Assembly: GCA_005116775.1 (NCBI GenBank)
Contig: SWDN01000011.1
Coordinates: 1-63,762, forward strand
DNA length: 63,762 bases
Source: Nitrospira sp.
GTDB lineage: Bacteria > Nitrospirota > Nitrospiria > Nitrospirales > Nitrospiraceae
Direction of reading: 5' to 3'
Below the pieces are notes generated by a model, which was given only the letters and a program-made list of their open reading frames with translations, had not been told where the DNA came from and did no database searches. A program made the translations under genes and the position numbers. Within the stretch, counting starts at the first letter, position 1. Each line of letters opens with the position of its first letter. Positions 1 to 63,762 of this stretch are shown here, one piece after another.

Positions 1-374
1 GCCCGAGGCCTAGAGGACAGGGGAATGGGATTAGGGAATTTACCAGGTGGCATCTGTGTAGGTGATGCAGTAGGATAATTATGGCGCCACAAGACACCGC
101 GATGGAACCACGGCCTAATCCACGTTGGCCACGTGGGACATGCTTCGCCTGGGAACTATTGCGGGGTTGTCGCAAAGGCTCGATGCTTGACGGCACCGGG
201 CCTTTGTTGTGTATTAAGGTCGAGGGAGCCCGGCGGGCCCCATGAATCGGGGGCAATGGCGTGCAGTTTCAGCCGGTGCCGCCGTGGGAGCGGTGAAAGA
301 GAGGCGGGTCAGCCGTGTGTGGCGGCCCTCCTCTGAATATTGACACAGCCCCCTCTGCATCGTAGCCTGTCCAC
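1..374. other. Gene-poor start of window
   Basis: No coding region can be supported here. A short open frame at 133-336 (+) has no ribosome binding site, an Arg/Cys/Gly-rich composition typical of a GC-rich shadow, and no recognisable motif. I see no hairpin or promoter worth naming. The preceding gene lies outside the window. Confidence 0.5.
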
Positions 375-947
375 ATGCATCCACGGGACTTGCTCTGGAA
401 GCGGTTCAGGCTTGTACTAGTCTTCTGCCTTGCCCTCGCCTCCTGCGCTGGAATGGATTCACGCGGAACGCTTCCAACCATCTCACGAGTCGATCTGGCT
501 CGCTATGCGGGGACGTGGTACGAGATTGCGCGATTGCCGATGTGGTTTCAACGGCACTGCGTTGACTCGAAGGCGATCTATTCCACTCGCCCCGGCGGGA
601 AGATCGGCGTGCATAACGAGTGCATCACCGATACCGGGGGGATTGACCAGGTGGACGGCATGGCGACGGTCGTCGATCAGGAGACGAATGCGCGGCTTCA
701 AGTGGTCTTTGAGAACTGGTTTGCCCGACTGTTCGGCTCATCTCGTATGGGAAACTATTGGATTCTCGATCTCGACCCGGACTATCGCACCTCGCTGGTA
801 GGAACACCGGATCGGCGCTATCTCTGGATTCTTTCCCGATCGCCTCACCTGGACGAGTCCACATACCAACACTTAGTCGAACGGGCTCACCAGTTGGGGT
901 TTCCTGTTTCAGACCTGATTCGAACCCAGCGGCATTCGACCTCCTGA
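375..947 (+). CDS. blc: Bacterial lipocalin (Blc family) lipoprotein
   Basis: A 190-residue outer-membrane lipocalin of the kind thought to bind lipids or lysophospholipids in the envelope. Residues 1-23 form a lipoprotein signal ending in the lipobox LASC, with Cys24 the lipidation site. The lipocalin signature YAGTWYEIARLP follows at about residue 50, and the C-terminal half carries the Blc hallmark GNYWILDLDPDY followed by LVGTPDRRYLWILSRSP. Length and motif order match the family. The upstream region has no strong Shine-Dalgarno sequence, so the exact start is less sure than the identity. It stands alone; the next gene on this strand begins about 260 bp downstream. Confidence 0.92.
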   Translation: MHPRDLLWKRFRLVLVFCLALASCAGMDSRGTLPTISRVDLARYAGTWYEIARLPMWFQRHCVDSKAIYSTRPGGKIGVHNECITDTGGIDQVDGMATVVDQETNARLQVVFENWFARLFGSSRMGNYWILDLDPDYRTSLVGTPDRRYLWILSRSPHLDESTYQHLVERAHQLGFPVSDLIRTQRHSTS

Positions 948-1160
948 ATCGTCGGCGAACACAACAACAGGCACCAGCCCACCCACGCAACCCGGCACCT
1001 ACTGGTTTCGGCGTGACCCCCATCTCGGAATACCATGGTTCAGGTTCGTGAAACCAATGGAGAGCTGACAGTCTGGTGGCCTGACAAAGACCAACCAGTT
1101 GCAACGCTCAGAGCCTCTTGGCGTGGTCCGATCTCGCCATTAACTGGACCTGGGAGCCGG

Positions 1161-1235
1161 TAGACAAGCACAGCACCCCCTGCTATAACATGCCTCCCTA
1201 CGAGGCTCCCATGCTCTTCGCGATTCGCTCCCGTC
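1161..1235 (+). promoter_or_regulatory. Leader cassette copy 1 (promoter, SD and start region)
   Basis: A TAGACA -35-like hexamer (1161-1166), a 17-nt spacer and TATAAC (1184-1189) are followed by an ACGAGG Shine-Dalgarno sequence and an ATG at 1211 encoding a start like MLFAIRSR. The same order and similar sequence recur at 2746-2825, 2848-2930 and 4571-4655. The cassette fixes 1211 as the start of the adhesin-E-like gene. Confidence 0.55.
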
Positions 1236-1645
1236 GTCGTTTCCTCACAATACTGGCCTACGTTTCGCTTTTCTTCACACTCCTGGTGCTGAATAGTGCG
1301 CCCGCGTATGCAGAGTGGGTGGCGGTTGGTGTCAGCGACTCAGGAACGACGACATACGCTGATCCAAACACCATTCGTCGCAAAGGGAATCTGGTGACGA
1401 TGTGGTATTTATACGATTTCAACACGACACAAACCGTACTAAAAAAGTCGTATTTGTCTTCTCGGTCGCAAGATGAATATGACTGCACGGAAGACCGCCA
1501 TCGAGCGCTTGCGTCAACGAGTTTCTCTGGCAATATGGGAAGCGGCAAGGTCCGTGCTAGCTACTCAATTAAAGGCAAGTGGGAACCAGTTCAACCAGGC
1601 ACGATGACTCAAGCCTTGTGGAACGTTGCGTGCGGCAAGCCGTGA
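1211..1645 (+). CDS. Surface-adhesin protein E-like secreted protein
   Basis: A 144-residue exported protein. The start at 1211 is chosen because it has an ACGAGG Shine-Dalgarno sequence and a promoter-like pair just upstream; an in-frame start at 1118 would precede that promoter. Residues 1-36 are a signal peptide ending near AYAEW. The mature part reads WVAVGVSDSGTTTYADPNTI then a region with MWYLYDF and a YDC motif, a pattern seen in the surface-adhesin E / NTHi protein-E-like fold. Two Cys residues (YDCTEDR and VACGKP) could form a disulfide. A function in adhesion is only a family label; small periplasmic proteins of this type are common and uncharacterised. Confidence 0.7.
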   Translation: MLFAIRSRRRFLTILAYVSLFFTLLVLNSAPAYAEWVAVGVSDSGTTTYADPNTIRRKGNLVTMWYLYDFNTTQTVLKKSYLSSRSQDEYDCTEDRHRALASTSFSGNMGSGKVRASYSIKGKWEPVQPGTMTQALWNVACGKP

Positions 1646-2026
1646 TCGCGCCACACGTCACGACGGCTCTCTTCTCAGTTGCCACGTCTTCTGTTTTCTC
1701 CTCGCCCCTTGCTGTGCCCACGGCTAGAGATTGAGGGGCAGGCATGACTATTGACTTACTCGTTTCGCCCAACAAGACAGACCAAATAGACCGGACAAAC
1801 GAGACAGACCAACTTCGGCTCTCCATTCTCACCAGACTCGATCAAGAATCCCTACAGCCCCAGCAGTCCCACGAATCCCTACGGCTGCGGATTGAAAGAC
1901 GCTGCCCCCTTCGCTCAATCGCTCCATGTGATCTCATGACTGCTTGACAGCTCCCCACGGCCAGCCTAGCCTGCGCCTATACCAGCTTCTATGTGATACG
2001 TCGTGAAGGGAAAGGAAATTTTGGTC
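1646..2026. other. Intergenic region with a degenerate nonamer repeat
   Basis: There is no credible gene in this 380-bp gap. The 67-codon frame at 1744-1947 is produced largely by the AAACAGACC-type nonamer repeat inside it and lacks a ribosome binding site. Confidence 0.5.
1771..1815. repeat. Half nonamer-array element
   Basis: Five consecutive 9-nt units of the type GACCAAATA, GACCGGACA and AACGAGACA. They match the right arm of the complete elements at 10391, 18903, 19896, 21752 and 59287. The left arm is absent or too degraded to recognise. Confidence 0.6.
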
Positions 2027-2293
2027 ATGGCACGAATCGAGCCCCAGAAACCACACCAGACGTTTCATCGGAGTCGTGAGTTTCAGAGAGAAGTATTGGC
2101 CTATCTCAAAGAACATGGTCCACAACCGTATGATGTGCTCTCCGTTCATTTCGACCCCAACCGTACTGCGGACATACAAGCCGTCTTACAGGAGTTGATC
2201 CGATGGAAATTCATTGAGAGGGGTACGGATTCGTCCATGACGGTTTCGATTACCGCTTCCGGCATCGCCCGACTTGGGCTCAGAGACATCTAA
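2027..2293 (+). CDS. Small hypothetical protein, winged-helix-like
   Basis: An 88-residue soluble protein starting MARIEPQKPHQTFHRSREF. The central part (REVLAYLKEHGPQPYDVLS then VLQELIRWKFIERG) and the final ITASGIARL read like a compact winged-helix or MarR-like DNA-binding fold, with two helices and a wing ending in a TxxG turn. There is no clear family match from memory. ATG 2027 is preferred; an in-frame GTG at 2003 is possible, since AAGGGAAAGGA lies between the two. It stands alone between two gaps. A role as a small regulator is inference from the predicted fold only. Confidence 0.6.
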   Translation: MARIEPQKPHQTFHRSREFQREVLAYLKEHGPQPYDVLSVHFDPNRTADIQAVLQELIRWKFIERGTDSSMTVSITASGIARLGLRDI

Positions 2294-2407
2294 CGCGCGG
2301 CGCCAGAGATACAAGGGTACGGGTATGTCCATAGGGGACGCATCCCGCTGAGTGTATTGCGGGCTGGGTTGGAGAAGTTGCAATACGATACTGTGGTACA
2401 GGCGCGT

Positions 2408-2614
2408 CTATACTTTACTCACGGCAAGCGGGATGTCGCTGCGGTCAACGACTATGCCGGCCACGATGGTCAGCGCTAAGAAGAGTAACAGCATACATAC
2501 GGCAAACCTGAATGCATTCAGAGGGAATGTGTGAAATGCGCCAGCCAGATACAGGTAGAGTGTCACCGACGCCAGCAGAAAGAAGAAGAAGATGATGGGG
2601 ACGAGGATCATCAT
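2408..2614 (-). CDS. Small two-helix membrane protein
   Basis: A 68-residue hydrophobic protein with two predicted transmembrane segments, roughly residues 3-24 (ILVPIIFFFFLLASVTLYLYL) and 33-55 (NAFRFAVCMLLLFLALTIVAGI), joined by a short HTFPLNAF turn and ending in a polar VVDRSDIPLAVSKV tail. Only a weak GAGAA ribosome binding site precedes ATG 2614. No family is recognised. The sustained hydrophobic pattern over the whole frame is the main argument that it is real. Confidence 0.5.
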   Translation of the reverse strand: MMILVPIIFFFFLLASVTLYLYLAGAFHTFPLNAFRFAVCMLLLFLALTIVAGIVVDRSDIPLAVSKV

Positions 2615-2745
2615 GGGTTCTCACGAGACAGCATCACTCTGCCCCGATACGGATTGGATGTCAATCAGCAGAAGAGGCTATTTGGACCTACCCCATACTG
2701 AGCAATTCGCCTCAAAGGAGGAGGGACTAATTAACTAGGTGTGCA

Positions 2746-2825
2746 TTGCACCTTCCTTCGTATCCCTCCTACAATACGCCACACCGCGAGGTCCGCATGT
2801 CCTTCCTCGTTCGTCCCTTCCATCG
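2746..2825 (+). repeat. Leader cassette copy 2
   Basis: TTGCAC (2746-2751), an 18-nt spacer, TACAAT (2770-2775), a GCGAGG Shine-Dalgarno sequence and ATG at 2797 coding MSFLVRPFHRFP, the same start as the Sel1 gene at 4631. No family-like protein continues from this ATG; the frame just runs on into the next gene. It looks like a promoter-and-start fragment left after loss of the gene body. Confidence 0.55.
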
Positions 2826-2847
2826 CTTCCCGGTGCACTGCCCCGCC

Positions 2848-2930
2848 TTGCAGTTTGATTTTCACCCTCCTACACTGAGCTACCATACGAGGTCTCTATG
2901 CCCTTCTCGATTCGCGCCTATTGTCGCAGT
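2848..2930 (+). repeat. Leader cassette copy 3
   Basis: TTGCAG (2848-2853), a 17-nt spacer, TACACT (2871-2876), ATACGAGG and ATG at 2898 coding MPFSIRAYCRS. Similarity to copy 4 extends upstream of the -35 (the shared GCCTTGCAG context followed by TTTGATT or ATTGATC). Copies 2 and 3 lie about 100 bp apart in tandem and either could drive the 96-aa gene at 2989. Confidence 0.55.
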
Positions 2931-2988
2931 CCTTCACAAGACGTCGTCATGGTTCTCTTCGAGAGCAGAGAGAAAGGAGGGGTCGAAA

Positions 2989-3279
2989 ATGGAACTCGTC
3001 TACATCGGCATCGTCATCATCTTGATCTGGCTTGGCCGAACCCTACACAACATCAGGGGCCGTGACCAGGAGGAGGCAGACAAGAAGGTTGCGTTCGCCA
3101 AGTGGGCGAAAGAACAGCAAAACCCTCACATCGTATCCGCCGCACAGAACTTCATGCGTGAAGGGCGCTTTAAGACCTGGGAAGAGGCGGTGATCTATGC
3201 CGAGCAAACCGTCAACACCACGTCGACGGAGCCCCGCTCAGATAGCCGCGCCAACGACACGAAGGGGACCGCTTCATAA
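2989..3279 (+). CDS. Small single-pass membrane protein
   Basis: A 96-residue protein with one N-terminal transmembrane helix (MELVYIGIVIILIWLGRTL) and a charged cytoplasmic-type domain containing KVAFAKWAKEQQNPHI and MREGRFKTWEEAVIYAEQT, followed by a low-complexity Thr/Ser tail. The start is chosen for the strong AAAGGAGG Shine-Dalgarno sequence at 2973-2980. The same frame is open back to 2746, but that part is leader-cassette sequence, not protein. Function unknown. Confidence 0.65.
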   Translation: MELVYIGIVIILIWLGRTLHNIRGRDQEEADKKVAFAKWAKEQQNPHIVSAAQNFMREGRFKTWEEAVIYAEQTVNTTSTEPRSDSRANDTKGTAS

Positions 3280-3545
3280 CACTCGTTCGCGTCTTTCTTG
3301 AAACCGTGTTTCTGCGCTCATCACGACACCAGAAGGCCTCGCGTCAAGATATTGGGGCGGCCTTCCCTGTCTCGTACCTTTCCGACCAGCCTGTCGATGC
3401 TTCCATCCAGTCGCTCCGCGAGTGGAGCAGGTAACTGCTTGATTTATAGGTATGGCGTCGTTCGCCATCGGGGTGTTGTTTTTGCTCTCTCCCTACCAGA
3501 CAAAATTTGTCTCCGGTACCCGCGTGACGAATGGGAGGACAACGC

Positions 3546-4463
3546 ATGGAACAACCGAAATCAGCGCATGCCCACTATGAACGAGGCCGCATGCTCAAGC
3601 TCAACAAGATGTTCGATCAAGCGCGCAACGAGTTCCAACAGGCAGCCGGCAGCCCGGAATATGCCGGGAACGCCCACCTGCAGATCGGTCTGTGCTTACT
3701 GGCAACAGGGCACTACGACAACGCCGTCGAAGCGTTTCGCCAATCACTGAGGATGGGCACGTTCTCTTCCACAGATAAAGCGCACATCCTGTATATCCTG
3801 GGACAGACGTTGGAGTCACTCGGCCGATATCCCGAAGCGCTGGAAACCTATGGCTGGGCCAGAAAAGAGGTTCCTGGATTCAAGGACGTGGCGCAGCGAA
3901 TTAAGCATCTGCTCGCTGGAGGGCGAGGTCTGCTCCCCCGGCGTCGACAAGCCTCCCAGTCCGTGGTCGGCAACATGCGCAAACTTGGAGAACAACTAAC
4001 GCCTCAGGTACTGGGTCTGCTGGGACAAGCCTGGACATCCTTCGGCCAGTATGCGGATAGACTGGGGCGCTCAGAAGTAGAGCAAACGCTCACACCGGTA
4101 CGATCCAGTCCACCCGTATCCAGGGATCGGAAGGGAAATACCCGTCGGCACGTTCGCGTCGCCATCCGACTGCATAGCCACTTTTCATCGAAGGGGCAGA
4201 AGGTGGCCGGCAAAGGGGAACTGCGCGACCTTTCTCCTGGAGGTTGTCGCGTCACCAGTCTCGTGGCCTTTCCCGTGGGAGCAGAGCTGGAGTGTTGTAT
4301 CTTCTCGCAGGATGCAGGCAACCCGTTCACCATCGAAGGCGCAACGGTACGCTGGATTCGTCCTCAGGAATTCGGCCTGGCTTTTACCAAGGTGCGTCCG
4401 GGCGTGCAGCGCCAGATCACACAACTCTGCCGAACACGGGCGCCGCTAGGAGTCGATGTGTAG
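3546..4463 (+). CDS. TPR protein with C-terminal PilZ domain
   Basis: A 305-residue cytoplasmic protein. Residues about 8-120 contain tetratricopeptide repeats (NAHLQIGLCLLATGHYDNAVEAFRQSL and HILYILGQTLESLGRYPEALETY). After a basic linker (130-180), residues about 198-300 form a PilZ domain with the c-di-GMP signature: RRHVR at 200-204, then DLSPGGC starting at Asp228 (RxxxR and D/NxSxxG). Binding of c-di-GMP is therefore likely, and the TPR part would pass this on to a partner. A GGGAGGA ribosome binding site sits just before ATG 3546. It stands alone, so the process it controls cannot be read from neighbours; the polysaccharide locus 20 kb away is one candidate. Confidence 0.85.
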   Translation: MEQPKSAHAHYERGRMLKLNKMFDQARNEFQQAAGSPEYAGNAHLQIGLCLLATGHYDNAVEAFRQSLRMGTFSSTDKAHILYILGQTLESLGRYPEALETYGWARKEVPGFKDVAQRIKHLLAGGRGLLPRRRQASQSVVGNMRKLGEQLTPQVLGLLGQAWTSFGQYADRLGRSEVEQTLTPVRSSPPVSRDRKGNTRRHVRVAIRLHSHFSSKGQKVAGKGELRDLSPGGCRVTSLVAFPVGAELECCIFSQDAGNPFTIEGATVRWIRPQEFGLAFTKVRPGVQRQITQLCRTRAPLGVDV

Positions 4464-4570
4464 ATCTCGCGCTCGGACTGGAGATGATCTCTGGTTGCTG
4501 CGGTAAAGGAAACCACTGACGGGCAACCTGGTCGATCCCCATATTCCTATGTCCATCCTCACCGCCCGCC

Positions 4571-4655
4571 TTGCAGATTGATCGTTCGCTCTTCTACAAT
4601 GTGCCTCCTGACGAGGCTACTATTTCCTGTATGTCCTTCAAGATTCGTCCCCTTC
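4571..4655 (+). promoter_or_regulatory. Leader cassette copy 4
   Basis: TTGCAG (4571-4576), an 18-nt spacer and TACAAT (4595-4600), then GACGAGG and ATG at 4631. Compared with the other copies there are about 9 extra bases between the ribosome binding site and the ATG, so translation of the downstream pseudogene may be poor. Confidence 0.5.
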
Positions 4656-5001
4656 CATCGAAAGCACTTCGATTCAGCGTCGGCCTTGCGCTGTCGATTG
4701 GTTGTCTCACGATGCCGGCATGGGCCGACTTTCAGGCCGGCATGGATGCCAATGACCGTGAAGACTACGCCACAGCCTTGCGTGAGTGGCTCCCCCTCGG
4801 CGAGCAAGGGAATGCCATCGCACAATACAACCTGGGCCTGCTGTATCGTAAAGGCCGAGGAGCCTGGCGATCACGAGCGGAGATAAGCCGGCGACCCTTC
4901 TTCGTAATTTGATCACCGACAAGATGACCCCTGCCCAGATCGCCAAGGCGCAGAAGCTGGCGCAGGAGTGGAAACCAAAGACGCAGTCAGCACCTCGCTG
5001 A
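4631..5001 (+). pseudogene. Sel1-repeat protein gene, internal deletion
   Basis: The 5' end encodes MSFKIRPLPSKALRFSVG, a signal peptide ending MPAWADFQAG and the start of a Sel1 repeat (DANDREDYATALREWLPLGEQGNAIAQYNLGLLYRKGRG, about residues 39-77). The sequence then breaks. A different frame from about 4867 to the TGA at 4999-5001 encodes SGDKPATLLRNLITDK and then MTPAQIAKAQKLAQEWKPK, the usual C-terminal tail of exported Sel1 proteins. Both ends survive in different frames while most repeats are missing, so a deletion removed the middle. As translated from 4631 the product stops early, at 4912. The intact family member would be an exported repeat protein of several hundred residues. Confidence 0.75.
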
Positions 5002-5152
5002 GCCACCCAGCGCCGACACAGCCCTCCTGATCGATTCAGCTATTTTCTCGCGCCAAATTTTACCAGTAGAGCTCCTTACTCTGCGGTTTCCGTTTGAGGA
5101 ACATCGTGTGATGACTCTGACTTCACACCGGTCGATAAACCGGCAGCCGTAC

Positions 5153-5836
5153 CTATCGCCGTAAGAACGCGATCCACCGCCACAGATTCAGCAAACTCGC
5201 GAGTGATGCCGCCACATAGGTGAGCGCAGCGGCGGTGAGAATACGTCGTGCGCCCTGTTCGTCTTGAGGCGACAGGTAGTTTCTTTGCTGGAGTATCGGC
5301 AACGCTCGTCTGAAGCTGGCATCCCACTCGACTGGAAGCGTGATCAGGTGCATCAGCGTGGAGATCCCCATTGTCGCCATCCCGGCGGCCAGGACGACGA
5401 CACCAGCCACTGGGGACTGGGTTAATGCCGTCGCGATGGGAATGCCCATCATCACGATCCCTCCGAGCTTTTCCGCCCCCTGCGCGACCCGCACCAGCCT
5501 GGTGCGTTCCGTGAACGGCTGATAGCCCGCCCGGTCTTGAATGGCATGCCCAACTTCATGGGCGGCAACGGTGATCGCGGTGAGAGATTTTCCATCGAAT
5601 TTATCGGGCGTCAGGCGGACTGCTTTAGCCTCAGGGTCATAATGGTCGCCCTGTTGGGTCATCTCCACCTTGATGTGCTGCAGGTCGAGCTGATCCAGCA
5701 GGTGTCGCGCCAATTCCGCTCCAGTTCCCGGATAGTCTGGACGAGGCGTACTATGCTGGGCAAACACCCGCCTGGTCCAAAGTTGTGGACCGAAAATGAC
5801 GATGGCAACGATGATCAACAGCAGGACTACCCGCAC
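5153..5836 (-). CDS. YugP-type zinc metallopeptidase, membrane-bound
   Basis: A 227-residue integral membrane peptidase of the neutral zinc metallopeptidase family (Zn_peptidase_2, YugP). The N-terminal helix (residues 1-19) is followed by the AxHEVGHAIQD zinc motif at 93-97 (His93, Glu94, His97), then two hydrophobic segments in the region ~120-165 and a final helix in LTYVAASLASLLNLWRWIAF. The family pattern also includes the TxxxVAAHEVGH lead-in seen here. Length is normal (about 220-230). The biological substrate is unknown for the family. It stands alone, convergent with the Sel1 remnant. Confidence 0.88.
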   Translation of the reverse strand: MRVVLLLIIVAIVIFGPQLWTRRVFAQHSTPRPDYPGTGAELARHLLDQLDLQHIKVEMTQQGDHYDPEAKAVRLTPDKFDGKSLTAITVAAHEVGHAIQDRAGYQPFTERTRLVRVAQGAEKLGGIVMMGIPIATALTQSPVAGVVVLAAGMATMGISTLMHLITLPVEWDASFRRALPILQQRNYLSPQDEQGARRILTAAALTYVAASLASLLNLWRWIAFLRR

Positions 5837-6171
5837 CAGTACTCGCCCCCTACGGTCTCACGAGTCTTTCGACCAAGGACATCGACAGACACCTCTGTGG
5901 ATTCGATTCTCGCTTCACTCACGATAGCACAGTGGATGGACGGAAGAGACGGGTGGCGCAATCGCTTCTCTCGATCCCAATGAGCGAAGACCCTTGCGAC
6001 CAACAGGTGAGTCCCAGAAGTGGATCAATGCTCACGCCTGCGACAGTTGAGCCGTACGCATGAGAAACCTCCTGTGAGTTTTCAGCAACACATCATCACC
6101 ACTCTAATACTTTCAAATACTTGCAATGCCGCTAGTATCGTTCCACCGTATTTCTGTCAATCGCATGATTA

Positions 6172-6187
6172 TTAATACGGTTGTAAC
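6172..6187 (+). promoter_or_regulatory. PHO-box-like direct repeat before PhoB-like gene
   Basis: TTAATACGGTTGTAAC: the half-sites TTAAT and GTAAC start 11 bp apart (6172 and 6183). It differs from the pstS box (TTAACACGGATGTAAC at 19822-19837) at only two of 16 positions. A TTTATC -10 candidate lies about 10 nt downstream, as in PHO-box promoters where the second half-site replaces the -35. It suggests autoregulation of the regulator at 6270. Confidence 0.6.
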
Positions 6188-6269
6188 ATTGGAGGTTTAT
6201 CCTGACTTCACCCTATGCAGCCTCCACGGGATTGTCACCGAAGACTAGCGCCGAGCAGGCGGTAATACT

Positions 6270-6980
6270 ATGGCCACCCACACACCCAAGAAGATCCTGA
6301 TTGTCGAGGACGAAGCAGACATTGCGCAGTTGGTGAAACTATATCTTGAAAAAGATGGGTTTCGAACGACGGTCGCCACGACAGGCGCCGAAGGCCTCAA
6401 GCAGATTAAGTCCGATCGCCCCGATATGGTCATTCTGGATCTCATGCTCCCTGAGATGGATGGATTGGAGATCTGCAAGAAGATCCGTACAACGCCGGAC
6501 ACCGCCTTGCTCCCCGTCCTGATGTTGACGGCCAAGGCCGAGGAGTCCGACACCATCATCGGTCTCGAGCTGGGGGCCGATGACTACGTCACCAAACCGT
6601 TCAGCCCCAAAGTGCTGGTCACACGGGTGAAAGCATTGTTCCGTCGATTGGAGCGAACCGAAGACCCGAAACAAACATCCTATGCGTACGGTTCATTGCG
6701 AGTGGATCTCTCGCGACATGAAGCCTTGCTCGACGGCAAAGAAGTGTCCTTGACCGCAAAGGAATTTGGATTGCTCGAACAACTCCTGCACCATCCCGGC
6801 AGAGTGTTGACCCGCGATGTCCTCTTGAATACCGTGTGGGGCTACGATTACTACGGAACCACGAGAACCGTGGACGTGCATATCCGTAGGCTCAAACTGA
6901 AAATCCCGCTTCTCGACGAAGCCATCATCTCGGTCAAATCCCTCGGATACAAGCTGTCAGATCACATCCCTGTCAAATAG
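6270..6980 (+). CDS. PhoB/OmpR-family response regulator
   Basis: A 236-residue two-component regulator. The receiver domain (residues 6-120) has all key residues: acidic pocket Glu13-Asp14-Glu15, phospho-acceptor Asp57 (MVILDLMLPEMDG), Thr87 and Lys109 (DDYVTKPF). Residues 135-230 form the winged-helix effector with the typical LTAKEFGLLEQLL and VWGYDYYGTTRTVDVHIRRLKLKI motifs, closest by eye to PhoB. No histidine kinase is adjacent, so its partner is elsewhere. A PHO-box-like repeat about 85 bp upstream and the phosphate genes at 16.9-23.3 kb make it the best candidate for the phosphate regulator here. The symbol is left empty because PhoB-like orphans are common. Confidence 0.9.
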   Translation: MATHTPKKILIVEDEADIAQLVKLYLEKDGFRTTVATTGAEGLKQIKSDRPDMVILDLMLPEMDGLEICKKIRTTPDTALLPVLMLTAKAEESDTIIGLELGADDYVTKPFSPKVLVTRVKALFRRLERTEDPKQTSYAYGSLRVDLSRHEALLDGKEVSLTAKEFGLLEQLLHHPGRVLTRDVLLNTVWGYDYYGTTRTVDVHIRRLKLKIPLLDEAIISVKSLGYKLSDHIPVK

Positions 6981-6981
6981 C

Positions 6982-7299
6982 TTGCACCGGCAATCTGTAC
7001 AGATCACCAGGGAATGGACATGGCCTCTCATCTTTTCGTGTGGCCTCCTGCTTCTCGTTGCGTCTTGCAGCCATCCTCGAGTGGATGAATTCGAAGCCGG
7101 TATCGGCCAACTCACACAGGACGATTTGATCCGGCAATTCGGCTACCCTCAGCGGCTCAAGAAACTTCCGACTGGGAGCGAGGTGTGGGATTACGAATTC
7201 CTGGCGGGGAACTCTCGCTGTGTGGGGTACCGCGTCTACTTCGACGAAAACCGGCGCTCCCAACGCTGGGAGCCACAAGGTTGCAGATCCGACCGATAG
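6982..7299 (+). CDS. Small BamE/SmpA-like lipoprotein, TTG start
   Basis: A 105-residue lipoprotein with lipobox LVASC and a mature part containing IGQLTQDDLIRQFGYPQRLKKL and EVWDYEF, the SmpA/OmlA (BamE-like) pattern of a G/D-x-P turn followed by a Trp-rich strand. No in-frame ATG precedes the signal peptide, so the likely start is the TTG at 6982, one base after the stop of the upstream response regulator, implying co-transcription and translational coupling. It could help outer-membrane assembly, but small BamE-fold lipoproteins have varied roles. Related lipoproteins occur at 12861 and 16509. Confidence 0.7.
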   Translation: MHRQSVQITREWTWPLIFSCGLLLLVASCSHPRVDEFEAGIGQLTQDDLIRQFGYPQRLKKLPTGSEVWDYEFLAGNSRCVGYRVYFDENRRSQRWEPQGCRSDR

Positions 7300-7410
7300 C
7301 ATAGTCCGCGACGAGTCATTCACGCTGAGAAAGCGCTCGGCCAACAAAGCCCGTCCTCGATACCGTGTGACAATCTCGATCGGGCGGAAGGCGAACGAGA
7401 AATTTGACGA

Positions 7411-7447
7411 TTGACAAATCATAATATGTCCATTAGTCTGGACATAT
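7411..7447 (+). promoter_or_regulatory. ars promoter with ArsR operator overlapping the start codon
   Basis: A perfect 9-bp inverted repeat, ATATGTCCA (7424-7432) and TGGACATAT (7439-7447), is separated by 6 nt. It overlaps a promoter formed by TTGACA (7411-7416) and TAGTCT (7434-7439) with a 17-nt spacer, and runs into the arsR ATG at 7446. The predicted transcription start falls at or next to that ATG and there is no Shine-Dalgarno sequence, so arsR mRNA is probably leaderless and ArsR self-represses here. Confidence 0.7.
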
Positions 7448-7817
7448 GGATATTCAGAAGGCCCTCGCCGCTTTCAGTACGCTTTCGCAGGACACTCGCC
7501 TCCGGGTGTTTCGCTTATTGGTCGAATATGGCACGTCCGGAGCGCCGGCCGGCACGCTGAGCACGTCCTTAAACATCCCACATAATACGCTGTCGTTTCA
7601 CCTGTCGCACATGAGCCATGCAGGTCTCGTCGTGTCTCGACGTGAAGGCAGATCCGTGATCTACCGCGCCGATTTCGAGTTTTTTTCGAGGCTCATCCGT
7701 TACATGGCCGAAGACTGCTGCCGCGCCGAGTTTTCCACTATCCGAAATGACACAAAACGGAAATGTTCGATTATTGAGCTCTCACACTGTTGTGAACTGA
7801 AGGAGAACGTACCATGA
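7446..7817 (+). CDS. arsR: ArsR-family metalloid-sensing repressor
   Basis: A 123-residue winged-helix repressor. Residues 5-80 carry the ArsR pattern ALAAFSTLSQDTRLRVFRLL, then NIPHNTLSFHLSHMSHAGLV as the recognition helix and REGRSVIYRADF as the wing. Cysteine pairs occur after the DNA-binding domain (EDCCRAEF, then KRKCSI and SHCCEL), rather than the classic ELCVCDL in the recognition helix, so the As(III) site is likely built from C-terminal cysteines as in several non-canonical ArsR types. It starts at an ATG inside its own operator and its stop overlaps the arsI start (ATGA). It is the first gene of arsR-arsI-arsC. Confidence 0.9.
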   Translation: MDIQKALAAFSTLSQDTRLRVFRLLVEYGTSGAPAGTLSTSLNIPHNTLSFHLSHMSHAGLVVSRREGRSVIYRADFEFFSRLIRYMAEDCCRAEFSTIRNDTKRKCSIIELSHCCELKENVP

Positions 7818-8287
7818 AACGGTTTCATATCCATATTGGAGTTGAACGGCTCGATGAATCTATCCGCTTTTACAGCGCCCTGTTCGGCGCAGAGCCGGTG
7901 AAAAAGAAATCGGACTATGCCAAATGGTTGCTGGAAGACCCTCGCGTGAATTTCGCGATATCCACACGCGCCTCGAAACGTGGCATCGATCACTTGGGCA
8001 TCCAAGTCGATGAAGAAAGCGAACTCCACGAGTTGCGCGAACGTCTCAAGACGGGAGACATGGCCGTGGTCGAAGAAGGTGAAACGGTCTGCTGTTATGC
8101 CCGATCGGATAAATCCTGGATACAAGACCCCGCCGGCATCCCCTGGGAAGCGTACCGAACCATGGAAGACGCCCAGCTATTTTCCGGCCAGCCCGATCAG
8201 GCCGAACATGCCTGCTGCACACCAGACACAATGAACACGCCCGATTGCTGCGCGCCGTCTAAAAACACCACGGGGTGCTGCGACTGA
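7814..8287 (+). CDS. arsI: ArsI/CadI-type VOC metalloenzyme
   Basis: A 157-residue vicinal-oxygen-chelate protein matching ArsI, the Fe(II) C-As lyase that demethylates trivalent organoarsenicals, and the related CadI proteins. Metal ligands are visible at His5 (or His7), His60 in GIDHLGIQV and Glu112 in IPWEAYRT. The vicinal pair Cys93-Cys94 (TVCCYAR), which binds the trivalent arsenical in ArsI, is present. The C-terminal tail is Cys-rich (HACCTPD, PDCCAPS, TGCCD), adding three further Cys pairs that may trap metalloid. It overlaps arsR by 4 bp (ATGA) and arsC by 1 bp, so one transcript is likely. Substrate preference between organoarsenical and cadmium or arsenite binding cannot be settled from sequence. 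Confidence 0.85.
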   Translation: MKRFHIHIGVERLDESIRFYSALFGAEPVKKKSDYAKWLLEDPRVNFAISTRASKRGIDHLGIQVDEESELHELRERLKTGDMAVVEEGETVCCYARSDKSWIQDPAGIPWEAYRTMEDAQLFSGQPDQAEHACCTPDTMNTPDCCAPSKNTTGCCD

Positions 8288-8769
8288 TGCAATCTGATAC
8301 ACAGAAAATATTGATTCTGTGCACGGGCAATTCCTGCCGCTCTGTGATGGCTGAGGCGCTGATCAACGATCTCGGCCATGGCCGGTATCGGGCCTGGAGC
8401 GCCGGGAGTGTTCCAGTGGGCTCTGTTCACCCAAAATCTATCGAGACATTACAACGGCATGGCATTCATCCCGGTCAGCCGCGCAGCAAGTCATGGAATG
8501 AGTTGGTCGAAAGGTCGTTCGATCTGGTGATCACGGTCTGCGATCAGGCTGCGAGCGAATCCTGTCCGTTATTCCCCGGCAATCCCAAGACGCTGCATTG
8601 GAGCACGCCTGACCCGGCCAAACTCACTGGATCAGAAGCCGAAATAGACGCGGCGTTCGATCAGGCTTTTTGTATGCTCAAGAAGCACATCGAGGATGAA
8701 CTACTCTCACCCGCCTTCTTGGAAGGTTCAGATGAACACATCGGCTTTTCGCTCGACTCCAGGCCCTAA
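8287..8769 (+). CDS. arsC: Arsenate reductase, LMW-phosphatase type
   Basis: A 160-residue cytoplasmic arsenate reductase of the thioredoxin-coupled type. The P-loop CTGNSCR (C-x5-R) begins at Cys12 with Arg18 closing the loop, and the second pair Cys85 and Cys93 in CDQAASESCPLFPG corresponds to the redox pair that forms the intramolecular disulfide in the pI258-type enzyme. HWSTPDPAKLTGS near 104-116 holds the catalytic Asp. ATG 8287 overlaps the arsI stop (TGATG) and is preferred over an upstream in-frame GTG at 8275. It would reduce arsenate to arsenite; no arsenite efflux gene lies in this window. Confidence 0.9.
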   Translation: MQSDTQKILILCTGNSCRSVMAEALINDLGHGRYRAWSAGSVPVGSVHPKSIETLQRHGIHPGQPRSKSWNELVERSFDLVITVCDQAASESCPLFPGNPKTLHWSTPDPAKLTGSEAEIDAAFDQAFCMLKKHIEDELLSPAFLEGSDEHIGFSLDSRP

Positions 8770-9156
8770 CTACTTGGTCTTCTGTAAAGCTTGATCGGGA
8801 TCTTTCGTGGGAGAACCGGCGGCACGGGGCTCTGTGATGTGCAACCCGATGTCTTGCAGTGCTTTCCCGTACTGTCCGCAATACTCACGGGCACGCGCCG
8901 GCGCCTGCTCATATCGCTCCAAACAGGCCCGGTACGACGCCAGAAGTAAGGTGGCCTCGCTGTAAACGGCAGTCGCCGCTTCGTCTTGTCGAAACTGTTG
9001 GCATTGAATCGCCGCTTCTCGATCGAGCAGCGTCTCGCCCGGCATTTTCCCGCACGTCACGTCGATATACTTCTGCGGCCGCACACAGCCGAACGCCACA
9101 AACAACAGCACACACGACACCATGACACCGAACATTTTCATCATGGAGACTGCCAA
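8770..9156 (-). CDS. Hypothetical lipoprotein, probable TTG start
   Basis: A 128-residue lipoprotein with lipobox FVAFGC. The mature part is helical and Cys-rich (DVTCGKMPGE, AAIQCQQFR, YRACLERYE, REYCGQYGK), with four Cys that could pair in the periplasm. The TTG at 9156 is preceded by AAGGAG at ideal 6-nt spacing; ATGs at 9144/9141 (slightly shorter) or 9180 are alternatives. Its stop abuts the arsC stop with no spacer (convergent). A PHO-box-like repeat about 150 bp upstream points toward it. No family recognised. Confidence 0.65.
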   Translation of the reverse strand: MAVSMMKMFGVMVSCVLLFVAFGCVRPQKYIDVTCGKMPGETLLDREAAIQCQQFRQDEAATAVYSEATLLLASYRACLERYEQAPARAREYCGQYGKALQDIGLHITEPRAAGSPTKDPDQALQKTK

Positions 9157-9503
9157 TCGAATCTCCTTACCCGACATCATTCATGACGGCTCGTCTCGCC
9201 TAGCGGAACGTAGAACTTCGCACCTCGCCTGTCGCGCTTTTCCCGCCAGTCTTGCCCATCACACGTCAGTCTGACCCTGCGCCATTACACCCGGCACAAC
9301 AGCATGTTACAAGTTTGTTAACTTCTTCCTGGAAACAGGCTGCCACGACAGAACGCCCTCCCTCTTCGCGTCATTCACAAGTCGATTCAACTTCTTTCCC
9401 GTTTCCATGCAGACACACAGCACACGTTACACAAATTTGATCTGCCGCTGATCCTCTGGTGCCTTGAGCGTAGTAGAAGTACACCCACAGGGAGGTGACA
9501 CCG
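9157..9503. other. Divergent intergenic region
   Basis: A 347-bp region between a minus-strand lipoprotein and a plus-strand DksA-like gene. Apart from the PHO-box-like repeat at 9305-9322 I see no gene. A 62-codon frame at 9252-9440 has no ribosome binding site and no motif. Confidence 0.5.
9305..9322 (-). promoter_or_regulatory. PHO-box-like direct repeat
   Basis: On the minus strand this reads GTTAACAAACTTGTAACA: TAAC half-sites 11 bp apart, oriented toward the lipoprotein gene 8770-9156. The AAACTTG core resembles the flank of the boxes at 35168 and 43661. Confidence 0.45.
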
Positions 9504-9926
9504 ATGCCAAACGTAAGCTCATCGAACCATATCCCGAGAAGTGTTCCGTCAAAATACTCGAACGTCCACATGCGGAAAAGCGCCAATTACGCGGACCTTC
9601 AGAACGAACTGAATAGGCTTCGAGCGGCGCTCTCACACGAAACGACGATGTCCCATCTGATCGCCACAGAACCAGAGATCTTTCCCGATCCTGTCGACCA
9701 AGCCGCCGCCGAGCACGATCTCGATGTCGCCCTGTCCGTGAAGTTGCTTGCCATCAAAAAACTTCGCCGGATCGAACAAGCGCTGACATCCCTCCACGCG
9801 CGGTCGTATGGAATCTGTTCCCATTGCGGCCACATGATCCCCTCCGCAAGGCTTCGAGTGCAGCCTGATTCGCTCTACTGCGTCCCCTGTCTCACCGTCA
9901 TCGAGCAAAACGCAAACAGAAATTAA
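9504..9926 (+). CDS. DksA/TraR-family zinc-finger protein
   Basis: A 140-residue DksA/TraR-type protein. A coiled-coil-like helical region (NYADLQNELNRLRAALSHET and LDVALSVKLLAIKKLRRIEQALTSL, about residues 25-95) precedes a C4 zinc finger, CSHCGHMI ... CVPC, near the C-terminus. ATG 9504 has a GGGAGG ribosome binding site. Family members bind RNA polymerase through the secondary channel and alter promoter responses with ppGpp; several small ones have other roles. The residues just before the zinc finger (HARSYGICSHCG) fit the YGxCxxCG family signature. Confidence 0.85.
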   Translation: MPNVSSSNHIPRSVPSKYSNVHMRKSANYADLQNELNRLRAALSHETTMSHLIATEPEIFPDPVDQAAAEHDLDVALSVKLLAIKKLRRIEQALTSLHARSYGICSHCGHMIPSARLRVQPDSLYCVPCLTVIEQNANRN

Positions 9927-10160
9927 TTCGATGCCGTACACCTCTCCAGCCATATCCGCCCAACGGAGCTCAGGTGCGCCCCCCTCGCGCACCTGCCTCC
10001 CCGCGCTTGTCCCTTCTTGCCAGGAGAAGGGAGAAGCCACGGGCGCGACTTTCTTATCCTCCAGTATGTATATCCGCATCGCGCAGACGGTTTCCGATGT
10101 AACCAGAAAAGACGATAGCGGCAGGTCTTCACAACTCACAACCAGTAACAAGGAGCGACT

Positions 10161-10376
10161 ATGCAATGCACCCGCTGTGCCGGTTTGAGAGTGCCCGAAG
10201 TCATCTATGAGGGAGGGAGCAGAGTCCTAGCCCTGCGATGTGTGCACTGCGGAGATGTCATCGACCGCGTGATCGCATTCAACCGCCAGCGACGCCGTCA
10301 TCCAAAACCAAGCCGAGGCCGAACGCCCATCTACGGAAGCGACCGGTGGAAGAAGCCTCGCCCCGCGATAGCCTAG
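10161..10376 (+). CDS. Small zinc-ribbon protein
   Basis: A 71-residue protein with two Cys pairs, CTRC at residues 3-6 and CVHC at about 27-30, forming a rubredoxin-like zinc ribbon, followed by a strongly basic tail (RQRRRHPKPSRGRTP). AAGGAG lies just before ATG 10161. Role unknown; the basic tail suggests nucleic-acid contact. A nonamer-array element begins 14 bp after its stop. Confidence 0.75.
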   Translation: MQCTRCAGLRVPEVIYEGGSRVLALRCVHCGDVIDRVIAFNRQRRRHPKPSRGRTPIYGSDRWKKPRPAIA

Positions 10377-10390
10377 TACTCACAAAAGTT

Positions 10391-10475
10391 GTTTGGCTGA
10401 TTAGGTTGATTTGGTTCATCTGGCTCGATTCGTTCAACCAAATAACCAGACAGACCAAACGAACCAAATGAACAA
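10391..10475. repeat. Nonamer-array inverted element 1
   Basis: Nine consecutive 9-nt units, from GTTTGGCTG and ATTAGGTTG through GATTCGTTC in the middle to ACCAAACGA and ACCAAATGA. The first half is TTTGG-type and the second its complement. The element fills the gap between the convergent genes ending at 10376 (+) and 10477 (-), so it may act as a two-way terminator. Confidence 0.8.
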
Positions 10476-10476
10476 G

Positions 10477-10818
10477 TTAGGCTGGAGGACTCACGCACAT
10501 TTGGTGGGTTGTATAGGCGGCTCGAATGTGTTCCTTCTCGCTTTCCGATCCTCGCACCTGCAACCACAACGGTCCTTCGTTTGATTCCGCGACGAGTGTG
10601 AACGTCAGTTTCGGAGAGTGCTGCCCCTCGAACACGATGTAATCGGCGATGCGCCGAATGAGCAGTTCCGAGCGGCGTAATTTGAAGGCATACCCCTCCT
10701 CGATCTCTTGAATATCCGCGACATATTTGAACAGGCTCGTCACGAGCATCTCCCGACGAAGCGCAAGCGCCGGGTCGGGGAACTGTGTCACGAGGGACTG
10801 ATGAAATGAGCTGTACAT
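10477..10818 (-). CDS. Hypothetical protein
   Basis: A conserved-looking soluble protein of 113 residues from ATG 10818 (MYSSFHQSLVTQFPDPALALRR); the frame stays open to an ATG at 10866, but that part encodes only an Arg-rich stretch from a GC palindrome. Charged segments such as IQEIEEGYAFKLRRSELLIRRIADYIVFEGQHSPKLTFTLVAE suggest an alpha/beta fold. No family recognised. It lies downstream of the PhoX-like gene on the same strand, separated by a GC-rich hairpin, and its stop abuts nonamer element 1. Confidence 0.6.
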   Translation of the reverse strand: MYSSFHQSLVTQFPDPALALRREMLVTSLFKYVADIQEIEEGYAFKLRRSELLIRRIADYIVFEGQHSPKLTFTLVAESNEGPLWLQVRGSESEKEHIRAAYTTHQMCVSPPA

Positions 10819-10830
10819 CACCGATCTCTT

Positions 10831-10861
10831 GCGCGCGCGCCGATCATTCCGGCGCGCGCGC
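10831..10861 (-). terminator. GC hairpin between PhoX-like gene and next ORF
   Basis: A 12-bp perfect stem of alternating GC (10831-10842 with 10850-10861) with a 7-nt loop. No T-tract follows on the minus strand. It could end transcription of the PhoX-like gene or control the downstream ORF, whose ATG at 10818 lies only 12 nt past the stem. Confidence 0.35.
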
Positions 10862-10900
10862 GCCATTTGACTGTGCAGAAAGCGCGTAACTTACCGCGCC

Positions 10901-12430
10901 TCAGTGCTGAAACCGGAACGGAATCCTGAATCCGGTGATCTTGATGATGTCGTCGGTCGCGTAGTCATCCACCTTCGGCATATTGGTATCGTTGCTGTGC
11001 TGAATCGACAGATAAGCTGTTTTGCCGTCTGCCGTAAACTTGAAGCCGGTCGGCTCAGCAGAAGCATCCTTCACTGAAAGGATCTTCACGCAGCCATCGG
11101 TCTTGATGTCGCGATCCACGCCATCCGGTAGGCAGGCGAAGATGTCCCCGTTCGGGTTATCCTCGATCACATAGTGGTTGCCGGTCTTCGGTTGAAATGC
11201 GAAGTTATCCGGCGCGTTGAAATCAGCATCGCCCTCGACAAACCGGTTTACCGTCACGGTCCGCTGGCTGGTCGCCTGGTCCGGAGCCGAGTCCACACCG
11301 CAGATGACCTCGCCGTAGTTTTTCCCACCGGCGTTGCCAGTGTTCGTCCAACAGAATCGTACGCCGGGCCCTTCGAATTCCTCGTCGATCTCCAGATCCT
11401 CCGGCCGGTAGTAGCCGGTCGCGCCTGCGGTGTTGGCGTCAATGCGCGCATTGGCGGTGCTGACGCTGATCCAGGCCCCGTTGCCGATCTCACAGCCCTG
11501 TCCGAACTGCTGGTTGCCAGACTGGCAAGAGACCTGTAGGGCCCATACATTCCCCGCGGCAAACGGCGATTCGCTCAGCATCGTGATCGGAGTCGTTGCG
11601 GTTCTGACGTTCACGGGAATGAACTTGAACATCGCGCCGCCATCGGCATTGGCCGTACCGGTTCCAGGCCTTAGCTCATCCCCGGCGTACAACACGCCGC
11701 TTGGGAGAATACCGATGCCTTCCCAGGCCATTGTCGGAAGCGCGGGCCGCTTGATCACTTTCGTGGCTGTCACCCCGGTCTCATCAATGATTGTCCCCGC
11801 CGTGCGATTCGTGATCGTATGGTTGATGACATTCAAGGGATCGATGATCTCATAGGCTCCGCCGTCGGATGCCTCTTCAGTGAACAAGATCGTGCCCCAA
11901 GGTGTACGCCTGATGCCGTCGCAGGAATCTGTCCCGCGCACGAGTGTGTCGACCGATCCAGTGCTCAGGCGAATACGCTGCACTCCCGGATTGAGTTTAT
12001 TGACCCCTGCCCCTGGAAGGGGAACTCCCAGGTCCTCCCGGTCTCCCTCGATACAGAAAACCAGGTGTGTCGGGTTCTCGTCGGACGGCCAGAAGGCGAA
12101 CATGTCCGCCGCGTTCCCGGCAGTGCGTGTCACGTATTCGGCCTTCAGACCGTCTGCAAGGAGCACTTGAGTGGACGCGTTCTGAGCCACGGTCCGATAC
12201 GGCCCCGAGGTCGGGGCTGCCGACTCTTTCAGCGGCTTGCCGACTCCGAACCACACTTGCGAGGACCGTTCCAATCCACGCTGGACAAGCGCCCCAAAAT
12301 CCAGCCCATCAAACCCATCGAATTCATTCGCCTGGGCAGATACCGCAGGCGCCGCCATGATGGAGGCAGCCAGACCGACCTTCGCCGCCGACAGCCCCCA
12401 CTTCATCATTCGCTTTTTGAATTTTGCCAT
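10901..12430 (-). CDS. PhoX-family (DUF839) secreted phosphatase-like protein
   Basis: About 509 residues after the preferred start. AAGGAG sits just before twin ATGs at 12433 and 12430; the frame is open to 12688 but without a credible start there. A signal peptide (KRMMKWGLSAAKVGLAASIM then ending VSAQA) is followed by a DUF839/PhoX-like propeller with GILPSGVLYAGDELRPGTG, YRPEDLEID and PDNFAFQPKTGNHYVIEDN. PhoX enzymes are Ca/Fe alkaline phosphatases induced by phosphate starvation, which fits the nearby phosphate genes. Some DUF839 proteins have unknown roles, and I cannot confirm every active-site ligand. Acidic repeats (FDGFDGLDFGAL) follow the signal. Confidence 0.75.
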   Translation of the reverse strand: MAKFKKRMMKWGLSAAKVGLAASIMAAPAVSAQANEFDGFDGLDFGALVQRGLERSSQVWFGVGKPLKESAAPTSGPYRTVAQNASTQVLLADGLKAEYVTRTAGNAADMFAFWPSDENPTHLVFCIEGDREDLGVPLPGAGVNKLNPGVQRIRLSTGSVDTLVRGTDSCDGIRRTPWGTILFTEEASDGGAYEIIDPLNVINHTITNRTAGTIIDETGVTATKVIKRPALPTMAWEGIGILPSGVLYAGDELRPGTGTANADGGAMFKFIPVNVRTATTPITMLSESPFAAGNVWALQVSCQSGNQQFGQGCEIGNGAWISVSTANARIDANTAGATGYYRPEDLEIDEEFEGPGVRFCWTNTGNAGGKNYGEVICGVDSAPDQATSQRTVTVNRFVEGDADFNAPDNFAFQPKTGNHYVIEDNPNGDIFACLPDGVDRDIKTDGCVKILSVKDASAEPTGFKFTADGKTAYLSIQHSNDTNMPKVDDYATDDIIKITGFRIPFRFQH

Positions 12431-12860
12431 CATCGACTCCTTCTCACATTTCCTCACTGCGCCGGACGAGACCAGCAACAGCGAGCGTGCCGCGATCCGT
12501 AGCGGCACACGAGGTTGATCGGCTACTTTTGGCCCATATCGTGCGGTCATTGGCGTTCCCTCCTTGCGCGCATGCGCGCAGCGCAGCGGACGGTCGCTCG
12601 CGGACAGAGGAAGAACCGAATGTATCGCGGGAACGGTCCTGAAGAAGCTGCAGTCTTCTTCTCCCCAACCCGCTGTCGGCATCCACACACGAGGGACTGT
12701 CTCAGGAGTCTGTTACGATTCGATCTGTCTATTCTCAATAACTCGTAACAGCGGCGTTAAGAGATGAATGCGCTCGGATAGCGCGCGCATCGAAAGAAGA
12801 TTTGCATCGACTCGGAGAAAAAGCGCAGGATTGACTCAATCGTGCGGTGGAGATTCGCCG
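12431..12860. other. Divergent intergenic region
   Basis: A 430-bp gap between the PhoX-like gene (-) and a lipoprotein gene (+). Short frames on both strands here lack ribosome binding sites. A weak PHO-box-like repeat, GTAAC at 12745 and GTTAA at 12756 (11 bp apart), lies in the middle. Confidence 0.4.
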
Positions 12861-13283
12861 ATGAGACAGGTATGCGCTCGCGCGCTCGGTTCCTCGTATA
12901 CATATTCGTTGCCGTTGATGGCAGCGACAATCGGGCTTCTCGCCGCTTGCGCCTCGGCCCCCGTTCATGAAGATTGGATTCGTATCGGAGTGACCACGAA
13001 GGACCAGGTGATCGCACGATACGGACAACCTGATTTGGTTATCGCGTCTCCCGAAGGAAACATCGACGTCTACCGACCGACCGCTTCCAGATCGTCCGTC
13101 CCGCGCATCGAAATTCCCACCGCCCAGGCAGGTCCATTCGGATCAGCCACCACACGTATGCAGCTGATCGACCCGGGTCTAGGCGCAAAAGATCTGAACG
13201 ATACGGTAAAAGAACGATTGCGGAAGGAAATTCGTATCCGCTACGACAACCGGGGCGTTGTACAGGAGCTGTCTTCACCCTAA
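12861..13283 (+). CDS. BamE-like lipoprotein, paralogue of 16509
   Basis: A 140-residue lipoprotein: signal peptide, lipobox LAACA, then EDWIRIGVTTKDQVIARYGQPDLV, the SmpA/OmlA/BamE pattern of a helix followed by GQPD. The rest (VPRIEIPTAQAGPFGSAT, LIDPGLGAKDLN, IRIRYDNRGVVQEL) matches the product at 16509-16922 closely and defines a paralogue pair. GGAG lies 8 nt before ATG 12861. Probable outer-membrane or periplasmic location; function unknown. Confidence 0.75.
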   Translation: MRQVCARALGSSYTYSLPLMAATIGLLAACASAPVHEDWIRIGVTTKDQVIARYGQPDLVIASPEGNIDVYRPTASRSSVPRIEIPTAQAGPFGSATTRMQLIDPGLGAKDLNDTVKERLRKEIRIRYDNRGVVQELSSP

Positions 13284-13418
13284 CCGTCCGACCTGCCCCC
13301 GGTGTTCTGTCAGGATCAGATGTATTCTCATTGCCTGTAGATCGAAGCGGGCGCTGCCCTTGACTCTCTCTCCCCGCACTGGTGTTAAGATAACTCCTCA
13401 CGGTAGACGAGGACTTCG

Positions 13419-14537
13419 ATGAATGCTTCTTCTTTGACTTCACTGACGATCAACAAGGGCACCTGTTATGCGGTGTTTGCGTACGATATCGGGTGGTCGA
13501 TCGATTTGGAGGACGTCAACCGCCGGATCACAGCCGACAGGGAACGCAGCCGTCTCCGGCATAAGACGAGAGCGCCGCAATATTTCGAATACCGGCCGGC
13601 GCCGTTACGCCTCATGCAAGAAGGAGGAAGCCTTGCGGTCGGTCAATATCAATCCAGCCCTACGGTCGAAGTGATGGTGTATGACTTCGGCGCCGTGACC
13701 ATCACCTACCGGTTTACATTGGATGGCCCCTTCGAGGGTCTACTCGAACTGAGCGAGTCGCTCTACGAGAACAAGCCCTTGCTGACGGAATCGCGCAAAC
13801 GGGTCGAGCAGCTTGTGCAGGCGATTTATCCGTCGATAGAACGGCCTAAGATCGCCAAAGAGGTGGAGGATTACATTGTCTTTTCGATTGAGTCCTATGC
13901 ACCTGAGCAATCGCTCCCGCTCTGGGCAAGCCGGAAGACAGAACTGGCGCAGGTGCTTCGCGGTGAACGGACGCCGCTCGCAGAACAGGAAATTCAAGAT
14001 GCCACGTCCTGCCGCATTTCGTACGGAATCGGAGACGCCGCGCTCATCGACTGGCACTCGGCCGTGATCTTTGGAAAAGAAATGGACGACGTGCGAGCCG
14101 TGTTGGAATTCGCCAATGTGGAGCTCTTGGAGATGCGGATGCTCGACGAACAGCTCGATACGGCCCTTGACCAGGGCTACGCCGCGCTCGCTCGTAGACC
14201 GCGTCTGCTGCCCCTCCCCGGCTCGCACGACAAGGACACTACGCATATTGCGCAGCTGCAAGTCGACGGCGCGCTTCTCTTCGAGCGGGTGACGAACACC
14301 TTGAAGCTGTTAGGCGACCAGTACCTGGCGCGCGTCTATCGCCTTACTTCCCAACGTTTCCACCTGGAAGCCTGGGATGCGAGCATTCTGCGCAAGCTGG
14401 AGACATTGGAAAGCATCTACGGGAAGATGTCGGATCGCGCGACCACCCGACGCATGGAAGTGCTGGAATGGATCATCATCGTTCTGATCGCCATCTCCAT
14501 CGCGGTATCGTTCTTCCCGGGCGCCAGCGGTCATTAA
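13419..14537 (+). CDS. RMD1/DUF155-type membrane-anchored protein
   Basis: A 372-residue protein with a soluble N-terminal region and a single C-terminal transmembrane helix (LEWIIIVLIAISIAVSFF, about 350-367). Features typical of the RMD1/YagE (DUF155) family include VMVYDFGAVTITYRF, EVEDYIVFSIESY, LLEMRMLDEQLDTAL and the final LEWIIIVLIAI helix. Mitochondrial members act in organelle organisation; bacterial roles are unknown. GAGGA precedes the ATG. It is monocistronic and convergent with the gene at 14734. Confidence 0.7.
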   Translation: MNASSLTSLTINKGTCYAVFAYDIGWSIDLEDVNRRITADRERSRLRHKTRAPQYFEYRPAPLRLMQEGGSLAVGQYQSSPTVEVMVYDFGAVTITYRFTLDGPFEGLLELSESLYENKPLLTESRKRVEQLVQAIYPSIERPKIAKEVEDYIVFSIESYAPEQSLPLWASRKTELAQVLRGERTPLAEQEIQDATSCRISYGIGDAALIDWHSAVIFGKEMDDVRAVLEFANVELLEMRMLDEQLDTALDQGYAALARRPRLLPLPGSHDKDTTHIAQLQVDGALLFERVTNTLKLLGDQYLARVYRLTSQRFHLEAWDASILRKLETLESIYGKMSDRATTRRMEVLEWIIIVLIAISIAVSFFPGASGH

Positions 14538-14733
14538 TCCAACTTTCCAGAATCATCCTCCGTCGCCCTTGCCCTGCGCTCCTCAGTCAGCCGGTAGCGA
14601 TGGACAGGACGTCCCCAGTGGGAACCCTCGGCGAGGACGCCCTATCTTCTCGCGGCTAAGCCGTCTCTCGCTTCCAGATCAAACCTGTCACCCAGATGCG
14701 AGGGAGCGAGGCCGAGTTGTATTTTTTGTTTTT

Positions 14734-15681
14734 TTACAACGAGGCAGCGGATACCAAGACGGGAGAGGACACCTGGCCGTATCGAGGGGTCTCTGTATAT
14801 GCGTCATTCAGCCCGGACGGTTCCCGCCTCAATTCATTTCCGCTTCTCGTCCGATAGACCAGTTCATCTGTCTGGAAATCGTATTCTGGAATGTCCTGAT
14901 TCTCCCAGCGCTTGGTGAAGTACTGATAGAAGAGCGTATAGAGCCCGTGATGGTCCGGGTTGTGCTGGAAGACATATTCGGGCATCCAACGTACGTCTAG
15001 TCCCGTGTGATAGTGCTGAAGCCACAAATAGTCGCCGAGGATCACCATTCTGAGGTGGGGACGGTCGGAGTAGAGCTTCAACCGGATGACCTTGCCGCTG
15101 ACGCGAAAGCGTTTGATCAAGGCAATGGTGTCTTGTAACTCCTGCCGAAACCGGTCCGGGGAGATGTCGGGATGCGAGAGAGACTGAGCCCGCCGCGCCG
15201 CTTCTTCCGAAAATGGGTTCAAGAGAATGAGCTTCGCTTCGAGACACGTCTCAAGTAAGGCGTGCAACTCAGCCTTGTCGTCCACAACCGTCCCATGGCC
15301 GGTCACCCCTATAGCCAGAACGGTTCGACCCAAACTCTGCCGTTGCTTGAGTTCACGAATTCTTTTGCCGGCGCCCGGATCGTGCAACGGGAAAAACGAG
15401 ACGAGCCCCGCTCCCCTGGCCAGAACGGCCTGGCGGCGGTCCTTGAAGGCTCGCCACAGGTAATTGGAAATCACGATGAGAAAAAGCGCGACGCCGACCT
15501 CAATGGTCAGCAGCAAGATCTTTTCATGTTCGACATGCGACCAGAAAGCTAAGAACTGCCGGGCAATGCTCGGTAGCGACCAGGCGATTCCGGCGCTGAG
15601 CCCGATGACCACGGCATGAAACGCGAGCGCGCTGACTTCAGTCGCAAACTCTTGCAGTTGAGACAACTTTCCTTTGTACAT
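14734..15681 (-). CDS. Hypothetical membrane protein with soluble C-terminal domain
   Basis: A 315-residue protein with two N-terminal transmembrane segments (about 20-45 and 55-76) and a 240-residue cytoplasmic-type domain. Visible blocks are ILLNPFSEEAARRAQSL, VIRLKLYSDRPHLRMVILGDYLWLQHYHTG and FYQYFTKRWENQ, giving a Rossmann-like look similar to membrane-tethered DUF5919-type domains. I cannot name a family with confidence. AAGGAAGG gives a good ribosome binding site before ATG 15681. Confidence 0.65.
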   Translation of the reverse strand: MYKGKLSQLQEFATEVSALAFHAVVIGLSAGIAWSLPSIARQFLAFWSHVEHEKILLLTIEVGVALFLIVISNYLWRAFKDRRQAVLARGAGLVSFFPLHDPGAGKRIRELKQRQSLGRTVLAIGVTGHGTVVDDKAELHALLETCLEAKLILLNPFSEEAARRAQSLSHPDISPDRFRQELQDTIALIKRFRVSGKVIRLKLYSDRPHLRMVILGDYLWLQHYHTGLDVRWMPEYVFQHNPDHHGLYTLFYQYFTKRWENQDIPEYDFQTDELVYRTRSGNELRREPSGLNDAYTETPRYGQVSSPVLVSAASL

Positions 15682-15846
15682 GCCTTCCTTTCGATTGCTA
15701 CAGCGGGGCAGCCGACCGAACTATATTGCCGGTTACCCTCACACCCTCTTTGTGCTCGATACCTGCGCTGAGCTTCCTCAGCCTGCGTTACGAGCAGACA
15801 ACTTTCCGGCTGACACACGGTACATACTAACGATTGAGTAGGTGAG

Positions 15847-16317
15847 CTAGGCGACGTCCAGGCGCAACAGCCGATTGTGGTGGGCCTCGTAGTCTGGCAC
15901 GAGCCGCTGATACTCCTGCGGCATGAGCGAGGACGAAATGAGGAAATCGGCCGAGGCCCGGTTGCAGGCGATCGGAATGTTCCACACTACGGCGATGCGG
16001 AGCAGCGCCTTCACGTCGGGATCGTGCGGATGCGGCTCCAGCGGGTCCCAAAAGAAAATGAGGATGTCGATTTCACCTTCGCTGATCTTCGCCCCGATCT
16101 GTTGATCCCCGCCCAGCGGCCCGCTTTGCAGCCGCTCCACTGAAAGTTCCAACTCCGTTTGAAGTAACTTTCCTGTCGTCCCCGTCGCGATGAGTGTGTG
16201 CCCTGCAAGGGCCTCACGATTGAACTTGGCCCAAGCCAGGAGATCCTGTTTCTTGTTGTCATGCGCGACGATCGCCACGGTTTTCTTTTCAGCCATCGTG
16301 AAAGAATGGTCCTTCAT
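15847..16317 (-). CDS. mgsA: Methylglyoxal synthase
   Basis: A 156-residue enzyme converting dihydroxyacetone phosphate to methylglyoxal and phosphate, a bypass that relieves sugar-phosphate stress when phosphate is low. Family motifs are complete: HDNKK at 19-23, GTTG at 46-49, [12 protein letters not shown] with catalytic Asp71, [20 protein letters not shown] with Asp91 and His98, and [12 protein letters not shown]. The start at 16317 has a GAGGGAGGT ribosome binding site; an ATG at 16344 is less likely. Phosphate limitation activates this pathway in other bacteria, which is interesting beside phoU and pstS. Confidence 0.93.
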
Positions 16318-16508
16318 CCGCACCTCCCTCTCACTTGCGCCCATCTATTCTGTACGATTCTCACGAAAGTATGGCAGACGACTGTTACAGGCGGGTTTCG
16401 TGATCCGAAACCCTTCAGGATCAACCCCTTCGCCGACCTTTCCCAACAGTGATCGATTGGACTGAGGGCAAACCATGGAAAGGGAGGCTGCCGGAATCCC
16501 ACCGTCCG

Positions 16509-16922
16509 CTACGGAATGAGTTCCTGCACGATGCCTTGGGTACTGTAACGAATGCGCAGCTCCTGCTCCGGTCTTTCTTGCAGATTACCGTTCGCCAGCC
16601 TGGCGCCCAAACCAGGATTGATCGGCTCTATCTTGGTGGTCATCGTCCCGAGAGGACCTGCTTGCATTGTAGGAACTTCCACGCGGGGAACAGATCGTAT
16701 CGTATCCTTTGGCCGATAGATTGCAATTTGTCCTTCCTCGGAGACCCTGACAAGATCCGGCTGGCCGTATCGTTCGACCACTTCTTCTTTCGTCGTGTGG
16801 CCGATCTTAATCCACTCTCTCTGATCGGGAACCGCAGCGCATGCGCCGACAACAAGGAGCGTGCCGAATGAGATCAGCAGGAACTGGAAACAGAATACAA
16901 TATTCGTGTTCATCCATTGCAT
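16509..16922 (-). CDS. BamE-like lipoprotein, paralogue of 12861
   Basis: A 137-residue lipoprotein with an N-terminal signal, lipobox VVGACA and REWIKIGHTTKEEVVERYGQPDLV, the BamE-like core. Downstream blocks (VPRVEVPTMQAGPLG, INPGLGARLANG, LRIRYSTQGIVQELIP) align with the 12861 protein. GAGGG lies 6 nt before ATG 16922. It follows phoU on the same strand about 50 bp downstream and may be co-transcribed. Confidence 0.75.
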   Translation of the reverse strand: MQWMNTNIVFCFQFLLISFGTLLVVGACAAVPDQREWIKIGHTTKEEVVERYGQPDLVRVSEEGQIAIYRPKDTIRSVPRVEVPTMQAGPLGTMTTKIEPINPGLGARLANGNLQERPEQELRIRYSTQGIVQELIP

Positions 16923-16975
16923 GCTTGACCCTCTTCATACTGAACAATGGTCCAGGCGCAAGGCGCTCAGACTCA

Positions 16976-17635
16976 TCACAATGCTGCCGTATGCCGGATA
17001 ATTTTGCCTTCTACCAAGTAGACAACCAGCTCAGCGATGTTGGTGGCATGGTCGGCGATCCGCTCGTAATACTTGCCGATGAACGTGAGCCGTGCCGCCC
17101 GCGTGATGGTCCGTGAATCTTCCAACATGAACGAGACGAGTTCTCTGAAGAGTTGCTCTGTGAGGTCGTCGACCAAACGGTCGTCTCGACACACTTTTCG
17201 CGCCAGTTCGGCATCGCGATTCACGAAGGCATCCAGGCATTCTTTGACCATGCGGCTCGTCCACTCAGCCATTCTTGGAATATCGATATAGGGTTTGAGT
17301 TGAGGCTCGTCGTTCAACTCGATCGCCCGTTCGGCGATGTTCTCCGCCAGATCGCTCATCCGCTCGAGTTCTGTGGAGATCTTCATGGCCGTGGTGATCA
17401 ATCGAAGGTCGCCGGCCGTTGGGTGATGGAGCGCCAACAAAGTGAGGCAGGCCTCGTCGATTTCAACGTCCAGCGCATTGACCAACAAGTCATTTTCGAC
17501 GACCCGGATCGCCAGGCCCGAGTCGCGCTCGATCAACGCTTGCAGGACGTCTTGTAATTGAGATTCGACGGAGCCGCCCATCAACAAGAGTTTCTTCTTG
17601 AGATCGGTCAGCTCGACATCGAGATGTCGTTCCAT
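16976..17635 (-). CDS. phoU: Phosphate signalling protein PhoU
   Basis: A 219-residue, all-helical PhoU. Two three-helix PhoU repeats are visible, with the metal-binding signatures EIDEACLTLLALHHPTAGDLR and MKISTELERMSDLAENIAERA in the first half and KYYERIADHATNIAELVVYLVEG in the second (the E/DxxxD pattern). It links the PstSCAB transporter to the PhoR/PhoB pair and represses the regulon in phosphate excess. It is preceded on the same strand by a 44-aa membrane protein. pstCAB are not in this window. Confidence 0.95.
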   Translation of the reverse strand: MERHLDVELTDLKKKLLLMGGSVESQLQDVLQALIERDSGLAIRVVENDLLVNALDVEIDEACLTLLALHHPTAGDLRLITTAMKISTELERMSDLAENIAERAIELNDEPQLKPYIDIPRMAEWTSRMVKECLDAFVNRDAELARKVCRDDRLVDDLTEQLFRELVSFMLEDSRTITRAARLTFIGKYYERIADHATNIAELVVYLVEGKIIRHTAAL

Positions 17636-17682
17636 CTTTGCTCCACTCCGTCAGCCTAACACCGTGCCCGAAGTTCGCATGC

Positions 17683-17817
17683 TCAGCCCGCCGATCTCCA
17701 ACGCTCGCTCCATCGGCCCGGTTTCATGATGGTGCTGAGGCCCAGCACCGCGAGAATGATCAAGAAGAAAAGGAAAGACACCATGAGAAAAAACGTGCTG
17801 CGGAGTCCCGTGATCAT
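17683..17817 (-). CDS. 44-residue membrane protein upstream of phoU
   Basis: A small frame: MITGLRSTFFLM, a single hydrophobic helix (residues about 8-29), then a basic tail IMKPGRWSERWRSAG. A strong AAAGGAGGT ribosome binding site sits at correct spacing before ATG 17817. The stop lies 47 bp ahead of the phoU start, so the two are probably co-transcribed. The hydrophobic pattern, the strong ribosome binding site and the operon position argue that it is real. It may modulate the Pst-PhoR-PhoU complex in the membrane; that is speculation from position. Confidence 0.65.
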   Translation of the reverse strand: MITGLRSTFFLMVSFLFFLIILAVLGLSTIMKPGRWSERWRSAG

Positions 17818-18144
17818 GATGATCCACCTCCTTTGCGCTCAGGAGAAACCATGAACCCCATGGACAGAATCCCTGTAGAGCATGATGGAGAAATTGTACC
17901 CAGACTCAGATCACTAGGCCGTTGCAGTTGGATTATGAATCTGTAACATTTTTGCTCTTGACCGACCCTTCACCGCTTTAGACGCAGAAGATATTTCCTT
18001 GTCGGCGCTGGCTCGCAAGGCAGGCAAGAATCGCCCTCCCCCATGGTGAACTTCACTCGATGTAACAGAAGCTTAACTCGATCTTGAGCGAGTCGAACGT
18101 GCATGTCTTGTACTCTGCACCCACTGTACAACCTGGAGGCCTGC
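17818..18144. other. Divergent intergenic region
   Basis: No gene of usable quality; a minus-strand 105-codon frame at 17970-18287 lacks a ribosome binding site and overlaps the better-supported small gene on the plus strand. The region holds the PHO-box-like repeat at 18062-18077. Confidence 0.4.
18062..18077 (+). promoter_or_regulatory. PHO-box-like direct repeat
   Basis: GTAACAGAAGCTTAAC: GTAAC at 18062 and TTAAC at 18073, 11 bp apart, oriented toward the small gene at 18145. It also lies between phoU's operon and that gene. Confidence 0.5.
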
Positions 18145-18324
18145 ATGAATTCATTGCCACACGTGTCGTATGTCGAACTGTACGTGCCTGACGCGAAGAG
18201 CGAGCAAGAATTCCTGCGATTCGCAGTGCAAGCCGCCGTAGCAAAATATCGTAAGATGCACGGCAGCTCCATGAGTTTCCCGCACACGACCTATGATGAA
18301 GTATGTTCGCGGCAAGTAACCTGA
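18145..18324 (+). CDS. Small hypothetical protein
   Basis: A 59-residue protein from ATG 18145, preceded by GGAGG at 5-nt spacing. It contains SYVELYVPDAKSEQEFLRFAVQAAVAKYRKMHG, a plausible strand-helix arrangement, then a polar tail. No family recognised. The ribosome binding site and the PHO-box-like repeat 70 bp upstream favour a real gene. Confidence 0.45.
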   Translation: MNSLPHVSYVELYVPDAKSEQEFLRFAVQAAVAKYRKMHGSSMSFPHTTYDEVCSRQVT

Positions 18325-18382
18325 AGCAGCCTTAGACGCTTTGTTATGGCAAAAGAGAGGGCTCTGGAACTAAACCTTGGCG

Positions 18383-18436
18383 CTTAACCCAAGATTGACA
18401 GGTCATAAATTTACGCGGTGGTAACGGGCTTCTAAC
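18383..18436 (+). promoter_or_regulatory. PHO-box-like repeats before CBS gene
   Basis: Two pairs of 11-bp-spaced half-sites: CTTAACC (18383) with ATTGACA (18394), and GTAAC (18421) with CTAAC (18432). Both point toward the CBS-domain gene at 18504. Confidence 0.5.
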
Positions 18437-18503
18437 CGCAATGCAATGCCTGCCTGGTAGATTAACGCCAATTCATATAATCAATAATTACAGGAGGAGA
18501 CCG

Positions 18504-18887
18504 ATGGTTACAGTCAGCCAACTCATGAAGCGGGATCTCGTGACGGTGGATTCCGGCACCTCAGTCGTCGAGGCCGCGAAGTTGATGAAAGCCTGCAATG
18601 TCGGAAGCGTGCTGGTGTTCCACCATCACCAGGTCATCGGTATCGTCACGGAGTCTGATGTGGTGAGGAAATTTGTAGGAGCCGATAAGGCGTCATACTT
18701 CATGCCGGTCGAAGATATTATGAGCAGTCCTGTCATTGGGATCGAAGAGCGACGTCCGCTCACCGAAGCGGCAGATCTCATGGATAAGTACCAGACGCAC
18801 CACTTGGGTGTCACCAAAGGCGGGGCGGTTGTGGGCATCCTCTCCGTCCGAGATCTGCTCCACCCCGTCTCCATCGACGAATTCTAG
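18504..18887 (+). CDS. Tandem CBS-domain protein
   Basis: A 127-residue protein made of two CBS motifs: residues 1-58 (MVTVSQLMKRDLVTVDSGTSVVEAAKLM ... VIGIVTESDVVRKFV) and 66-125 (PVEDIMSSPVIGIEERRPLTEAADLM ... GILSVRDLL). Such pairs bind adenine nucleotides such as AMP or ATP and regulate partner proteins. GGAGGAG precedes ATG 18504. It is a stand-alone regulator inside the phosphate block; the partner is unknown. Confidence 0.88.
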   Translation: MVTVSQLMKRDLVTVDSGTSVVEAAKLMKACNVGSVLVFHHHQVIGIVTESDVVRKFVGADKASYFMPVEDIMSSPVIGIEERRPLTEAADLMDKYQTHHLGVTKGGAVVGILSVRDLLHPVSIDEF

Positions 18888-18902
18888 CCACCAACCGGGC
18901 TT

Positions 18903-19001
18903 GTTTATTTGGTCTGTTTGGTTTGTCTGGTTCATTTGGTTGAGCCAGATAAACCCAACAACAAGACAAACCAGATCAACCCAATAGACCAAACAAACCA
19001 G
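18903..19001. repeat. Nonamer-array inverted element 2
   Basis: Eleven phased nonamers (99 nt): GTTTATTTG, GTCTGTTTG and GTTTGTCTG pass into ATAGACCAA and ACAAACCAG. It lies between the convergent genes ending 18887 (+) and 19003 (-) and runs right up to the minus-strand stop codon. Confidence 0.85.
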
Positions 19002-19002
19002 T

Positions 19003-19713
19003 TTAGGCTCGCAGCTTGTATCCCACACCCCTGACGGTCAGCAGGAATGCGGGACTGGCGGGGTTCTGCTCGATCTTCTGTCGCAGTGAATGGATATGCA
19101 CGTCGAGGGCATGCTCTTCGAGGGCATAGCCCTCTCCCCACACCCGATTGAGCATCTCCTGGCGCGAGAACACGCGGCGGGGCGACTCAAGGAACTGCTT
19201 GAGGATCTGGAACTCTTTCGGGGTCAGATCGACGGCACGGCCATTGACCAGAACTTCGTGACGATCGAGGTCCATCCGAAGATTCCCCGCGCTGTACTGA
19301 ATATTCGACTTGACGCCGGCCTCTCGGCGTCGAAGGATCGCGCGCACGCGAGCGACCAGTTCACGGACACTCTGGCCGCACACGACCAAATCGATATCCT
19401 GGTCATACTCTTGAAGACAGTCTTCCTCCTGGCAGGAGACACTTCCCTCCTCCACAGCGACAATGGGAACCGTGTTCAACGCTCTGACTCGTCGGAAGTT
19501 GGCGATGGAAGTGGATCGACGGTCGAGAATAATCAATGACGGCATATGTGCTTTCGCCTCTGCGAAGGCAAGGGACTCCGTCGGCACCACCGTGCTGAAA
19601 TACCCGCTCGTTTCCAGCGCCTTTTTTAACGCCTGCGCAAACGACTCGGACTTCAGAAAGATGAGCGCCGAGTCGCGCGCGCCTGGCATGGATGATTTAT
19701 CAGTCAGCATTGC
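19003..19713 (-). CDS. Response regulator with degenerate receiver, PhoB-like effector
   Basis: About 236 residues. Residues 130-235 are an OmpR/PhoB winged helix (LTPKEFQILKQFLESPRRVFSRQEML, LDVHIHSLRQKIE, LLTVRGVGYKL). The N-terminal receiver keeps its fold and a possible acceptor Asp63 (LIILDRRS), but the acidic pocket is lost (ALIFLKSES instead of an IxxVDDE pattern) and the conserved KP motif is replaced (DLVVCGQSV). It may therefore work without classical phosphorylation or sense something else. ATG 19713 is preferred over a TTG at 19743. It is divergent from pstS, suggesting a role in phosphate control. Confidence 0.82.
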   Translation of the reverse strand, partial: AMLTDKSSMPGARDSALIFLKSESFAQALKKALETSGYFSTVVPTESLAFAEAKAHMPSLIILDRRSTSIANFRRVRALNTVPIVAVEEGSVSCQEEDCLQEYDQDIDLVVCGQSVRELVARVRAILRRREAGVKSNIQYSAGNLRMDLDRHEVLVNGRAVDLTPKEFQILKQFLESPRRVFSRQEMLNRVWGEGYALEEHALDVHIHSLRQKIEQNPASPAFLLTVRGVGYKLRA

Positions 19714-19820
19714 ATAGCCATAATCACCCAAGCTGAACAACAAATCGTTACGGCAAAATTAAGTGTCCGTTAATTCGAATTGGCACAGTTCTATCAATAG
19801 AACGGAGCGTTCAGGTTGGA

Positions 19821-19837
19821 GTTAACACGGATGTAAC
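19821..19837 (+). promoter_or_regulatory. PHO-box-like direct repeat before pstS
   Basis: GTTAACACGGATGTAAC: GTTAAC (19821) and TGTAAC (19832), 11 bp apart. TGATCT, a -10 candidate, lies about 7 nt downstream. It is almost identical to the box before the PhoB-like gene at 6172. Confidence 0.65.
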
Positions 19838-19895
19838 CGTTCGCTGATCTGTCGGCAACGAAACCCCGGTACCATTGTAGGTGAAGGTTGAGCTG

Positions 19896-19985
19896 GTCTA
19901 TTTGGTTTATTTCGTTGAATCGGATCAACTCGATGAATCAGATCAACCAGACAAACAAAACAAACCAAATGAACCAGATAACCAG
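19896..19985. repeat. Nonamer-array inverted element 3, in the pstS leader
   Basis: Ten phased nonamers from GTCTATTTG to GATAACCAG, with a degenerate centre (GATCAACTC, GATGAATCA). Unlike the others it sits in a divergent gap, inside the presumed 5' untranslated region of pstS. It is in frame with pstS and makes a false N-terminal extension rich in Asn, Gln and Thr. Confidence 0.8.
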
Positions 19986-19992
19986 ACAGAGC

Positions 19993-21036
19993 ATGACAAG
20001 GTATTGCCGCACGGTTTCGGTGGGCGCTGCTGCGTTTCTTGTGCTGCTGTTCGTTGTCGCGTTCCAGGTTTCTGCCCAAGTCATGCCCTCGTTGGATCCC
20101 AAAATCCCCCCGTATCAGCGCGTGAGCGACCTGACCGGCACACTCGCCGTTGCAGGATCGGACACCATGAAACCGCTGACAGAATCGTGGTCGGCAAAAC
20201 TCAAACAGCTGTATCCAGGCCTCTCGATCAAAGTGGAAAGCAGAGGGTCCGAGACAGGGCTGGATGCGCTCCTGGAAGGGAAAGCCCAGATCGCCGCGAT
20301 GTCTCGGCGCATGACACAGCAGGAGGTCGTCGAATTCAAGCGGGAGTTCGGCTATGAACCGACCGAAGTTCCCGTTGCCGTGGATGCATTGGCCGTCTTC
20401 GTGCATAAAGACAACCCGGTCGAGGGATTGTCGCTCGCTGAAATTGACGCCATCTTCTCCAAAGAACGGCGGCGCGGGCTAGAATATCCTGTCAAGGTGT
20501 GGGGTGACGCAATGGTGTTCGAAGAAGAATGGGCGGAAGCGCCTATTCAAATCTACGGGCGGAATGGGAATTCCGGCACCGCGTCATTCTTTCGAGAGCA
20601 TGTCATGAACGGAGCTGATTTTAAAAAACCCATGACGACGGGCGTCGGCTCGGCTTCGGTCGTGATCGAGTTGATGAGGGATCGATTCGGGATCGGATTC
20701 AGCGGCATCGGCTATCGCACATCGGAAATCCGGCCTGTTCCATTGGCCGCAGTGAAAGGCGGACGTTACGTCGCGCCGACCTTCGAGACGGCGATGGATG
20801 GGTCCTATCCGTTGAGACGCCATCTCTATCTCTACGTCAACCGGCCGCCGAAATCCGCGCCGCCAGGCCCGCTCGCGGAATATGTGAAATTCGCGCTGAG
20901 CCAACGAGGACAGAAAGTCGTCCTGGACCAAGGGTACTACCCGCTCCCCACGATGGAACTCAACCGGCTGACCATGATGTGGGCACCCCCGATACGAACT
21001 GCGACTGCGGAGCGACCGCCTACAATGCTAGACTAG
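19993..21036 (+). CDS. pstS: PstS-type phosphate-binding periplasmic protein
   Basis: A 347-residue exported binding protein. The start at 19993 (MTRYCRTVSVGAAAFLVLLF, signal ending VSAQ) is chosen because the open frame upstream is repeat DNA; no strong Shine-Dalgarno sequence is visible. Mature landmarks of the PBP-like phosphate family are AVAGSDTMKPLTESW, SRGSETGLDALLEGKAQIAAMSRRMT, YGRNGNSGTASFF and IGFSGIGYRT. These residues line the phosphate pocket in PstS. The closest type by eye is the PstS family used with high-affinity ABC uptake, although pstCAB are not nearby. A PHO-box-like repeat and nonamer element 3 precede it. Confidence 0.9.
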   Translation: MTRYCRTVSVGAAAFLVLLFVVAFQVSAQVMPSLDPKIPPYQRVSDLTGTLAVAGSDTMKPLTESWSAKLKQLYPGLSIKVESRGSETGLDALLEGKAQIAAMSRRMTQQEVVEFKREFGYEPTEVPVAVDALAVFVHKDNPVEGLSLAEIDAIFSKERRRGLEYPVKVWGDAMVFEEEWAEAPIQIYGRNGNSGTASFFREHVMNGADFKKPMTTGVGSASVVIELMRDRFGIGFSGIGYRTSEIRPVPLAAVKGGRYVAPTFETAMDGSYPLRRHLYLYVNRPPKSAPPGPLAEYVKFALSQRGQKVVLDQGYYPLPTMELNRLTMMWAPPIRTATAERPPTMLD

Positions 21037-21040
21037 GCGC

Positions 21041-21742
21041 ATGAGCCGACTCATCTGCCTGGCCTTTCTTGCTTTCGTCGGCGCCGGACTGATCGGCGCC
21101 TGCAGCCCCAGACAATTCACCACCGTCACGATCTACGACAATCCCAATACCTACGTCAGGCTGGAGTTCGATCGGACGGTGACGAAGGGAACGGAGCACT
21201 CACACCCGATCTCGCTCACACCCGAACAAATCGCCGCCGTTCTAGGCGGTGTAAGAATCCATGAGCCGATCGCCCTTGTTCGAGGTGACATCTTAGGACA
21301 GAATCCTGTTCCGCGTGTCCATCCAGCCTTCACCGAGAAGGACATCACGCTCTTTGCGCCGCTGTTAGCCCTGGCTCTCAGCAAAGCGACGCCGGAAGAA
21401 GTCGTGACCTTCTATCAGACTCAAAAAATCTCAGCCATCACGCGGGAGGTCACGTCCGGAGGCCTATTCGTCCAAGGCGATGAACTGCATCTGATTCTTG
21501 CGAATTACCGGTCGCATACCCGTTATATGGCCGACTTCGGCGCCGCCGAAACACAGGACGATCGGCTCACGCCGCTGCAATCGCTGGCCCCGCAAGAGGG
21601 CCGTCTTGATTTTGATCCGGAGTCAGCCAAGGGGGAGCGTCTGGTAGGAGGCCTGGGGAAATTCCTTCAATGGGACCGCCGTGAACTGGCGGTGCGGTAC
21701 AAGCAACTGCCACCCCGCCCGCTGGTACAACCAACTCCCTAG
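21041..21742 (+). CDS. Hypothetical lipoprotein co-transcribed with pstS
   Basis: A 233-residue lipoprotein with lipobox LIGAC. It has strands around YDNPNTYVRLEFDRT and a helical ISLTPEQIAAVLGGVRI, then FAPLLALALSKATPEEVVTFYQTQKI. It starts 5 bp after the pstS stop, so the two are almost certainly one transcript. No family recognised; an outer-membrane or periplasmic partner in phosphate scavenging is a reasonable guess from position only. Confidence 0.75.
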   Translation: MSRLICLAFLAFVGAGLIGACSPRQFTTVTIYDNPNTYVRLEFDRTVTKGTEHSHPISLTPEQIAAVLGGVRIHEPIALVRGDILGQNPVPRVHPAFTEKDITLFAPLLALALSKATPEEVVTFYQTQKISAITREVTSGGLFVQGDELHLILANYRSHTRYMADFGAAETQDDRLTPLQSLAPQEGRLDFDPESAKGERLVGGLGKFLQWDRRELAVRYKQLPPRPLVQPTP

Positions 21743-21751
21743 GCAAACTCG

Positions 21752-21832
21752 GTTTGTCTGGTTTATTTCGTTTATTTGGTTCATCTGGTTAGCCTCATAC
21801 AACCAAACAAACCAAACAGACCAAACAAACCA
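21752..21832. repeat. Nonamer-array inverted element 4
   Basis: Nine phased nonamers: GTTTGTCTG, GTTTATTTC, GTTTATTTG, GTTCATCTG, centre GTTAGCCTC, then ATACAACCA and three AACARACCA units. It fills the convergent junction between genes ending at 21742 (+) and 21845 (-). Confidence 0.88.
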
Positions 21833-21844
21833 GGCAACAATCTT

Positions 21845-23275
21845 TTAGAAGCTCCACTGGAGTTGGAATCTCAGCAAATCGCCGGTTTGCAGCTGATACG
21901 GGGTCTGAAGGCACGTGAGTTGGGAGCCGGTGGTGGCGCAGGTCGATGGAAGGGTGGACGAATCGCTTGAGGTTCGTTGAGTCCATGAATAGGCGACGGT
22001 CAATTCGAGCGAGCGATTGAACTGATACTCGATCCCCAGCTCTGTTTCCCGCACTGATGACCGTGGCGCATTGCTCTGCAGCTTGTTGCCTCCGAAATAT
22101 TCTTGCACGCGCACGTACGGGAAGATGTTCTGACAATAGGAGTCGCATTTATAGTTGTAATACAGTTGCGCATAACCCCCGTGCAAGGAGCCTAGCTCCA
22201 CCGCAGTCCTGGCCTCATTCAATTGAGGCCCCCTCCCAATCGTATACTCCGCCTGAAAGCCGAACGGTTGCGGAAAGACGACCATGTGCCATGCGACTCG
22301 TTCGTCGAGATAGTTCCCGCCGTTCGTGATTTGAGGTGCAATGGGTTGTCCGCTCGTCACTGTAGGATCAGTCGGCACGATCGGAGATGTCGAAACGGCC
22401 ACTTGTCCTGTATAGGCGTCCATCCCGACTTGGACGATTTGACCATTGGAAAATTCGTAGGGATACGCCGAGTGAAATATCACGTGCTTGTTTTTGTTCG
22501 CATCCTGCTGGTCAATACCCTGACCATTGTAGACGCCGATGCCCAACATGCCGTAGTCGCCGGACCCTTTGAGTCCGCTCTCCACCAACCGACGGAATCG
22601 CTCACGCACCACGGTCGGCGTGAAGTAAAGAAAGACACCCAGGCTGCGCTCATTCGGGACTCCGCTAAAGGTTGCATCACTACGATCGAACGCCAGCCGG
22701 TTTTGGCTTGACTGCAGAGTTTCGAATCCAAACGGTATCTTGGACTGCCCGGGCCGGATCCGCCATTCTTTGTTCTCTGTGAGAAAAAGATCCGCATAGG
22801 CGTCTCTCAGTACAGCCGTGCCTCCCTGATCGTTATCATTGTCATTGGTGACGAAACCCGCGAATTCCCCCTGCAGATAGACGAACACACGATCATGAGG
22901 CTGGCCGCTCACAATGAGGCGGGCGCGGCGCATAAAGAATTCATTGGACTTCGCGATCGAGCGATCCCCAGGGGAAGTGAGGAGTTCATTGTTCCGCGTG
23001 AAGTTATAGCGTAACTGTGTATAGCCTCTCACACTGATTTTTTCATACCATCGCTCGCGAACGGGCGCATCGCCGATCCCTCGGCTTTGTTCCATGGCTT
23101 TCGCATCCCGCTTCTCTTCTTCCGCTTTCAGCTGGACCCACTGATCAATGGTGATCTGCTTGTTTTCGAGCAGAAGATCTTCGAGCTTGCCGGCCAGCGC
23201 CGGAGACCAGACGACGAAGATCGACGCCAACATGACTGTCCCTACCCACACCCGTCTTCGACCGGCCATCTTCAT
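21845..23275 (-). CDS. Phosphate-selective porin OprO/OprP-type
   Basis: A 476-residue outer-membrane porin of the Porin_O_P family. The signal peptide (MKMAGRRRVWVGTVMLASIF, ending ALAGK) is followed by a short coiled-coil-like stretch (LEDLLLENKQITIDQWVQLKAEEEKR). The barrel has the family pattern ISVRGYTQLRYNFTRNNEL, FFMRRARLIVSGQPHDRVFVYLQGEFAG and a terminal strand RFQLQWSF. Members in pseudomonads form anion or phosphate channels. GGGAGG precedes the ATG. PHO-box-like repeats at 23332-23370 face this gene, consistent with phosphate control. Confidence 0.88.
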   Translation of the reverse strand: MKMAGRRRVWVGTVMLASIFVVWSPALAGKLEDLLLENKQITIDQWVQLKAEEEKRDAKAMEQSRGIGDAPVRERWYEKISVRGYTQLRYNFTRNNELLTSPGDRSIAKSNEFFMRRARLIVSGQPHDRVFVYLQGEFAGFVTNDNDNDQGGTAVLRDAYADLFLTENKEWRIRPGQSKIPFGFETLQSSQNRLAFDRSDATFSGVPNERSLGVFLYFTPTVVRERFRRLVESGLKGSGDYGMLGIGVYNGQGIDQQDANKNKHVIFHSAYPYEFSNGQIVQVGMDAYTGQVAVSTSPIVPTDPTVTSGQPIAPQITNGGNYLDERVAWHMVVFPQPFGFQAEYTIGRGPQLNEARTAVELGSLHGGYAQLYYNYKCDSYCQNIFPYVRVQEYFGGNKLQSNAPRSSVRETELGIEYQFNRSLELTVAYSWTQRTSSDSSTLPSTCATTGSQLTCLQTPYQLQTGDLLRFQLQWSF

Positions 23276-23331
23276 GCAATCCCCTCCCGTGCCTGCATGT
23301 CGCAGTGACGGAAAGAGAATATGAAGAGCGC

Positions 23332-23370
23332 ATTACAGACAAGTTACGGCTGTCTGCGGTAATGGTTAAC
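23332..23370 (-). promoter_or_regulatory. PHO-box-like repeats before the porin
   Basis: On the minus strand GTAACTTGTCTGTAAT gives half-sites 11 bp apart (plus-strand TTAC at 23344 and 23333). A further TTAAC on the plus strand at 23366 is 22 bp away, i.e. two helical turns. CATATT follows at -10 distance. Confidence 0.55.
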
Positions 23371-23471
23371 TTGTGCAGAAGATGGGGCGAATGGTCGATG
23401 CGCCGACCGATAAGTGAAGAAGATGCCTTGAATGCCGGACTGCCATGGATCCGGTGAGGGGGGGGGCTTGG

Positions 23472-24875
23472 TCAACTGGTGCCGCGGAGGAGCTGGCTAC
23501 AGTTTCTGACGAACGATTGCAACCACGTTTGAGATCCCGCTGAGGCCTCGGCGTCGACCGTCGTGGAAAGTTGTAGCTGGTCGAGACGCACCGCCGCATC
23601 GCGATAGGTCCGACCTTCACGACTGATCGTGCGATAGTATTCAACCGCCTCCTTGGGCCGCCCCATCGATTCGAGCGTCCGCGCGAAGAGGTACCGAAGC
23701 GACACCATATCCTTCGCCACCCCAGACGGCCTGTCGATCGCTGTGCGGTAGGCGGTCAACGCCTCTTCATATCGGCCGATCGCATTCAAACAGATCCCTT
23801 TCTGCGCAAGCGCCTTGACACTCCACTCTTCATCGGCAACCAGTCGATCCAGAAGCGCAAGGGCTCGTGAGAACTCTCCCGCCTGTTTGAATGCGAGCGC
23901 TTCGCGGTACGACAGAGCGGAATCGACGGCCACTCGTTCGCTTACTTTCTTCGCTGGTGGCGCGTCCTGACCGGAGCCGATGGGCGGGCCAGACGAGACT
24001 TCAGCCTGCTCCTCATCGCATTCCATTTGGGTCGGCTCGATCGAGGACGTATCCGTTCGAAATGGGAGGACGCCGTTTCGATCCCGCGCTCGCGCCGCAT
24101 TGAGCACGAGACGAGCTGTGATCACATCGGCTTGCGACGCATACCCGTACACCAAAGCATGGTCGCACAGCTGATTCATCAGCCGAGGAGTCCCGCCGGT
24201 CAATGCAAAAATCTTCCGACAGGCGAGCGTGGAAAATAAAAGTTTCCGCCCACCTGCCACGCGGACGCGATGGCCAATGTATGCGATGGCCTCCTCCTCG
24301 TCCAACGGTTCCAGCGCATACTCCACCGCAATGCGCTGGGCGAACTGTTCCATCCCTGGCCCCTTCAAGAGATTTCGAAGCGCCGGTTGTCCAGACAGCA
24401 GGATTTGCAGCGAACGACGTCTGCCATCGTTCAGGTTCGACAGCAATCGAAGCTCCTCCAGCATGGCCAATCCGACGTTTTGAGCCTCATCGAGGACCAG
24501 GAGAACCCGCCGTCCGGCAGTCTGTTCACTCTCCAAGAATCGCGCGAACTCATGAAAGAGTTCCACTTCGCTCTTTCCTTTAGTCTCCAAGCCAAAGGAG
24601 GCCATGATCCACGGCATGAGCCCGCCCAACCCACCGTGTGTATTCTCCAGCATACCGATGGTCCATTGACGTTTCGATTGATCCAATACCCGGTTCAATA
24701 GCGTAGTCTTTCCTGTGCCGGGCTCGCCGGTCATAACGGTAAAAGCGGACCCGTTCACCAGCCCATATTCCAACAAACTCAGCGCCATCTTGTGCCTGGA
24801 CCCCAGAAAGAGAAATCCTGGGTCCGGAAGCAGCGTGAACGGCTTTGCCTGCAGTCGATAGTAGGTTTCGTACAT
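23472..24875 (-). CDS. Exosortase-system AAA ATPase fused to TPR domain
   Basis: A 467-residue protein. Residues 1-260 match the GspA/ExeA-like ATPase found in PEP-CTERM/exosortase loci: MYETYYRLQAKPFTLLPDPGF, Walker A GEPGTGKTT at 50-58, Walker B RVLLVLDEAQN near 123-133 and the sensor region LSNLNDGRRRSLQILLSGQP. Unlike the usual protein of about 350 residues, it continues with TPR repeats at about 330-440 (EALAFKQAGEFSRALALLDRLVADEEW, GICLNAIGRYEEALTAYRTAI, TLESMGRPKEAVEYYRTI). It is the last gene of the exosortase block, 7 bp after the kinase gene. It probably couples ATP hydrolysis to polymer or protein export assembly. Confidence 0.85.
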   Translation of the reverse strand: MYETYYRLQAKPFTLLPDPGFLFLGSRHKMALSLLEYGLVNGSAFTVMTGEPGTGKTTLLNRVLDQSKRQWTIGMLENTHGGLGGLMPWIMASFGLETKGKSEVELFHEFARFLESEQTAGRRVLLVLDEAQNVGLAMLEELRLLSNLNDGRRRSLQILLSGQPALRNLLKGPGMEQFAQRIAVEYALEPLDEEEAIAYIGHRVRVAGGRKLLFSTLACRKIFALTGGTPRLMNQLCDHALVYGYASQADVITARLVLNAARARDRNGVLPFRTDTSSIEPTQMECDEEQAEVSSGPPIGSGQDAPPAKKVSERVAVDSALSYREALAFKQAGEFSRALALLDRLVADEEWSVKALAQKGICLNAIGRYEEALTAYRTAIDRPSGVAKDMVSLRYLFARTLESMGRPKEAVEYYRTISREGRTYRDAAVRLDQLQLSTTVDAEASAGSQTWLQSFVRNCSQLLRGTS

Positions 24876-24882
24876 AGTCGTG

Positions 24883-25719
24883 TTATCCCGAATACGCCAT
24901 GAGGAGGTCTTTTGCGCGGCGCCGAGTCATCTCTGCCCGGCCGGACATGTTCAAGACACTGCCGAGCACCGGCACAGTTCCCTTCAAGGCCGTCACCGCC
25001 CTCTCAACATCGGCCGAGCCGGTGCGCCCCTCTTCGACCACCAACAGCAGCGCATCGATGTGAGGAACGAATCCGAGGACGTCGGCGCGGGACAACAGAG
25101 GGGGCAAATCGAATACCAGCAGGCGATCAGGGTAACGGTGTTTGAGCTCTGCGACCAACGCCCCCATCCTGGGCGAAGCCAGCGCCTCTGCAGAGTTCGT
25201 GATCTTGCGCCCCCCCGGAAGAAATACAAATCGACCGATGCCCGGATGAATCAACAGCTGTTCGAGCGGAGTCTCGTCGAACAGATACTCAGTCAACCCT
25301 GGACAGCTCTCCATGCCGAACGCCTGATGGACCGCGGGCCGGCGCATATCCGCGTCTACGAGCAGCACCGTGTGGGACAAATCCATCGCCAGAGCGAGCG
25401 AGAGGTTCACCGCCGTCAATGTTTTCCCTTCATGCGACGAAGGACTCGTAACGCCCAAGACATTCCACCCTTTTTGACGACATTGTTGGACGACTTGAGT
25501 CCGTAATATCTTGTACGCATCGACAAATGCGCCCCCTTCAAATCCCGTAATCAAACGCTGGGCGCGCATCAGATCATCGGTGATTTCGACGTTCTTCGTC
25601 GACGTATAGACAATGGGTTGAGGCGATGACGGTACCGGCCTGCTTGCAGGCCTCGGAGAGACTCTCTCCGATCCATGCTCCTGCTTGAACCGTTCCAGCC
25701 CCTGTTGTAAATACTCCAT
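24883..25719 (-). CDS. Exosortase-locus tyrosine autokinase (BY-kinase)
   Basis: A 278-residue cytoplasmic ParA/CpsD-like kinase that would act with the Wzz protein upstream. It contains a variant Walker A (TSPSSHEGKTLTAVNLS), Walker A' VLLVDADMRRPAV and Walker B RLLVFDLPPLL. A tyrosine cluster at the C-terminus, typical of such kinases, is missing; only the single Tyr in KDLLMAYSG is present. The start at 25719 (MEYLQQGLERFKQEHG) has a GAGGAG ribosome binding site and is preferred over an in-frame upstream start that overlaps the previous gene. It matches the separate-kinase arrangement of XrtA/XrtD systems. Confidence 0.85.
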   Translation of the reverse strand: MEYLQQGLERFKQEHGSERVSPRPASRPVPSSPQPIVYTSTKNVEITDDLMRAQRLITGFEGGAFVDAYKILRTQVVQQCRQKGWNVLGVTSPSSHEGKTLTAVNLSLALAMDLSHTVLLVDADMRRPAVHQAFGMESCPGLTEYLFDETPLEQLLIHPGIGRFVFLPGGRKITNSAEALASPRMGALVAELKHRYPDRLLVFDLPPLLSRADVLGFVPHIDALLLVVEEGRTGSADVERAVTALKGTVPVLGSVLNMSGRAEMTRRRAKDLLMAYSG

Positions 25720-25742
25720 CGGCGTCTCCTCTTCTCGTCCTC

Positions 25743-27491
25743 TCAGCCCAGTTTTCTCATGAGCGCGTACCACAACACGTCCAGCGGCATCCACGCCAGA
25801 TGCAGGATGACGGCAGCTCCCAACACGACACCGAGACCAGCCAGGCTGACGGCTGCGCGGCGACGGCCAAGCGCTGTGAGTTCGCTCTCGGTCGGGAGAT
25901 AGGGGATCACGGCCAGCGGGGCCACTCGCATGACACGCCTCAACTGATCGGCCGTATAGATCCTCCGATCCAGGTTATCCGCCGCCACGCCGGCTCCGAC
26001 TCCTCCGGCCATGGCGAGAAACGCTCCAAGGAGGAGAATCGCCAGCCGATTGGGTCGATCCGGCCTTTCAGGCAATTCAGGCGGATTGATCAGCGAGAAC
26101 CGCTCGCCCTTCCGCTGCACTTCCAATTCGCCGGAGACCTGCGCTTCCATCAATCGCGACGTGATCTCCTGGTGTTTTCGCACGGAGTTTTCTCGATCCC
26201 GGATCAGATCCAGATACTCCGGTTCAACCGTCGGTGTCGTTTCGACTCGCTTGGCATAGACGGCCATTCGTCGTTTTAAGTCTATCCGCGCCGCCTCCTG
26301 AGATTCCAGCGAGGCCGTCGTCGATGCCAACTGCGACTGAATATTGATGTAGGCAGGATTTTCCGGCTTCACGAGAGGCGGCTGCGCCGGCCGCGCCACT
26401 GCAGCCTGCAGTTCACGATCGAGCGAGGCCACTACGTCCTGTAATCGCACCACATCGGGGTGCAATGCTCCAACCCGTTCCCGCAGCGCCGCGAGCGTCG
26501 CCCGCTCCGCCATCAGCCGCTTCGACAACTCATCCCGCCCATCGGTCGCACCCGTCCCACCCGTTTCCTTTTCAAGCGATGACAGTTCCTGTTTCAGCTT
26601 GATGATATCGGGGTGATCGGGAGCCAGGTAGCCCGACGCGCCGGCATATTGAGCGCGCAGCGCCTTCAACCGCTCGCTCGCATCCAGCAATCGTTCACCG
26701 CTCGCGCTGATGATCGGCGTATGCGGCTTCAACGTGGCCAACTCCCCCTCTAGATAGGTCTTCCGCTCTTTCAAACTTCTGATCTCGCGGTCACTTTCGA
26801 TGATTTCCCGTTGGACCTGACTCAAGAGCTGCATATTCAACTGAACCAATTCCGGCAACGCGCCCTCCGCTCGCTGTTTGACCCCGGAGAGTTTTTGTTC
26901 CAGCTCCTGAATGTGATGCGACAAGTTTTCAGATTCGCGTTTCAAGAACGCCGTGGTTTCCTGCGCGTGCCGCTCACGGGTCTTGAGATTTTCACCCAAA
27001 AACAAGCTCGTCAGCTCGTTCGCGACCTTCTGCGCCAACTCCGCGCTTTCACCGTCATAGGCCAGCGTAAAGGCGATGGTGGCCTGTGTGGGATTCTGGG
27101 TGCGCTTGTCGATGACCTTCACGTTCATGACGTCGATTTGGATATCCTTGACGAAACGGGTCAAAATTTCTTCCGGCGGGTTCCGTTTGCGAAGCCCCTT
27201 GTAAAGGTCGTACTGCTCGACAAGCTTCCACAATGTCGATCGGCTCAATACTTGCTGCTTGATCGTCTCGATCCGCTGATCGGCATAGGTCGCAATGGCC
27301 GAGCGGACAAGATCGGGCGGGATTTCCTGTTCCTCGATGAGAATGGTCGCCGTGGAGCGATACACCGCCGGCAGGAGAAACGCCAAGGCGGCGCTGGCTG
27401 CCAGGAGCGACGCGGCGACGATGAGAATCAGGCTCTTGCGCCGCCGCAGCAGAGCCAGATAGTCGTGCAAGTCTTTCGCGTGAGCATCCAT
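25743..27491 (-). CDS. Polysaccharide chain-length determinant (Wzz/GNVR family)
   Basis: A 582-residue inner-membrane protein. One transmembrane helix at about 20-40 (SLILIVAASLLAASAALAF), a long coiled-coil periplasmic part (LSHHIQELEQKLSGVKQRAEGALPEL, LKERKTYLEGELATLK, LDASERLKALRAQY), the GNVR-like FSLINPPELPERPDRPNR near 465-485, then a second helix (LAILLLGAFLAMAGG) and a third near the C-terminus (VVLGAAVILHLAWM). It belongs to the XrtA-associated chain-length regulators. GGAGGAACC precedes ATG 27491. It pairs with the following BY-kinase to control polymer length. Confidence 0.87.
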   Translation of the reverse strand: MDAHAKDLHDYLALLRRRKSLILIVAASLLAASAALAFLLPAVYRSTATILIEEQEIPPDLVRSAIATYADQRIETIKQQVLSRSTLWKLVEQYDLYKGLRKRNPPEEILTRFVKDIQIDVMNVKVIDKRTQNPTQATIAFTLAYDGESAELAQKVANELTSLFLGENLKTRERHAQETTAFLKRESENLSHHIQELEQKLSGVKQRAEGALPELVQLNMQLLSQVQREIIESDREIRSLKERKTYLEGELATLKPHTPIISASGERLLDASERLKALRAQYAGASGYLAPDHPDIIKLKQELSSLEKETGGTGATDGRDELSKRLMAERATLAALRERVGALHPDVVRLQDVVASLDRELQAAVARPAQPPLVKPENPAYINIQSQLASTTASLESQEAARIDLKRRMAVYAKRVETTPTVEPEYLDLIRDRENSVRKHQEITSRLMEAQVSGELEVQRKGERFSLINPPELPERPDRPNRLAILLLGAFLAMAGGVGAGVAADNLDRRIYTADQLRRVMRVAPLAVIPYLPTESELTALGRRRAAVSLAGLGVVLGAAVILHLAWMPLDVLWYALMRKLG

Positions 27492-27523
27492 GGTTCCTCC
27501 AGCCTGTGGGGGGCGCCCGCCGG

Positions 27524-28756
27524 TCATCGGGACACCGACCACTTCGGTCCTCCATAGGTCAGCGTCACAAACGTTGAATTGGCGAAATTCCACTGATCCA
27601 ACGCGCCCACAGCGCGTTCCGCATAACTATAGCCCACACCGAGCGACCACCATTCGGCGAATGTCCAGGAGATTTTCGGGCTTACGCTTGTAAATCGCGT
27701 CTGCGGAAATGTTCGACTCGTTGACGATGAGAGAGGGGTCACAAAGTAAGTCGCTCCTTCGACTGAAAGAGTCACAGTATCGGTCAGATTGTGCGACAGG
27801 CTGCCTCCGACGCGGTCGGTCTGTAGTAAGGATCCGAAGCCGCTGGGGTTGACCTCACGACTCCCCTCCACCGTTATGGTTGCGCGGTCGAACACCTGCT
27901 TGAGCTTGCCGCTATAAACCCAGACATTTTGATGATCGGTCAGAGAATCTCCGGAAATGTCCTGCGTCGATGCGATGAATCGCACACCGCTCGACACGGT
28001 ACCAATCAGTGACTCGGTAAACGAGTGGGAGGCGGAAGCCCCGAGCCCATAGTACGTCCAATGTTGCTGAATCGCGGGCGTTTCGAACCTCACATACTCT
28101 CCGGTAAACTGCACCTGATCTCGTTCGGTTGCCTGATAGGACATCGAAGACGATCCTCCCTGCACCTGGTAATTCACAAGCCCGAAACTCAATCCGTTTT
28201 CATATGTCGCATCTGTGAACTGATACCCGAGCTGCCAATTCAGACGCTCCGTCAGCCCGACGGTCCAGGTCGGACGAGCCGTCCATACACTCCGTTGCGT
28301 AAAAGCCAATACGAGACCGGTTTGCTGCAACTCACTCCGCAAGGTGTTGTCACGCGTAAAGCCGCCCTCGATGTTGACCGTATGGCGATCCCATCGGTAC
28401 GACGTCCGCAAGGGGAAATACAGATTGGTCAAGCTTCGATTTTGGCTGCCGTAGTAATGGACAAACTCACTTCTGACATTCCCTTCCACCATCAACGATT
28501 CAGTGGAGCCCTTGAATTTCAAGGCAGGACTGGTCCAATCCCCCCACACTTCATTGTTCCCGTTAAACAAGAGCAAATTACTGTTGTACTCGCCTTTCAC
28601 ACTCAATGACGGCTCTGCCGACCATTCCGCCGCGCTCGCTTCTTCTCTCACGTTGCCCGATACCAGCATCATTACGCCACACAATCCAACCAGCGTGCGA
28701 AATCGCAGCTGATTCTTCGTAGCCGAACGATTGCGATCGACATACGATAGTTCCAT
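27524..28756 (-). CDS. Outer-membrane beta-barrel of the exosortase locus
   Basis: A 410-residue exported protein. After a signal peptide ending near ASAAEW it is a run of alternating strands with aromatic ends (LTNLYFPLRTSYRWD, VNIEGGFTRDNTL, WSLGVGYSYAERAVG, NSTFVTLTYGG), typical of a beta-barrel. Proteins of this type sit between the Wza-like and Wzz-like genes in PEP-CTERM exopolysaccharide clusters and may be the export barrel. It starts 4 bp after the stop of the Wza-like gene. Confidence 0.78.
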   Translation of the reverse strand: MELSYVDRNRSATKNQLRFRTLVGLCGVMMLVSGNVREEASAAEWSAEPSLSVKGEYNSNLLLFNGNNEVWGDWTSPALKFKGSTESLMVEGNVRSEFVHYYGSQNRSLTNLYFPLRTSYRWDRHTVNIEGGFTRDNTLRSELQQTGLVLAFTQRSVWTARPTWTVGLTERLNWQLGYQFTDATYENGLSFGLVNYQVQGGSSSMSYQATERDQVQFTGEYVRFETPAIQQHWTYYGLGASASHSFTESLIGTVSSGVRFIASTQDISGDSLTDHQNVWVYSGKLKQVFDRATITVEGSREVNPSGFGSLLQTDRVGGSLSHNLTDTVTLSVEGATYFVTPLSSSTSRTFPQTRFTSVSPKISWTFAEWWSLGVGYSYAERAVGALDQWNFANSTFVTLTYGGPKWSVSR

Positions 28757-28760
28757 TCGG

Positions 28761-29366
28761 TCACGGCACCATCACCACGTCGCCGCGTTGCAACAACATG
28801 TTCTGCTTCAAGTCTTTTCCCTGCCGCATATCCCCGTATCTGAAATGGAAGACCTGCTGATCGACGCCGCCACGGCGCATGATCTTGATATCGTTCTCGG
28901 ACGCATAGGGAGTGAGGCCCCCCGCCAAGCTCAACGCTTGCAACACATCCGTCTGATGGCCCACCATATATTCTCCGGGCTTGTTCACCCGCCCAAGGAC
29001 ATAAATGCGGTAACTGAGCACTTTGAGCACCGTGACCGTCACATTGGGAGTCGGGATAAACTTGACCAGCCGCCTCGCAATCTCGCTGCGGAGGTCTTCC
29101 GTCGTCCGTCCCGCCGCGGTGACCTCTCCGATGAGAGGGAAGGTAATCATGCCGTCTGGACGGACCACCGTTTCCTGCGTGAGGTGCTCGTCTCTCCAGA
29201 CCGAGATTTTCAGGACATCTTCCGGGCCAAGCAAGTAACCCGTTTCTGGAACTACGGTTTCTGACGCCACGGTGTTCGCGGCGCAGGCCACGAGGCTACC
29301 CCCTCCCAGCGCGATCACGACACAGGCAATACCCCGAATCAGTCCAGCTCGCACAAGAGACATCAT
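28761..29366 (-). CDS. Polysaccharide export lipoprotein (Wza-like)
   Basis: A 201-residue lipoprotein with lipobox LVACA. Residues 42-110 are the Poly_export domain (GYLLGPEDVLKISVWRDEHLTQETVVRPDGMITFPLIGEVTAAG) and the remainder an SLBB domain (YRIYVLGRVNKPGEYMVGHQTDVLQALSLAGGLT). It is short compared with full-length Wza, as usual in exosortase loci, where the barrel is a separate protein. ATG 29366 overlaps the stop of the TPR gene (ATGA), so translation is coupled. Confidence 0.9.
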   Translation of the reverse strand: MMSLVRAGLIRGIACVVIALGGGSLVACAANTVASETVVPETGYLLGPEDVLKISVWRDEHLTQETVVRPDGMITFPLIGEVTAAGRTTEDLRSEIARRLVKFIPTPNVTVTVLKVLSYRIYVLGRVNKPGEYMVGHQTDVLQALSLAGGLTPYASENDIKIMRRGGVDQQVFHFRYGDMRQGKDLKQNMLLQRGDVVMVP

Positions 29367-31750
29367 CCCGCTACCTCTGCCAAGAGCGCCTTGGCATCGT
29401 CTAACCCTTCGAACGGGGTCACGGAAGCCACGGCCTTTTTCAAATGCACCCGAGCGTCGCCTGGCTGACCCGCCCTCGAATAGGCAGCTCCCAGGTGATA
29501 GTTCAACACCGGATGGTCAGGCGCCAGTGCCGTCGCTTGCCTGAGTAATCTCACCGCATCGCTCCCGTGGCCCAATTTATAATGGGCCCACCCCAAGGTA
29601 TCGAGCAGATACGGGTTAGGGGTCTGGGATTCAAATCCCCGGCTCAGTGCCAGGGCGCGTTCGAGACTCTGCGAGTCATTTTTGTGATCGACCAGTGTCG
29701 CGGCCAGATTGTTCGCCGCCAACATCGACTTCGGATTCATTTTCAAGACTGCATCGTAGTGGCTGATGGCCTCGTCGAACCGGCGCTGCGCGCTGAGGCT
29801 CACTGCAAGCAGCAACTGCATTTGTTCATTGTCCGGACTCGCTTGAAGTCCCTTCACAAGAGCCTCGTCTCCCTCAGCCACCTGTTTTTTGCTGTAGTAA
29901 TACCGCGCCAGATGGACTCTCGGCGTGCTCCACTTCGGATTGAGGCGCGCCGCGGTTTCAAAATGCGGAATCGCCGCAGTTGCGTCGCCTCGGGTCAACA
30001 ATAACTCTCCGAGAAAGCCGTCCGCATAGAGATGGTCTGGATGGGCGGCCAACACGGTCTCAAGCTTAGATTGGGCTTGCGCCACTTGGCCGCGCTTCAT
30101 TTCAAGCTGCATCAGCGCCAAGAGTGGCTCCGGCGCCAGAGGGCGTTGCTCGGCAGCGCGGGCATAGGCAGCTTCCGCTTTCTCCCATTGCTGTTGAGCC
30201 ACAGCCAGGTGCCCTTCTGCCAAGTCCGCGGCGGCCTTGTCCGCGCCGGCGGTCCGCAACTTCGTCAACGTGTGTTGGCTTTGTCCCCAATCTTTTTCCT
30301 GAGTCTGAAGCTGGAACATCATGCCCAAGAGCGCCAGGTTACCGGGGTCACGTGCGATGAGCGGATCCAACCGGTTCCGCGCTTCTTTGATATGACCGAC
30401 GGACGCATCGAGGCCTGCCAGCATCACCTGAGCTTCCACCAACGCCGGTTTCAAGCCGAGCGCCCTATCTAAACTCTCGCGCGCAAGCCCCACCTCACCC
30501 GTCGTCAGGTAGGCTCGCGCAAGCAGGACATGCGCATCGGCCAATTCAGGCTGATCTTTCAGCACGGACCGGAAATCCTGCGTGGCGTCCTTTCCATTCC
30601 CGCGCTGCAATGCGATCTTCCCGCGCAAAAACAACGCTTCTGCAGACCGAGGATTTTCCTTCAGCACCTCTTGAATCAGGCGCTCCGCATCGCCGGCTTT
30701 GCCTGCAACCCAATCGAGGCCGGCGAGTTTGACCTGCGCCTCAAGCCCCTCAGGTTTCTTCTGATATTCATCCTGAATTGCGCGATAGGTCTCGCGGGCC
30801 TTATCGACACGTTGCGTCGATTCATAGAGACCCCCGACTGCGAACCACAGTTTGGCTGAGCGTGGGAGGTCTTTGCGGGCCTCCAATAAAGCTTTTTCCG
30901 CCTGCTCGAGCCCACGCCGTTTTGCCACATATTCGACCAGCGCCAATCGACGCGTTTCATTCTCAGGATCGAGCCGTATCGCGTCTTTGAGCACCGCCTC
31001 TGCTTTGTCGTACTGCTGCTGCTGATCGTAGAGCGCCACTTGCCGCAGCCGGTGATTCAATACTGTCGGCTCCAGCGCAACGATTTGTTGCAGCGTCGAC
31101 TCCGCTTCATCCATTCGTCCCAGCTTGATCAAGGTCATTGCCAGAGCATCGAGAAGTTCCAGATCGCCGGGTTTGGCCTTCAAAACTTGACGAAGCAACG
31201 GCGCCGCTTCTTCTCCACGCTGATTGGCGGCATACAACGACGCCATAAGCAGCGCCGCATCGGTGTCAGTGGGCGCCGTGGCGATCAACCGCTCTGCTTG
31301 ACCGATGGCCTCGTTCACTCGGCCCGAAACCGCCGTCACGGCAATTTGCAACACCTGCGCCGGAACATGTCCCGGCGTCTTCGCCAGAATCCGATTCGCG
31401 ATCTGCGTCGTCTCTTCCAACGCGCGCGCTTCCAGATAGTATTTGGCCAATTTGACGAGCGCGCGATCGTGATCCGGGCTCATCTCCACAACCTGCTGAT
31501 ACCCCGCCACGGCATTGCGCCAATTGCGCTCCTTTTCCTCCACCTGCGCGTAGAGAAACGTGGCGTCGACGTCTTTGGGATCGATTTTCAGCACATTTCG
31601 CAACGCCACACGGGCTTTGGAGAAATTGCCCTGCTCAAAGTATTCTTGCGCGCGCATGCGATATTTGGCTTTCTGCTCTTCGGGACCTCCGCAGCCGAAC
31701 AGCCCGGCCAACAGTACGATCCCGAGAGCTACAGACATAGCCTGTTTCAT
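29363..31750 (-). CDS. PrsT-like TPR lipoprotein of the exosortase system
   Basis: A 795-residue lipoprotein: signal with lipobox LFGCGG, then about 18-20 tetratricopeptide repeats (for example YFEQGNFSKARVALRNVLKIDPKD and ANNLAATLVDHKNDSQSLERALAL) to the C-terminus. Length, the lipid anchor and its place beside exosortase match the PEP-CTERM system TPR lipoprotein (PrsT type). The ATG at 31750 is preferred, with a GGGGAGG ribosome binding site; the frame open upstream to 31897 is Cys-rich noise. It probably acts as a periplasmic scaffold for polymer assembly. Confidence 0.88.
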   Translation of the reverse strand: MKQAMSVALGIVLLAGLFGCGGPEEQKAKYRMRAQEYFEQGNFSKARVALRNVLKIDPKDVDATFLYAQVEEKERNWRNAVAGYQQVVEMSPDHDRALVKLAKYYLEARALEETTQIANRILAKTPGHVPAQVLQIAVTAVSGRVNEAIGQAERLIATAPTDTDAALLMASLYAANQRGEEAAPLLRQVLKAKPGDLELLDALAMTLIKLGRMDEAESTLQQIVALEPTVLNHRLRQVALYDQQQQYDKAEAVLKDAIRLDPENETRRLALVEYVAKRRGLEQAEKALLEARKDLPRSAKLWFAVGGLYESTQRVDKARETYRAIQDEYQKKPEGLEAQVKLAGLDWVAGKAGDAERLIQEVLKENPRSAEALFLRGKIALQRGNGKDATQDFRSVLKDQPELADAHVLLARAYLTTGEVGLARESLDRALGLKPALVEAQVMLAGLDASVGHIKEARNRLDPLIARDPGNLALLGMMFQLQTQEKDWGQSQHTLTKLRTAGADKAAADLAEGHLAVAQQQWEKAEAAYARAAEQRPLAPEPLLALMQLEMKRGQVAQAQSKLETVLAAHPDHLYADGFLGELLLTRGDATAAIPHFETAARLNPKWSTPRVHLARYYYSKKQVAEGDEALVKGLQASPDNEQMQLLLAVSLSAQRRFDEAISHYDAVLKMNPKSMLAANNLAATLVDHKNDSQSLERALALSRGFESQTPNPYLLDTLGWAHYKLGHGSDAVRLLRQATALAPDHPVLNYHLGAAYSRAGQPGDARVHLKKAVASVTPFEGLDDAKALLAEVAG

Positions 31751-31778
31751 GATGCTTGCCTCCCCTTCGATCATCGAA

Positions 31779-33407
31779 TCACCACCACCACGCCCGCAGC
31801 ACCAATCCCCCCAACATCCAGGCAGACACCCAGCCCAAGCGGGTGGCTGCGGACGAATAGAAGTGGAGCAGCAGCTCGAATGAAAAGAACAGCACAATTA
31901 GTTTTGCGGCAAGAAGACTCACCGGCACCTCGCCGACATTCAAGCCGGGCAAAAACGGCATGACGACCGCCAATAACACAATCAAGTAGTCCAACGGCGT
32001 CATTTGAAACCGGTCCGTACCGGCAAACCTGATGGTCAACACGACCAGTCCCGCCAAGAGAACGAACCCGACGTTGAGGGGAGTCATGAGATCGGCGCCG
32101 GAGAGACGAGGAGAGACTTCACCGTAATACAGCAAGCATGTGCTCCCGACATACAGACCTACGCGCACGACCCATGCCTTCCCGCGGCCCATAACCATGG
32201 AGCCCACCACCGCAACCAACAACGCTGCGGCGATCAGTCCCGCATCCGATGGGATCGTCTTCGGCATCGCCACCGATGCAACGAGATACAGGGGAACCGT
32301 CAACTGAAGCGCCTTGAACGCCCATTCCCCGATCGGCAGTGTGAGCGCGCGATGATTCGCAGGCACGGAGCGCGACGTGTCGGCGAGAGCAATCGCCGAC
32401 GAAGCCTTCTGTGTCCAGGGGACGAACATCGAGAGGATTATGGCGGCCCACAATAGATACACAACGATCAGGACGACATCCGACTGCCACCGTAATACAT
32501 AGGCGCAACTCACCATCACGGCATGGATAAGATAGATCACGCTGACGGCTTGCCCATGCGTCAATCCCTTGGCCAGCAACTTGTGGTGGATATGGTTGCG
32601 ATCGCCGACAAACGGAGACCGCCCTTCCAACAATCGTTGCCCCATCACCCCGATCGTATCCAGCAAAGGGACTCCCCAAATGAACAGCGCCAGCAAGGGG
32701 CTGTACATCGTCCTGGCCGAACCGGTCAACAGAATGGCGGCCATGGCCAGGTAGTGGCCGAGAAACTGGCTTCCCGCGTCGCCCATGAAAATCTTCGCCG
32801 GATAGGTATTGAATCGGAGAAATCCCAACAGCCCTCCCAGGACCGACACCATCAAGAGCACCAACAATGGTTCGTCCGCCTGGTAGGCAAGGTAGGCAAT
32901 GCCGGCGAAGCTGATCAGGGATAGCCCGCCGGCCAAGCCGTCGAGTCCGTCGGCCAAATTCACGGCATTCGTTACGCCGACAATCACGACCAATGTGAGG
33001 GGAATGGCCACCCATGCCGGAAACACCACATCGTCGACGAACGGCACCGTGGTGAGTCGAACGCCCGCCAAACCGATGACGATCGCAGCAGCCAACACTT
33101 GCCCGATGAATTTCATTCGAGGGGTAAGGTTGACACGATCATCCCACGCCCCGAACAGAACGATGACCGCGCCGCCGAGCAAACTGGAAAGAATCAGCTG
33201 GTCTTTGGGAGCCCACAAGAGGACGGCGGCAATGGTGGCAATGCCGAATGCGATCCCTCCGATTTTCGCGATCGGGGCGTCATGCGCGTGGCGCTCGCGC
33301 GGAACGTCGACAAACTGCAATCGCCCGGCGGAGGCAGTCAGTGCCGGAATCAATGCCATGCAGATAATCAGCGAGCCCATGAAACTGAAAAACAGCGACG
33401 TGTCCAT
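31779..33407 (-). CDS. WecA/MraY-type polyisoprenyl-phosphate sugar-1-phosphate transferase
   Basis: A 542-residue multi-pass membrane enzyme that would start the repeat unit by moving a sugar-1-phosphate onto undecaprenyl phosphate. Catalytic motifs of the WecA group are present: GAWDDRVNLTPR (DD motif), NAVNLADGLDGLAGG, IFMGDAGSQFLG and GDRNHIHHKLL (HIHH). About 11 transmembrane segments cover the first 330 residues, and a further hydrophobic domain of about 200 residues follows, absent from plain WecA. The start at 33407 (MDTSLFFSFMG) is preferred; an in-frame ATG at 33434 would overlap the exosortase stop. Confidence 0.87.
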   Translation of the reverse strand: MDTSLFFSFMGSLIICMALIPALTASAGRLQFVDVPRERHAHDAPIAKIGGIAFGIATIAAVLLWAPKDQLILSSLLGGAVIVLFGAWDDRVNLTPRMKFIGQVLAAAIVIGLAGVRLTTVPFVDDVVFPAWVAIPLTLVVIVGVTNAVNLADGLDGLAGGLSLISFAGIAYLAYQADEPLLVLLMVSVLGGLLGFLRFNTYPAKIFMGDAGSQFLGHYLAMAAILLTGSARTMYSPLLALFIWGVPLLDTIGVMGQRLLEGRSPFVGDRNHIHHKLLAKGLTHGQAVSVIYLIHAVMVSCAYVLRWQSDVVLIVVYLLWAAIILSMFVPWTQKASSAIALADTSRSVPANHRALTLPIGEWAFKALQLTVPLYLVASVAMPKTIPSDAGLIAAALLVAVVGSMVMGRGKAWVVRVGLYVGSTCLLYYGEVSPRLSGADLMTPLNVGFVLLAGLVVLTIRFAGTDRFQMTPLDYLIVLLAVVMPFLPGLNVGEVPVSLLAAKLIVLFFSFELLLHFYSSAATRLGWVSAWMLGGLVLRAWWW

Positions 33408-33420
33408 GACCTGTTCCACC

Positions 33421-35046
33421 TCAGTCCGGAACATAGCGACCGAGCACCGGAGTCACGAGACCGGCCATGGTCTGGAGGCGGGCGTCGGCGAAGTCTTCTG
33501 TCTCCCCGGCATAGACCGACGACACGAGGCGCACCAATGCGCCGTCAGCGCGATGTCTGGTCAAGGAATCCCAAAAGAGAAAGAACTTCACGAAATATTC
33601 ACTGGTGATCAAACGATCGCGTTGCTTGAACCAGTAGTACACGATCTGTTTCTGGCCGCCTTTTTGGATCGCGACCCTATTGACGTCCAAGGCTTGGCCG
33701 ACTCCCGATGCAGGGTCCAAGCGCACCGTTTCGAAGGACGTGATCTCCCACCCGCCACCCGGGATACACTGCCTCGGCGAGTGCGACGACAGGCCTTTCT
33801 TCGGAGATTGATAGTAGGCCACGTACACATTCACCGGCGCCTGCTTACCTGCGCTGTAGTCCGCAAGCACATAGTCGTCCAATTGCAATGCGTCGAGGTA
33901 TTGACGCTCCATGACAGAAGAAGCGCCCCCCCACTCACCAAGCTGTAACGGGAAATCGAGCAACATCTGCCGCGCGGGAGGAGGGAAATCTTGCGGGACC
34001 ACCGAGGGTGCAGCAACACCCGCCAGTATAAGCAAGGCTCCTCCTGCCAGCAGAGGAACCGGTGAAACGCGGGCGGCGAGCGGCGAGGCCGGCGCCACGG
34101 CCTCCGGAGGACCGATCAACTCTGCAAATCGACGGCGAGAGGCGTTCGACCCCACTCGAGCAAGAAGCCACATCTCCCCACAAAGCAAACCGAGACTCGC
34201 CACGAAAAAGACCCACCCCTCGAAGAAATGGCTGAAACCTTCGGCCGCGCTGCCTCCATAGGCCTCAACGAGCACGCCGATTGCGCCGATCCTGAAGCCG
34301 TTCAGGAGAATCGAAATGGGAATGCTCGACAACACAAGCACCGCCCGCTTCCAGAGAGGTTGGCGGTAGAGATAGGCGCAGAGCAACGTGAGGGCCATGA
34401 GTGGGAACAGGTATCGGATTCCGCTGCAGGCTTCGACGACTTGGAGCTGAATCGGTCCCAGATCGATGACGTTGCCTTCCCGGTACGCCATGACTCCGAC
34501 CAATTGGAGACACCCGATTCCCAAAGCCGATGACCATAATTGGAGGCGGCTGGAAAGTTCATACTGGAGAAATACCGGCAACGGAAGTGCGGCGAGTAGA
34601 TACAGCAGGGGAAAGGCCAGCAGACGGATACCCGATAGCCCAATGGCGCAGATGAGCAATCCGATGATCACAACCCACAACGAGAACTGGACAATCGAAT
34701 GCATGGAAGCGAACTCACCGACGACATACACAAACAACCCGGCGCCGACAATCGGAATCCCCCACCACGAACCGCGTCGCTCGACAGTCTGAAGCTGCCT
34801 CCTTCGAAGCCAGATCAAATAGAGGGAGATCAGCGGAATAAACGGCCCATGGCTGTAGTTGTCATCCTCTAACCAAGTCTGCGCCAAGAATCGCAGACTA
34901 TCTGCATAGAGATAGCCAAGAAGAGTCGTCACAACAGCCAACACAACCCACAACACCCAAGGACTCATGCCGGTCAGTAGGCGAACCGGGGACATCACGG
35001 AAGAAGAAGGCGAGGGAGTTTCCAGGGCTGTGGGATGAGTACTCAT
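33421..35046 (-). CDS. xrtD: Exosortase D (VPLPA-CTERM type) fused to EpsI domain
   Basis: A 541-residue polytopic protease-transpeptidase that cleaves and re-anchors proteins bearing a VPLPA-CTERM tail. The exosortase part (residues 30-300, about 8 helices) has the catalytic triad Cys207 in VVEACSGIRYLFP, Arg252 in ILLNGFRIGAIG and His273 in EGFSHFFEGW. Residues 345-541 are an EpsI domain (QLGEWGGASSVM, YVAYYQSPKKGLSSHSPRQCIPGGGW, VYYWFKQRDR). This fusion is typical of the XrtD subfamily, and the VPLPA tails at 44, 45 and 47 kb are its expected substrates. AAAGGACC precedes ATG 35046. It leads the downstream export block, with a PHO-box-like repeat 120 bp upstream. Confidence 0.92.
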   Translation of the reverse strand: MSTHPTALETPSPSSSVMSPVRLLTGMSPWVLWVVLAVVTTLLGYLYADSLRFLAQTWLEDDNYSHGPFIPLISLYLIWLRRRQLQTVERRGSWWGIPIVGAGLFVYVVGEFASMHSIVQFSLWVVIIGLLICAIGLSGIRLLAFPLLYLLAALPLPVFLQYELSSRLQLWSSALGIGCLQLVGVMAYREGNVIDLGPIQLQVVEACSGIRYLFPLMALTLLCAYLYRQPLWKRAVLVLSSIPISILLNGFRIGAIGVLVEAYGGSAAEGFSHFFEGWVFFVASLGLLCGEMWLLARVGSNASRRRFAELIGPPEAVAPASPLAARVSPVPLLAGGALLILAGVAAPSVVPQDFPPPARQMLLDFPLQLGEWGGASSVMERQYLDALQLDDYVLADYSAGKQAPVNVYVAYYQSPKKGLSSHSPRQCIPGGGWEITSFETVRLDPASGVGQALDVNRVAIQKGGQKQIVYYWFKQRDRLITSEYFVKFFLFWDSLTRHRADGALVRLVSSVYAGETEDFADARLQTMAGLVTPVLGRYVPD

Positions 35047-35167
35047 CGAGGTCCTTTCAACACATCTGCTCACTCTGCGCGAGACCCACATCAGATCTAG
35101 TCAAATTTCAGGTAGCGTAGTCTATCGCTCACAGATCGAGCGATGGCATCGCTAATCTCAAGTTTGT

Positions 35168-35184
35168 GTTAACTCAATGTTAAA
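35168..35184 (-). promoter_or_regulatory. PHO-box-like repeat before the exosortase block
   Basis: Plus-strand TGTTAACTCAATGTTAA has half-sites at 35168 and 35179, 11 bp apart. The flank CTCAAGTTTGTGTTAAC is shared with the box at 43661 before the other exopolysaccharide block. On the minus strand it reads TTAACATTGAGTTAAC, the same orientation toward its gene as in pstS. Confidence 0.6.
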
Positions 35185-35232
35185 AAAATGAGGAGGAGGA
35201 AATACTTCTATAACATCAGCAGTTTAACCGGA

Positions 35233-36141
35233 CTATTGGACCTTTAAGCTTGTAGGGGGAGGAGGAGTAAAGTGGTTGATTCGATTCATAAACCGTTTCG
35301 TCGTTTGCCACCAGGGGGCTTCCTCATTCCAGGGCTCCGGCCCATTCGTTCCCCATCCTCCCCAGATCACCACACCATCCGCATGTTGGTAGACCGTGTT
35401 CAATTGCAACTCCCAATAATCCGGATCGAGCGGATGAAGACCGAGCAATCGATTGGATTCATGGTACTGAGGCCAGAGAAATGCGTAGACCGGCTTCCCT
35501 TTCGCTTTGCGTTTCGCTTCAACGATCTGCGCGATCGCATAGGTCACCCAATTCTGGCGGTCAGGATAAAATGTGTAGATGGAAGGATACAGCGCATCGA
35601 CTCGGTCGCTGATCCTTTCTAAGCGGTCGTTGTCCCGCTGCCACGATCGAAATTCCTCACTCGCAGGATCGCGAATTGCGCGCCAATAGTCCGGTATCGG
35701 CACCGTGCCATAGACTCCGAACGGCACTCCCGGCGCTTCGTCCTTCACCCATAACAACACCGATACGAATTTGTCGACCGTCGATTGCACCGCGACCCCA
35801 TCTCCCTTGAGCGGCCAGCGCTCGATGTCCAGAACCACCGGCTCCGGCGAACCATGAAGCTCGGACGCGAGAGTGCGCACGATAGTCTCGGGAGGCATGG
35901 AGGCAGGCAACTGGTTGGGCACAAAGAGTCGTGACTCATACAACAGCGTGATGGGACGAATGCGGTAGGCATCGAGAGAGGGCTTGTCCTTGTAGAGCGT
36001 CCCGTCGAACACCACGAACGAACGCGGAACGGCTGCCGGCCCCGTCGGTTCGATCGAGTAGGAATACCGGGATAGGGAGAGCCCGGCCACCGCCGTACCG
36101 ACGAGAATGAACAGCAACAGTTTGATCGAGCCTCGACCCAT
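35233..36141 (-). CDS. GH56-like (hyaluronidase-type) exported protein
   Basis: A 302-residue protein with an N-terminal membrane anchor or signal (IKLLLFILVGTAVAGLSLS). The body resembles the GH56 TIM barrel: VVLDIERWPLKG carries the D-x-E catalytic pair, YPSIYTFYPDRQNWVTYAIAQIVEAKRKAKGKPVYAFLWPQYHE recalls the LYPSIY and PVYxYxRPxY motifs, and ADGVVIWGGWGTN the ADGVVLWG motif. It may trim or process the exopolysaccharide in the periplasm. It overlaps the stop of the previous gene (TGATG) and is the last gene of the upstream block. Catalytic activity is inference. Confidence 0.65.
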   Translation of the reverse strand: MGRGSIKLLLFILVGTAVAGLSLSRYSYSIEPTGPAAVPRSFVVFDGTLYKDKPSLDAYRIRPITLLYESRLFVPNQLPASMPPETIVRTLASELHGSPEPVVLDIERWPLKGDGVAVQSTVDKFVSVLLWVKDEAPGVPFGVYGTVPIPDYWRAIRDPASEEFRSWQRDNDRLERISDRVDALYPSIYTFYPDRQNWVTYAIAQIVEAKRKAKGKPVYAFLWPQYHESNRLLGLHPLDPDYWELQLNTVYQHADGVVIWGGWGTNGPEPWNEEAPWWQTTKRFMNRINHFTPPPPTSLKVQ

Positions 36142-37415
36142 CACTTGTCTCCGGCAGCAACCGGAAGCTCTTGGAGGATCGCCTCATCGCTGAGTGGAAG
36201 GGTCGCAGAAACAGAACCCAGAATCCTTCGCCACTGTTTCAAGGCATGGGCGCGGGCATACTGCCGATCGAACGCCAGCCGCGCGCGCTGCCCGGCCCTC
36301 ATTGCTTCGTCGCGTCTCCGAGAAAGATCGAGGATACATTGCGCCAGGGGACCGGCTTCACCGACAGAGTAACTCCACCCACATCGTTCGCGCTCCAGGA
36401 TGCGGGGAATCTCTCCGTCAAGATCGCCTACATGAATAACCGGGCGGCCGGCTGCGGCGATACCGTAGAACTTGCTCGGCACAATCAACCCTTCCAGCGC
36501 CGGTCTCAATGAAACCAGGTGAACATCCGGCACACTCAAGCTCCACCGCAACCGATCGGCCGGCTGGTAGGGACGGAATTGCACATTGGCCAGGCCGCGC
36601 TCTGCGGTTTCAGCTTCGAGCCACTTGCGCGCAATGCCGTCGCCGATAAATACGAACGCGATCTCGTGCTCATGGTTCAAGCGTTCCGCCGCTTCAATTA
36701 TGGTCTTGAACTCGTGGACATGCCCCATATTGCCGGAGTATCCCAGGACGAACTTGCCTTCTAACCGCCATTCGCACAGCAGCGGATTATCTTCCCTAGG
36801 AACCGGCTGAATGACCTCGCCGTCCGCCCAGTTTTCGATCACGGTGATGCGATTGGATGGGATCCCTTCATCGCGCAGCCGTTGGGCCATGTGTACGCCG
36901 AGCACAACGTTCGATCGAGCCTGCCGTAACGACCCGTTGCGCAATCGTTTCAGCATTGGGGCGACAAATCGCACACCAGAAACTTCCAAGGACGTGGCCA
37001 CTTCCGGAAACAGATCTTGGACCCAATTGATCAGAATGCCCTTTCTGAGTCGCGCCGCCCACGCAGCGCAGACTGACATCAGCGGAGGGTCGGTCTTAGC
37101 GACGACCACATCGCCCGGCTGGATCGAACGGAGCAAGCGCCAGGTCGCTCCGAAATAAAATGTCAGATAGTCGAGCATCCGGCCCCACAAACGCGCGCGT
37201 CCGAACCGCGATGTGCGCACGCGATGCACGCGCACGCCGCAAATCACTTCTTCGGAAAGGAGCGACGCCTTGGGATCGGTATACAATTGCCCACCGGTAA
37301 TCACATGAATGTCTTGACCGCGAGAGGCGAGATCGAAGGCGAGATCGCTGAGGAGCTGACTCGTCGCGGAGTGGTCGGGGAAAAAGTATCGGTTGACGAA
37401 GATGGTTTTAGCCAT
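36141..37415 (-). CDS. Glycosyltransferase family 4 (WcaI-like)
   Basis: A 424-residue cytoplasmic glycosyltransferase with two Rossmann domains. N-terminal IFVNRYFFPDHSATSQLLSDLAFDLASRG matches the WcaI-like group; the C-terminal half contains LGYSGNMGHVHEFKTIIEAAERL, FVFIGDGIARKWLEAE and a donor-binding segment PALEGLIVPSKFYGIAAAGRPVIHVG where the EX7E-like acidic pair is partly replaced (EGLIVPSK). The start at 37415 (MAKTIFVNRYFF) replaces an open N-terminal extension of about 105 codons that overlaps the upstream gene. The start lacks a clear ribosome binding site. Confidence 0.85.
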   Translation of the reverse strand: MAKTIFVNRYFFPDHSATSQLLSDLAFDLASRGQDIHVITGGQLYTDPKASLLSEEVICGVRVHRVRTSRFGRARLWGRMLDYLTFYFGATWRLLRSIQPGDVVVAKTDPPLMSVCAAWAARLRKGILINWVQDLFPEVATSLEVSGVRFVAPMLKRLRNGSLRQARSNVVLGVHMAQRLRDEGIPSNRITVIENWADGEVIQPVPREDNPLLCEWRLEGKFVLGYSGNMGHVHEFKTIIEAAERLNHEHEIAFVFIGDGIARKWLEAETAERGLANVQFRPYQPADRLRWSLSVPDVHLVSLRPALEGLIVPSKFYGIAAAGRPVIHVGDLDGEIPRILERERCGWSYSVGEAGPLAQCILDLSRRRDEAMRAGQRARLAFDRQYARAHALKQWRRILGSVSATLPLSDEAILQELPVAAGDK

Positions 37416-37453
37416 ACGTGCAGAGACGGCAGATGTATCCGCCTCGATTCCTT

Positions 37454-38248
37454 TCAGATCGGTAATCCCTCTTCTCGCCGTTCCAGCTCTCGCATCTTCA
37501 CCACAATCATGTATTCGTAAAACGATTGCAGGACGCAGTGCCATAGATACAGATAGAGAAACTTCAAGAATGGGCGCCACGGCAATCGAAAGGAGAGATT
37601 CTTGAGCGCCCGACGGCGCAATGCGCGATCGGCGCTGAAGATTCCGGGCTGCGCCTCTGAGGGCTGATGGATCAATTTCATCCCTTCCAGCGCTTCCAAT
37701 TGCGAGTAGCGATTGTGCTTCTCGATCCACTCGGAAATCCCCTTGCTGAAGTTGTAGTGGACCAGCATCCCGCTCAAATATCCGTAGGGTCCGGCGATGA
37801 CGGGAACAGGGTTGACCAGCCGCTCAAACCGCACGTGAGAAGGACGGAACAAGCGCATGATCATGCCGGGCGGCATCGCGTGTCTGATCCAGCGGCCCAT
37901 GAACATGTTCCGACGACCGCAGTAGTACGCCACTGCGGTTCGATTCGGATCGTGTGCTATCGAAATAAGTTCGGCTTTCAGTTCTTCCGTCATGCGCTCG
38001 TCGGCATCGAGATAGAAGACCCAAGGATGTTTGAACGGAATGTGCTCGAGCGCCCAATTCTGATGAGTAGACCAATTGTCGAAACGCCGTTGAACGACAC
38101 GCGCGCCCATTTCCTCGGCGATCTTTACAGTCTGGTCGTTGCTGAACGAGTCCAACACCACAATGTCGTCGGACCATCTCACCGACTGGACGCACTCCGG
38201 AAGATTAGCCTCTTCGTTCAACGTCAGAATGAGAATCGAGACACTCAT
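37454..38248 (-). CDS. Glycosyltransferase family 2
   Basis: A 264-residue GT-A enzyme similar to WaaE/KdtX-type transferases. The nucleotide-binding part reads VSILILTLNEEANLPECVQSVRWSDDIVVLDSFSNDQT, the metal-binding motif DADER lies at about 90 (FYLDADERMTEEL), and an amphipathic C-terminus (LPWRPFLKFLYLYLWHC) would attach to the membrane. It adds a sugar to the lipid-linked unit. The gene starts 3 bp after the methyltransferase stop. Confidence 0.88.
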   Translation of the reverse strand: MSVSILILTLNEEANLPECVQSVRWSDDIVVLDSFSNDQTVKIAEEMGARVVQRRFDNWSTHQNWALEHIPFKHPWVFYLDADERMTEELKAELISIAHDPNRTAVAYYCGRRNMFMGRWIRHAMPPGMIMRLFRPSHVRFERLVNPVPVIAGPYGYLSGMLVHYNFSKGISEWIEKHNRYSQLEALEGMKLIHQPSEAQPGIFSADRALRRRALKNLSFRLPWRPFLKFLYLYLWHCVLQSFYEYMIVVKMRELERREEGLPI

Positions 38249-38251
38249 GGC

Positions 38252-38890
38252 TTATAACTTCGTGGCGATCGCAATCATGGATTTAGCCAGCGCGGGCATG
38301 CGTCCCACACGACGAAAGGCGATTGAACGAAACCCGGCTTCCTGGAGCAACTGCTTCAGCGTCACTATCGACCAGAACTTGATGTGCCCGTGATCCCACA
38401 GCGCCGTAAAGTGGTGGTCCAAGCGTCCGGTCAACGCCATGGCCAGATTCTTCCAGTAACCATGATACGGTGTCGAGACGATGGCAGTTCCCGAAGGCTC
38501 GACGAGATCGAACAGTGTCCGCGCGAACGCACGCGGGTCGTACAGATGTTCCACCACTTCCAAGCTAATAACGACTGGGAACCGTCCATAGGTGTCGGCG
38601 AGACGATCGTATGCCGATCCCAGTTGCAGCGACAGATGAGGATGGCGGCGTTGCGCCTGTTCAACGCCCTGGACAGAGACATCAACGCCGGTGAGCTGAT
38701 ACCCCTGTCTCGTCAATACGTCGGCGACGGCCCCATTCCCGCATCCGAGTTCGAAGATACGCTTCTGGTTTTGCACAATGTCCAACGACCCAAGGATCTC
38801 CAATACGGATGGGACGAGATAATCATGCGACGGATTGAGATCTCCATCCTCATAGCCATAGCCGGAAATGTCGATCGCGGTTTCGGTCAT
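38252..38890 (-). CDS. SAM-dependent methyltransferase
   Basis: A 212-residue class I methyltransferase. Motif I is RIFELGCGNGAVADVL, the acidic loop follows in LTGVDVSVQGVEQA and motif IV is PVVISLEVVEHLYDP, a Ubi-G/Methyltransf_23 pattern. It probably modifies a sugar or other component of the polymer. ATG 38890 overlaps the stop of the acetyltransferase gene (ATGA). Confidence 0.85.
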   Translation of the reverse strand: MTETAIDISGYGYEDGDLNPSHDYLVPSVLEILGSLDIVQNQKRIFELGCGNGAVADVLTRQGYQLTGVDVSVQGVEQAQRRHPHLSLQLGSAYDRLADTYGRFPVVISLEVVEHLYDPRAFARTLFDLVEPSGTAIVSTPYHGYWKNLAMALTGRLDHHFTALWDHGHIKFWSIVTLKQLLQEAGFRSIAFRRVGRMPALAKSMIAIATKL

Positions 38891-39438
38891 GGCTCTTCCT
38901 GCTGAAGTTCATATTTCTTGATGATGCGTGCGGGATTTCCGCCCACTACCGTCCAAGGATCAACATTGCGAAAGACGCTGGCGCGAGCGCCGACCACAGC
39001 TCCTTCGCCGATCGTCACACCCGGCCCGATAAACACATCGGCAGCCACCCAAGCCCGACGCCCGACCCTGATCGGTGCAGTGATGACCGGCATCTCCCCG
39101 ACCGTATAGTCATGACTTGCCGTACAGAGGAACGTGTATTGACTGATCGTGGCGTACGGTTCGAGTGTCACTCGATCGACGGCATAACAATCCACATGAT
39201 CGCCCAGACAACTGCCCTCCCCCATCGTTAGGTTCCAAGGCGCCCAGATTCTTGCCGAGGGGTAGGGATGAGCCCCTTGTTCCACCTTCGCGCCGAACAA
39301 CCGCAACAACCAGCATCGCCAGGGATGGAAAGGTCGCGGGCTGGGACGGAAAAGCATGTGCCACACCAGCGCCCACAGGAGTCGGCCAACTCGATTCCGA
39401 TACGAGTGCGGACTGGGAAAAGATCGAGCATCCGACAT
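38887..39438 (-). CDS. WcaF-like left-handed beta-helix acetyltransferase
   Basis: A 183-residue O-acetyltransferase of the hexapeptide-repeat type. It has the N-terminal hydrophobic LLWALVWHMLFRPSPRP, then hexapeptide turns (MGEGSCLGDHVDCYAVDRVTLEPYATI; ISQYTFLCTASHDY with the catalytic His; IGPGVTIGEGAVVGARASV) and the closing WTVVGGNPARIIKKY. It resembles the colanic-acid WcaF group. The ATG at 39438 follows a GTG at 39441, and the start choice is minor. Confidence 0.87.
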   Translation of the reverse strand: MSDARSFPSPHSYRNRVGRLLWALVWHMLFRPSPRPFHPWRCWLLRLFGAKVEQGAHPYPSARIWAPWNLTMGEGSCLGDHVDCYAVDRVTLEPYATISQYTFLCTASHDYTVGEMPVITAPIRVGRRAWVAADVFIGPGVTIGEGAVVGARASVFRNVDPWTVVGGNPARIIKKYELQQEEP

Positions 39439-39446
39439 CACTTACG

Positions 39447-40076
39447 TCACCTCAAGGGACCAGGATGCCGGCCCCGTTTCGTCGGTTGCGCCAACATCGC
39501 TTCATGAATTTCCCGTTCACGTTCATCGAACCGATACCGCAAGATCTTGGCCGGAGTGCCTGCAACAACCGCATAGGAAGGCACGTCCTTCGTCACAACC
39601 GCGCCGGCTCCGATCACCGCCCCATTCCCGATCGTAATCCCGCGTAACAGAATCGCCCCATGGCCGATCAACACATCCGCACCGATCGTCGTGACGCAGG
39701 AGGGAGGGCGGCCTGAAAAGACAATCGGCATACCGGGGTTGTCGTAATTGTGGTCGGACCCGACGATCGCCACGCGCGCGGAAAGCGATGAATAATTCCC
39801 GACATGCACGTGAGGAGGCAATTGACTATGCGAGCCCACGTAGACATAGTCGCCGGCGATGAATCCCTGCCCGATGCTGACAGACTGACCCACATGAAAA
39901 CCTTTGCCGACACGAGCGCCTTTGTATCGAAATCGAACAAGGGCCCACGCCCGGACTTGCTTGAGGACCTCTTTGCCTTCCCCTAGATAGGAACGACTCA
40001 TCTCGCCGACGCTGAATCGTTTCGCGCACAGCACGGACACATTCAAGCTCTTGATGTCAGGGACTGTATCGTTCAC
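39447..40076 (-). CDS. CatB-like hexapeptide O-acetyltransferase, GTG start
   Basis: A 209-residue hexapeptide-repeat transferase with [26 protein letters not shown], a central SDHNYDNPG segment holding the catalytic His, [35 protein letters not shown] and the closing [15 protein letters not shown]. It decorates a sugar or polymer with acetyl groups. It begins with GTG at 40076, preceded by AAAGGT. Two acetyltransferases in a row suggest a doubly acetylated repeat unit. Confidence 0.85.
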
Positions 40077-40109
40077 TCATTACCTTTCGATCACATATCG
40101 GACAAGCGA

Positions 40110-41402
40110 TCAGCCATGCCCGTAGACTCGCTCTCCCGGTTCGTCGACAGCCGATTCGTCAAGAGGCTCGTACCGCAGCTCATTCGGCGTGACTACGGAA
40201 CTTTCCAGCGCCCTCGACCTCATGATGGCCACGAGAAACAAGAGTGAGGTCGGGTTGCCGACGTTGATCAGATATCGCTCGAAGATCGCGAGCAGGAGAT
40301 AACCGACACAGAGCCCAAACAGAATGCTTTGGCTAAACCCCGCTTCTGGCTCTCTGGAGCCGACCCAGAGCAGCCGCAATCCACGCATGATTAGGAACAG
40401 AACTCCGAGAAACCCGAGCATTCCAACTTCCGCCAATGTCGCAAGATACCCATTGTGCGATGACGAGTCGGCCTTGAGGAGAAACTCGTGGGCGCGGAAT
40501 CCCACGCCGAGCACGGGATTGCGCGCGAATAAGTCCCACGTCTCCTTCCAGGCCGTAACGCGCCCTGTTGCTCCCGAACCGATGCCGCGATCTGCAGCGC
40601 TCAGCCCAAAAGATCGATCCAATATCCGATACATCACGTCGCCGTACGCAAGGGTCACACCGACAGCCAAGATGAGGCAGATCCCGGCGATCAGCAACAC
40701 CGGACGACGGCGGGCGCGCAGCCGAAGCCACACAATCATCCCTAGCCCCACGACTGCTGCAACCGCTGCCGCACGAGAACTGGTCAAGACGATGATCCCG
40801 GCAATCGGCCCCATGATCGCCAGACGGAGCGCCAGCGTCCGAATCGACATCGCAGCAAGAAAGACTGAGACGGATACCAGCCCGATCGTATTGGGATTCA
40901 GGATATCTTTGCCGTTGCCGAGACGAGTCCCCGGCACATAGTCATACCAGGCAAACCCAACGAGCAAGCAGGCCGTCAGTAGAGCGAATACTTTCAATCC
41001 TTGTTCATATTGGTCAGCGTCGAGGCTTGAATTGAATTGCAGCGCTAACCAGATTCCGGCCAGCGTCAGCACCAGATAACCGGTCGACAGGAGCGCAACC
41101 GGGCTCATGAAACTGGATAGAGCCGATGCCATTCCGAAGAGAATCAACCCTGCTGTTGCCGCAAGCGGCATCGATTGGGGAACAAAGCGGCAACGTCCCA
41201 TCGCAAAATACAGCAGCGGCCACAACACAGCCACGCCGAGCAGCGCCATGGGCGCCGTCCTCTCATGGCCCACGTCCAGCCACCCTCCGAGGGACGCGGC
41301 AAAAACCCCGCTGAGCCAGAGTCCCAATACCAGGCCTACCCAAGTTTTCGGTGGGGCGACATCGCTGAAGTCCTCTACTTCTTGTTCCTGTTGCAACGTC
41401 AC
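40110..41402 (-). CDS. O-antigen ligase/Wzy-like polymerase
   Basis: A 430-residue integral membrane protein with about 11 helices and the Wzy_C/O-antigen ligase region: the large periplasmic loop contains WKETWDLFARNPVLGVGFRAHEFLLKADSSSHNGYLATLAEVGMLGF, the family H-N-x-Y/L signature. It would polymerise or ligate the sugar units. It starts with GTG and overlaps the flippase stop (GTGA). Confidence 0.85.
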   Translation of the reverse strand: MTLQQEQEVEDFSDVAPPKTWVGLVLGLWLSGVFAASLGGWLDVGHERTAPMALLGVAVLWPLLYFAMGRCRFVPQSMPLAATAGLILFGMASALSSFMSPVALLSTGYLVLTLAGIWLALQFNSSLDADQYEQGLKVFALLTACLLVGFAWYDYVPGTRLGNGKDILNPNTIGLVSVSVFLAAMSIRTLALRLAIMGPIAGIIVLTSSRAAAVAAVVGLGMIVWLRLRARRRPVLLIAGICLILAVGVTLAYGDVMYRILDRSFGLSAADRGIGSGATGRVTAWKETWDLFARNPVLGVGFRAHEFLLKADSSSHNGYLATLAEVGMLGFLGVLFLIMRGLRLLWVGSREPEAGFSQSILFGLCVGYLLLAIFERYLINVGNPTSLLFLVAIMRSRALESSVVTPNELRYEPLDESAVDEPGERVYGHG

Positions 41403-42709
41403 GCGGACCTCAGTTGCATCGCTAATCGACTTCCCATTATCACGCTTGTCACAGCCTCACCAGCCACAATCGCGATCGCTAGCCCTTGCACCCCGACAAG
41501 CGGCACCAGCGCCGCCCCGAGCGCGGCAAGAACCAGCCACTGCGCCATAAGTCCTGCCATGGGCGTGCGGTAATCCGACAGGGCGTAACAGGAATTACGA
41601 AATACTCTGCCAAGGCTCATGAAGGGAAGCGCCCAGACGGTAATCGACAGAATGGACGCGGTGAAGAGGGCATGCTCAAGCGAAAACTTGCCGCGCATGA
41701 AAACCAGTTCCACAATCGGCTCCGCAAAGAACGATACGAGAGCCACGACCGTGAAGCTGACTCCGAGAAGAAGCATCGCTTGTTTCCTAAGCATCGCGCG
41801 TCCAGCGGTTTTATCCTCTCCAAAGGCCTTCACCATCCGGGGAAACGTCATGGTCGTGAGCGGCATGACCAGCAACGACAGTGGCACGGACACGATTGTG
41901 CCGGCATAGAAAAATCCGGCGATGGAACCAGACGGCAACCAAGAGGCAAGGCTTCGCTCAGTCAATCCGACGGCTGAGTACATCAGCTCGCCGAGCAGAA
42001 TCGTGCCTGCGGCTCCCCAGAGCACAAACCACCCTTTGGGAGCAGAGGGCGTAGAGTCCGAGGGTGTGGACGACGTCAGCCGGAGAAGCCGAAGAGCGAA
42101 CAGAAGCATAACGAGGAGGTTTCCCACAGCCACGCCCAGCGTCAGCGCGTCGATACCCAGCGGCTCGGACCAGATCGTAATGGACAGGATGGAACAGACC
42201 GAGATGATCGAACCAGCCACAAATCCAGGGGCGAAGAACCCCAGCACTGAGAGCGCCCCTCGCAGCAAGCCCGCGGTGCTGGCAAACACGATGGGAAGCG
42301 TCAAGAAATGGAGAGTCCGCACACCCAATGCCGCTTGTGTCTCGTCGAAGCGTGGGAAGATGCCCTGCACCAAAAGACCCCCGCTCGCCAACAGAAACAG
42401 CACGACACCGAGATTCACAAGTAAGAGACCGCACAGCGCAGGCTTTACCTCCCGCCTGACGGTCATCGCTCTGCCCTCCTTCGCAACACGGGCAATGAAC
42501 ACCGTCTCCAGCGCGTTACCGATCTGCGCGCCGAAGAACAGTTGAAGAGTCATCACCGCGACAAAGACATCGAGTTGCGGACTCAAGCCGAACGTGGAAG
42601 CAACAGTGAGTTCACGCGCAAAGCCGAGCACAAGCCCAACGAACGTCAACAGAGAATATCCGGACGCCTCGCGAAGAGGGCCCAAGACGTCGACAAGCGC
42701 GCGCCGCAT
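41399..42709 (-). CDS. MurJ/Wzx-type lipid-linked oligosaccharide flippase
   Basis: A 436-residue polytopic MOP-superfamily transporter with about 12-14 helices (GYSLLTFVGLVLGFARELTVASTFGLS at the N-terminus, similar to MurJ/Wzx; FFYAGTIVSVPLSLLVMPLTTMTFPRMVKAF). It would flip the lipid-linked unit across the inner membrane. ATG 42709 lies inside the truncated glycosyltransferase gene, with GGGAG only 2 nt before it, an unusually short spacing. Confidence 0.87.
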   Translation of the reverse strand: MRRALVDVLGPLREASGYSLLTFVGLVLGFARELTVASTFGLSPQLDVFVAVMTLQLFFGAQIGNALETVFIARVAKEGRAMTVRREVKPALCGLLLVNLGVVLFLLASGGLLVQGIFPRFDETQAALGVRTLHFLTLPIVFASTAGLLRGALSVLGFFAPGFVAGSIISVCSILSITIWSEPLGIDALTLGVAVGNLLVMLLFALRLLRLTSSTPSDSTPSAPKGWFVLWGAAGTILLGELMYSAVGLTERSLASWLPSGSIAGFFYAGTIVSVPLSLLVMPLTTMTFPRMVKAFGEDKTAGRAMLRKQAMLLLGVSFTVVALVSFFAEPIVELVFMRGKFSLEHALFTASILSITVWALPFMSLGRVFRNSCYALSDYRTPMAGLMAQWLVLAALGAALVPLVGVQGLAIAIVAGEAVTSVIMGSRLAMQLRSA

Positions 42710-43470
42710 TCTCCCGACAGGCGAGCCCGCAGTTCCGTCTCTTGTGGCCCACTACCGACCAACACAAGACCCCAGGCCGATTGCCCTGCCGTCTTTCTAT
42801 ATTCGGCATAGGCCTCAACCAATCGGATCAAGTTTTTTTCAGGAGCAAAACGACCGACAAACAAAAAATACCGTTCGGGAAGACCCAGGCGTTTCCGAAG
42901 CGAGCCTGCCTCTTCGCGCGCCAGCGCTGCTCCCGTGGCAAATGCTTGGTTGTCCACCACGTCATAGCCGGTCCAGATACGTTCACGAGGAAAGCCCATT
43001 CGCATGAGATACTCGGCTGTCCGTTCTCCGGCGGCAAACGCTGCATCGTAATGTCGTCGAACCCACCATCCTTTGGCCCATTCTCGGAGCGCGATCCGTC
43101 TCCGATCTCCCCATTGAGAATCTCCCATGAAGATGCTGGCCCGCCCACGTCGTCGGGCCCATCGCGCAGCCGCTCTCATCGCGGGATAGTAATAACCAGT
43201 AATCACCACAGCCTGGGGATCTTCCTCATCGAGCCAACTCGTGACACGCGCTGCCAAAGCGTCAGGCTCGATGTTCTCCACGGTCTCCCCTGGAAACGCC
43301 TCCGCATACTCGAAACCCAGGTTGGACTTGTGCACCTGCCATTCGCGCATTCTTTCTGTGGCGCCCAGAGCCATCACCTGGATGATATCTTTTCGCTTCA
43401 GAGTCTGAAGCGCTGTGAATCGAGGAATGCTATAGGGGGCAAGGACCGGTTCTATGCAACTGATCTTCAT
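42646..43470 (-). CDS. Glycosyltransferase family 4, C-terminally truncated
   Basis: Starts normally (MKISCIEPVLAPYSIPRFTAL, RASIFMGDSQWGDRRRI, YFLFVGRFAPEKNLIRLVEAYAEY) and reaches the second Rossmann domain (WGLVLVGSGPQETELRARL). It then runs into unrelated residues (SGECGARLSTSWALFARRPDILC) inside the flippase gene. About 274 residues against roughly 370 for the family; the donor-binding helix with the EX7E motif is missing. Probably a partly deleted, inactive gene, though a hybrid short protein may still be made. It is the first gene of the upstream exopolysaccharide block; the promoter and box at 43661 lie 190 bp upstream. Confidence 0.7.
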   Translation of the reverse strand: MKISCIEPVLAPYSIPRFTALQTLKRKDIIQVMALGATERMREWQVHKSNLGFEYAEAFPGETVENIEPDALAARVTSWLDEEDPQAVVITGYYYPAMRAAARWARRRGRASIFMGDSQWGDRRRIALREWAKGWWVRRHYDAAFAAGERTAEYLMRMGFPRERIWTGYDVVDNQAFATGAALAREEAGSLRKRLGLPERYFLFVGRFAPEKNLIRLVEAYAEYRKTAGQSAWGLVLVGSGPQETELRARLSGECGARLSTSWALFARRPDILC

Positions 43471-43660
43471 GCTAGCTCGAGCCCTTTTGCCTGCTCATGT
43501 GGCACGAGTTTCACTCCTGGACACGAGTAGGTATTATCGAACGCGCGGACGTACCGACAGCCTCTCCTGAACAACCGCCTGTTGAGAGTACTGCCTATAT
43601 CGAGGAGAATAGTGTACTGCTGGAGGTCCTGTGGGGGGGCCACGCGAGGCTCAAGTTTGT

Positions 43661-43676
43661 GTTAACAAATCGTTAA
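43661..43676 (-). promoter_or_regulatory. PHO-box-like repeat before the exopolysaccharide block
   Basis: GTTAACAAATCGTTAA: GTTAAC (43661) and GTTAA (43672), 11 bp apart. It is preceded by CTCAAGTTTGTGTTAAC, the same 17 nt as at 35158-35174. Oriented toward the minus-strand genes that begin at 43470. Confidence 0.6.
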
Positions 43677-43751
43677 AAGCCTAAGAAACAACGAGGCGGC
43701 GGTGAGGGCACTGGAAGCGCGGGTATCTGGCAGGCTACGGGAAAACTTCCT

Positions 43752-43785
43752 GTTCATCCCTCGACAAACTCAGGGCGAACGGGAG
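43752..43785. repeat. REP-like extragenic sequence
   Basis: On the minus strand this reads GTTCGCCCTGAGTTTGTCGAGGG, a well-known type of extragenic palindromic repeat (CCTGAGnnTGTCGAAGG) seen in many bacterial genomes. Only one copy is visible here. Confidence 0.5.
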
Positions 43786-43883
43786 AGTGCTGAAAATCAA
43801 GGACTTCTCCCCTATCATGGTGACATTGTCGAACCACGGAAAATTTTGATTCGTAGAGGAGGAGCATCTCTGCGGACGTTCTG

Positions 43884-44531
43884 TTAAGAAACCGCCCCTG
43901 CGAACGCCCTGCGGGATTTCCGCCACACGAGTCCTCCCATGAGCGCGAGTCCAATCGCATAGAATACGATGCTTGCAGAGAGCGGGACGGGCGTCTGCGC
44001 CACGACCGCCGTGCCCTGCAAGAAGAACGTGGCCGAGCGATCCCCCATCATGTCGTGCTTCCCCCTGCCGATTCCTCCATTGAACAGATGGTCCCACGTA
44101 AGACAGAACTCGGTGGTCTGAGGATTGAACAGTCCGGTCGCCAGGCCGCCGATGTTCCAGGCTCGAACTTGACTGCCGTTCGTCCACCCTAAATAGAGCG
44201 ACGAGAGATCGACCGTGATCGAAGAGCCGTCGATGCTCGCCGACGGCGCCGGCGCGCCGTTCAACCCGCTGGTGAAGAGCGAAAACGTCTTGTGCCCCCG
44301 CGTGATCGGATCCACGATGTCCGACATCGATTGATACGACCCGATCGCGATACTCCCGTCCTGCGCGAACAGACGGTCGAGAATTCGACCGTGACGGCCA
44401 TCCCAGTTGACAGCTCCCGACGTGAAGTCGAGCGACGTCACAGACAGCGCCTCTGCGCGATCGTGAAATCCCATGAGAGACAAAACCAACACCGTCATTG
44501 AGCCGATCAGCATCCAACATGTATGTTTCAT
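43884..44531 (-). CDS. VPLPA-CTERM-type sorted protein (divergent tail)
   Basis: A 215-residue exported protein: signal peptide ending near RAEAL, a beta-rich mature part (SVTSLDFTSGAVNWDG, DPITRGHKTFSLFTSG, SSITVDLSSLYLGW, AWNIGGLATGLFNPQT) and a C-terminal sorting tail: TPVPLSASIVFYAIGLALMGGLVWRKSRR, i.e. motif, helix and basic cluster. The motif is VPLSA rather than VPLPA. It is a paralogue of the 45026 protein. GGAAAGGA precedes ATG 44531. It probably becomes anchored or released by exosortase D. Confidence 0.8.
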   Translation of the reverse strand: MKHTCWMLIGSMTVLVLSLMGFHDRAEALSVTSLDFTSGAVNWDGRHGRILDRLFAQDGSIAIGSYQSMSDIVDPITRGHKTFSLFTSGLNGAPAPSASIDGSSITVDLSSLYLGWTNGSQVRAWNIGGLATGLFNPQTTEFCLTWDHLFNGGIGRGKHDMMGDRSATFFLQGTAVVAQTPVPLSASIVFYAIGLALMGGLVWRKSRRAFAGAVS

Positions 44532-44648
44532 CGCGCCGTCCTTTCCTTCAACCCACGCACGTTGTCGCAGGGTCTGTATCCGGGTGTTCCTGTTGTAACA
44601 ACACAAGGATCGCTGCTGTCCCTACCATGTCTTGATACAAGCCGTGGA

Positions 44649-44663
44649 TAACAACTGTGTAAC
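44649..44663. promoter_or_regulatory. Weak PHO-box-like repeat
   Basis: TAACAACTGTGTAAC: TAAC half-sites at 44649 and 44660, 11 bp apart, but oriented opposite to the nearest gene (43884-44531, minus). Less convincing than the others. GTTGTAACAAC, a small palindrome, lies at 44593-44603. Confidence 0.3.
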
Positions 44664-44711
44664 AAACTCGTTTGCCTTTCATTAATTTCTCCTCAAGATT
44701 TTTCTCTCATA

Positions 44712-44738
44712 GACCAAACAGACCGGATGAACAAAACA
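44712..44738. repeat. Half nonamer-array element
   Basis: Three units in nonamer phase: GACCAAACA, GACCGGATG and AACAAAACA. Matches the right arm of the complete elements; the left arm is missing. Confidence 0.5.
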
Positions 44739-44951
44739 AGCGGGCGAACTATCGAATTGGACGGAACACCCTTGCTGCTCGTGATCCTCTCAACACAGCA
44801 AGCGCGAACCGGATTGGGGATGGACGTAGCCGGAGAGACAGGACGAGAACAAGACAGGCCCACATGCCGTTTTATGAACGATGCTTCATCTCAAGCGCGC
44901 GTATCGGCACTTCAGCAGACGCTCATGAATCGTGTGGGTGGAGGGAAAGAT

Positions 44952-44992
44952 CCGTCCAGCAGGCCGCAGGGTCGCTGCGGCCTGCTGGACGG
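44952..44992 (-). terminator. Long hairpin terminator after sorted-protein gene
   Basis: A perfect 17-bp stem, CCGTCCAGCAGGCCGCA (44952-44968) with its complement at 44976-44992, and a 7-nt loop GGGTCGC. On the minus strand ATCTTTCCC follows. It lies 34 bp after the stop of the VPLPA gene at 45026 and probably ends that transcript. Confidence 0.75.
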
Positions 44993-45025
44993 TGAGGGCC
45001 GATCAGGCCATGAGACATATCTGCT

Positions 45026-45667
45026 TTACGCGGAACCGAATTTCTTCCGTAGGACTCCGGCGAGCCCAATGAGCCCACTGCCGAACAACAACGCGGCTGC
45101 AGGCAACGGCACGGCCGCTACCTGCGCCGCTCCTTGAAGACTGAACGTTCCCGATGTCAAAAACGGCACGCCCGTGAAGGCACGGGTCCACGAAATGTCG
45201 AATGCGTTCGACGTCTCGTTGAATGTCCCACTGGCAAGACCGCCGATGTTCAACGACGCCATCGCGGGGTTCGTGTTCACCCATGACCAGCCTGTGCTGG
45301 TCACGCCGGCGAAAAGCGACTGGAGGTCGACCGTCATGGTCGCCCCGGATGTCTGCCCGGTCGGAGCCGGAAGATTCAGGGCTCCCCCGCTGCTCGAAAA
45401 AATTGAAAACGTCAGATGCGAAATCGTAATGGGATCGAAGATATTCGGCGGGGGCTGAAATTGATTCATGAGGAGCTGCCCATCGGCGTTGAAATTGCCG
45501 GTGATGCTCCCCAAGATCCCAAAGTTCAAATTGATCGACCCGCCGGTGATGTCCAGCCGCGTCACCTCCGCAGCCTGGCCTGGCATCGGCAGAACACAAA
45601 GCGCCGATGCCACCAGGAGAGCCATCACACTCCCCTTGACTGTTCTGTTGAACTTAGTTGTCATCAT
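45026..45667 (-). CDS. VPLPA-CTERM sorted protein
   Basis: A 213-residue exported protein with a canonical VPLPA-CTERM tail: AAVPLPAAALLFGSGLIGLAGVLRKK. The signal peptide ends at GQAAE. The mature part has EVTRLDITGGSINLNFG, DPITISHLTFSIFSSSGG, GATMTVDLQSLFAGV and MASLNIGGLASGTFNETSNAF, aligning with the 43884 protein. The start at 45667 has GGGAG upstream. It is a predicted substrate of exosortase D. Confidence 0.9.
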   Translation of the reverse strand: MMTTKFNRTVKGSVMALLVASALCVLPMPGQAAEVTRLDITGGSINLNFGILGSITGNFNADGQLLMNQFQPPPNIFDPITISHLTFSIFSSSGGALNLPAPTGQTSGATMTVDLQSLFAGVTSTGWSWVNTNPAMASLNIGGLASGTFNETSNAFDISWTRAFTGVPFLTSGTFSLQGAAQVAAVPLPAAALLFGSGLIGLAGVLRKKFGSA

Positions 45668-45823
45668 GAAAGCACTCCCGTAGTCACCCTTCACGCGCCC
45701 TCCGAGAGGTCGCATGGTGTGAACCATGCGCCTCCGGTGAGAGCCCGCGACTATCGATCCGCGTCCGCTACTCCAAATCTTGCTTACCGACTCACGGAGC
45801 TTCCTCCGCTCGTCAAGGAACGA

Positions 45824-47107
45824 CTACTGTATCGACCCGGCATTACTGCACACGGTCGAGGCAACGGCGCCAGCGCCGTTCGGTGAAAACCAGTTATGCG
45901 GGCCTCTGTCTTCGCTCTTGAACACGAACATGTCGTCCGTCCTTCCCCAGAAATTCGGCAGCGGGTTGACGGCGATCGCTCTATTCTGAAGCGTCGTCAG
46001 CAATGCATTCGAGCCGGCTGCCGCATTGACTGGAGCCGCTTCGATGCCGGAGTTCCGTGTCACGATGACCCAATCAGACCAGTAGGTGTATTTACCGCAA
46101 CGGAGATCTCTCGTGCGATCGATCCCGGCCGGCAGGGCCGGGTTGCTCGGAAGGAACCCGTCGAGGGCGACTTGGTAGGCGCCGTTCAGAAGAGTCGGCA
46201 CCGTGTCGCTATCGATGTAGCCGATCGAGTTCGGATTGTTCTCGACACAGGATTTCACGTTCGAAGAACTGGGATTGAAGATGTTCGTCGCGGAAGCCAC
46301 GGGATTGATGCCACCGAACCAGCCCGGGCTCTGCATCACCGTTTGCATCAACGCGGCCAGCGTACCGGAGATGACGGTCCGCTGGCAGACGGTGATGGCT
46401 TTGTTTCCTGTCGTCGTGTTGTGTCCAAGGGTGGTCCAATCGCCGCCGCCGCCTTCGACATCCCCGGAGAGAATCTGCCGCACCTCCGCCTTCGAGAGGC
46501 TCAGCAAGGTGGTCCCGTTCCCCGCTCGCACATTGCCACCGACGACAATGGAGAAGGGCACTGCCACGATGGGGTTAGCCGTCAGATGGCCGGCAGCCGG
46601 CGGGCTGATCGAAGCGCCGCCTGCTGTCACATTGAACGAGGTCGGCTTCACATCGGACGCTCCATAGTGCACGACCAAGTTCACGCTGGGCGCGGGGGTC
46701 GTTGAGCTGCCGCAGATGGCTTGCAAGACGGCCCTTCCGTTGACCGTAGCAGCGGCCGGAGCCGGACAGGCGTTGATGTCGAGGTAGGCTGCCGTGGCGG
46801 TTGCCCCATTGGGCAGTTTGGTATAACCATCGGCTGAACCGGTGGCTGAATAACGGTAGACGCGCGTTCCGCCGCCCAAAGTGCACTCCCAATGGGTTCT
46901 GTTCGGTGGATTCTCATGGCTCTGATACACGACGGGAGTGGAGGTTGCGTCACATAGCGCGAGGTCGGTCGGAAGCAGTGATGCGTACTGACGGCCCGCG
47001 GAAGAGCCGGCCCCATTCAGGACGAGTTGCGCCTGAGCCAGATCGGCTGCGGCGACTGACCCTGCAATGGCCAGGCATGAAAACAGCAGTGCTTTCGTTG
47101 GTTTCAT
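45824..47107 (-). CDS. Secreted PstS-fold (PBP-like) protein of unknown ligand
   Basis: A 427-residue exported protein (signal ending LAQAQ). Mature blocks LVLNGAGSSAGRQYA, VPFSIVVGGNVRAGNGTTLLSLSKAEVRQILSGDVEGGGGDW, NSIGYIDSDTVPTLLNGAYQVALDGFLPS and TRDLRCGKYTYWSDWVIVTRN recall the PBP-like domain of phosphate-binding proteins. Several Cys residues suggest disulfides. There is no VPLPA tail and no ABC transporter nearby. AAGGAG precedes ATG 47107. It lies between sorted-protein genes; it could bind phosphate or another ligand at the surface. Confidence 0.7.
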   Translation of the reverse strand: MKPTKALLFSCLAIAGSVAAADLAQAQLVLNGAGSSAGRQYASLLPTDLALCDATSTPVVYQSHENPPNRTHWECTLGGGTRVYRYSATGSADGYTKLPNGATATAAYLDINACPAPAAATVNGRAVLQAICGSSTTPAPSVNLVVHYGASDVKPTSFNVTAGGASISPPAAGHLTANPIVAVPFSIVVGGNVRAGNGTTLLSLSKAEVRQILSGDVEGGGGDWTTLGHNTTTGNKAITVCQRTVISGTLAALMQTVMQSPGWFGGINPVASATNIFNPSSSNVKSCVENNPNSIGYIDSDTVPTLLNGAYQVALDGFLPSNPALPAGIDRTRDLRCGKYTYWSDWVIVTRNSGIEAAPVNAAAGSNALLTTLQNRAIAVNPLPNFWGRTDDMFVFKSEDRGPHNWFSPNGAGAVASTVCSNAGSIQ

Positions 47108-47169
47108 ATCGTGCTCCTTGTATTGTTCATACCGAACTTTGATTGATCGTCTTCAGTTCTGTTTTATTT

Positions 47170-47889
47170 TTAGCTCATGAGCTTCCGACGAGCGATTCCC
47201 ACGAGGCCGATCACACCAGTCGCAAAGAGTACGACAGCGGCGGGAATTGGCACAGCACTCACGGTGAACGCCCCCGTCGAAGAGTTCAAAAATGCCGTCG
47301 TGACGCCGGTCAACGTGTTTGCCGCGCCGGTCCGTTCGAGCAGGTACAGGACGTTGTTGATATCAGCAGACCCACGGCGTGTGCTTGGGATTGATGCGTT
47401 ATATGTATCTGTGCCTCCTGAATCCAGGTAGAGGCTGTACGACAGCAAGCCATCTGACTTGGAGTAGATGGTCCGGCTGGGATCGTTCGCGGTCGTGATC
47501 TGACCCCTCCAATTGGTGAGAGCTGTATTAAAGGTGGTCGGTAACACCTGGTTTTTTTGTGTCGTGGTCCATGTGCTGATGTCCACACTGTTCCCAAACC
47601 ACATCGGGGTCAGGCCGCCATTGTTTCCGAGGACCGTGTACTCAATCGGATTGACCCCCGAAACTCCGGCCGCGCTCAGAATGCCCGATACATCGATAGA
47701 GGCCCCGTTCGCCTTCAAACTCTCCCAATTGCCCAGGTTCAGATACCCCTGGTTATCGTTGCCATAGATCACGAGCACCGCGTCACCGGTGTTGAACGTC
47801 AACGCATGCGCTGCCGTCACGGACCCAGTAAGCGCCGCTGCGGTCACCGCCGCGATAGCCAACCGTTTCACTAATGATAAATACCTCAT
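47170..47889 (-). CDS. VPIPA-CTERM sorted protein
   Basis: A 239-residue exported protein with sorting tail SAVPIPAAVVLFATGVIGLVGIARRK. The signal ends AAHAL. The mature domain (FNTGDAVLVIYGNDNQGYLNLGNWESL, IEYTVLGNNGGLTPMWFGN, SADINNVLYLLERTG) is a beta-rich PEP-CTERM-type domain different from the 43884/45026 pair. GGAGGAG precedes ATG 47889. Predicted exosortase D substrate. Confidence 0.88.
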   Translation of the reverse strand: MRYLSLVKRLAIAAVTAAALTGSVTAAHALTFNTGDAVLVIYGNDNQGYLNLGNWESLKANGASIDVSGILSAAGVSGVNPIEYTVLGNNGGLTPMWFGNSVDISTWTTTQKNQVLPTTFNTALTNWRGQITTANDPSRTIYSKSDGLLSYSLYLDSGGTDTYNASIPSTRRGSADINNVLYLLERTGAANTLTGVTTAFLNSSTGAFTVSAVPIPAAVVLFATGVIGLVGIARRKLMS

Positions 47890-48231
47890 CGCTGACTCCT
47901 CCTTGTGTTAAAACCCCACTTGCTTCTCGCGAGTCGCTTTCCCGTGCTGTCGTGTCGTCGCACACCTCCTTTTTCCGTCCGCCTCAGTCGATATGGCGGA
48001 ACCCCTGATCTTACGGCTATCGATATGACAGCCCCCTGTTACAGTCTCGTCAGCGCTCAATTGAAAAACAGTAAACCTTGCGAACCGACTGGAATCGTTC
48101 ACCCACGGTGTCTATGTTCCACGGGTTCAGTTCTAACCTGTTGAGGTTACAGGAAGGTCAGGGTTGTCTTACCGGAGTGGAAATTGTGCGTTAAGAAGCA
48201 CGATCTGCGCGCCAATGGAAAATGTGGCCGG
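47890..48231. other. Intergenic region with short perfect palindrome
   Basis: A 342-bp gap between the VPIPA gene and tonB (both on the minus strand). No gene is visible. It contains a perfect inverted repeat, TAACCT-GTTG-AGGTTA (48134-48149), about 82 bp past the tonB stop, which could be a regulator site or a weak terminator. Confidence 0.45.
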
Positions 48232-48867
48232 TCAGGCCGGGGGGAAAAACTTGACAGTGACGGTTCGGTCCATGCCTTCAGGGGGAGGCCGGACTTGGGC
48301 GAGCTTGGATAAGGCTTCAAGAGCGGATTGATCGAACAGGAGACTTCCCGACGAATTGAGCAGACGGTACTGCAACACACGCCCCTGCTCATCGAGCACC
48401 AGTTCGCACATCACGGCATATTCAAGATCGTCCGGCAACGACGGCGGCTGCTGATAATTTGCCTGAATCGACGCCGTCAGAATATCCGTATAGCCAGCGA
48501 ATCGGCCCCGGCTCTTGCCGATTGCAAAAGGATTGGCATCCATTGGCGGCGGGCCGGTCGGCGCATCTGACGCCTTCGGTGGAGGCGGCGCTTCTGCCTG
48601 CGGAGGAGGAGGCGGAGGCGCTTCCTGAGGCTTCGGCTCCGGTTTCGGCGGTTCAGGCTCAGGCTCTGGCTCCGGTTCCTTCTCAGGAGGAGGGGGTGGG
48701 TCTTCTTTCCTAAACGCGTTGAGCTTGTAGACCTTGATCATGTCTTGCCCCCATTCGGTTTGCGACACCCAATAGAGGCCCGCGCCGATCCCAAGATGGA
48801 CCACTCCGACAATCAACAGCGTCGTGCCGAGCTTGCTCTTCTTTTTTTCAAAACCCTTGTAGCCCAT
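48232..48867 (-). CDS. TonB/TolA-like energy transducer
   Basis: A 211-residue protein. The N-terminal membrane anchor (KLGTTLLIVGVVHLGIGAGLYWVS) is followed by a long Pro/Glu-Lys linker (PPPPPEKEPEPEPEPEPP then PPPKASDAPTGPPP) and a C-terminal TonB/TolA-like domain (ANYQQPPSLPDDLEYAVMCELVLDEQGRVLQYRLLNSSGS, then LDFDQSALEAL-like DQSALEALSKLAQVRPPPEG). With ExbB and ExbD it would transmit proton-motive force to the outer membrane. No Shine-Dalgarno sequence is visible; a CGTGAAG repeat array runs to the ATG. It is the last gene of the TPS-Ton operon. Confidence 0.85.
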   Translation of the reverse strand: MGYKGFEKKKSKLGTTLLIVGVVHLGIGAGLYWVSQTEWGQDMIKVYKLNAFRKEDPPPPPEKEPEPEPEPEPPKPEPKPQEAPPPPPPQAEAPPPPKASDAPTGPPPMDANPFAIGKSRGRFAGYTDILTASIQANYQQPPSLPDDLEYAVMCELVLDEQGRVLQYRLLNSSGSLLFDQSALEALSKLAQVRPPPEGMDRTVTVKFFPPA

Positions 48868-49004
48868 TGTGAAACTCGTGAAATGTCAAACGTGAAGCGT
48901 GAAGTGTTGCTCAGGAGTGGAGTTTCTTTTTTCAGGTTGTCAGGAGGGTGTCTCCGAAAATTCGATACGCTTCACGCTTCACGAACGACGCCTCTCACGC
49001 TTCG
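48868..49004. repeat. CGTGAAG repeat array between exbD and tonB
   Basis: Several 7-nt units (CGTGAAG/CGTGAAA) at about 48868-48905, then inverted units (CTTCACG) at about 48963-48995, in a 137-bp intergenic space. Units occur as tandem pairs such as CGTGAAGCGTGAAG. Confidence 0.65.
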
Positions 49005-49418
49005 CTAGGGATCGATCGGTTTTGTGGCTATGGCCAAATCCTCGACGGGAATCTTTTGAAGCACATCCAGCACCGCCACAACATGTTTATACTCCACACC
49101 GGAATCTCCGCGGAGCACGAGCGGCAACTTGCCGCCCTTGGCCGCTTTCAAATCGCGAATCAGTTTTTCCAGTTCGCCGAGCTTCACCCGTTCCTCATCC
49201 ATGTAGATGTCGCCGCCCTTTTTCACCGAGATGGTCGGCGTATTGCTTTCCATGTCCGTTTCATGCGGCGTAGACTCAGGCAATTTCAGCTCAATGCCCT
49301 GCACCATCGCCGTCGTCGTGATGATAAAAATCACCAACAGCACCCAAGCCAGGTCGAGCAGCGGCGTGATATTGATATCCGACACCGCCCCATGACTCTT
49401 CTTCGAAAAGCGTCTCAT
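49005..49418 (-). CDS. ExbD/TolR-type biopolymer transport protein
   Basis: A 137-residue protein with one N-terminal membrane helix (INITPLLDLAWVLLVIFIITTTAMV) containing the conserved Asp of the proton path (TPLLDLAW), and a periplasmic domain ending with KLPLVLRGDSGVEYKHVVAVLDVLQ. It works with ExbB. It has only a weak ribosome binding site. Repeat arrays lie on both sides. Confidence 0.88.
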   Translation of the reverse strand: MRRFSKKSHGAVSDINITPLLDLAWVLLVIFIITTTAMVQGIELKLPESTPHETDMESNTPTISVKKGGDIYMDEERVKLGELEKLIRDLKAAKGGKLPLVLRGDSGVEYKHVVAVLDVLQKIPVEDLAIATKPIDP

Positions 49419-49429
49419 TCTTTCACCGT

Positions 49430-49631
49430 ATCTCGTCGTTCGTGAAGCGTGAAGCGTCGTCGTATTTCGTGTGAGTGACTAGCATATGAAACTCCATTCG
49501 CGATTCGCTCGACGTCGTTTCACGTTCCCAGACGCTTCACGTTTCACGCCGTTGATGAGTCACCTTACCTCTCACGCCTTACGCTTCACGTCCCCAAACG
49601 TTTCACGTTTCACGAGGTGCGCTTCACGTCC
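49430..49631. repeat. CGTGAAG repeat array between the four-helix-bundle gene and exbD
   Basis: A run of direct and inverted CGTGAAG units (CGTGAAGCGTGAAGCG, later CGCTTCACGTTTCACG and CGTTTCACGTTTCACG) filling about 200 bp. It ends close to the stop of the four-helix-bundle gene. Confidence 0.65.
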
Positions 49632-49985
49632 TTAGAGCTTCTTGACCAAGTTCCGCAGCATTCTCGTTTCATGATCGAGCTTCTCAATGATGAGATCCCG
49701 GATATTCGGTTGGACAAATCCAAGGTCCGACGATATCTCCACCTGCGTTTCCAGTTCGGCACAGGAACCCAATGCAATGAAAAGAAATTGCCGATATTCC
49801 TTGTTATGAAACCGATTGAACCCTTCCGCCACATTCGATGGAATCGAAACCGATGCTCTTCGCATTTGCGCGGCTAAGCCGTACGCCTCGACCTTGGGGT
49901 ATGCAGCGGTCGCTCGATAGACGTCCAGCACGATCTCTTTCCCCATTTTCCATACATCCAAATCTCGAAAGTTTCGAATCTTCAT
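49632..49985 (-). CDS. Four-helix-bundle protein (23S rRNA intervening-sequence type)
   Basis: A 117-residue helical protein: MKIRNFRDLDVWKMGKEIVLDVYRAT, YGLAAQMRRASVSIPSNVAEGFNR and FLFIALGSCAELETQVEISSDLGF are the hallmark motifs of the family (the NxAEG motif included). Such genes are found inside 23S rRNA intervening sequences and as solitary genes in repeat-rich islands; the biochemical function is unknown. GGAGGGG precedes ATG 49985. It sits between exbB and exbD, bounded by CGTGAAG arrays, and interrupts an otherwise standard operon, which suggests an insertion. Confidence 0.88.
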   Translation of the reverse strand: MKIRNFRDLDVWKMGKEIVLDVYRATAAYPKVEAYGLAAQMRRASVSIPSNVAEGFNRFHNKEYRQFLFIALGSCAELETQVEISSDLGFVQPNIRDLIIEKLDHETRMLRNLVKKL

Positions 49986-50039
49986 GGGTCCCCTCCTGTG
50001 CCGCAAACCCTATCATGCTATGCGGCCTCTGAGGAACAC

Positions 50040-50157
50040 CCTGTCAATTCGTGAAGCGTGAAACGTCATGCGTGAAGCGTCCGAATCCGAAACGAGATAC
50101 GCTTCACATCTTTGTCTTCCCCCGCGCTTCACGCTTCACGACCAACGCTTCACGTCT
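50040..50157. repeat. CGTGAAG repeat array between exbB and the four-helix-bundle gene
   Basis: Direct units (CGTGAAGCGTGAAACG and a later CGTGAAGCG) followed by inverted ones (CGCTTCACGCTTCACG, CGCTTCACG). The array forms the second flank of the four-helix-bundle insertion. Confidence 0.65.
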
Positions 50158-50940
50158 TCAGTGTCCGGTAGCCGCGCCGGACGGCTCCGCCTCTTGGCGG
50201 TGCCCGCCGGGACGGTAGTCTTCAATATCTTCCGCCGCCGCCGCCGCGCCGCTCTTCTCGCGGAGAAAGTCCGTGATAAATACGGTTTCGAGATGGGCGG
50301 CAAAGTTATCGAGTTCCATCGTGAGCGTTTTGGTCTTGGTCACCAGAAAGTTGTAGCAAAAGAGCGAGGGGATCGCGACCATGAGGCCCGCGACTGTGGC
50401 GATCAAGGCCGACGCCACGCCGGGAGCCATCGTTGTCAATGTCGCTTGCTGCGCTCGTCCGATTCCTGAAAAAGTGTCCATGACTCCCCAGACCGTTCCG
50501 AGCAATCCGATAAAGGGACCGCCGCTGATCGCCGTCGCCAGCACGATCATCCCCGACTCCAGCCCCACCGCCGCTTCACCGAGGACTCGCTCCAGCGCGA
50601 TTCTCACGGCGCTCATGCCGTGATTCGGCACTTTGTCGGTCCCGTACTTTTGCTGCTGCACCTTTAATTCTTCGCACCCGCCGTAATAGAGCTCGTACAT
50701 CGGAGAGCCCTGGAGCTGCTTGATCGATCCCTTGCTGAAGATCACCAACGGGCTTTTTGCCTTGGAATAGAGATCGAGAAAAACTCCGTTCCGCTTTTTG
50801 GCCCTTGCCAATTGACGGAACTTGTTGATGATCACCGTCCAGCTGACCAGCGAGAATACGAGCAAGACGGAAATCGTGATCTTGCCCTCCAGCGTCGCGT
50901 GACTCAGCGCGAACGCCACTCCACCTGAACCCATATCCAT
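50158..50940 (-). CDS. ExbB/TolQ-type proton channel
   Basis: A 260-residue MotA/TolQ/ExbB protein with three helices: about 15-38 (GKITISVLLVFSLVSWTVIINKF), 130-150 and 175-200. The hallmark region AISGGPFIGLLGTVWGVMDTF and TMAPGVASALIATVAGLMVAIPSLFCYN is present. The C-terminal tail is Ala/Glu-rich. AAGGAG precedes ATG 50940, which follows the tpsA stop by 22 bp, so this channel is in the same transcription unit as the two-partner secretion genes. Confidence 0.9.
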   Translation of the reverse strand: MDMGSGGVAFALSHATLEGKITISVLLVFSLVSWTVIINKFRQLARAKKRNGVFLDLYSKAKSPLVIFSKGSIKQLQGSPMYELYYGGCEELKVQQQKYGTDKVPNHGMSAVRIALERVLGEAAVGLESGMIVLATAISGGPFIGLLGTVWGVMDTFSGIGRAQQATLTTMAPGVASALIATVAGLMVAIPSLFCYNFLVTKTKTLTMELDNFAAHLETVFITDFLREKSGAAAAAEDIEDYRPGGHRQEAEPSGAATGH

Positions 50941-50962
50941 TCGCAGGACTCCTTCCTCGTGT

Positions 50963-53900
50963 TTAACCGCCCGACTTTATTTCCGGCTTCACATCGACCT
51001 GAATGACGACTCCGTGCTTCATGCGGACGGATTTCGCCAGTTGGCTCTTGCGATCTTTTTCACCGTCTTTGTTCGACGCCATCTCTTTGGTTTGAGAGTT
51101 CTGACTGGCTACCTCAGCGGCGGATTCTTGAACGGAGTCAGAAGACTTGGCCGAGGTGCTGACCGCTGCAGAAGTGGCTGAAGCAGATGCGCTTGCCGAA
51201 CTTCCGGACACTGGAGCGATAGGCGCTGTGACACCCCCTGACCCGGTTCCGACGACGACTGACGGGCCGCTGACATTCACCGTTGGAGGAATGAACACAT
51301 TGCCGACGATGCTGCCGCCCTGGAAATTCACCGTCGGCGCGAAAATTTCGACCCTTCTTCCCTGAATGCCGGCGGGCGGGATATCGACGCTGACCCGTTC
51401 GGACACCAGGGCGAGGTCTCCCAGTTTCAGGGAGTTGATGTAGGGCTTCAACTGGGTCTCGTTGAAGATCGGTTCGCGTAGAGCCTTTAACCGGTTCGCT
51501 TCCGCCACCAGCGCCGACGAATCCTTTCCGAAGAACTGCTCTCTCTCGGCTTTGAGCAGTAGCGCCTCGATTTCAGGATCCTTGAATTCAATAAACGTGA
51601 GTGGGCGAGGGTCGTTCGGATGGAACGTCGAGATTCCACTGGCCGGCACGCGGATTGTGAATCTGACGATGCTACCGTCAGGACGCGTCTGCTCGACGAT
51701 CTGCTCAACTGCCTCATTTCTCGATCCGCTCCCAGCATTGATCCTGCCATGTGTCGAAGTGAGGTTGATGTCTCCTCCATTGAACGTCGAGATACGCGAG
51801 GTCTCCACGTCGATGTTACCTTTGGCAAAGGTATCGATGGCTCCACCTCCCAAGGTTACAATCCCGAGTGGAGTGCCCTTGGTATCGGGGTTTGTGGCGC
51901 TGGACCCGACGGTCACGACGCCAGGAATGGACTGGACCTTCGTCACTTGACTGGACGGGACCAGCATCACGGTCCCGTCGGCTGCCACCAGCACGAAGTT
52001 CCCCTCGACGAGCACCGGATCGAATCCTGACAACTTTTGGGATGGGTCGATCGGGGCTTCCGCTCTCAGGACCTGAACCGGCTGGCCGTTCTTGGTGAGA
52101 AGGGCGTCTCCTCGCTCCACAAGACTCAGGTGCAGCGTCACAGGATCGGCTAGGATTTGCGCTCCATCGAGCACGACAGGCTCTCCCTTAAAGTTTACGG
52201 TCTTGCCGGCGACTTGGATGACAGATCGGCCCCCGACTTGAACCACCGTGCCGACGACCGCCACCGGTTTTCCATCCACCACAAGAGGGACGCCGCTCGC
52301 ATCCACGAGCCGATCGACGCCCGGTCCATGGAGAGAAATTGTAGCTCCGTTGTAGGAGGCGATCCGCGACCGGTCCATTTTGATCGACCCTCCCACCTCC
52401 ACGTCGAGAAAGCCCCCTTTGTCGACGTCTGAGGTCGGCTCCGGCAGGAAACGGAAGTTGATCCCGGTGCTGTCCGCCAGATCCAACAGGCCTCCCACCT
52501 TCACCCTCGCGGTGCCGGTGCCGGCAAAAGTCAAGTCGCTTGGAGAGGCCTTTCCGGTCGTTGCCGCGCTCCTCATGTTGAGGCTTCTACCTGCTTTGAC
52601 CGTGGCGACGACTCCCTCCGAGACTCCGATGGTCGCTCTCACCGCCTCTATATCCGTCGCGGCCTGCAGCGTCACGCGCTTGTGGTACGGGACGCTCCCA
52701 AGCTCGAAATTGACCGTCTGGATCTTGCCGGACCTGGCCTCGACCACGACATCCTGGACTGAGTGCACTGGAACGTTCGCCGCCTTGTTCCCCGATTTAA
52801 GAGCTGAAGCGAATTGATTCGGGTTGAATGTTCTGTTGAGGAACGGCTGTATATCGATTTCATGCAGCTTGATCGTCGGCGCGGTCGTTTTGACCGTAAT
52901 GAGTGGAAGCCCGCTGGACGGCTTCTCAATATTATTGAAAACCTGGAAGTCTTTGGTCCAGATAAAGGGACTCAGTTTGGGGTCTCGGACTGCCTCCTTG
53001 AAATTGACCAGCCTCCATTGTCCTCCCGGCACATTCTTGAACCCGACGAAGATGTAGCCGAACCTTTCATCAGCAACTTGCTCGTCGATCTGCACACCGA
53101 CGATGTCCTTTCCTGCCGAGAGTCTGAGTGCGCCGGTTGTCGAGGGCCAGAAACTCACATCGCTCTCGATAAAGATGTTCCCGTTTTCCGTCTCCGCAAT
53201 GAAGGAAGCAGGATAGATCGCCCGAGCGATATCGATTCCGCTCGATCCCGTGACCCTAGGATTGAGGAAAATGTCTTCCTTCGCCTTGAGCACGACCAGA
53301 TTCGAAGGGTCGACCGTCAACCTAATGGTGCCGGTGGTATCGGAGGCGCCCTTGTCCTGAACCCTTCCGAGGTAAATGCTGCCGGACTTGGCCGTAAGAT
53401 TGATGGTCCCCTTGCCCAGCGTGAGGTTCGCATACTGGTCGGAGTCGGTCGCAGTGACCCCCTTCTGAGCCCCGCCGATATTGCGCCCCGCTGTCACGGT
53501 GGCCGTGCCGTTGGCCAGAACGAATCCAGGACCAATAAACTGGCCGCTGACAGAGCCGCCGACAACATCCCTTCCGGCGGTGATCGTCAGATTTCCTGGT
53601 CCGTCCAGACGAATTCCGGCGAGGAGCCTCGGAAGCAGATTATTGACTCGTACGGTCGGGCTGATGATATCGAGCCCGGCGACCAGGGCGAGGTTGCCGC
53701 CAGCAGCGGAGATCCTCAACGTCGAGAGCTGCCCGAATGAATTGACCAGGTTGATGTTCCCGTTGGGCGCAGAGAACTGCATGTGGCCGCCGGACCCGGT
53801 GGCCACATGCGAGTTGCTGAAGAAGATATCGCCGGCCGCCGATCCGACATAGTCCCATCTGGTCCCCGAATTGTCGTTCGTGAGCCGCGCGTTGTCAAAG

Positions 53901-55159
53901 CGCAAGTTTCCACCGGCGACGAAGCTCAACGTGCCGGTGGCCCCGGACAAGTTCCATCCGGCACCGAGATCGTACTGCCCCGTGACGACTAAGTCGCTGC
54001 CAACGGGCGACTGAAAGGTGACTTCCGACGCGCCGCTGCCCTCGAAACTCGCGAACTCGGTGGGTCCTACGGTCGACGTCGTGACCGTCGGATCGATCAA
54101 GAATCGCCCACCCTTGAATCCGGCGATCGCGCGGCCGAGAAACTGGCCGCCCAATCTCACGGTTGCGCCGCTCACTTCGGCAAATCCTCCATTGCCTCCG
54201 TTCTTGCCTCCGGACACGTCCACCACGGCGCCCTTCTGAAAAGTCGCTGTGCCGTTCTTCAAGTCGGCGATGGCCCGGATCGTGCCCCCGTGTGAAACTC
54301 CTTCATCGCCTCCGCGCGCGAGGGTGCGGCTCCCATCCTTCAGCGTGACGGCTTCGCTGGCGAGCAATTCGATCTTTCCATGTCGCTCGCGCACGCTGTC
54401 GGCCCGGATCAAGCCTTCTTGATTGACCATCCGGCCGGCCAAGGTGATACTGCCGCCGTCCGCGATCAGATCCTTCACATTCACGGCTTGTCCGAGAGGG
54501 TTGGAGAGTTCGGCGAGAAACCCGCGTCCGTCTGGCCTGTTCGAAAGAAAGGCCTTCGCGCCGGCAGCCAAGACGATATTCCCTCCTGGACTCGTGATGA
54601 CCCCGCTGTTTTCGACATTAGGCGCCAGCAGATACACGCCGCCATGCGAGGCATTGATGGCGCCCATGTTCTTGACGAGGCCTTCGATGCCCGTTCCCTG
54701 GAACAGATAGTGGCCGGCGAGGAAATTGGCGCTCGACAGATTCAGAGACGAGGCGATCAACCCACCGACATCGACCTGCGCATTGGGGCCAAACATGATG
54801 CCGTTGCGATTGAGAAGGATCACCGTTCCATTGGCGCGTAGTGATCCGAGTATTTGGCTGGGGTTCTGATCGAAGATATGATTGAGCGCAATCGCCTGGG
54901 CATTCGGTTGAATGAACTGCGTCACTTCGTTCTGCGCGATATTGAACTGCTGCCAGTTAATGATGGCCTGCTGGGAGGCCTGCGCGATCGTGACGTGCGA
55001 CGTGCCGAGGCCTGACACCGCCGCCTGGCCTCCGACCACGTCCGGCCCGATCGGATTGGCCAAGACGACGGGGACGACGATCAGTTGCGCAAGATACGCC
55101 AGGAGAATCAGACCGGAGATAACCCGTTTGTGTGTCATGGTGTTGCGATCCTTGTTCAT
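50963..55159 (-). CDS. TpsA exoprotein (filamentous hemagglutinin N-terminal domain)
   Basis: A 1398-residue secreted beta-helix protein. After an extended signal (MTHKRVISGLILLAYLAQLIV region), the TPS secretion domain spans about 38-280: NWQQFNIAQNEVTQFIQP, the NRNGIMFGPNAQVDVGGLIASS motif, GGVYLLAPNVENSGVITSPGG. Beta-helical repeats continue to about 1150, and a Ser/Ala linker plus a basic C-terminal segment (KSQLAKSVRMKHGVVIQVD) ends the chain. The ATG at 55159 overlaps the tpsB stop (TGATG); an ATG at 55138 is possible. It is secreted by TpsB. Large adhesin or biofilm matrix role is likely. Confidence 0.9.
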   Translation of the reverse strand: MNKDRNTMTHKRVISGLILLAYLAQLIVVPVVLANPIGPDVVGGQAAVSGLGTSHVTIAQASQQAIINWQQFNIAQNEVTQFIQPNAQAIALNHIFDQNPSQILGSLRANGTVILLNRNGIMFGPNAQVDVGGLIASSLNLSSANFLAGHYLFQGTGIEGLVKNMGAINASHGGVYLLAPNVENSGVITSPGGNIVLAAGAKAFLSNRPDGRGFLAELSNPLGQAVNVKDLIADGGSITLAGRMVNQEGLIRADSVRERHGKIELLASEAVTLKDGSRTLARGGDEGVSHGGTIRAIADLKNGTATFQKGAVVDVSGGKNGGNGGFAEVSGATVRLGGQFLGRAIAGFKGGRFLIDPTVTTSTVGPTEFASFEGSGASEVTFQSPVGSDLVVTGQYDLGAGWNLSGATGTLSFVAGGNLRFDNARLTNDNSGTRWDYVGSAAGDIFFSNSHVATGSGGHMQFSAPNGNINLVNSFGQLSTLRISAAGGNLALVAGLDIISPTVRVNNLLPRLLAGIRLDGPGNLTITAGRDVVGGSVSGQFIGPGFVLANGTATVTAGRNIGGAQKGVTATDSDQYANLTLGKGTINLTAKSGSIYLGRVQDKGASDTTGTIRLTVDPSNLVVLKAKEDIFLNPRVTGSSGIDIARAIYPASFIAETENGNIFIESDVSFWPSTTGALRLSAGKDIVGVQIDEQVADERFGYIFVGFKNVPGGQWRLVNFKEAVRDPKLSPFIWTKDFQVFNNIEKPSSGLPLITVKTTAPTIKLHEIDIQPFLNRTFNPNQFASALKSGNKAANVPVHSVQDVVVEARSGKIQTVNFELGSVPYHKRVTLQAATDIEAVRATIGVSEGVVATVKAGRSLNMRSAATTGKASPSDLTFAGTGTARVKVGGLLDLADSTGINFRFLPEPTSDVDKGGFLDVEVGGSIKMDRSRIASYNGATISLHGPGVDRLVDASGVPLVVDGKPVAVVGTVVQVGGRSVIQVAGKTVNFKGEPVVLDGAQILADPVTLHLSLVERGDALLTKNGQPVQVLRAEAPIDPSQKLSGFDPVLVEGNFVLVAADGTVMLVPSSQVTKVQSIPGVVTVGSSATNPDTKGTPLGIVTLGGGAIDTFAKGNIDVETSRISTFNGGDINLTSTHGRINAGSGSRNEAVEQIVEQTRPDGSIVRFTIRVPASGISTFHPNDPRPLTFIEFKDPEIEALLLKAEREQFFGKDSSALVAEANRLKALREPIFNETQLKPYINSLKLGDLALVSERVSVDIPPAGIQGRRVEIFAPTVNFQGGSIVGNVFIPPTVNVSGPSVVVGTGSGGVTAPIAPVSGSSASASASATSAAVSTSAKSSDSVQESAAEVASQNSQTKEMASNKDGEKDRKSQLAKSVRMKHGVVIQVDVKPEIKSGG

Positions 55160-57021
55160 CAAAACGCAAGGCCGACGGAGAAATGCACAAACGTGTCGCC
55201 CCGTTTCGTATTCAAGGTCTCTTCGAGCGCGAATCCTTGATCGATGATGAGCTGCCCCACATCTTTGGGAAACTTCACTCGAATCCCGCCTCCCACCCCT
55301 TCGAGCCGGAATTGCGACGTCTGTCCCGGTTGGGCTTGCTGCACCCAGAGTTGGGCAATATCGTAGAAGGCCGCGAGTTTCACTCTGATGGTGTAATCTG
55401 CACTGCGGCGGCGCTGCCAGATTCGATCGATCGGAATGGCGATGAGTTCAGGAGTGGTCAGTTCCGCCCGGCCGCGGACAGCATTGTCGCCGATCGCTTC
55501 ATACTGGAGGTAGCCTCGGACCGTATCGAAGCCTCCGGCGAAATAATTCTCGGCAGGTATCAATGGCTGGCTGCCCCATTGGCCGTCTGCATGCAGCGCC
55601 AACATAAAGTCTCCCGGCAAGGGCTGCACCCGATCGAGCCCGCCCTGCAGCACCGCAAACGTCCCTGTCGATCCTTGGCGATTGCCCGGCTGGCCCAACG
55701 GATCGTTGGGATTTCCGGCAAAATCTTCCTTCGCTCCGCCTGGGATGGTGCCCGCAACATAGCCCTTGGCCGATAGAGACAGTTTCGTGAGCCCCAATCG
55801 ATCTGGATAGAATCCGGAATAGGCCACTGAGACCGGGGTATATTGAACGGGACTCTTCACCACCGCGGTCCCACCATCGGGAAATGTCGCGTTCGTGGGC
55901 TCCAACCGTTTGTAGTCGACCCCGATCGACAATTGATGCGTGGCCGTTCCTCCGGGAAAGAGCGGAATAATATAGCGAAGCCCGGCGACAGTGGCGTTGC
56001 CGGCAACCGCAACATTGCCCCCTCCTCCAACGGTAATGCCCGACCCAGCCAACACCGATTGACTTTGCGAGTAGGACGCGTAGACGGCCAGCAGATGATC
56101 CGGCCATTTCACCGGATAGACGAAACTCGCTCCATAGTTCTGAACCGCTCCCCAATCCGTCGGCGTCTGGACCGTATTGACCGTAAAAATTTCGTCGCCG
56201 CCGAAGAGATTGGTATGCTGAACTTCTGCGAGCAAACGATTTGATGGGGTCGTGATCGGTCCTCTGTTATCGGCCTCCAATTTCCCATGGACCGGCAGAC
56301 GATCCTTCACTTTGAGTTCGAGGCCTACCGTTCCAGGCTCCGCGCCCGGCTTCAGCACCGGCGACACTTGAAGGTCCGGGTTGGCGTTGACTGCCGAGAG
56401 TTCTTTCACAAACTTGGGTTCATAGAGCACTGTTCCCAGCTGAATAGACGGCATTTTTTCGAGAATACGGTATTTGCTGTAATGCTCCTGCCCCGTTACC
56501 TTGATCTCGACGAGAGGGGCTTCAATCACTTGTAGTGTGACGCTACCCTGCTCGACGGTCTGCTCCGGGAGGTTCACCAGAACGGTGGGATACCCTGCCG
56601 TGTGATACGCCTTTTCCAGTTCGACGCGCGCCTGGTCGACGTCCTTGAATTGGAAAACAGCGCCTTTGTATTTGTCGAGGATCGCGTCGATTTTTTCTTG
56701 AGGTAAGATCGTGTTGCCCTCGACAATGAACTTCGAGAGGGTGACGGCACCCGATTTTTCTGGTTCCGGCTTGCCGTCCTGTTTCGAGAAAGGACCGTTC
56801 GTAACGGTTCGCCCTTGTTCGGCTTGGCTCGTTCCCCGATCGTTCATGCGCTGTTCCTGGTCATTCATGCGCGGGGCAGACGACGCCTGCCGGTTACCTG
56901 GCGAAGAAACGATCCCCGAATCCTGGCGGTTCATGGCTTCCCCCATGGCTTCCGTTGTCGCCGCGAGCCACACGGAGCACACGATTATCACGGCGCATGC
57001 CTTCTCCAACTGGTCTTTCAT
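55159..57021 (-). CDS. TpsB two-partner-secretion outer-membrane transporter (FhaC/ShlB type)
   Basis: A 620-residue Omp85-superfamily transporter. Signal peptide, then an unusually long disordered region (about residues 30-90, with RMNDQEQRMNDRG-type repeats), two POTRA domains (from VTLSKFIVEGNTILPQEKIDAIL and SVTLQVIEAPLVEIKVTG), and a 16-strand-type barrel with the loop-6 motif VRGY in FDTVRGYLQYEAIG and a final strand FVHFSVGLAF. It exports the TpsA encoded next. A GGAG ribosome binding site precedes ATG 57021. A PHO-box-like pair lies 170 bp upstream. Confidence 0.93.
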   Translation of the reverse strand: MKDQLEKACAVIIVCSVWLAATTEAMGEAMNRQDSGIVSSPGNRQASSAPRMNDQEQRMNDRGTSQAEQGRTVTNGPFSKQDGKPEPEKSGAVTLSKFIVEGNTILPQEKIDAILDKYKGAVFQFKDVDQARVELEKAYHTAGYPTVLVNLPEQTVEQGSVTLQVIEAPLVEIKVTGQEHYSKYRILEKMPSIQLGTVLYEPKFVKELSAVNANPDLQVSPVLKPGAEPGTVGLELKVKDRLPVHGKLEADNRGPITTPSNRLLAEVQHTNLFGGDEIFTVNTVQTPTDWGAVQNYGASFVYPVKWPDHLLAVYASYSQSQSVLAGSGITVGGGGNVAVAGNATVAGLRYIIPLFPGGTATHQLSIGVDYKRLEPTNATFPDGGTAVVKSPVQYTPVSVAYSGFYPDRLGLTKLSLSAKGYVAGTIPGGAKEDFAGNPNDPLGQPGNRQGSTGTFAVLQGGLDRVQPLPGDFMLALHADGQWGSQPLIPAENYFAGGFDTVRGYLQYEAIGDNAVRGRAELTTPELIAIPIDRIWQRRRSADYTIRVKLAAFYDIAQLWVQQAQPGQTSQFRLEGVGGGIRVKFPKDVGQLIIDQGFALEETLNTKRGDTFVHFSVGLAF

Positions 57022-57027
57022 GCTCCA

Positions 57028-57159
57028 TTACTGTCCCCAAAAAACAGAGAATTTCGTGCTCTGCTCAGGGAGATTGTCCATACCCTGGATCAGGGCGAAG
57101 TCTTCTGTGTAGTTCTGCTGTCCGAAAGCGATCGGCTCACGCTCGAGGGATTCACTCAT
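57028..57159 (-). CDS. Possible 43-residue leader peptide before tpsB
   Basis: A short frame beginning MSESLEREPIAFG and ending KFSVFWGQ just 6 bp before the tpsB start. No ribosome binding site is visible and its composition is not distinctive, so it may be only 5' untranslated sequence. It is noted because it lies between the PHO-box-like site and the operon, where the transcription start is expected to be close to its ATG. Confidence 0.25.
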   Translation of the reverse strand: MSESLEREPIAFGQQNYTEDFALIQGMDNLPEQSTKFSVFWGQ

Positions 57160-57187
57160 AACTAGAGTGAAGAAATACTGGCACGAC

Positions 57188-57226
57188 GTTACGGAATTGT
57201 TATCGAGGCATTTTCCGGCTGTTAAT
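57188..57226 (-). promoter_or_regulatory. PHO-box-like repeats between TPS operon and gspC-like gene
   Basis: On the minus strand ATAACAATTCCGTAAC places TAAC half-sites 11 bp apart (plus-strand TTAC at 57189, TTAT at 57200). A TTAA at 57222 is two turns further. It points to the TPS operon; the divergent gspC-like gene begins at 57297. Confidence 0.5.
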
Positions 57227-57296
57227 TCTTGTAAACGACGGAAATTAAGACTGTTTCGCTCTTGCCAGCGAGGCCGGCTTGTTGCTAGGAAGAGCC

Positions 57297-58268
57297 ATGC
57301 GCTCGACTCTCCCGATTCCCAGCACACGAAAGCTGATGCTCTGCCTGTGCCTGGGCCTCTCGACCTTCATAACCGCACACATTGTGAACGCCTTTGTCGA
57401 TCACGCGCTGTTCGTGCCGGACACGCTTCCTCCGCCGGCGCCTCCGCAGGACAATATCCTCCGGCCTTCGGCGCCCCCTCAGCAATTGGCGCAGGACCTC
57501 ATGACTCGCGGTCTGTTTGCGCTACCAGAAGAATTATCGCAGGGCGCAAGATCTTCGGCAGGCGCTAGACTAGGCCCTCCCCTCGAAGCGGCTAAGAAAC
57601 TGTTGCTGCATGGCACGGCGCTTGGCATAGGCGATGAGCCGATAGCGATCGTTCAGGACCTATCGAATCAGCAGCAGAAATTGCTGCATCTTCATGACCG
57701 TGTTCTTAACGTGGGCGAGATTGTTTCCATCGAAAAAACTCGTGTCTTGTTCCAAGACAGGGGACAAGAGGAATGGCTTGAATTGGCTATGCTCACCGAC
57801 TTGGAACAGGCCCGGCGCATGCCGCCTCTTCCGGGGTCTTTACAAGAACGGCCTCCTGCTCTCACGCAGCCGGCCCGCTCCACACACTCTGCCGGGCTCT
57901 CCCGGGTCGTATCGCTGACTTCCGGTGTCTCTTCTGCCGGCAACGGTCGGCCGATTCAAATCGTCGATCGTCGTGAATTGTCCAAAATTCTCTCGGACAT
58001 GCCTCTGCTGTTATTACAAGCCCAACCGGTCGTATCGATGATCGAAGGACGGTTCGACGGCCTGTTGTTGGAAGCGGTGCGCTTTGAGGGACTGTATTAC
58101 AAGATGGGGTTGCAGTCCGGCGACATTCTGAAGCGAATCAATGGCGTGGAAATTCGCGAGCCAGGCATGCTCATTACCGCCGTTGAGCAGATGAAGGACG
58201 AACACAGAGTGAAACTGGATATTGTCCGTGGTCAGACGCCGCGCACGATTACGGTCGATATCCACTGA
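57297..58268 (+). CDS. GspC-like PDZ protein of type II secretion type
   Basis: A 323-residue inner-membrane protein: cytoplasmic start, one helix (LMLCLCLGLSTFITAHIVNAF), a Pro-rich linker, a homology region (LLLHGTALGIGDEPIAIVQDLSNQQQKLLHLHDRVLN) and a C-terminal PDZ domain (GRFDGLLLEAVRFEGLYYKMGLQSGDILKRINGVEI). This order (helix, HR domain, PDZ) matches GspC, the clutch of type II secretion. No other gsp gene lies in the window. AGGAAGAG precedes ATG 57297. It is divergent from the TPS operon and may be linked to it. Confidence 0.75.
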   Translation: MRSTLPIPSTRKLMLCLCLGLSTFITAHIVNAFVDHALFVPDTLPPPAPPQDNILRPSAPPQQLAQDLMTRGLFALPEELSQGARSSAGARLGPPLEAAKKLLLHGTALGIGDEPIAIVQDLSNQQQKLLHLHDRVLNVGEIVSIEKTRVLFQDRGQEEWLELAMLTDLEQARRMPPLPGSLQERPPALTQPARSTHSAGLSRVVSLTSGVSSAGNGRPIQIVDRRELSKILSDMPLLLLQAQPVVSMIEGRFDGLLLEAVRFEGLYYKMGLQSGDILKRINGVEIREPGMLITAVEQMKDEHRVKLDIVRGQTPRTITVDIH

Positions 58269-58356
58269 CCGATCCGACAGTCTCGATCGCCTCCCTGCGT
58301 ACATCCGCATGACAGGGTTTCACATCTCCGATCTCCCCCACTCGATCGCCGTCAAA

Positions 58357-58383
58357 TTAACTGAATGTTAATCTTCGTGTAAT
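58357..58383 (+). promoter_or_regulatory. Triple PHO-box-like repeat
   Basis: TTAA at 58357, TTAA at 58368 and GTAA at 58379: three half-sites each 11 bp apart, oriented toward the outer-membrane protein gene at 58486. Confidence 0.55.
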
Positions 58384-58485
58384 GAGCGCGTCATTGCCAT
58401 TGGGCTAAGGTGACCAAGATTTTTGTCGGCCAACTTTGGGCGCCGTTGCGTGCTTGATCCACCCTTGAGGCAAGGAGACGCGGAA

Positions 58486-59283
58486 GTGAATCGGCTTGTC
58501 ATTTATGTTGTTTTGATAATGATATTCCTCTGCCAAACAGAATCGGCGCGCAGTGAATGGTACTTAGGCGGCTATGGAGGCTACAGCGCAGCCCAACCGC
58601 TCGCAGATGCGACGATGAATAGTTATGGGGAAAGAGTGGCGGTGGACCGTTACGGATTCAGCTCAAACAGCGTTGCACAAGGCAATACATTAACCCAGAA
58701 CTTCCAGACTTCCGACCTTTCTCTCGATCAGTCTACTCTCTTTGGCGGGAAGGGTGGATATTTCTTCAACGACCAGGGGTTCTCTTGGCTGGGGGTAGAA
58801 TTGGAAGCGTTCACAACGACTCCGACGATCAAAACACAGACCGTTACGACGAACCAGGACATCACGTTTCTCCTAGGCCCAGGAGTAACTCCTACTGTCC
58901 CTTGTCCTGTGCCACCGTCTCAACAATGTTCATACCAGGAGAACCTGAAAGGGACACTGCCTGTGACCCAAAGCTCGCTCCGACTGGTGACAGTCCTTTT
59001 CAATGTGGTGGCTCGTTATCCTGGCACAACCTTCCAGCCTTATGTCGGAGTCGGAGGAGGAGGGTTCTACTTCAGCAGTTCAGGCCAGATCGACGGCCGC
59101 CAGGTGGTGCCTGGACTCAACGCACAGGCAGGATTGAAAGTCCTGGCGACTGAGGAATGGGGGCTCTTTGTGGAAGGAAAATACAACTACGCTACGATCA
59201 CGAACCTCGATCCTTCCGGTTTTGGACTCAGCGGCACGTATAGCGCGTTCAACCTTCTTGCCGGCATCGCCTACCATTTTTAG
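58486..59283 (+). CDS. Outer-membrane beta-barrel protein, GTG start
   Basis: A 265-residue protein: signal peptide (NRLVIYVVLIMIFLCQTESARS), then an 8-strand OmpA-like or OmpW-like barrel (WYLGGYGGYSAAQPLAD, TLFGGKGGYFFNDQGFSWLGVELEAF, FQPYVGVGGGGFYF, TYSAFNLLAGIAYHF). Two Cys in the loop VPCPVPPSQQCSY may form a disulfide. The real start is probably GTG 58486, which has AAGGAG upstream; an ATG at 58423 would add unrelated residues. A triple PHO-box-like repeat lies 100 bp upstream. Confidence 0.75.
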   Translation: MNRLVIYVVLIMIFLCQTESARSEWYLGGYGGYSAAQPLADATMNSYGERVAVDRYGFSSNSVAQGNTLTQNFQTSDLSLDQSTLFGGKGGYFFNDQGFSWLGVELEAFTTTPTIKTQTVTTNQDITFLLGPGVTPTVPCPVPPSQQCSYQENLKGTLPVTQSSLRLVTVLFNVVARYPGTTFQPYVGVGGGGFYFSSSGQIDGRQVVPGLNAQAGLKVLATEEWGLFVEGKYNYATITNLDPSGFGLSGTYSAFNLLAGIAYHF

Positions 59284-59286
59284 ACC

Positions 59287-59367
59287 GTTGTTTGGTTTGT
59301 TTGGTTTTTCTTGTTTATTTGGTTGAACGAAACCAACCCGATAAACCAAATCAACCAAATAAACCAG
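59287..59367. repeat. Nonamer-array inverted element 5
   Basis: Nine phased nonamers: GTTGTTTGG, TTTGTTTGG and TTTATTTGG pass through TTGAACGAA and ACCAACCCG to ATAAACCAA and ATAAACCAG. It lies between two plus-strand genes and begins 4 bp after the stop codon of the first. Confidence 0.85.
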
Positions 59368-59428
59368 TTATGGATTGCTTCTCTCCCCTTCTATCTGCAA
59401 CAGTTACAAGTCCTGCAAGGGAAACGCG

Positions 59429-60925
59429 ATGGCTCGTGCTGATAAGACTTCCTCGAAACCGCCAGATCCTGTTGCGGTCAACCCGACTGTTAAATCGATG
59501 GTTGAGCGTGAAATCAAGCTGACTGTTGGTGACCGTTTTCGTCTACCTGACCTCCTCGGCACCCCGCTTCCACGACGGCTGCTGACCTCGACCTACTACG
59601 ACACGCCTCAGTACGACCTGGCCCACGCAGGGATCACCCTGCGCCGTCGAGTCGAGCGAGGGAAACAGGCCTGGCAACTGAAACTTCCCTTGATGAAGGA
59701 TCGGCTGGAGATTGAGCTGGTCGATCGCCAGGCTGCCTCCCCGACAATATTCCGCGATCTCCTTTTTCTTGCTCTCGGACAGCGGGAGCTTATACCGGTC
59801 GCGACCTTGCGAGTCTGGCGAGCCGGTGTCCGCGCACGCATGGACCGTGTCCCTCTCGCAGACGTCACGCTTGACCAGGTCTCCGTCATGAAGGACGGAG
59901 CGGTGCTTCAGCGTTTTCGCGAGATCGAAATCGAACGGATCGATGGGAAGGACAACGCGCTGTCTGACATCGAACGGCAGCTTCGTCGAGCGGGAGCTGA
60001 GGATCATGACGGACGGCCCAAGCTCTTCCGCGCCCTTTCTTTGATGGTTTCCGGTCCTGAACCACCGCCGGCATCGGATGCGCCGGCTCTGGCTCATGTG
60101 AGATGGGCTCTCGGACGTCATGCCCGATGGCTGATTATGCATGACCCCGGCGCCAGGCTGGGGCGGGAACCGGAAAGTCTGCACCAAATGCGTGTGGCCA
60201 CGAGACAATTGCGCGCCATCCTGCGCGCGGCCAGGCCCATGCTAATCCCCGAATGGGTCGATTCCTTGCGAGATGAGTTGCGCCGGCTTGGCCAACTGCT
60301 GGGACCGGCCCGCGACCTCGACGTGCAACTCGCCTATTTCCGTGAGGAATCTGCCGCGCTGGATGCGCGGGACCGCCGACCTTTGACACTATTCATCGCC
60401 CATCTGGAAGCTCAGCGAACCAAGGCTCAAGAGTTTCTGCTCAATGAACTAACAAGCGCGCGATATCTCGACCTCATCAGGCGGCTCCAGGAAGCGCCGC
60501 GTGACCCAACCGCGGTCGAGTCCTCCCTCACATTGCGCGACATTGCCAAGCAGGAGTTTACGAAGTTGCGACACGCGATCCACCAGGCCGGGCACACACC
60601 CAACAATGCCACAATCCACGACATCAGGATCAAAGCGAAACGGGCTCGTTATGCCGCAGAACTGGCAGAGCCCACGGTCGGCAAACCGGCCACACGTTTC
60701 ATCGCCAAAGCCCGCGCTGTGCAAGACACCTTAGGTATGCACCAAGATGCCATCCAAGCCGAAGCGCATATTCGAGGATTCCTCAAGCACTCGACCAGCA
60801 CGCGGGCCGCATTCGTCGCCGGACGCATGGTCGAACGTCAGCGCCGGCGTCGTGAGAAAGCGACAGGAAAAATGCCACGGCTCTTGTGCAGTCTCGTCAA
60901 GCGAGGCGAAAAAGCGTGGGGGTGA
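59429..60925 (+). CDS. CYTH and CHAD domain protein
   Basis: A 498-residue cytoplasmic protein. Residues 24-215 are a CYTH domain (VEREIKLTVGDRF with the EXEXK-like motif, STYYDTPQYDLAHAGITLRRRVERGKQAWQLKLP, FREIEIERIDG), and residues 220-490 a CHAD domain (LHQMRVATRQLRAILRAARPML, LGPARDLDVQLAYF, IHDIRIKAKRARYAAEL). CYTH enzymes handle triphosphates and CHAD domains bind polyphosphate, so a link to polyphosphate metabolism is likely and suits the phosphate theme. AAGGGA precedes ATG 59429. Confidence 0.93.
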   Translation: MARADKTSSKPPDPVAVNPTVKSMVEREIKLTVGDRFRLPDLLGTPLPRRLLTSTYYDTPQYDLAHAGITLRRRVERGKQAWQLKLPLMKDRLEIELVDRQAASPTIFRDLLFLALGQRELIPVATLRVWRAGVRARMDRVPLADVTLDQVSVMKDGAVLQRFREIEIERIDGKDNALSDIERQLRRAGAEDHDGRPKLFRALSLMVSGPEPPPASDAPALAHVRWALGRHARWLIMHDPGARLGREPESLHQMRVATRQLRAILRAARPMLIPEWVDSLRDELRRLGQLLGPARDLDVQLAYFREESAALDARDRRPLTLFIAHLEAQRTKAQEFLLNELTSARYLDLIRRLQEAPRDPTAVESSLTLRDIAKQEFTKLRHAIHQAGHTPNNATIHDIRIKAKRARYAAELAEPTVGKPATRFIAKARAVQDTLGMHQDAIQAEAHIRGFLKHSTSTRAAFVAGRMVERQRRRREKATGKMPRLLCSLVKRGEKAWG

Positions 60926-60937
60926 TGCACCCAGCAG

Positions 60938-61139
60938 TAGAACCTATCTCAAAATCTTCCTCCCCTTTGTAAGGGGAGGCTGGGAGGGGTAGAGTCCCGG
61001 CCAGCAGCTACTGCTCATGTCGGCGGAACATCGCCGTGATAGCCCGCCAGCGCTTCGACCTCCCCTTCCCCTCCTTACGAAGGAGGGGAACAGACAGAGC
61101 GTCGAGGCGACTGAAGCATGATTTTGAGATAGGTTCTAG
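60938..61139. mobile_element. MITE-like element with 17-bp terminal repeats and TA ends
   Basis: A 202-bp element bounded by a perfect inverted repeat: GAACCTATCTCAAAATC on the left (60940-60956) and its complement at 61121-61137, each flanked by TA. It contains internal inverted sequence (CCTCCCCTTTGTAAGGGGAGG-type and CCTCCTTACGAAGGAGG). No transposase gene, so non-autonomous. It lies between the CYTH-CHAD gene and a convergent VOC gene. Confidence 0.7.
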
Positions 61140-61174
61140 CCTACTCCACCTTCGGCGCCACTTCGGCTACAAAG

Positions 61175-61236
61175 AAATGTTCAATGCGCAATTCTTAATG
61201 TTCAAATGAACATTCAACATTAAACATTGAGCATTA
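61175..61236. repeat. AT-rich inverted repeat
   Basis: Imperfect inverted arrangement of AATGTTC, GAACATT and AACATT words (for example TTAATGTTCAAATGAACATT). It lies just after the VOC gene stop and may be a terminator or another repeat family. Confidence 0.4.
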
Positions 61237-61239
61237 CGG

Positions 61240-61839
61240 TTATCGGACTACCGTGGATTTCATCAAACTGTCCGCCTGTGGAGGAGAAAATCCCTGATAC
61301 CCACGGTGGCGCTCGGCGAGCTCCAATACGGAAAAGGGCTGACCGTCAATCATCTCTGGCACCGTGAAAATTTGCCTTAACTGGCCGCCGCGCGCACCGA
61401 CGATCTGACCGGTAAAAACTACCCCTCGTGTCTTCAACCGTTCAATCGCCCGCTCGATGTCTTCCACTCGCACCGCCACATGATGGAAGACCTGATCGCC
61501 GAATGTGTTGACCCAACCAGGAATAATGCTGGTGCGGCCCCGATCGTCTGAATAGGCTTGATCCACGAAGAGCGCGGGATACCCCACCTTCCGATAGACC
61601 TTCGCATACCAGTCTTGATACTCGATCGTTTCGCTGTACCCATATCCCAGCTTTGTGAATTCCTCCGCGCGCCGGTCGATGTCCAAGGTCCGCAGCGTGA
61701 GATGGTCTGCGACCGGGTAGAAGCCGACTCCCGCCTCGTCCAACAAATCGCGCAATACCTTGGCAGCGCGATTGCGCGACACATAGTCGTCGATCATTTT
61801 GGCGATCATCGCATCGAGTTCCACCCCTTGATCCATCAT
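61240..61839 (-). CDS. VOC-family protein in a lysine-catabolic operon
   Basis: A 199-residue vicinal-oxygen-chelate protein. Two beta-alpha-beta-beta modules are visible: VADHLTLRTLDIDRRAEEFTKLGYGYSE with a ligand-type His, and FHHVAVRVEDIERAIERLKTRGVVF followed by FSVLELAERHRGYQGF with Glu. It sits after an ALDH7 gene and a saccharopine dehydrogenase, so it may act in 2-oxoadipate removal (as DUF1338-type enzymes do), though it is shorter than that family. The ATG at 61839 or 61836 with GGAGG is preferred. Confidence 0.75.
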   Translation of the reverse strand: MMDQGVELDAMIAKMIDDYVSRNRAAKVLRDLLDEAGVGFYPVADHLTLRTLDIDRRAEEFTKLGYGYSETIEYQDWYAKVYRKVGYPALFVDQAYSDDRGRTSIIPGWVNTFGDQVFHHVAVRVEDIERAIERLKTRGVVFTGQIVGARGGQLRQIFTVPEMIDGQPFSVLELAERHRGYQGFSPPQADSLMKSTVVR

Positions 61840-61863
61840 GACTACCTCCATGACTGCGGGCGG

Positions 61864-63393
61864 TTAGGAGCCGAATTGAATCCCCTGCGCCAACGGCAAA
61901 TCGTGGCCCCAGTTGATCGTGTTCGTCTGCCGCCGCATATAAGCTTTCCACGCATCCGAGCCTGCCTCCCGCCCTCCACCGGTTTCCTTTTCACCTCCAA
62001 AGGCGCCGCCGATTTCCGCCCCCGATGTCCCGATGTTCACATTGGCGATCCCGCAGTCGCTGCCGGCAGTGGATGTGAACCGTTCGCTGCTCCGCACATC
62101 GGACGTGAAAATCGCAGAAGACAGGCCTTGAGGTACTGCGTTCTGCAATGCGATGGCATCGTCAAGCGCCCTGAAGGGCATCACATAGAGAATCGGCGCA
62201 AAGGTCTCGCGCTGGACAATGGGCCAATGGTTCTCCGCGTTCACGATGGCCGGTTCCACGAAATAGCCCGGCTGATCCAGCACCTGCCCCCCGTAGAGGA
62301 CTTTCCCTCCCGCCTGCTTCACCTCTTCGAGAGCCTTCCGATAGGCTTCAACTGCCGCGCGGTCGATCAACGGACCCATGAGCACGCCTGGCTCCAATGG
62401 ATTGCCGATGCGGATCTGTCGATAGGCTGCGATCAGTTTCTCGACCACTTCATCGTAACGAGATTCGTGGACGAACAGCCGTCTGGTCGTCGTGCAACGT
62501 TGGCCAGCGGTGCCGACCGCACCGAACACGATAGCGCGAATCGCCAGGGAAAGATCTGCCGTCTGATCCACGATGATCGCGTTGTTCCCGCTCAGTTCCA
62601 AGAGCGTCCGCCCCAGCCGTTGCGCGACAGTTGCAGCAACAGATCGACCGACTGGTACGGATCCGGTGAAGGAGATGAGGGGAAACCGACGATCCTGGAC
62701 TAACTTCTCCGCGATGGTCTTTTCAGAGGTCACAATGAGCGAGAAGATCCCGCTATAACCTTGTTGCTCCATCACTCGATTGCAGAGATGCTGCACCGCA
62801 ATCGCACAGAGCGACGCTTTCGGCGAAGGCTTCCACACCACCGTGTCTCCGGCAATGGCGGCGAGAAACGCGTTCCAGGCCCAGACCGCGACGGGGAAAT
62901 TGAACGCCGTAATCACACCGACCGGCCCGAGCGGATGCCATTGCTCCGACATTCTGTGCTGCGCCCGCTCGGAATGCATCGTCGTTCCGTACAACATACG
63001 CGACTGGCCCACGGCAAAATCAGCCATGTCGATCATTTCCTGAACTTCGCCGTCCCCTTCGACTTTGATCTTGCCGACTTCGAGCGACACCAATGAGCCA
63101 AGCAAATCTTTATGTTCCCGCAACGTTGAGCCGAGCAACCGGACAAGTTCACCTCGCTTGGGAGCCGGGACAAGCCGCCATTGCTGAAATGCCGCAATGG
63201 ACTCCCGCACGATGTGTTCATAGTCATCGGCTGAACAGGGTCGAATTTTTGCAATCGACTCGCCGGTTGCCGGATTCACGGATTCCAGCAGCGATGTGTT
63301 CTCGCCGGAAGCCCACCAATGGGCCCCGGTACTGCCACCTGCGTTGATGGCGCTCAAACCTAGTCCCTTGAGAATTTCCGCGGCGGACATCAT
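61864..63393 (-). CDS. amaB: ALDH7-type aminoadipate-semialdehyde dehydrogenase
   Basis: A 509-residue aldehyde dehydrogenase. The family landmarks [28 protein letters not shown], the catalytic Glu in [12 protein letters not shown] and the catalytic Cys in [18 protein letters not shown] identify the ALDH7 (antiquitin) group, which oxidises 2-aminoadipate-6-semialdehyde to 2-aminoadipate in lysine breakdown. Its ATG overlaps the stop of the upstream saccharopine dehydrogenase. The symbol follows the function; piperideine-6-carboxylate or related aldehydes are also possible substrates. Confidence 0.9.
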
Positions 63394-63762
63394 CGGTAGC
63401 AGGCTCCAAACCGATTCTTGAGCACGTCTTGTAACGGAAACGATTCCTGCGTGATGAATCCCCTGTACCGTTCGGGTGCCGCCAGCACGAGATCGGCTAC
63501 GGCACAGAGGCTCGAGGCGGTCGTCACTTGAATGGCAGACCAGAGTTTCCCTTTAATGCAGAGGGGATAGATCTTCTTCACGTAGTTCTCTTCGAACAAG
63601 GCGCCTTTCCTCATCCCCATGACGGAGGCATAGATCAGCACGACATCTTGCAGTGTCTGGGGAACGGCCCGTTCAAGAATTCGTTTAAGCGTCTCACGGT
63701 CCTCGTTCAGCTTGAGATCTTTCATCAAGAGGTAAATTTTCTCGCAATGGCCCGGATACCGT
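63390..63762 (-). CDS. Saccharopine dehydrogenase, partial (C-terminal part)
   Basis: Only the C-terminal 123 residues lie in the window; the frame continues beyond the right edge. The first readable codons give [18 protein letters not shown], a standard saccharopine dehydrogenase segment, then [34 protein letters not shown] and [15 protein letters not shown], the C-terminal family signature. The product belongs to the LYS9-type family and would form or cleave saccharopine in lysine catabolism, giving aminoadipate semialdehyde for the next gene. The in-frame ATG/TTG near 63725 is not the real start. Confidence 0.88.

Follow-up and report, generated by a model that had tools for sequence, protein, structure and literature searches.

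The 11-bp-spaced direct repeats that precede phosphate, regulator and cell-surface genes in the window (the whole stretch of DNA analysed, 63,762 nucleotides) form, as judged from sequence, a Pho regulon, for which the evidence in cis is strong. In all likelihood these boxes are read by a phosphorylated PhoB-like regulator, and phosphate shortage would induce uptake, scavenging and surface operons. In close relatives the predicted Pho regulon takes in the XrtD exosortase/EPS operons and the TPS-ExbBD-TonB operon.

Features of the window, which is part of a Nitrospira MAG (fractions give the orthologues that keep the box):
6172..6187, plus strand: Pho-type box TTAATACGGTTGTAAC before PhoB-like RR-A, with TATCCT 10 nt downstream; 2/2
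6270..6980, plus strand: RR-A (phoB2), PhoB-like response regulator; TIGR02154 231.1 bits, cut-off 296.2
9306..9321, minus strand: box TTAACAAACTTGTAAC before a small lipoprotein-like ORF (8770-9180) without family match; 2/2
12745..12760, minus strand: box TTAACGCCGCTGTTAC before a PhoX-like phosphatase gene (10901-12688); 3/3
16384..16399, minus strand: box GAAACCCGCCTGTAAC, CATACT 10 nt on, before the methylglyoxal synthase gene (mgsA, 15847-16344); 1/2
18062..18077, plus strand: box GTAACAGAAGCTTAAC, probably an orphan
18384..18436, plus strand: box-like pairs (18384, 18410, 18421) before a CBS-domain gene
19003..19743, minus strand: RR-B, OmpR/PhoB-type regulator with a degenerate receiver and an altered recognition helix
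19747..19773, minus strand: three half-sites in 11-bp register before RR-B; 7/7
19822..19837, plus strand: box TTAACACGGATGTAAC before pstS; 7/7
19888..21036, plus strand: pstS; TIGR02136 212 bits, cut-off 206.6
23332..23347, minus strand: box GTAACTTGTCTGTAAT, TATTCT 10 nt on, before a Porin_O_P porin gene (21845-23275); 6/6
33421..35091, minus strand: XrtD exosortase (VPLPA-CTERM specific); TIGR04152 530.3 bits, cut-off 400
35168..35183, minus strand: EPS-type box TTAACATTGAGTTAAC at the head of the xrtD operon
43661..43676, minus strand: EPS-type box TTAACGATTTGTTAAC at the head of the glycosyltransferase/EPS operon
44648..44663, plus strand: box ATAACAACTGTGTAAC without a convincing gene
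48232..57021, minus strand: TPS operon (tpsB 55159-57021, tpsA 50963-55162, exbB 50158-50940, exbD 49005-49418, tonB 48232-48867)
57172..57226, minus strand: TPS promoter (box at 57188), half-sites at 0, 11 (degenerate), 22 and 33, then TATTTC
58357..58383, plus strand: three half-sites before an outer-membrane beta-barrel gene (58423-59283), after which comes a CYTH-CHAD gene; 6/6

The pattern KTAAC-N6-KTAAC, read on both strands, yields 20 pairs in the window (17 distinct sites at 14 promoter positions, three near-palindromic sites being scored on both strands). This is far above the mean of 3.02 and the maximum of 8 in 100 dinucleotide shuffles, so the equal frequency in shuffled sequence that the earlier note had named as an objection was not observed. 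Spacings of 6-10 and 12-24 bp give 0-9 pairs each, and the specificity is for 11 bp and also for 22 bp. By a rough ORF model covering 89% of the window, 18 of the 20 pairs lie between genes, and the remaining two (18062, 57188) fall inside doubtful ORFs. The genome holds 105 pairs in 2.67 Mb, 20 of them in the window (Poisson 1.3e-13), where their density is about tenfold higher than elsewhere. Of the 16 phosphate-gene boxes used to train a model, 6 came from this genome; the model returned 7 genome matches at E<=10, the 6 training boxes and the RR-B promoter, on which it had not been trained; this list consists mainly of its own training sites, and weaker boxes lie beyond its judgement, the xrtD, EPS and TPS boxes being absent from it (those of xrtD and EPS are TTAAC/TTAAC variants).

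At all nine positions listed in the earlier note, one of the strands matches the pattern of 11-bp pairs with no more than one mismatch, and the 16-mers of the phoB-type and pstS boxes (6172 and 19822) differ, as it said, at 2 of 16 positions. Its list was incomplete, however, lacking 9306-, 12745-, 16384-, 19747/19758- and 44648+. The claim that the boxes face their genes stands for all non-palindromic boxes that have a convincing gene, with the correction that the porin, exosortase, EPS and TPS boxes read best on the minus strand (23332-, 35168-, 43661-, 57188-), where those genes lie; the 58356/58357 box reads equally well on both strands. The small gene proposed after 18062 is unconvincing. 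In N. lenta and RSF3 a similarly placed and oriented box is followed by the gene of a choice-of-anchor-I protein, and we infer that the 18062 box corresponds to that box; the window shows no choice-of-anchor-I ORF here, hence its box is probably an orphan. DNA comparison left this stretch unaligned with the relatives.

Comparison with related genomes, which the earlier note had proposed, supports the boxes: orthologues of boxed genes (at least 38% identity and 40% coverage, ten doubtful ORFs excluded) keep a box in 50 of 54 promoters, against 5 of 103 for unboxed genes, a comparison confounded because many of the unboxed genes lie inside operons. Two of the five exceptions are orthologues of 14734-15681. 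The ten records compared are probably eight genomes (L013 = G013, L016 = G030, L014 = G025); no promoter was counted twice, and promoters cut by a stretch end, e.g. that of tpsB in G020, were dropped. Orthologous promoters are non-independent, and the within-promoter spacing control is safer than the boxed-versus-unboxed comparison. Four of 6 orthologues of the CBS gene have a box, some of them through boxes that may serve a divergent neighbour. The second pstS (pstS2) has a box in 26 of 28 readable promoters across the order (30 loci, two without a readable pstS start; the boxless two are G030 and G066).

The Pho-type nature that the earlier note had ascribed to the boxes is borne out in cis: they precede two pstS genes and two porin genes, in separate loci, as well as PhoX-like and PhoB-like genes, they are conserved, and they show the -10 geometry of PhoB promoters. 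Among 85 promoters, which are related and non-independent, TA follows the last half-site by 10 nt in 32 and TAnnnT in 18; the next-best offset lies 11 further (TA 14/85, TAnnnT 12/85), and the remaining offsets from 5 to 35 give TA in 0-10. The 85 include 23 of the 30 pstS2 loci (left out: L196, L202, L206, L211, L213, L217 and L218, of which L196, L211 and L217 are boxed). The same 10-nt gap to the -10 element is found in E. coli phoA, whose last half-site is GTCAC in place of the GTAAC seen here. The xrtD promoters retain the PhoB spacing, with TATTGG or TATTGA at the -10 place in three relatives; no good -10 was found at the expected place in the eps promoters or before the window's own pstS, the real start of which is probably downstream of the ORF start at 19888.

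RR-A and a second regulator, PhoB1, share the recognition helix RTVDVHIRRL, identical to that of E. coli PhoB. PhoB1 (239.1 bits), like RR-A, stays below the cut-off of the PhoB equivalog TIGR02154, which is reached in just 2 of 14 control genomes; we name both proteins PhoB-like and do not file them in that equivalog. The kinase encoded beside PhoB1 (contig C4) is of the PnpS type (NF046044 406.9 bits, cut-off 400) and scores below the PhoR cut-off (TIGR02966 300.8 versus 334.2 bits). By coordinates, 22 of the 27 order-level relatives with both genes have the PhoB1 homologue no more than 10 kb from pstS; in the window's genome PhoB1 is not next to pst.

From the boxes, their spacing, positions and conservation, the -10 geometry and the helix identity we infer binding, activation, operon extents and the phosphate signal as follows. 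Phosphorylated PhoB1, paired with the PhoR/PnpS-type kinase, and/or its paralogue RR-A would bind tandem half-sites (~TGTAACA, 11-bp pitch), replace the -35 element and place sigma-70 polymerase at a -10 element 10 nt further downstream. When phosphate runs short, this would induce uptake (pstS, porins), scavenging (PhoX-like) and the boxed RR-A gene, i.e. positive feedback, and, in the window's lineage, the XrtD exosortase/EPS, TPS-ExbBD-TonB and outer-membrane/CYTH-CHAD operons.

The reach of the boxes to surface genes, which the earlier note had proposed, holds for close loci: a box is present at 4/4 xrtD loci of ~79% identity or more and at 9/10 tpsB loci of at least 55% (window counted in both), and an identical 16-mer at 3/3 EPS orthologues. 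In the more divergent G020, boxes head EPS/xrtD operons of different composition. XrtD loci outside the window's lineage are mostly without a box. Upstream of 14 further ones (five stretches gave no operon run and four were short), G027 has an exact pair at an apparent operon head and another 8.8 kb before xrtD, and one-mismatch pairs lie ~0.3 kb (G032), 2.6 kb (G055) and 5 kb (G033, a triple) before the gene; spacing-11 pairs sum to 6, similar to other spacings (0-11). The VPLPA-CTERM profile TIGR03370 (cut-off 25.35 bits) scores 25.7 on 47170-47889, 26.5 on G020 L247:597-1382 and, just under the cut-off, 25.0 on 45026-45727. In the TPS operon, TpsA carries the TPS domain (PF05860 81.6 bits, cut-off 33.5) next to a conserved tpsB; tpsB, exbB and tonB were named by reading the sequence, without a profile, and have orthologues in relatives. 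At 18 distant TpsB homologues (L090-L107; not L108, L109) no pair occurs at the gene; three of these loci have a one-mismatch pair ~1.1 kb upstream of the match, where it precedes a different ORF.

We consider it unlikely that two regulators divide the boxes, PhoB reading the GTAAC type and RR-B the TTAAC type before xrtD, EPS and its own gene. The RR-B helix (HALDVHIHSL) differs from that of PhoB, the window and the genomes with boxed xrtD/EPS heads (G009, G012, G018, G020, G027) all have RR-B at 65% identity or more, and exact TTAAC-N6-TTAAC occurs 4-8 times per genome in 10 genomes with a close RR-B versus 0-4 times in 12 without (both strands, palindromic sites counted twice). However, the GTAAC type is likewise commoner in RR-B genomes (2-5 versus 0-3), the co-occurrence of RR-B and EPS boxes is confounded because RR-B sits in the same island, G028, despite a close RR-B, lacks a box over the 15 kb upstream of xrtD, and the xrtD boxes keep the PhoB spacing and -10-like hexamers. 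Exact EPS-type pairs are seen in G028 on another contig. It is conceivable, if unlikely, that the surface island (pst, XrtD/EPS, TPS-TonB) has in RR-B a phosphorylation-blind PhoB relative of its own that rewrote the Pho box to TTAAC/TTAAC, making exosortase-dependent surface building a second tier of the response to phosphate starvation. That RR-B, which adjoins pstS and has its own box, governs all boxes is very improbable: 18 of 19 readable genomes without RR-B keep the pstS2 box (G026, whose sole match is 32% identical within a 555-aa frame, was counted among them), a distribution that largely refutes a general role. Chance pairs in AT-rich intergenic DNA have a negligible probability. Genome-wide, the reversed control outnumbers the pattern (468 versus 105 with one mismatch, 24 versus 12 exact), and in five relatives the pattern is no commoner either, which leaves location, spacing and conservation as the arguments in its favour; the control differs in composition, and we relied instead on shuffles, spacing, location and conservation. 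The shuffle excess, the spacing of 11 and the conserved promoters of pstS2 and other orthologues refute a chance origin of the conserved sites. CtrA-type boxes and cell-cycle control are just as negligible: the CtrA box TTAA-N7-TTAA has the same 11-bp pitch, which is all that favours it, whereas the organism is a Nitrospira, several targets are phosphate genes, and the CtrA model, run on the PhoB-like proteins only, scored PhoB1 at 151.6 bits and RR-B at 61.1 (cut-off 350).

Reading of the boxes by a PhoB-like regulator remains our preferred explanation. Since a Pho-type box precedes genes for the slime layer and for the export of a large surface protein, phosphate shortage probably remodels the cell surface. 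The boxes define, at the level of sequence, a Pho regulon for Nitrospira, whose members are key nitrite oxidisers of soil and wastewater, and predict that phosphorus limitation directly turns on a matrix polymer, exosortase sorting and a TPS exoprotein, a response that bears on floc and biofilm formation. In one open library (subscription papers outside the search), 'Pho box' and 'Nitrospirae' were not found together in any paper, nor were 'PEP-CTERM' and 'phosphate limitation'; 'exosortase' and 'phosphate starvation' co-occur in three.

As in the E. coli Pho regulon, 11-bp direct repeats precede phosphate genes; the E. coli half-site is CTGTCAT, whereas here it is ~TGTAACA, often in three or four copies, with two PhoB-like paralogues and with exosortase/EPS and TPS targets. 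PMC3978041 defines the Pho box as two 11-bp direct repeats. Like other XrtD/VPLPA-CTERM and EPS systems, the present one has XrtD above the curated cut-off and candidate VPLPA-CTERM-type proteins nearby, and it differs in the Pho-type boxes that head its operons in the window's lineage. A TPS system under PhoBR has precedent in PMC5422565 and PMC7035377, the latter placing the P. aeruginosa locus hxc-lapA-pdtA-phdA-pdtB-exbB2-exbD2-tonB4 under PhoB and sigma-VreI. The TPS-ExbBD-TonB operon described here resembles pdtAB: both loci have a TPS pair, exbB-exbD-tonB and type II secretion genes, the P. aeruginosa set being under phosphate-starvation control. Here, in contrast, a Pho-type box lies immediately before tpsB and the gene order is different; tpsB has a GspC-like gene as its neighbour, and gspK is next to the second porin-pstS locus. 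An arrangement like that of P. aeruginosa, in which TPS and ExbBD-TonB go together with predicted phosphate control, is encountered in another phylum.

The direct repeats at 11-bp pitch are real and of the Pho type. All nine pairs listed by the earlier note are present in the window, where the search for KTAAC-N6-KTAAC with at most one mismatch revealed 20 matches (17 distinct sites, 14 promoter positions), a frequency not equalled by any of 100 dinucleotide shuffles of the window (mean 3.02, maximum 8). Eighteen of the 20 fall between genes in a window whose called coding share is 89%, and of the spacings tested there (6–24) 11 bp stands out. The earlier list omits five boxes or arrays, whose downstream units are either plausible or unclear. 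The enrichment is local, not genome-wide: across the genome the reversed control is commoner than the box (24 versus 12 exact, 468 versus 105 with one mismatch allowed), while the window, 2.4% of the genome, holds 20 of the 105 and 5 of the 12. Two of the seven exact matches elsewhere precede a second pstS (pstS2, contig C23) and its neighbouring porin. The genome is a MAG of 2.67 Mb (~70% complete) whose contig C3 opens with the window, and the closest named matches of the window are Nitrospira MAGs. Features of the window are as follows.

6270, PhoB-like regulator RR-A
7446-8769, ArsR-like (HTH), glyoxalase-looking and ArsC-like (under its cut-off) genes, adjoining RR-A
10901, PhoX-like phosphatase
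15847-16344, methylglyoxal synthase (mgsA)
16976, PhoU
18441, CBS protein
19003, regulator RR-B
19888, pstS
21845, Porin_O_P porin
23472-43470, EPS/exosortase block including XrtD
45026 and 47170, VPLPA-CTERM-like proteins
48232-57021, TPS-ExbB-ExbD-TonB operon (tpsB, exbB and tonB named from sequence reading)
57279, GspC-like gene
58423, outer-membrane barrel
59375, CYTH-CHAD protein

The genes at 7446-8769 stand next to the PhoB-like gene also in the relative G020. A small ORF between exbB and exbD (49632-50006) appears four-helix-bundle-like by eye, and no orthologue was found in the relatives' stretches searched. The start of the pstS ORF (19888-19990) reads as an NQTNKTNQ-like repeat, matches many unrelated Nitrospira loci and is probably an intergenic repeat that has spread, rather than part of the protein.

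Comparison of offsets 5 to 35, counted from the first base of the last half-site, in 85 promoters identified TA at +15 in 32 (TAnnnT in 18), with +26, one pitch further, as the runner-up (14 and 12) and TA in 0–10 promoters at the remaining offsets. The same layout is seen in the E. coli phoA sequence (a pair of half-sites at 11-bp pitch, followed after 10 nt by TATAGT), and PMC3978041 defines the E. coli PhoB site as two direct repeats of 11 bp. Judging from the +15 peak and the phoA layout, the boxed promoters look like sigma-70 promoters, with boxes in place of the -35 element. A good -10 was not seen at the expected offset of the eps promoters. For mgsA, a Pho-type box with CATACT at the -10 place is present in the window and G018 and lacking in G012.

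Orthologues of 12 boxed genes carry the 11-bp pair in 50 of 54 promoters and those of unboxed genes in 5 of 103 (stretches of ten records, probably eight genomes); other spacings occur in 0–9 of the 54, except 22 bp, i.e. two pitches (35/54). The four promoters without the pair belong to mgsA in G012, the CBS gene in G012 and LEN18, and xrtD in G020. In alignments of the DNA upstream of xrtD (4 sequences) and of tpsB (9 sequences) the box stands out as an island of conservation. For pstS2, the order as a whole (own genome counted) offers 28 readable promoters, of which 26 are boxed, often with three or four half-sites. The gene at 14734-15681 is unboxed in the window; a one-mismatch pair lies ~113 bp upstream of each of the two orthologues inspected (G012, G018). 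At 18062-18384 lies a probable orphan box; in relatives, a choice-of-anchor-I gene follows a similarly placed one. On C23, the ORF after pstS2 (L110:14096-16152) begins like PstC of the relative RSF3, ends with the last 46 residues of PstB and is followed by PhoU; compared with RSF3 (L017), the locus lacks pstA and the greater part of pstB, through either deletion or assembly collapse.

The box lies directly upstream of xrtD in 4/4 close loci (window counted). In G020 xrtD itself is unboxed, and an EPS-type box heads its apparent operon and also the next EPS operon. A VPLPA-CTERM-type protein gene has an exact box in G020 (TIGR03370, 26.5 bits) and G009, with an apparent orthologue, judged from its start alone, in G018. 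Inspection upstream of 14 further XrtD loci, some in short stretches, revealed an exact pair at the apparent operon head in G027 and a one-mismatch pair near the gene in G032, a total no higher than for other spacings; these loci speak against the generality of the xrtD box beyond close relatives. The tpsB gene is boxed in 9 of 10 loci at ≥55% identity (window counted); in the 18 distant homologues looked at, no box lies at the gene. In this Nitrospira lineage, direct control by phosphate of the exosortase, EPS and TPS genes is well supported in cis; in vivo, such control is a prediction.

The genome encodes two close PhoB-like proteins, PhoB1 (contig C4; TIGR02154, 239.1 bits) and RR-A (231.1 bits), both under the PhoB equivalog cut-off and both with the RTVDVHIRRL of E. 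coli PhoB. PhoB1 adjoins a kinase scoring above the PnpS cut-off and has no box in front of its gene; RR-A is preceded by one. Of 27 order-level relatives that have both pstS and a PhoB1-family gene (47–70% identity), 22 carry the two within 10 kb of each other; the window genome does not. RR-B has HALDVHIHSL at the corresponding place, and it lacks the acidic pair and the lysine of the receiver domain. Nineteen readable genomes lack RR-B and 18 of them keep the pstS2 box, so this protein is not an obligatory reader of the boxes. It may nevertheless read the EPS type: the second half-site is GTAAC-type at most phosphate and TPS promoters and TTAAC-type at xrtD and EPS promoters (in some relatives at the island pstS too), and exact TTAAC pairs are commoner in genomes with a close RR-B (4–8 in each of 10 genomes versus 0–4 in each of 12 without), the GTAAC type differing less (2–5 versus 0–3). 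Co-inheritance of the island would yield the same pattern. One exact TTAAC pair, TTAACTGCCAGTTAAC, is shared by many Nitrospira genomes, whether or not they carry the island. On contig C8, L117:1267-2691 encodes a 474-aa protein, possibly a membrane-tethered regulator, in which a secreted-looking N-terminal part and a membrane segment are fused to an RR-B-like DNA-binding part; it adjoins a PEP-CTERM-like protein, and its counterparts in relatives are frames of 448–555 aa.

The literature searched yielded no paper joining 'Pho box' with 'Nitrospirae' or 'PEP-CTERM' with 'phosphate limitation'. In N. moscoviensis, according to PMC8407350, pstS is transcribed yet was not detected in the proteome. 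The boxed TPS-ExbB-ExbD-TonB operon of the window resembles a known feature of P. aeruginosa, where, as PMC5422565 and PMC7035377 describe, a TPS system with exbBD-tonB is under phosphate control through PhoBR and PUMA3.
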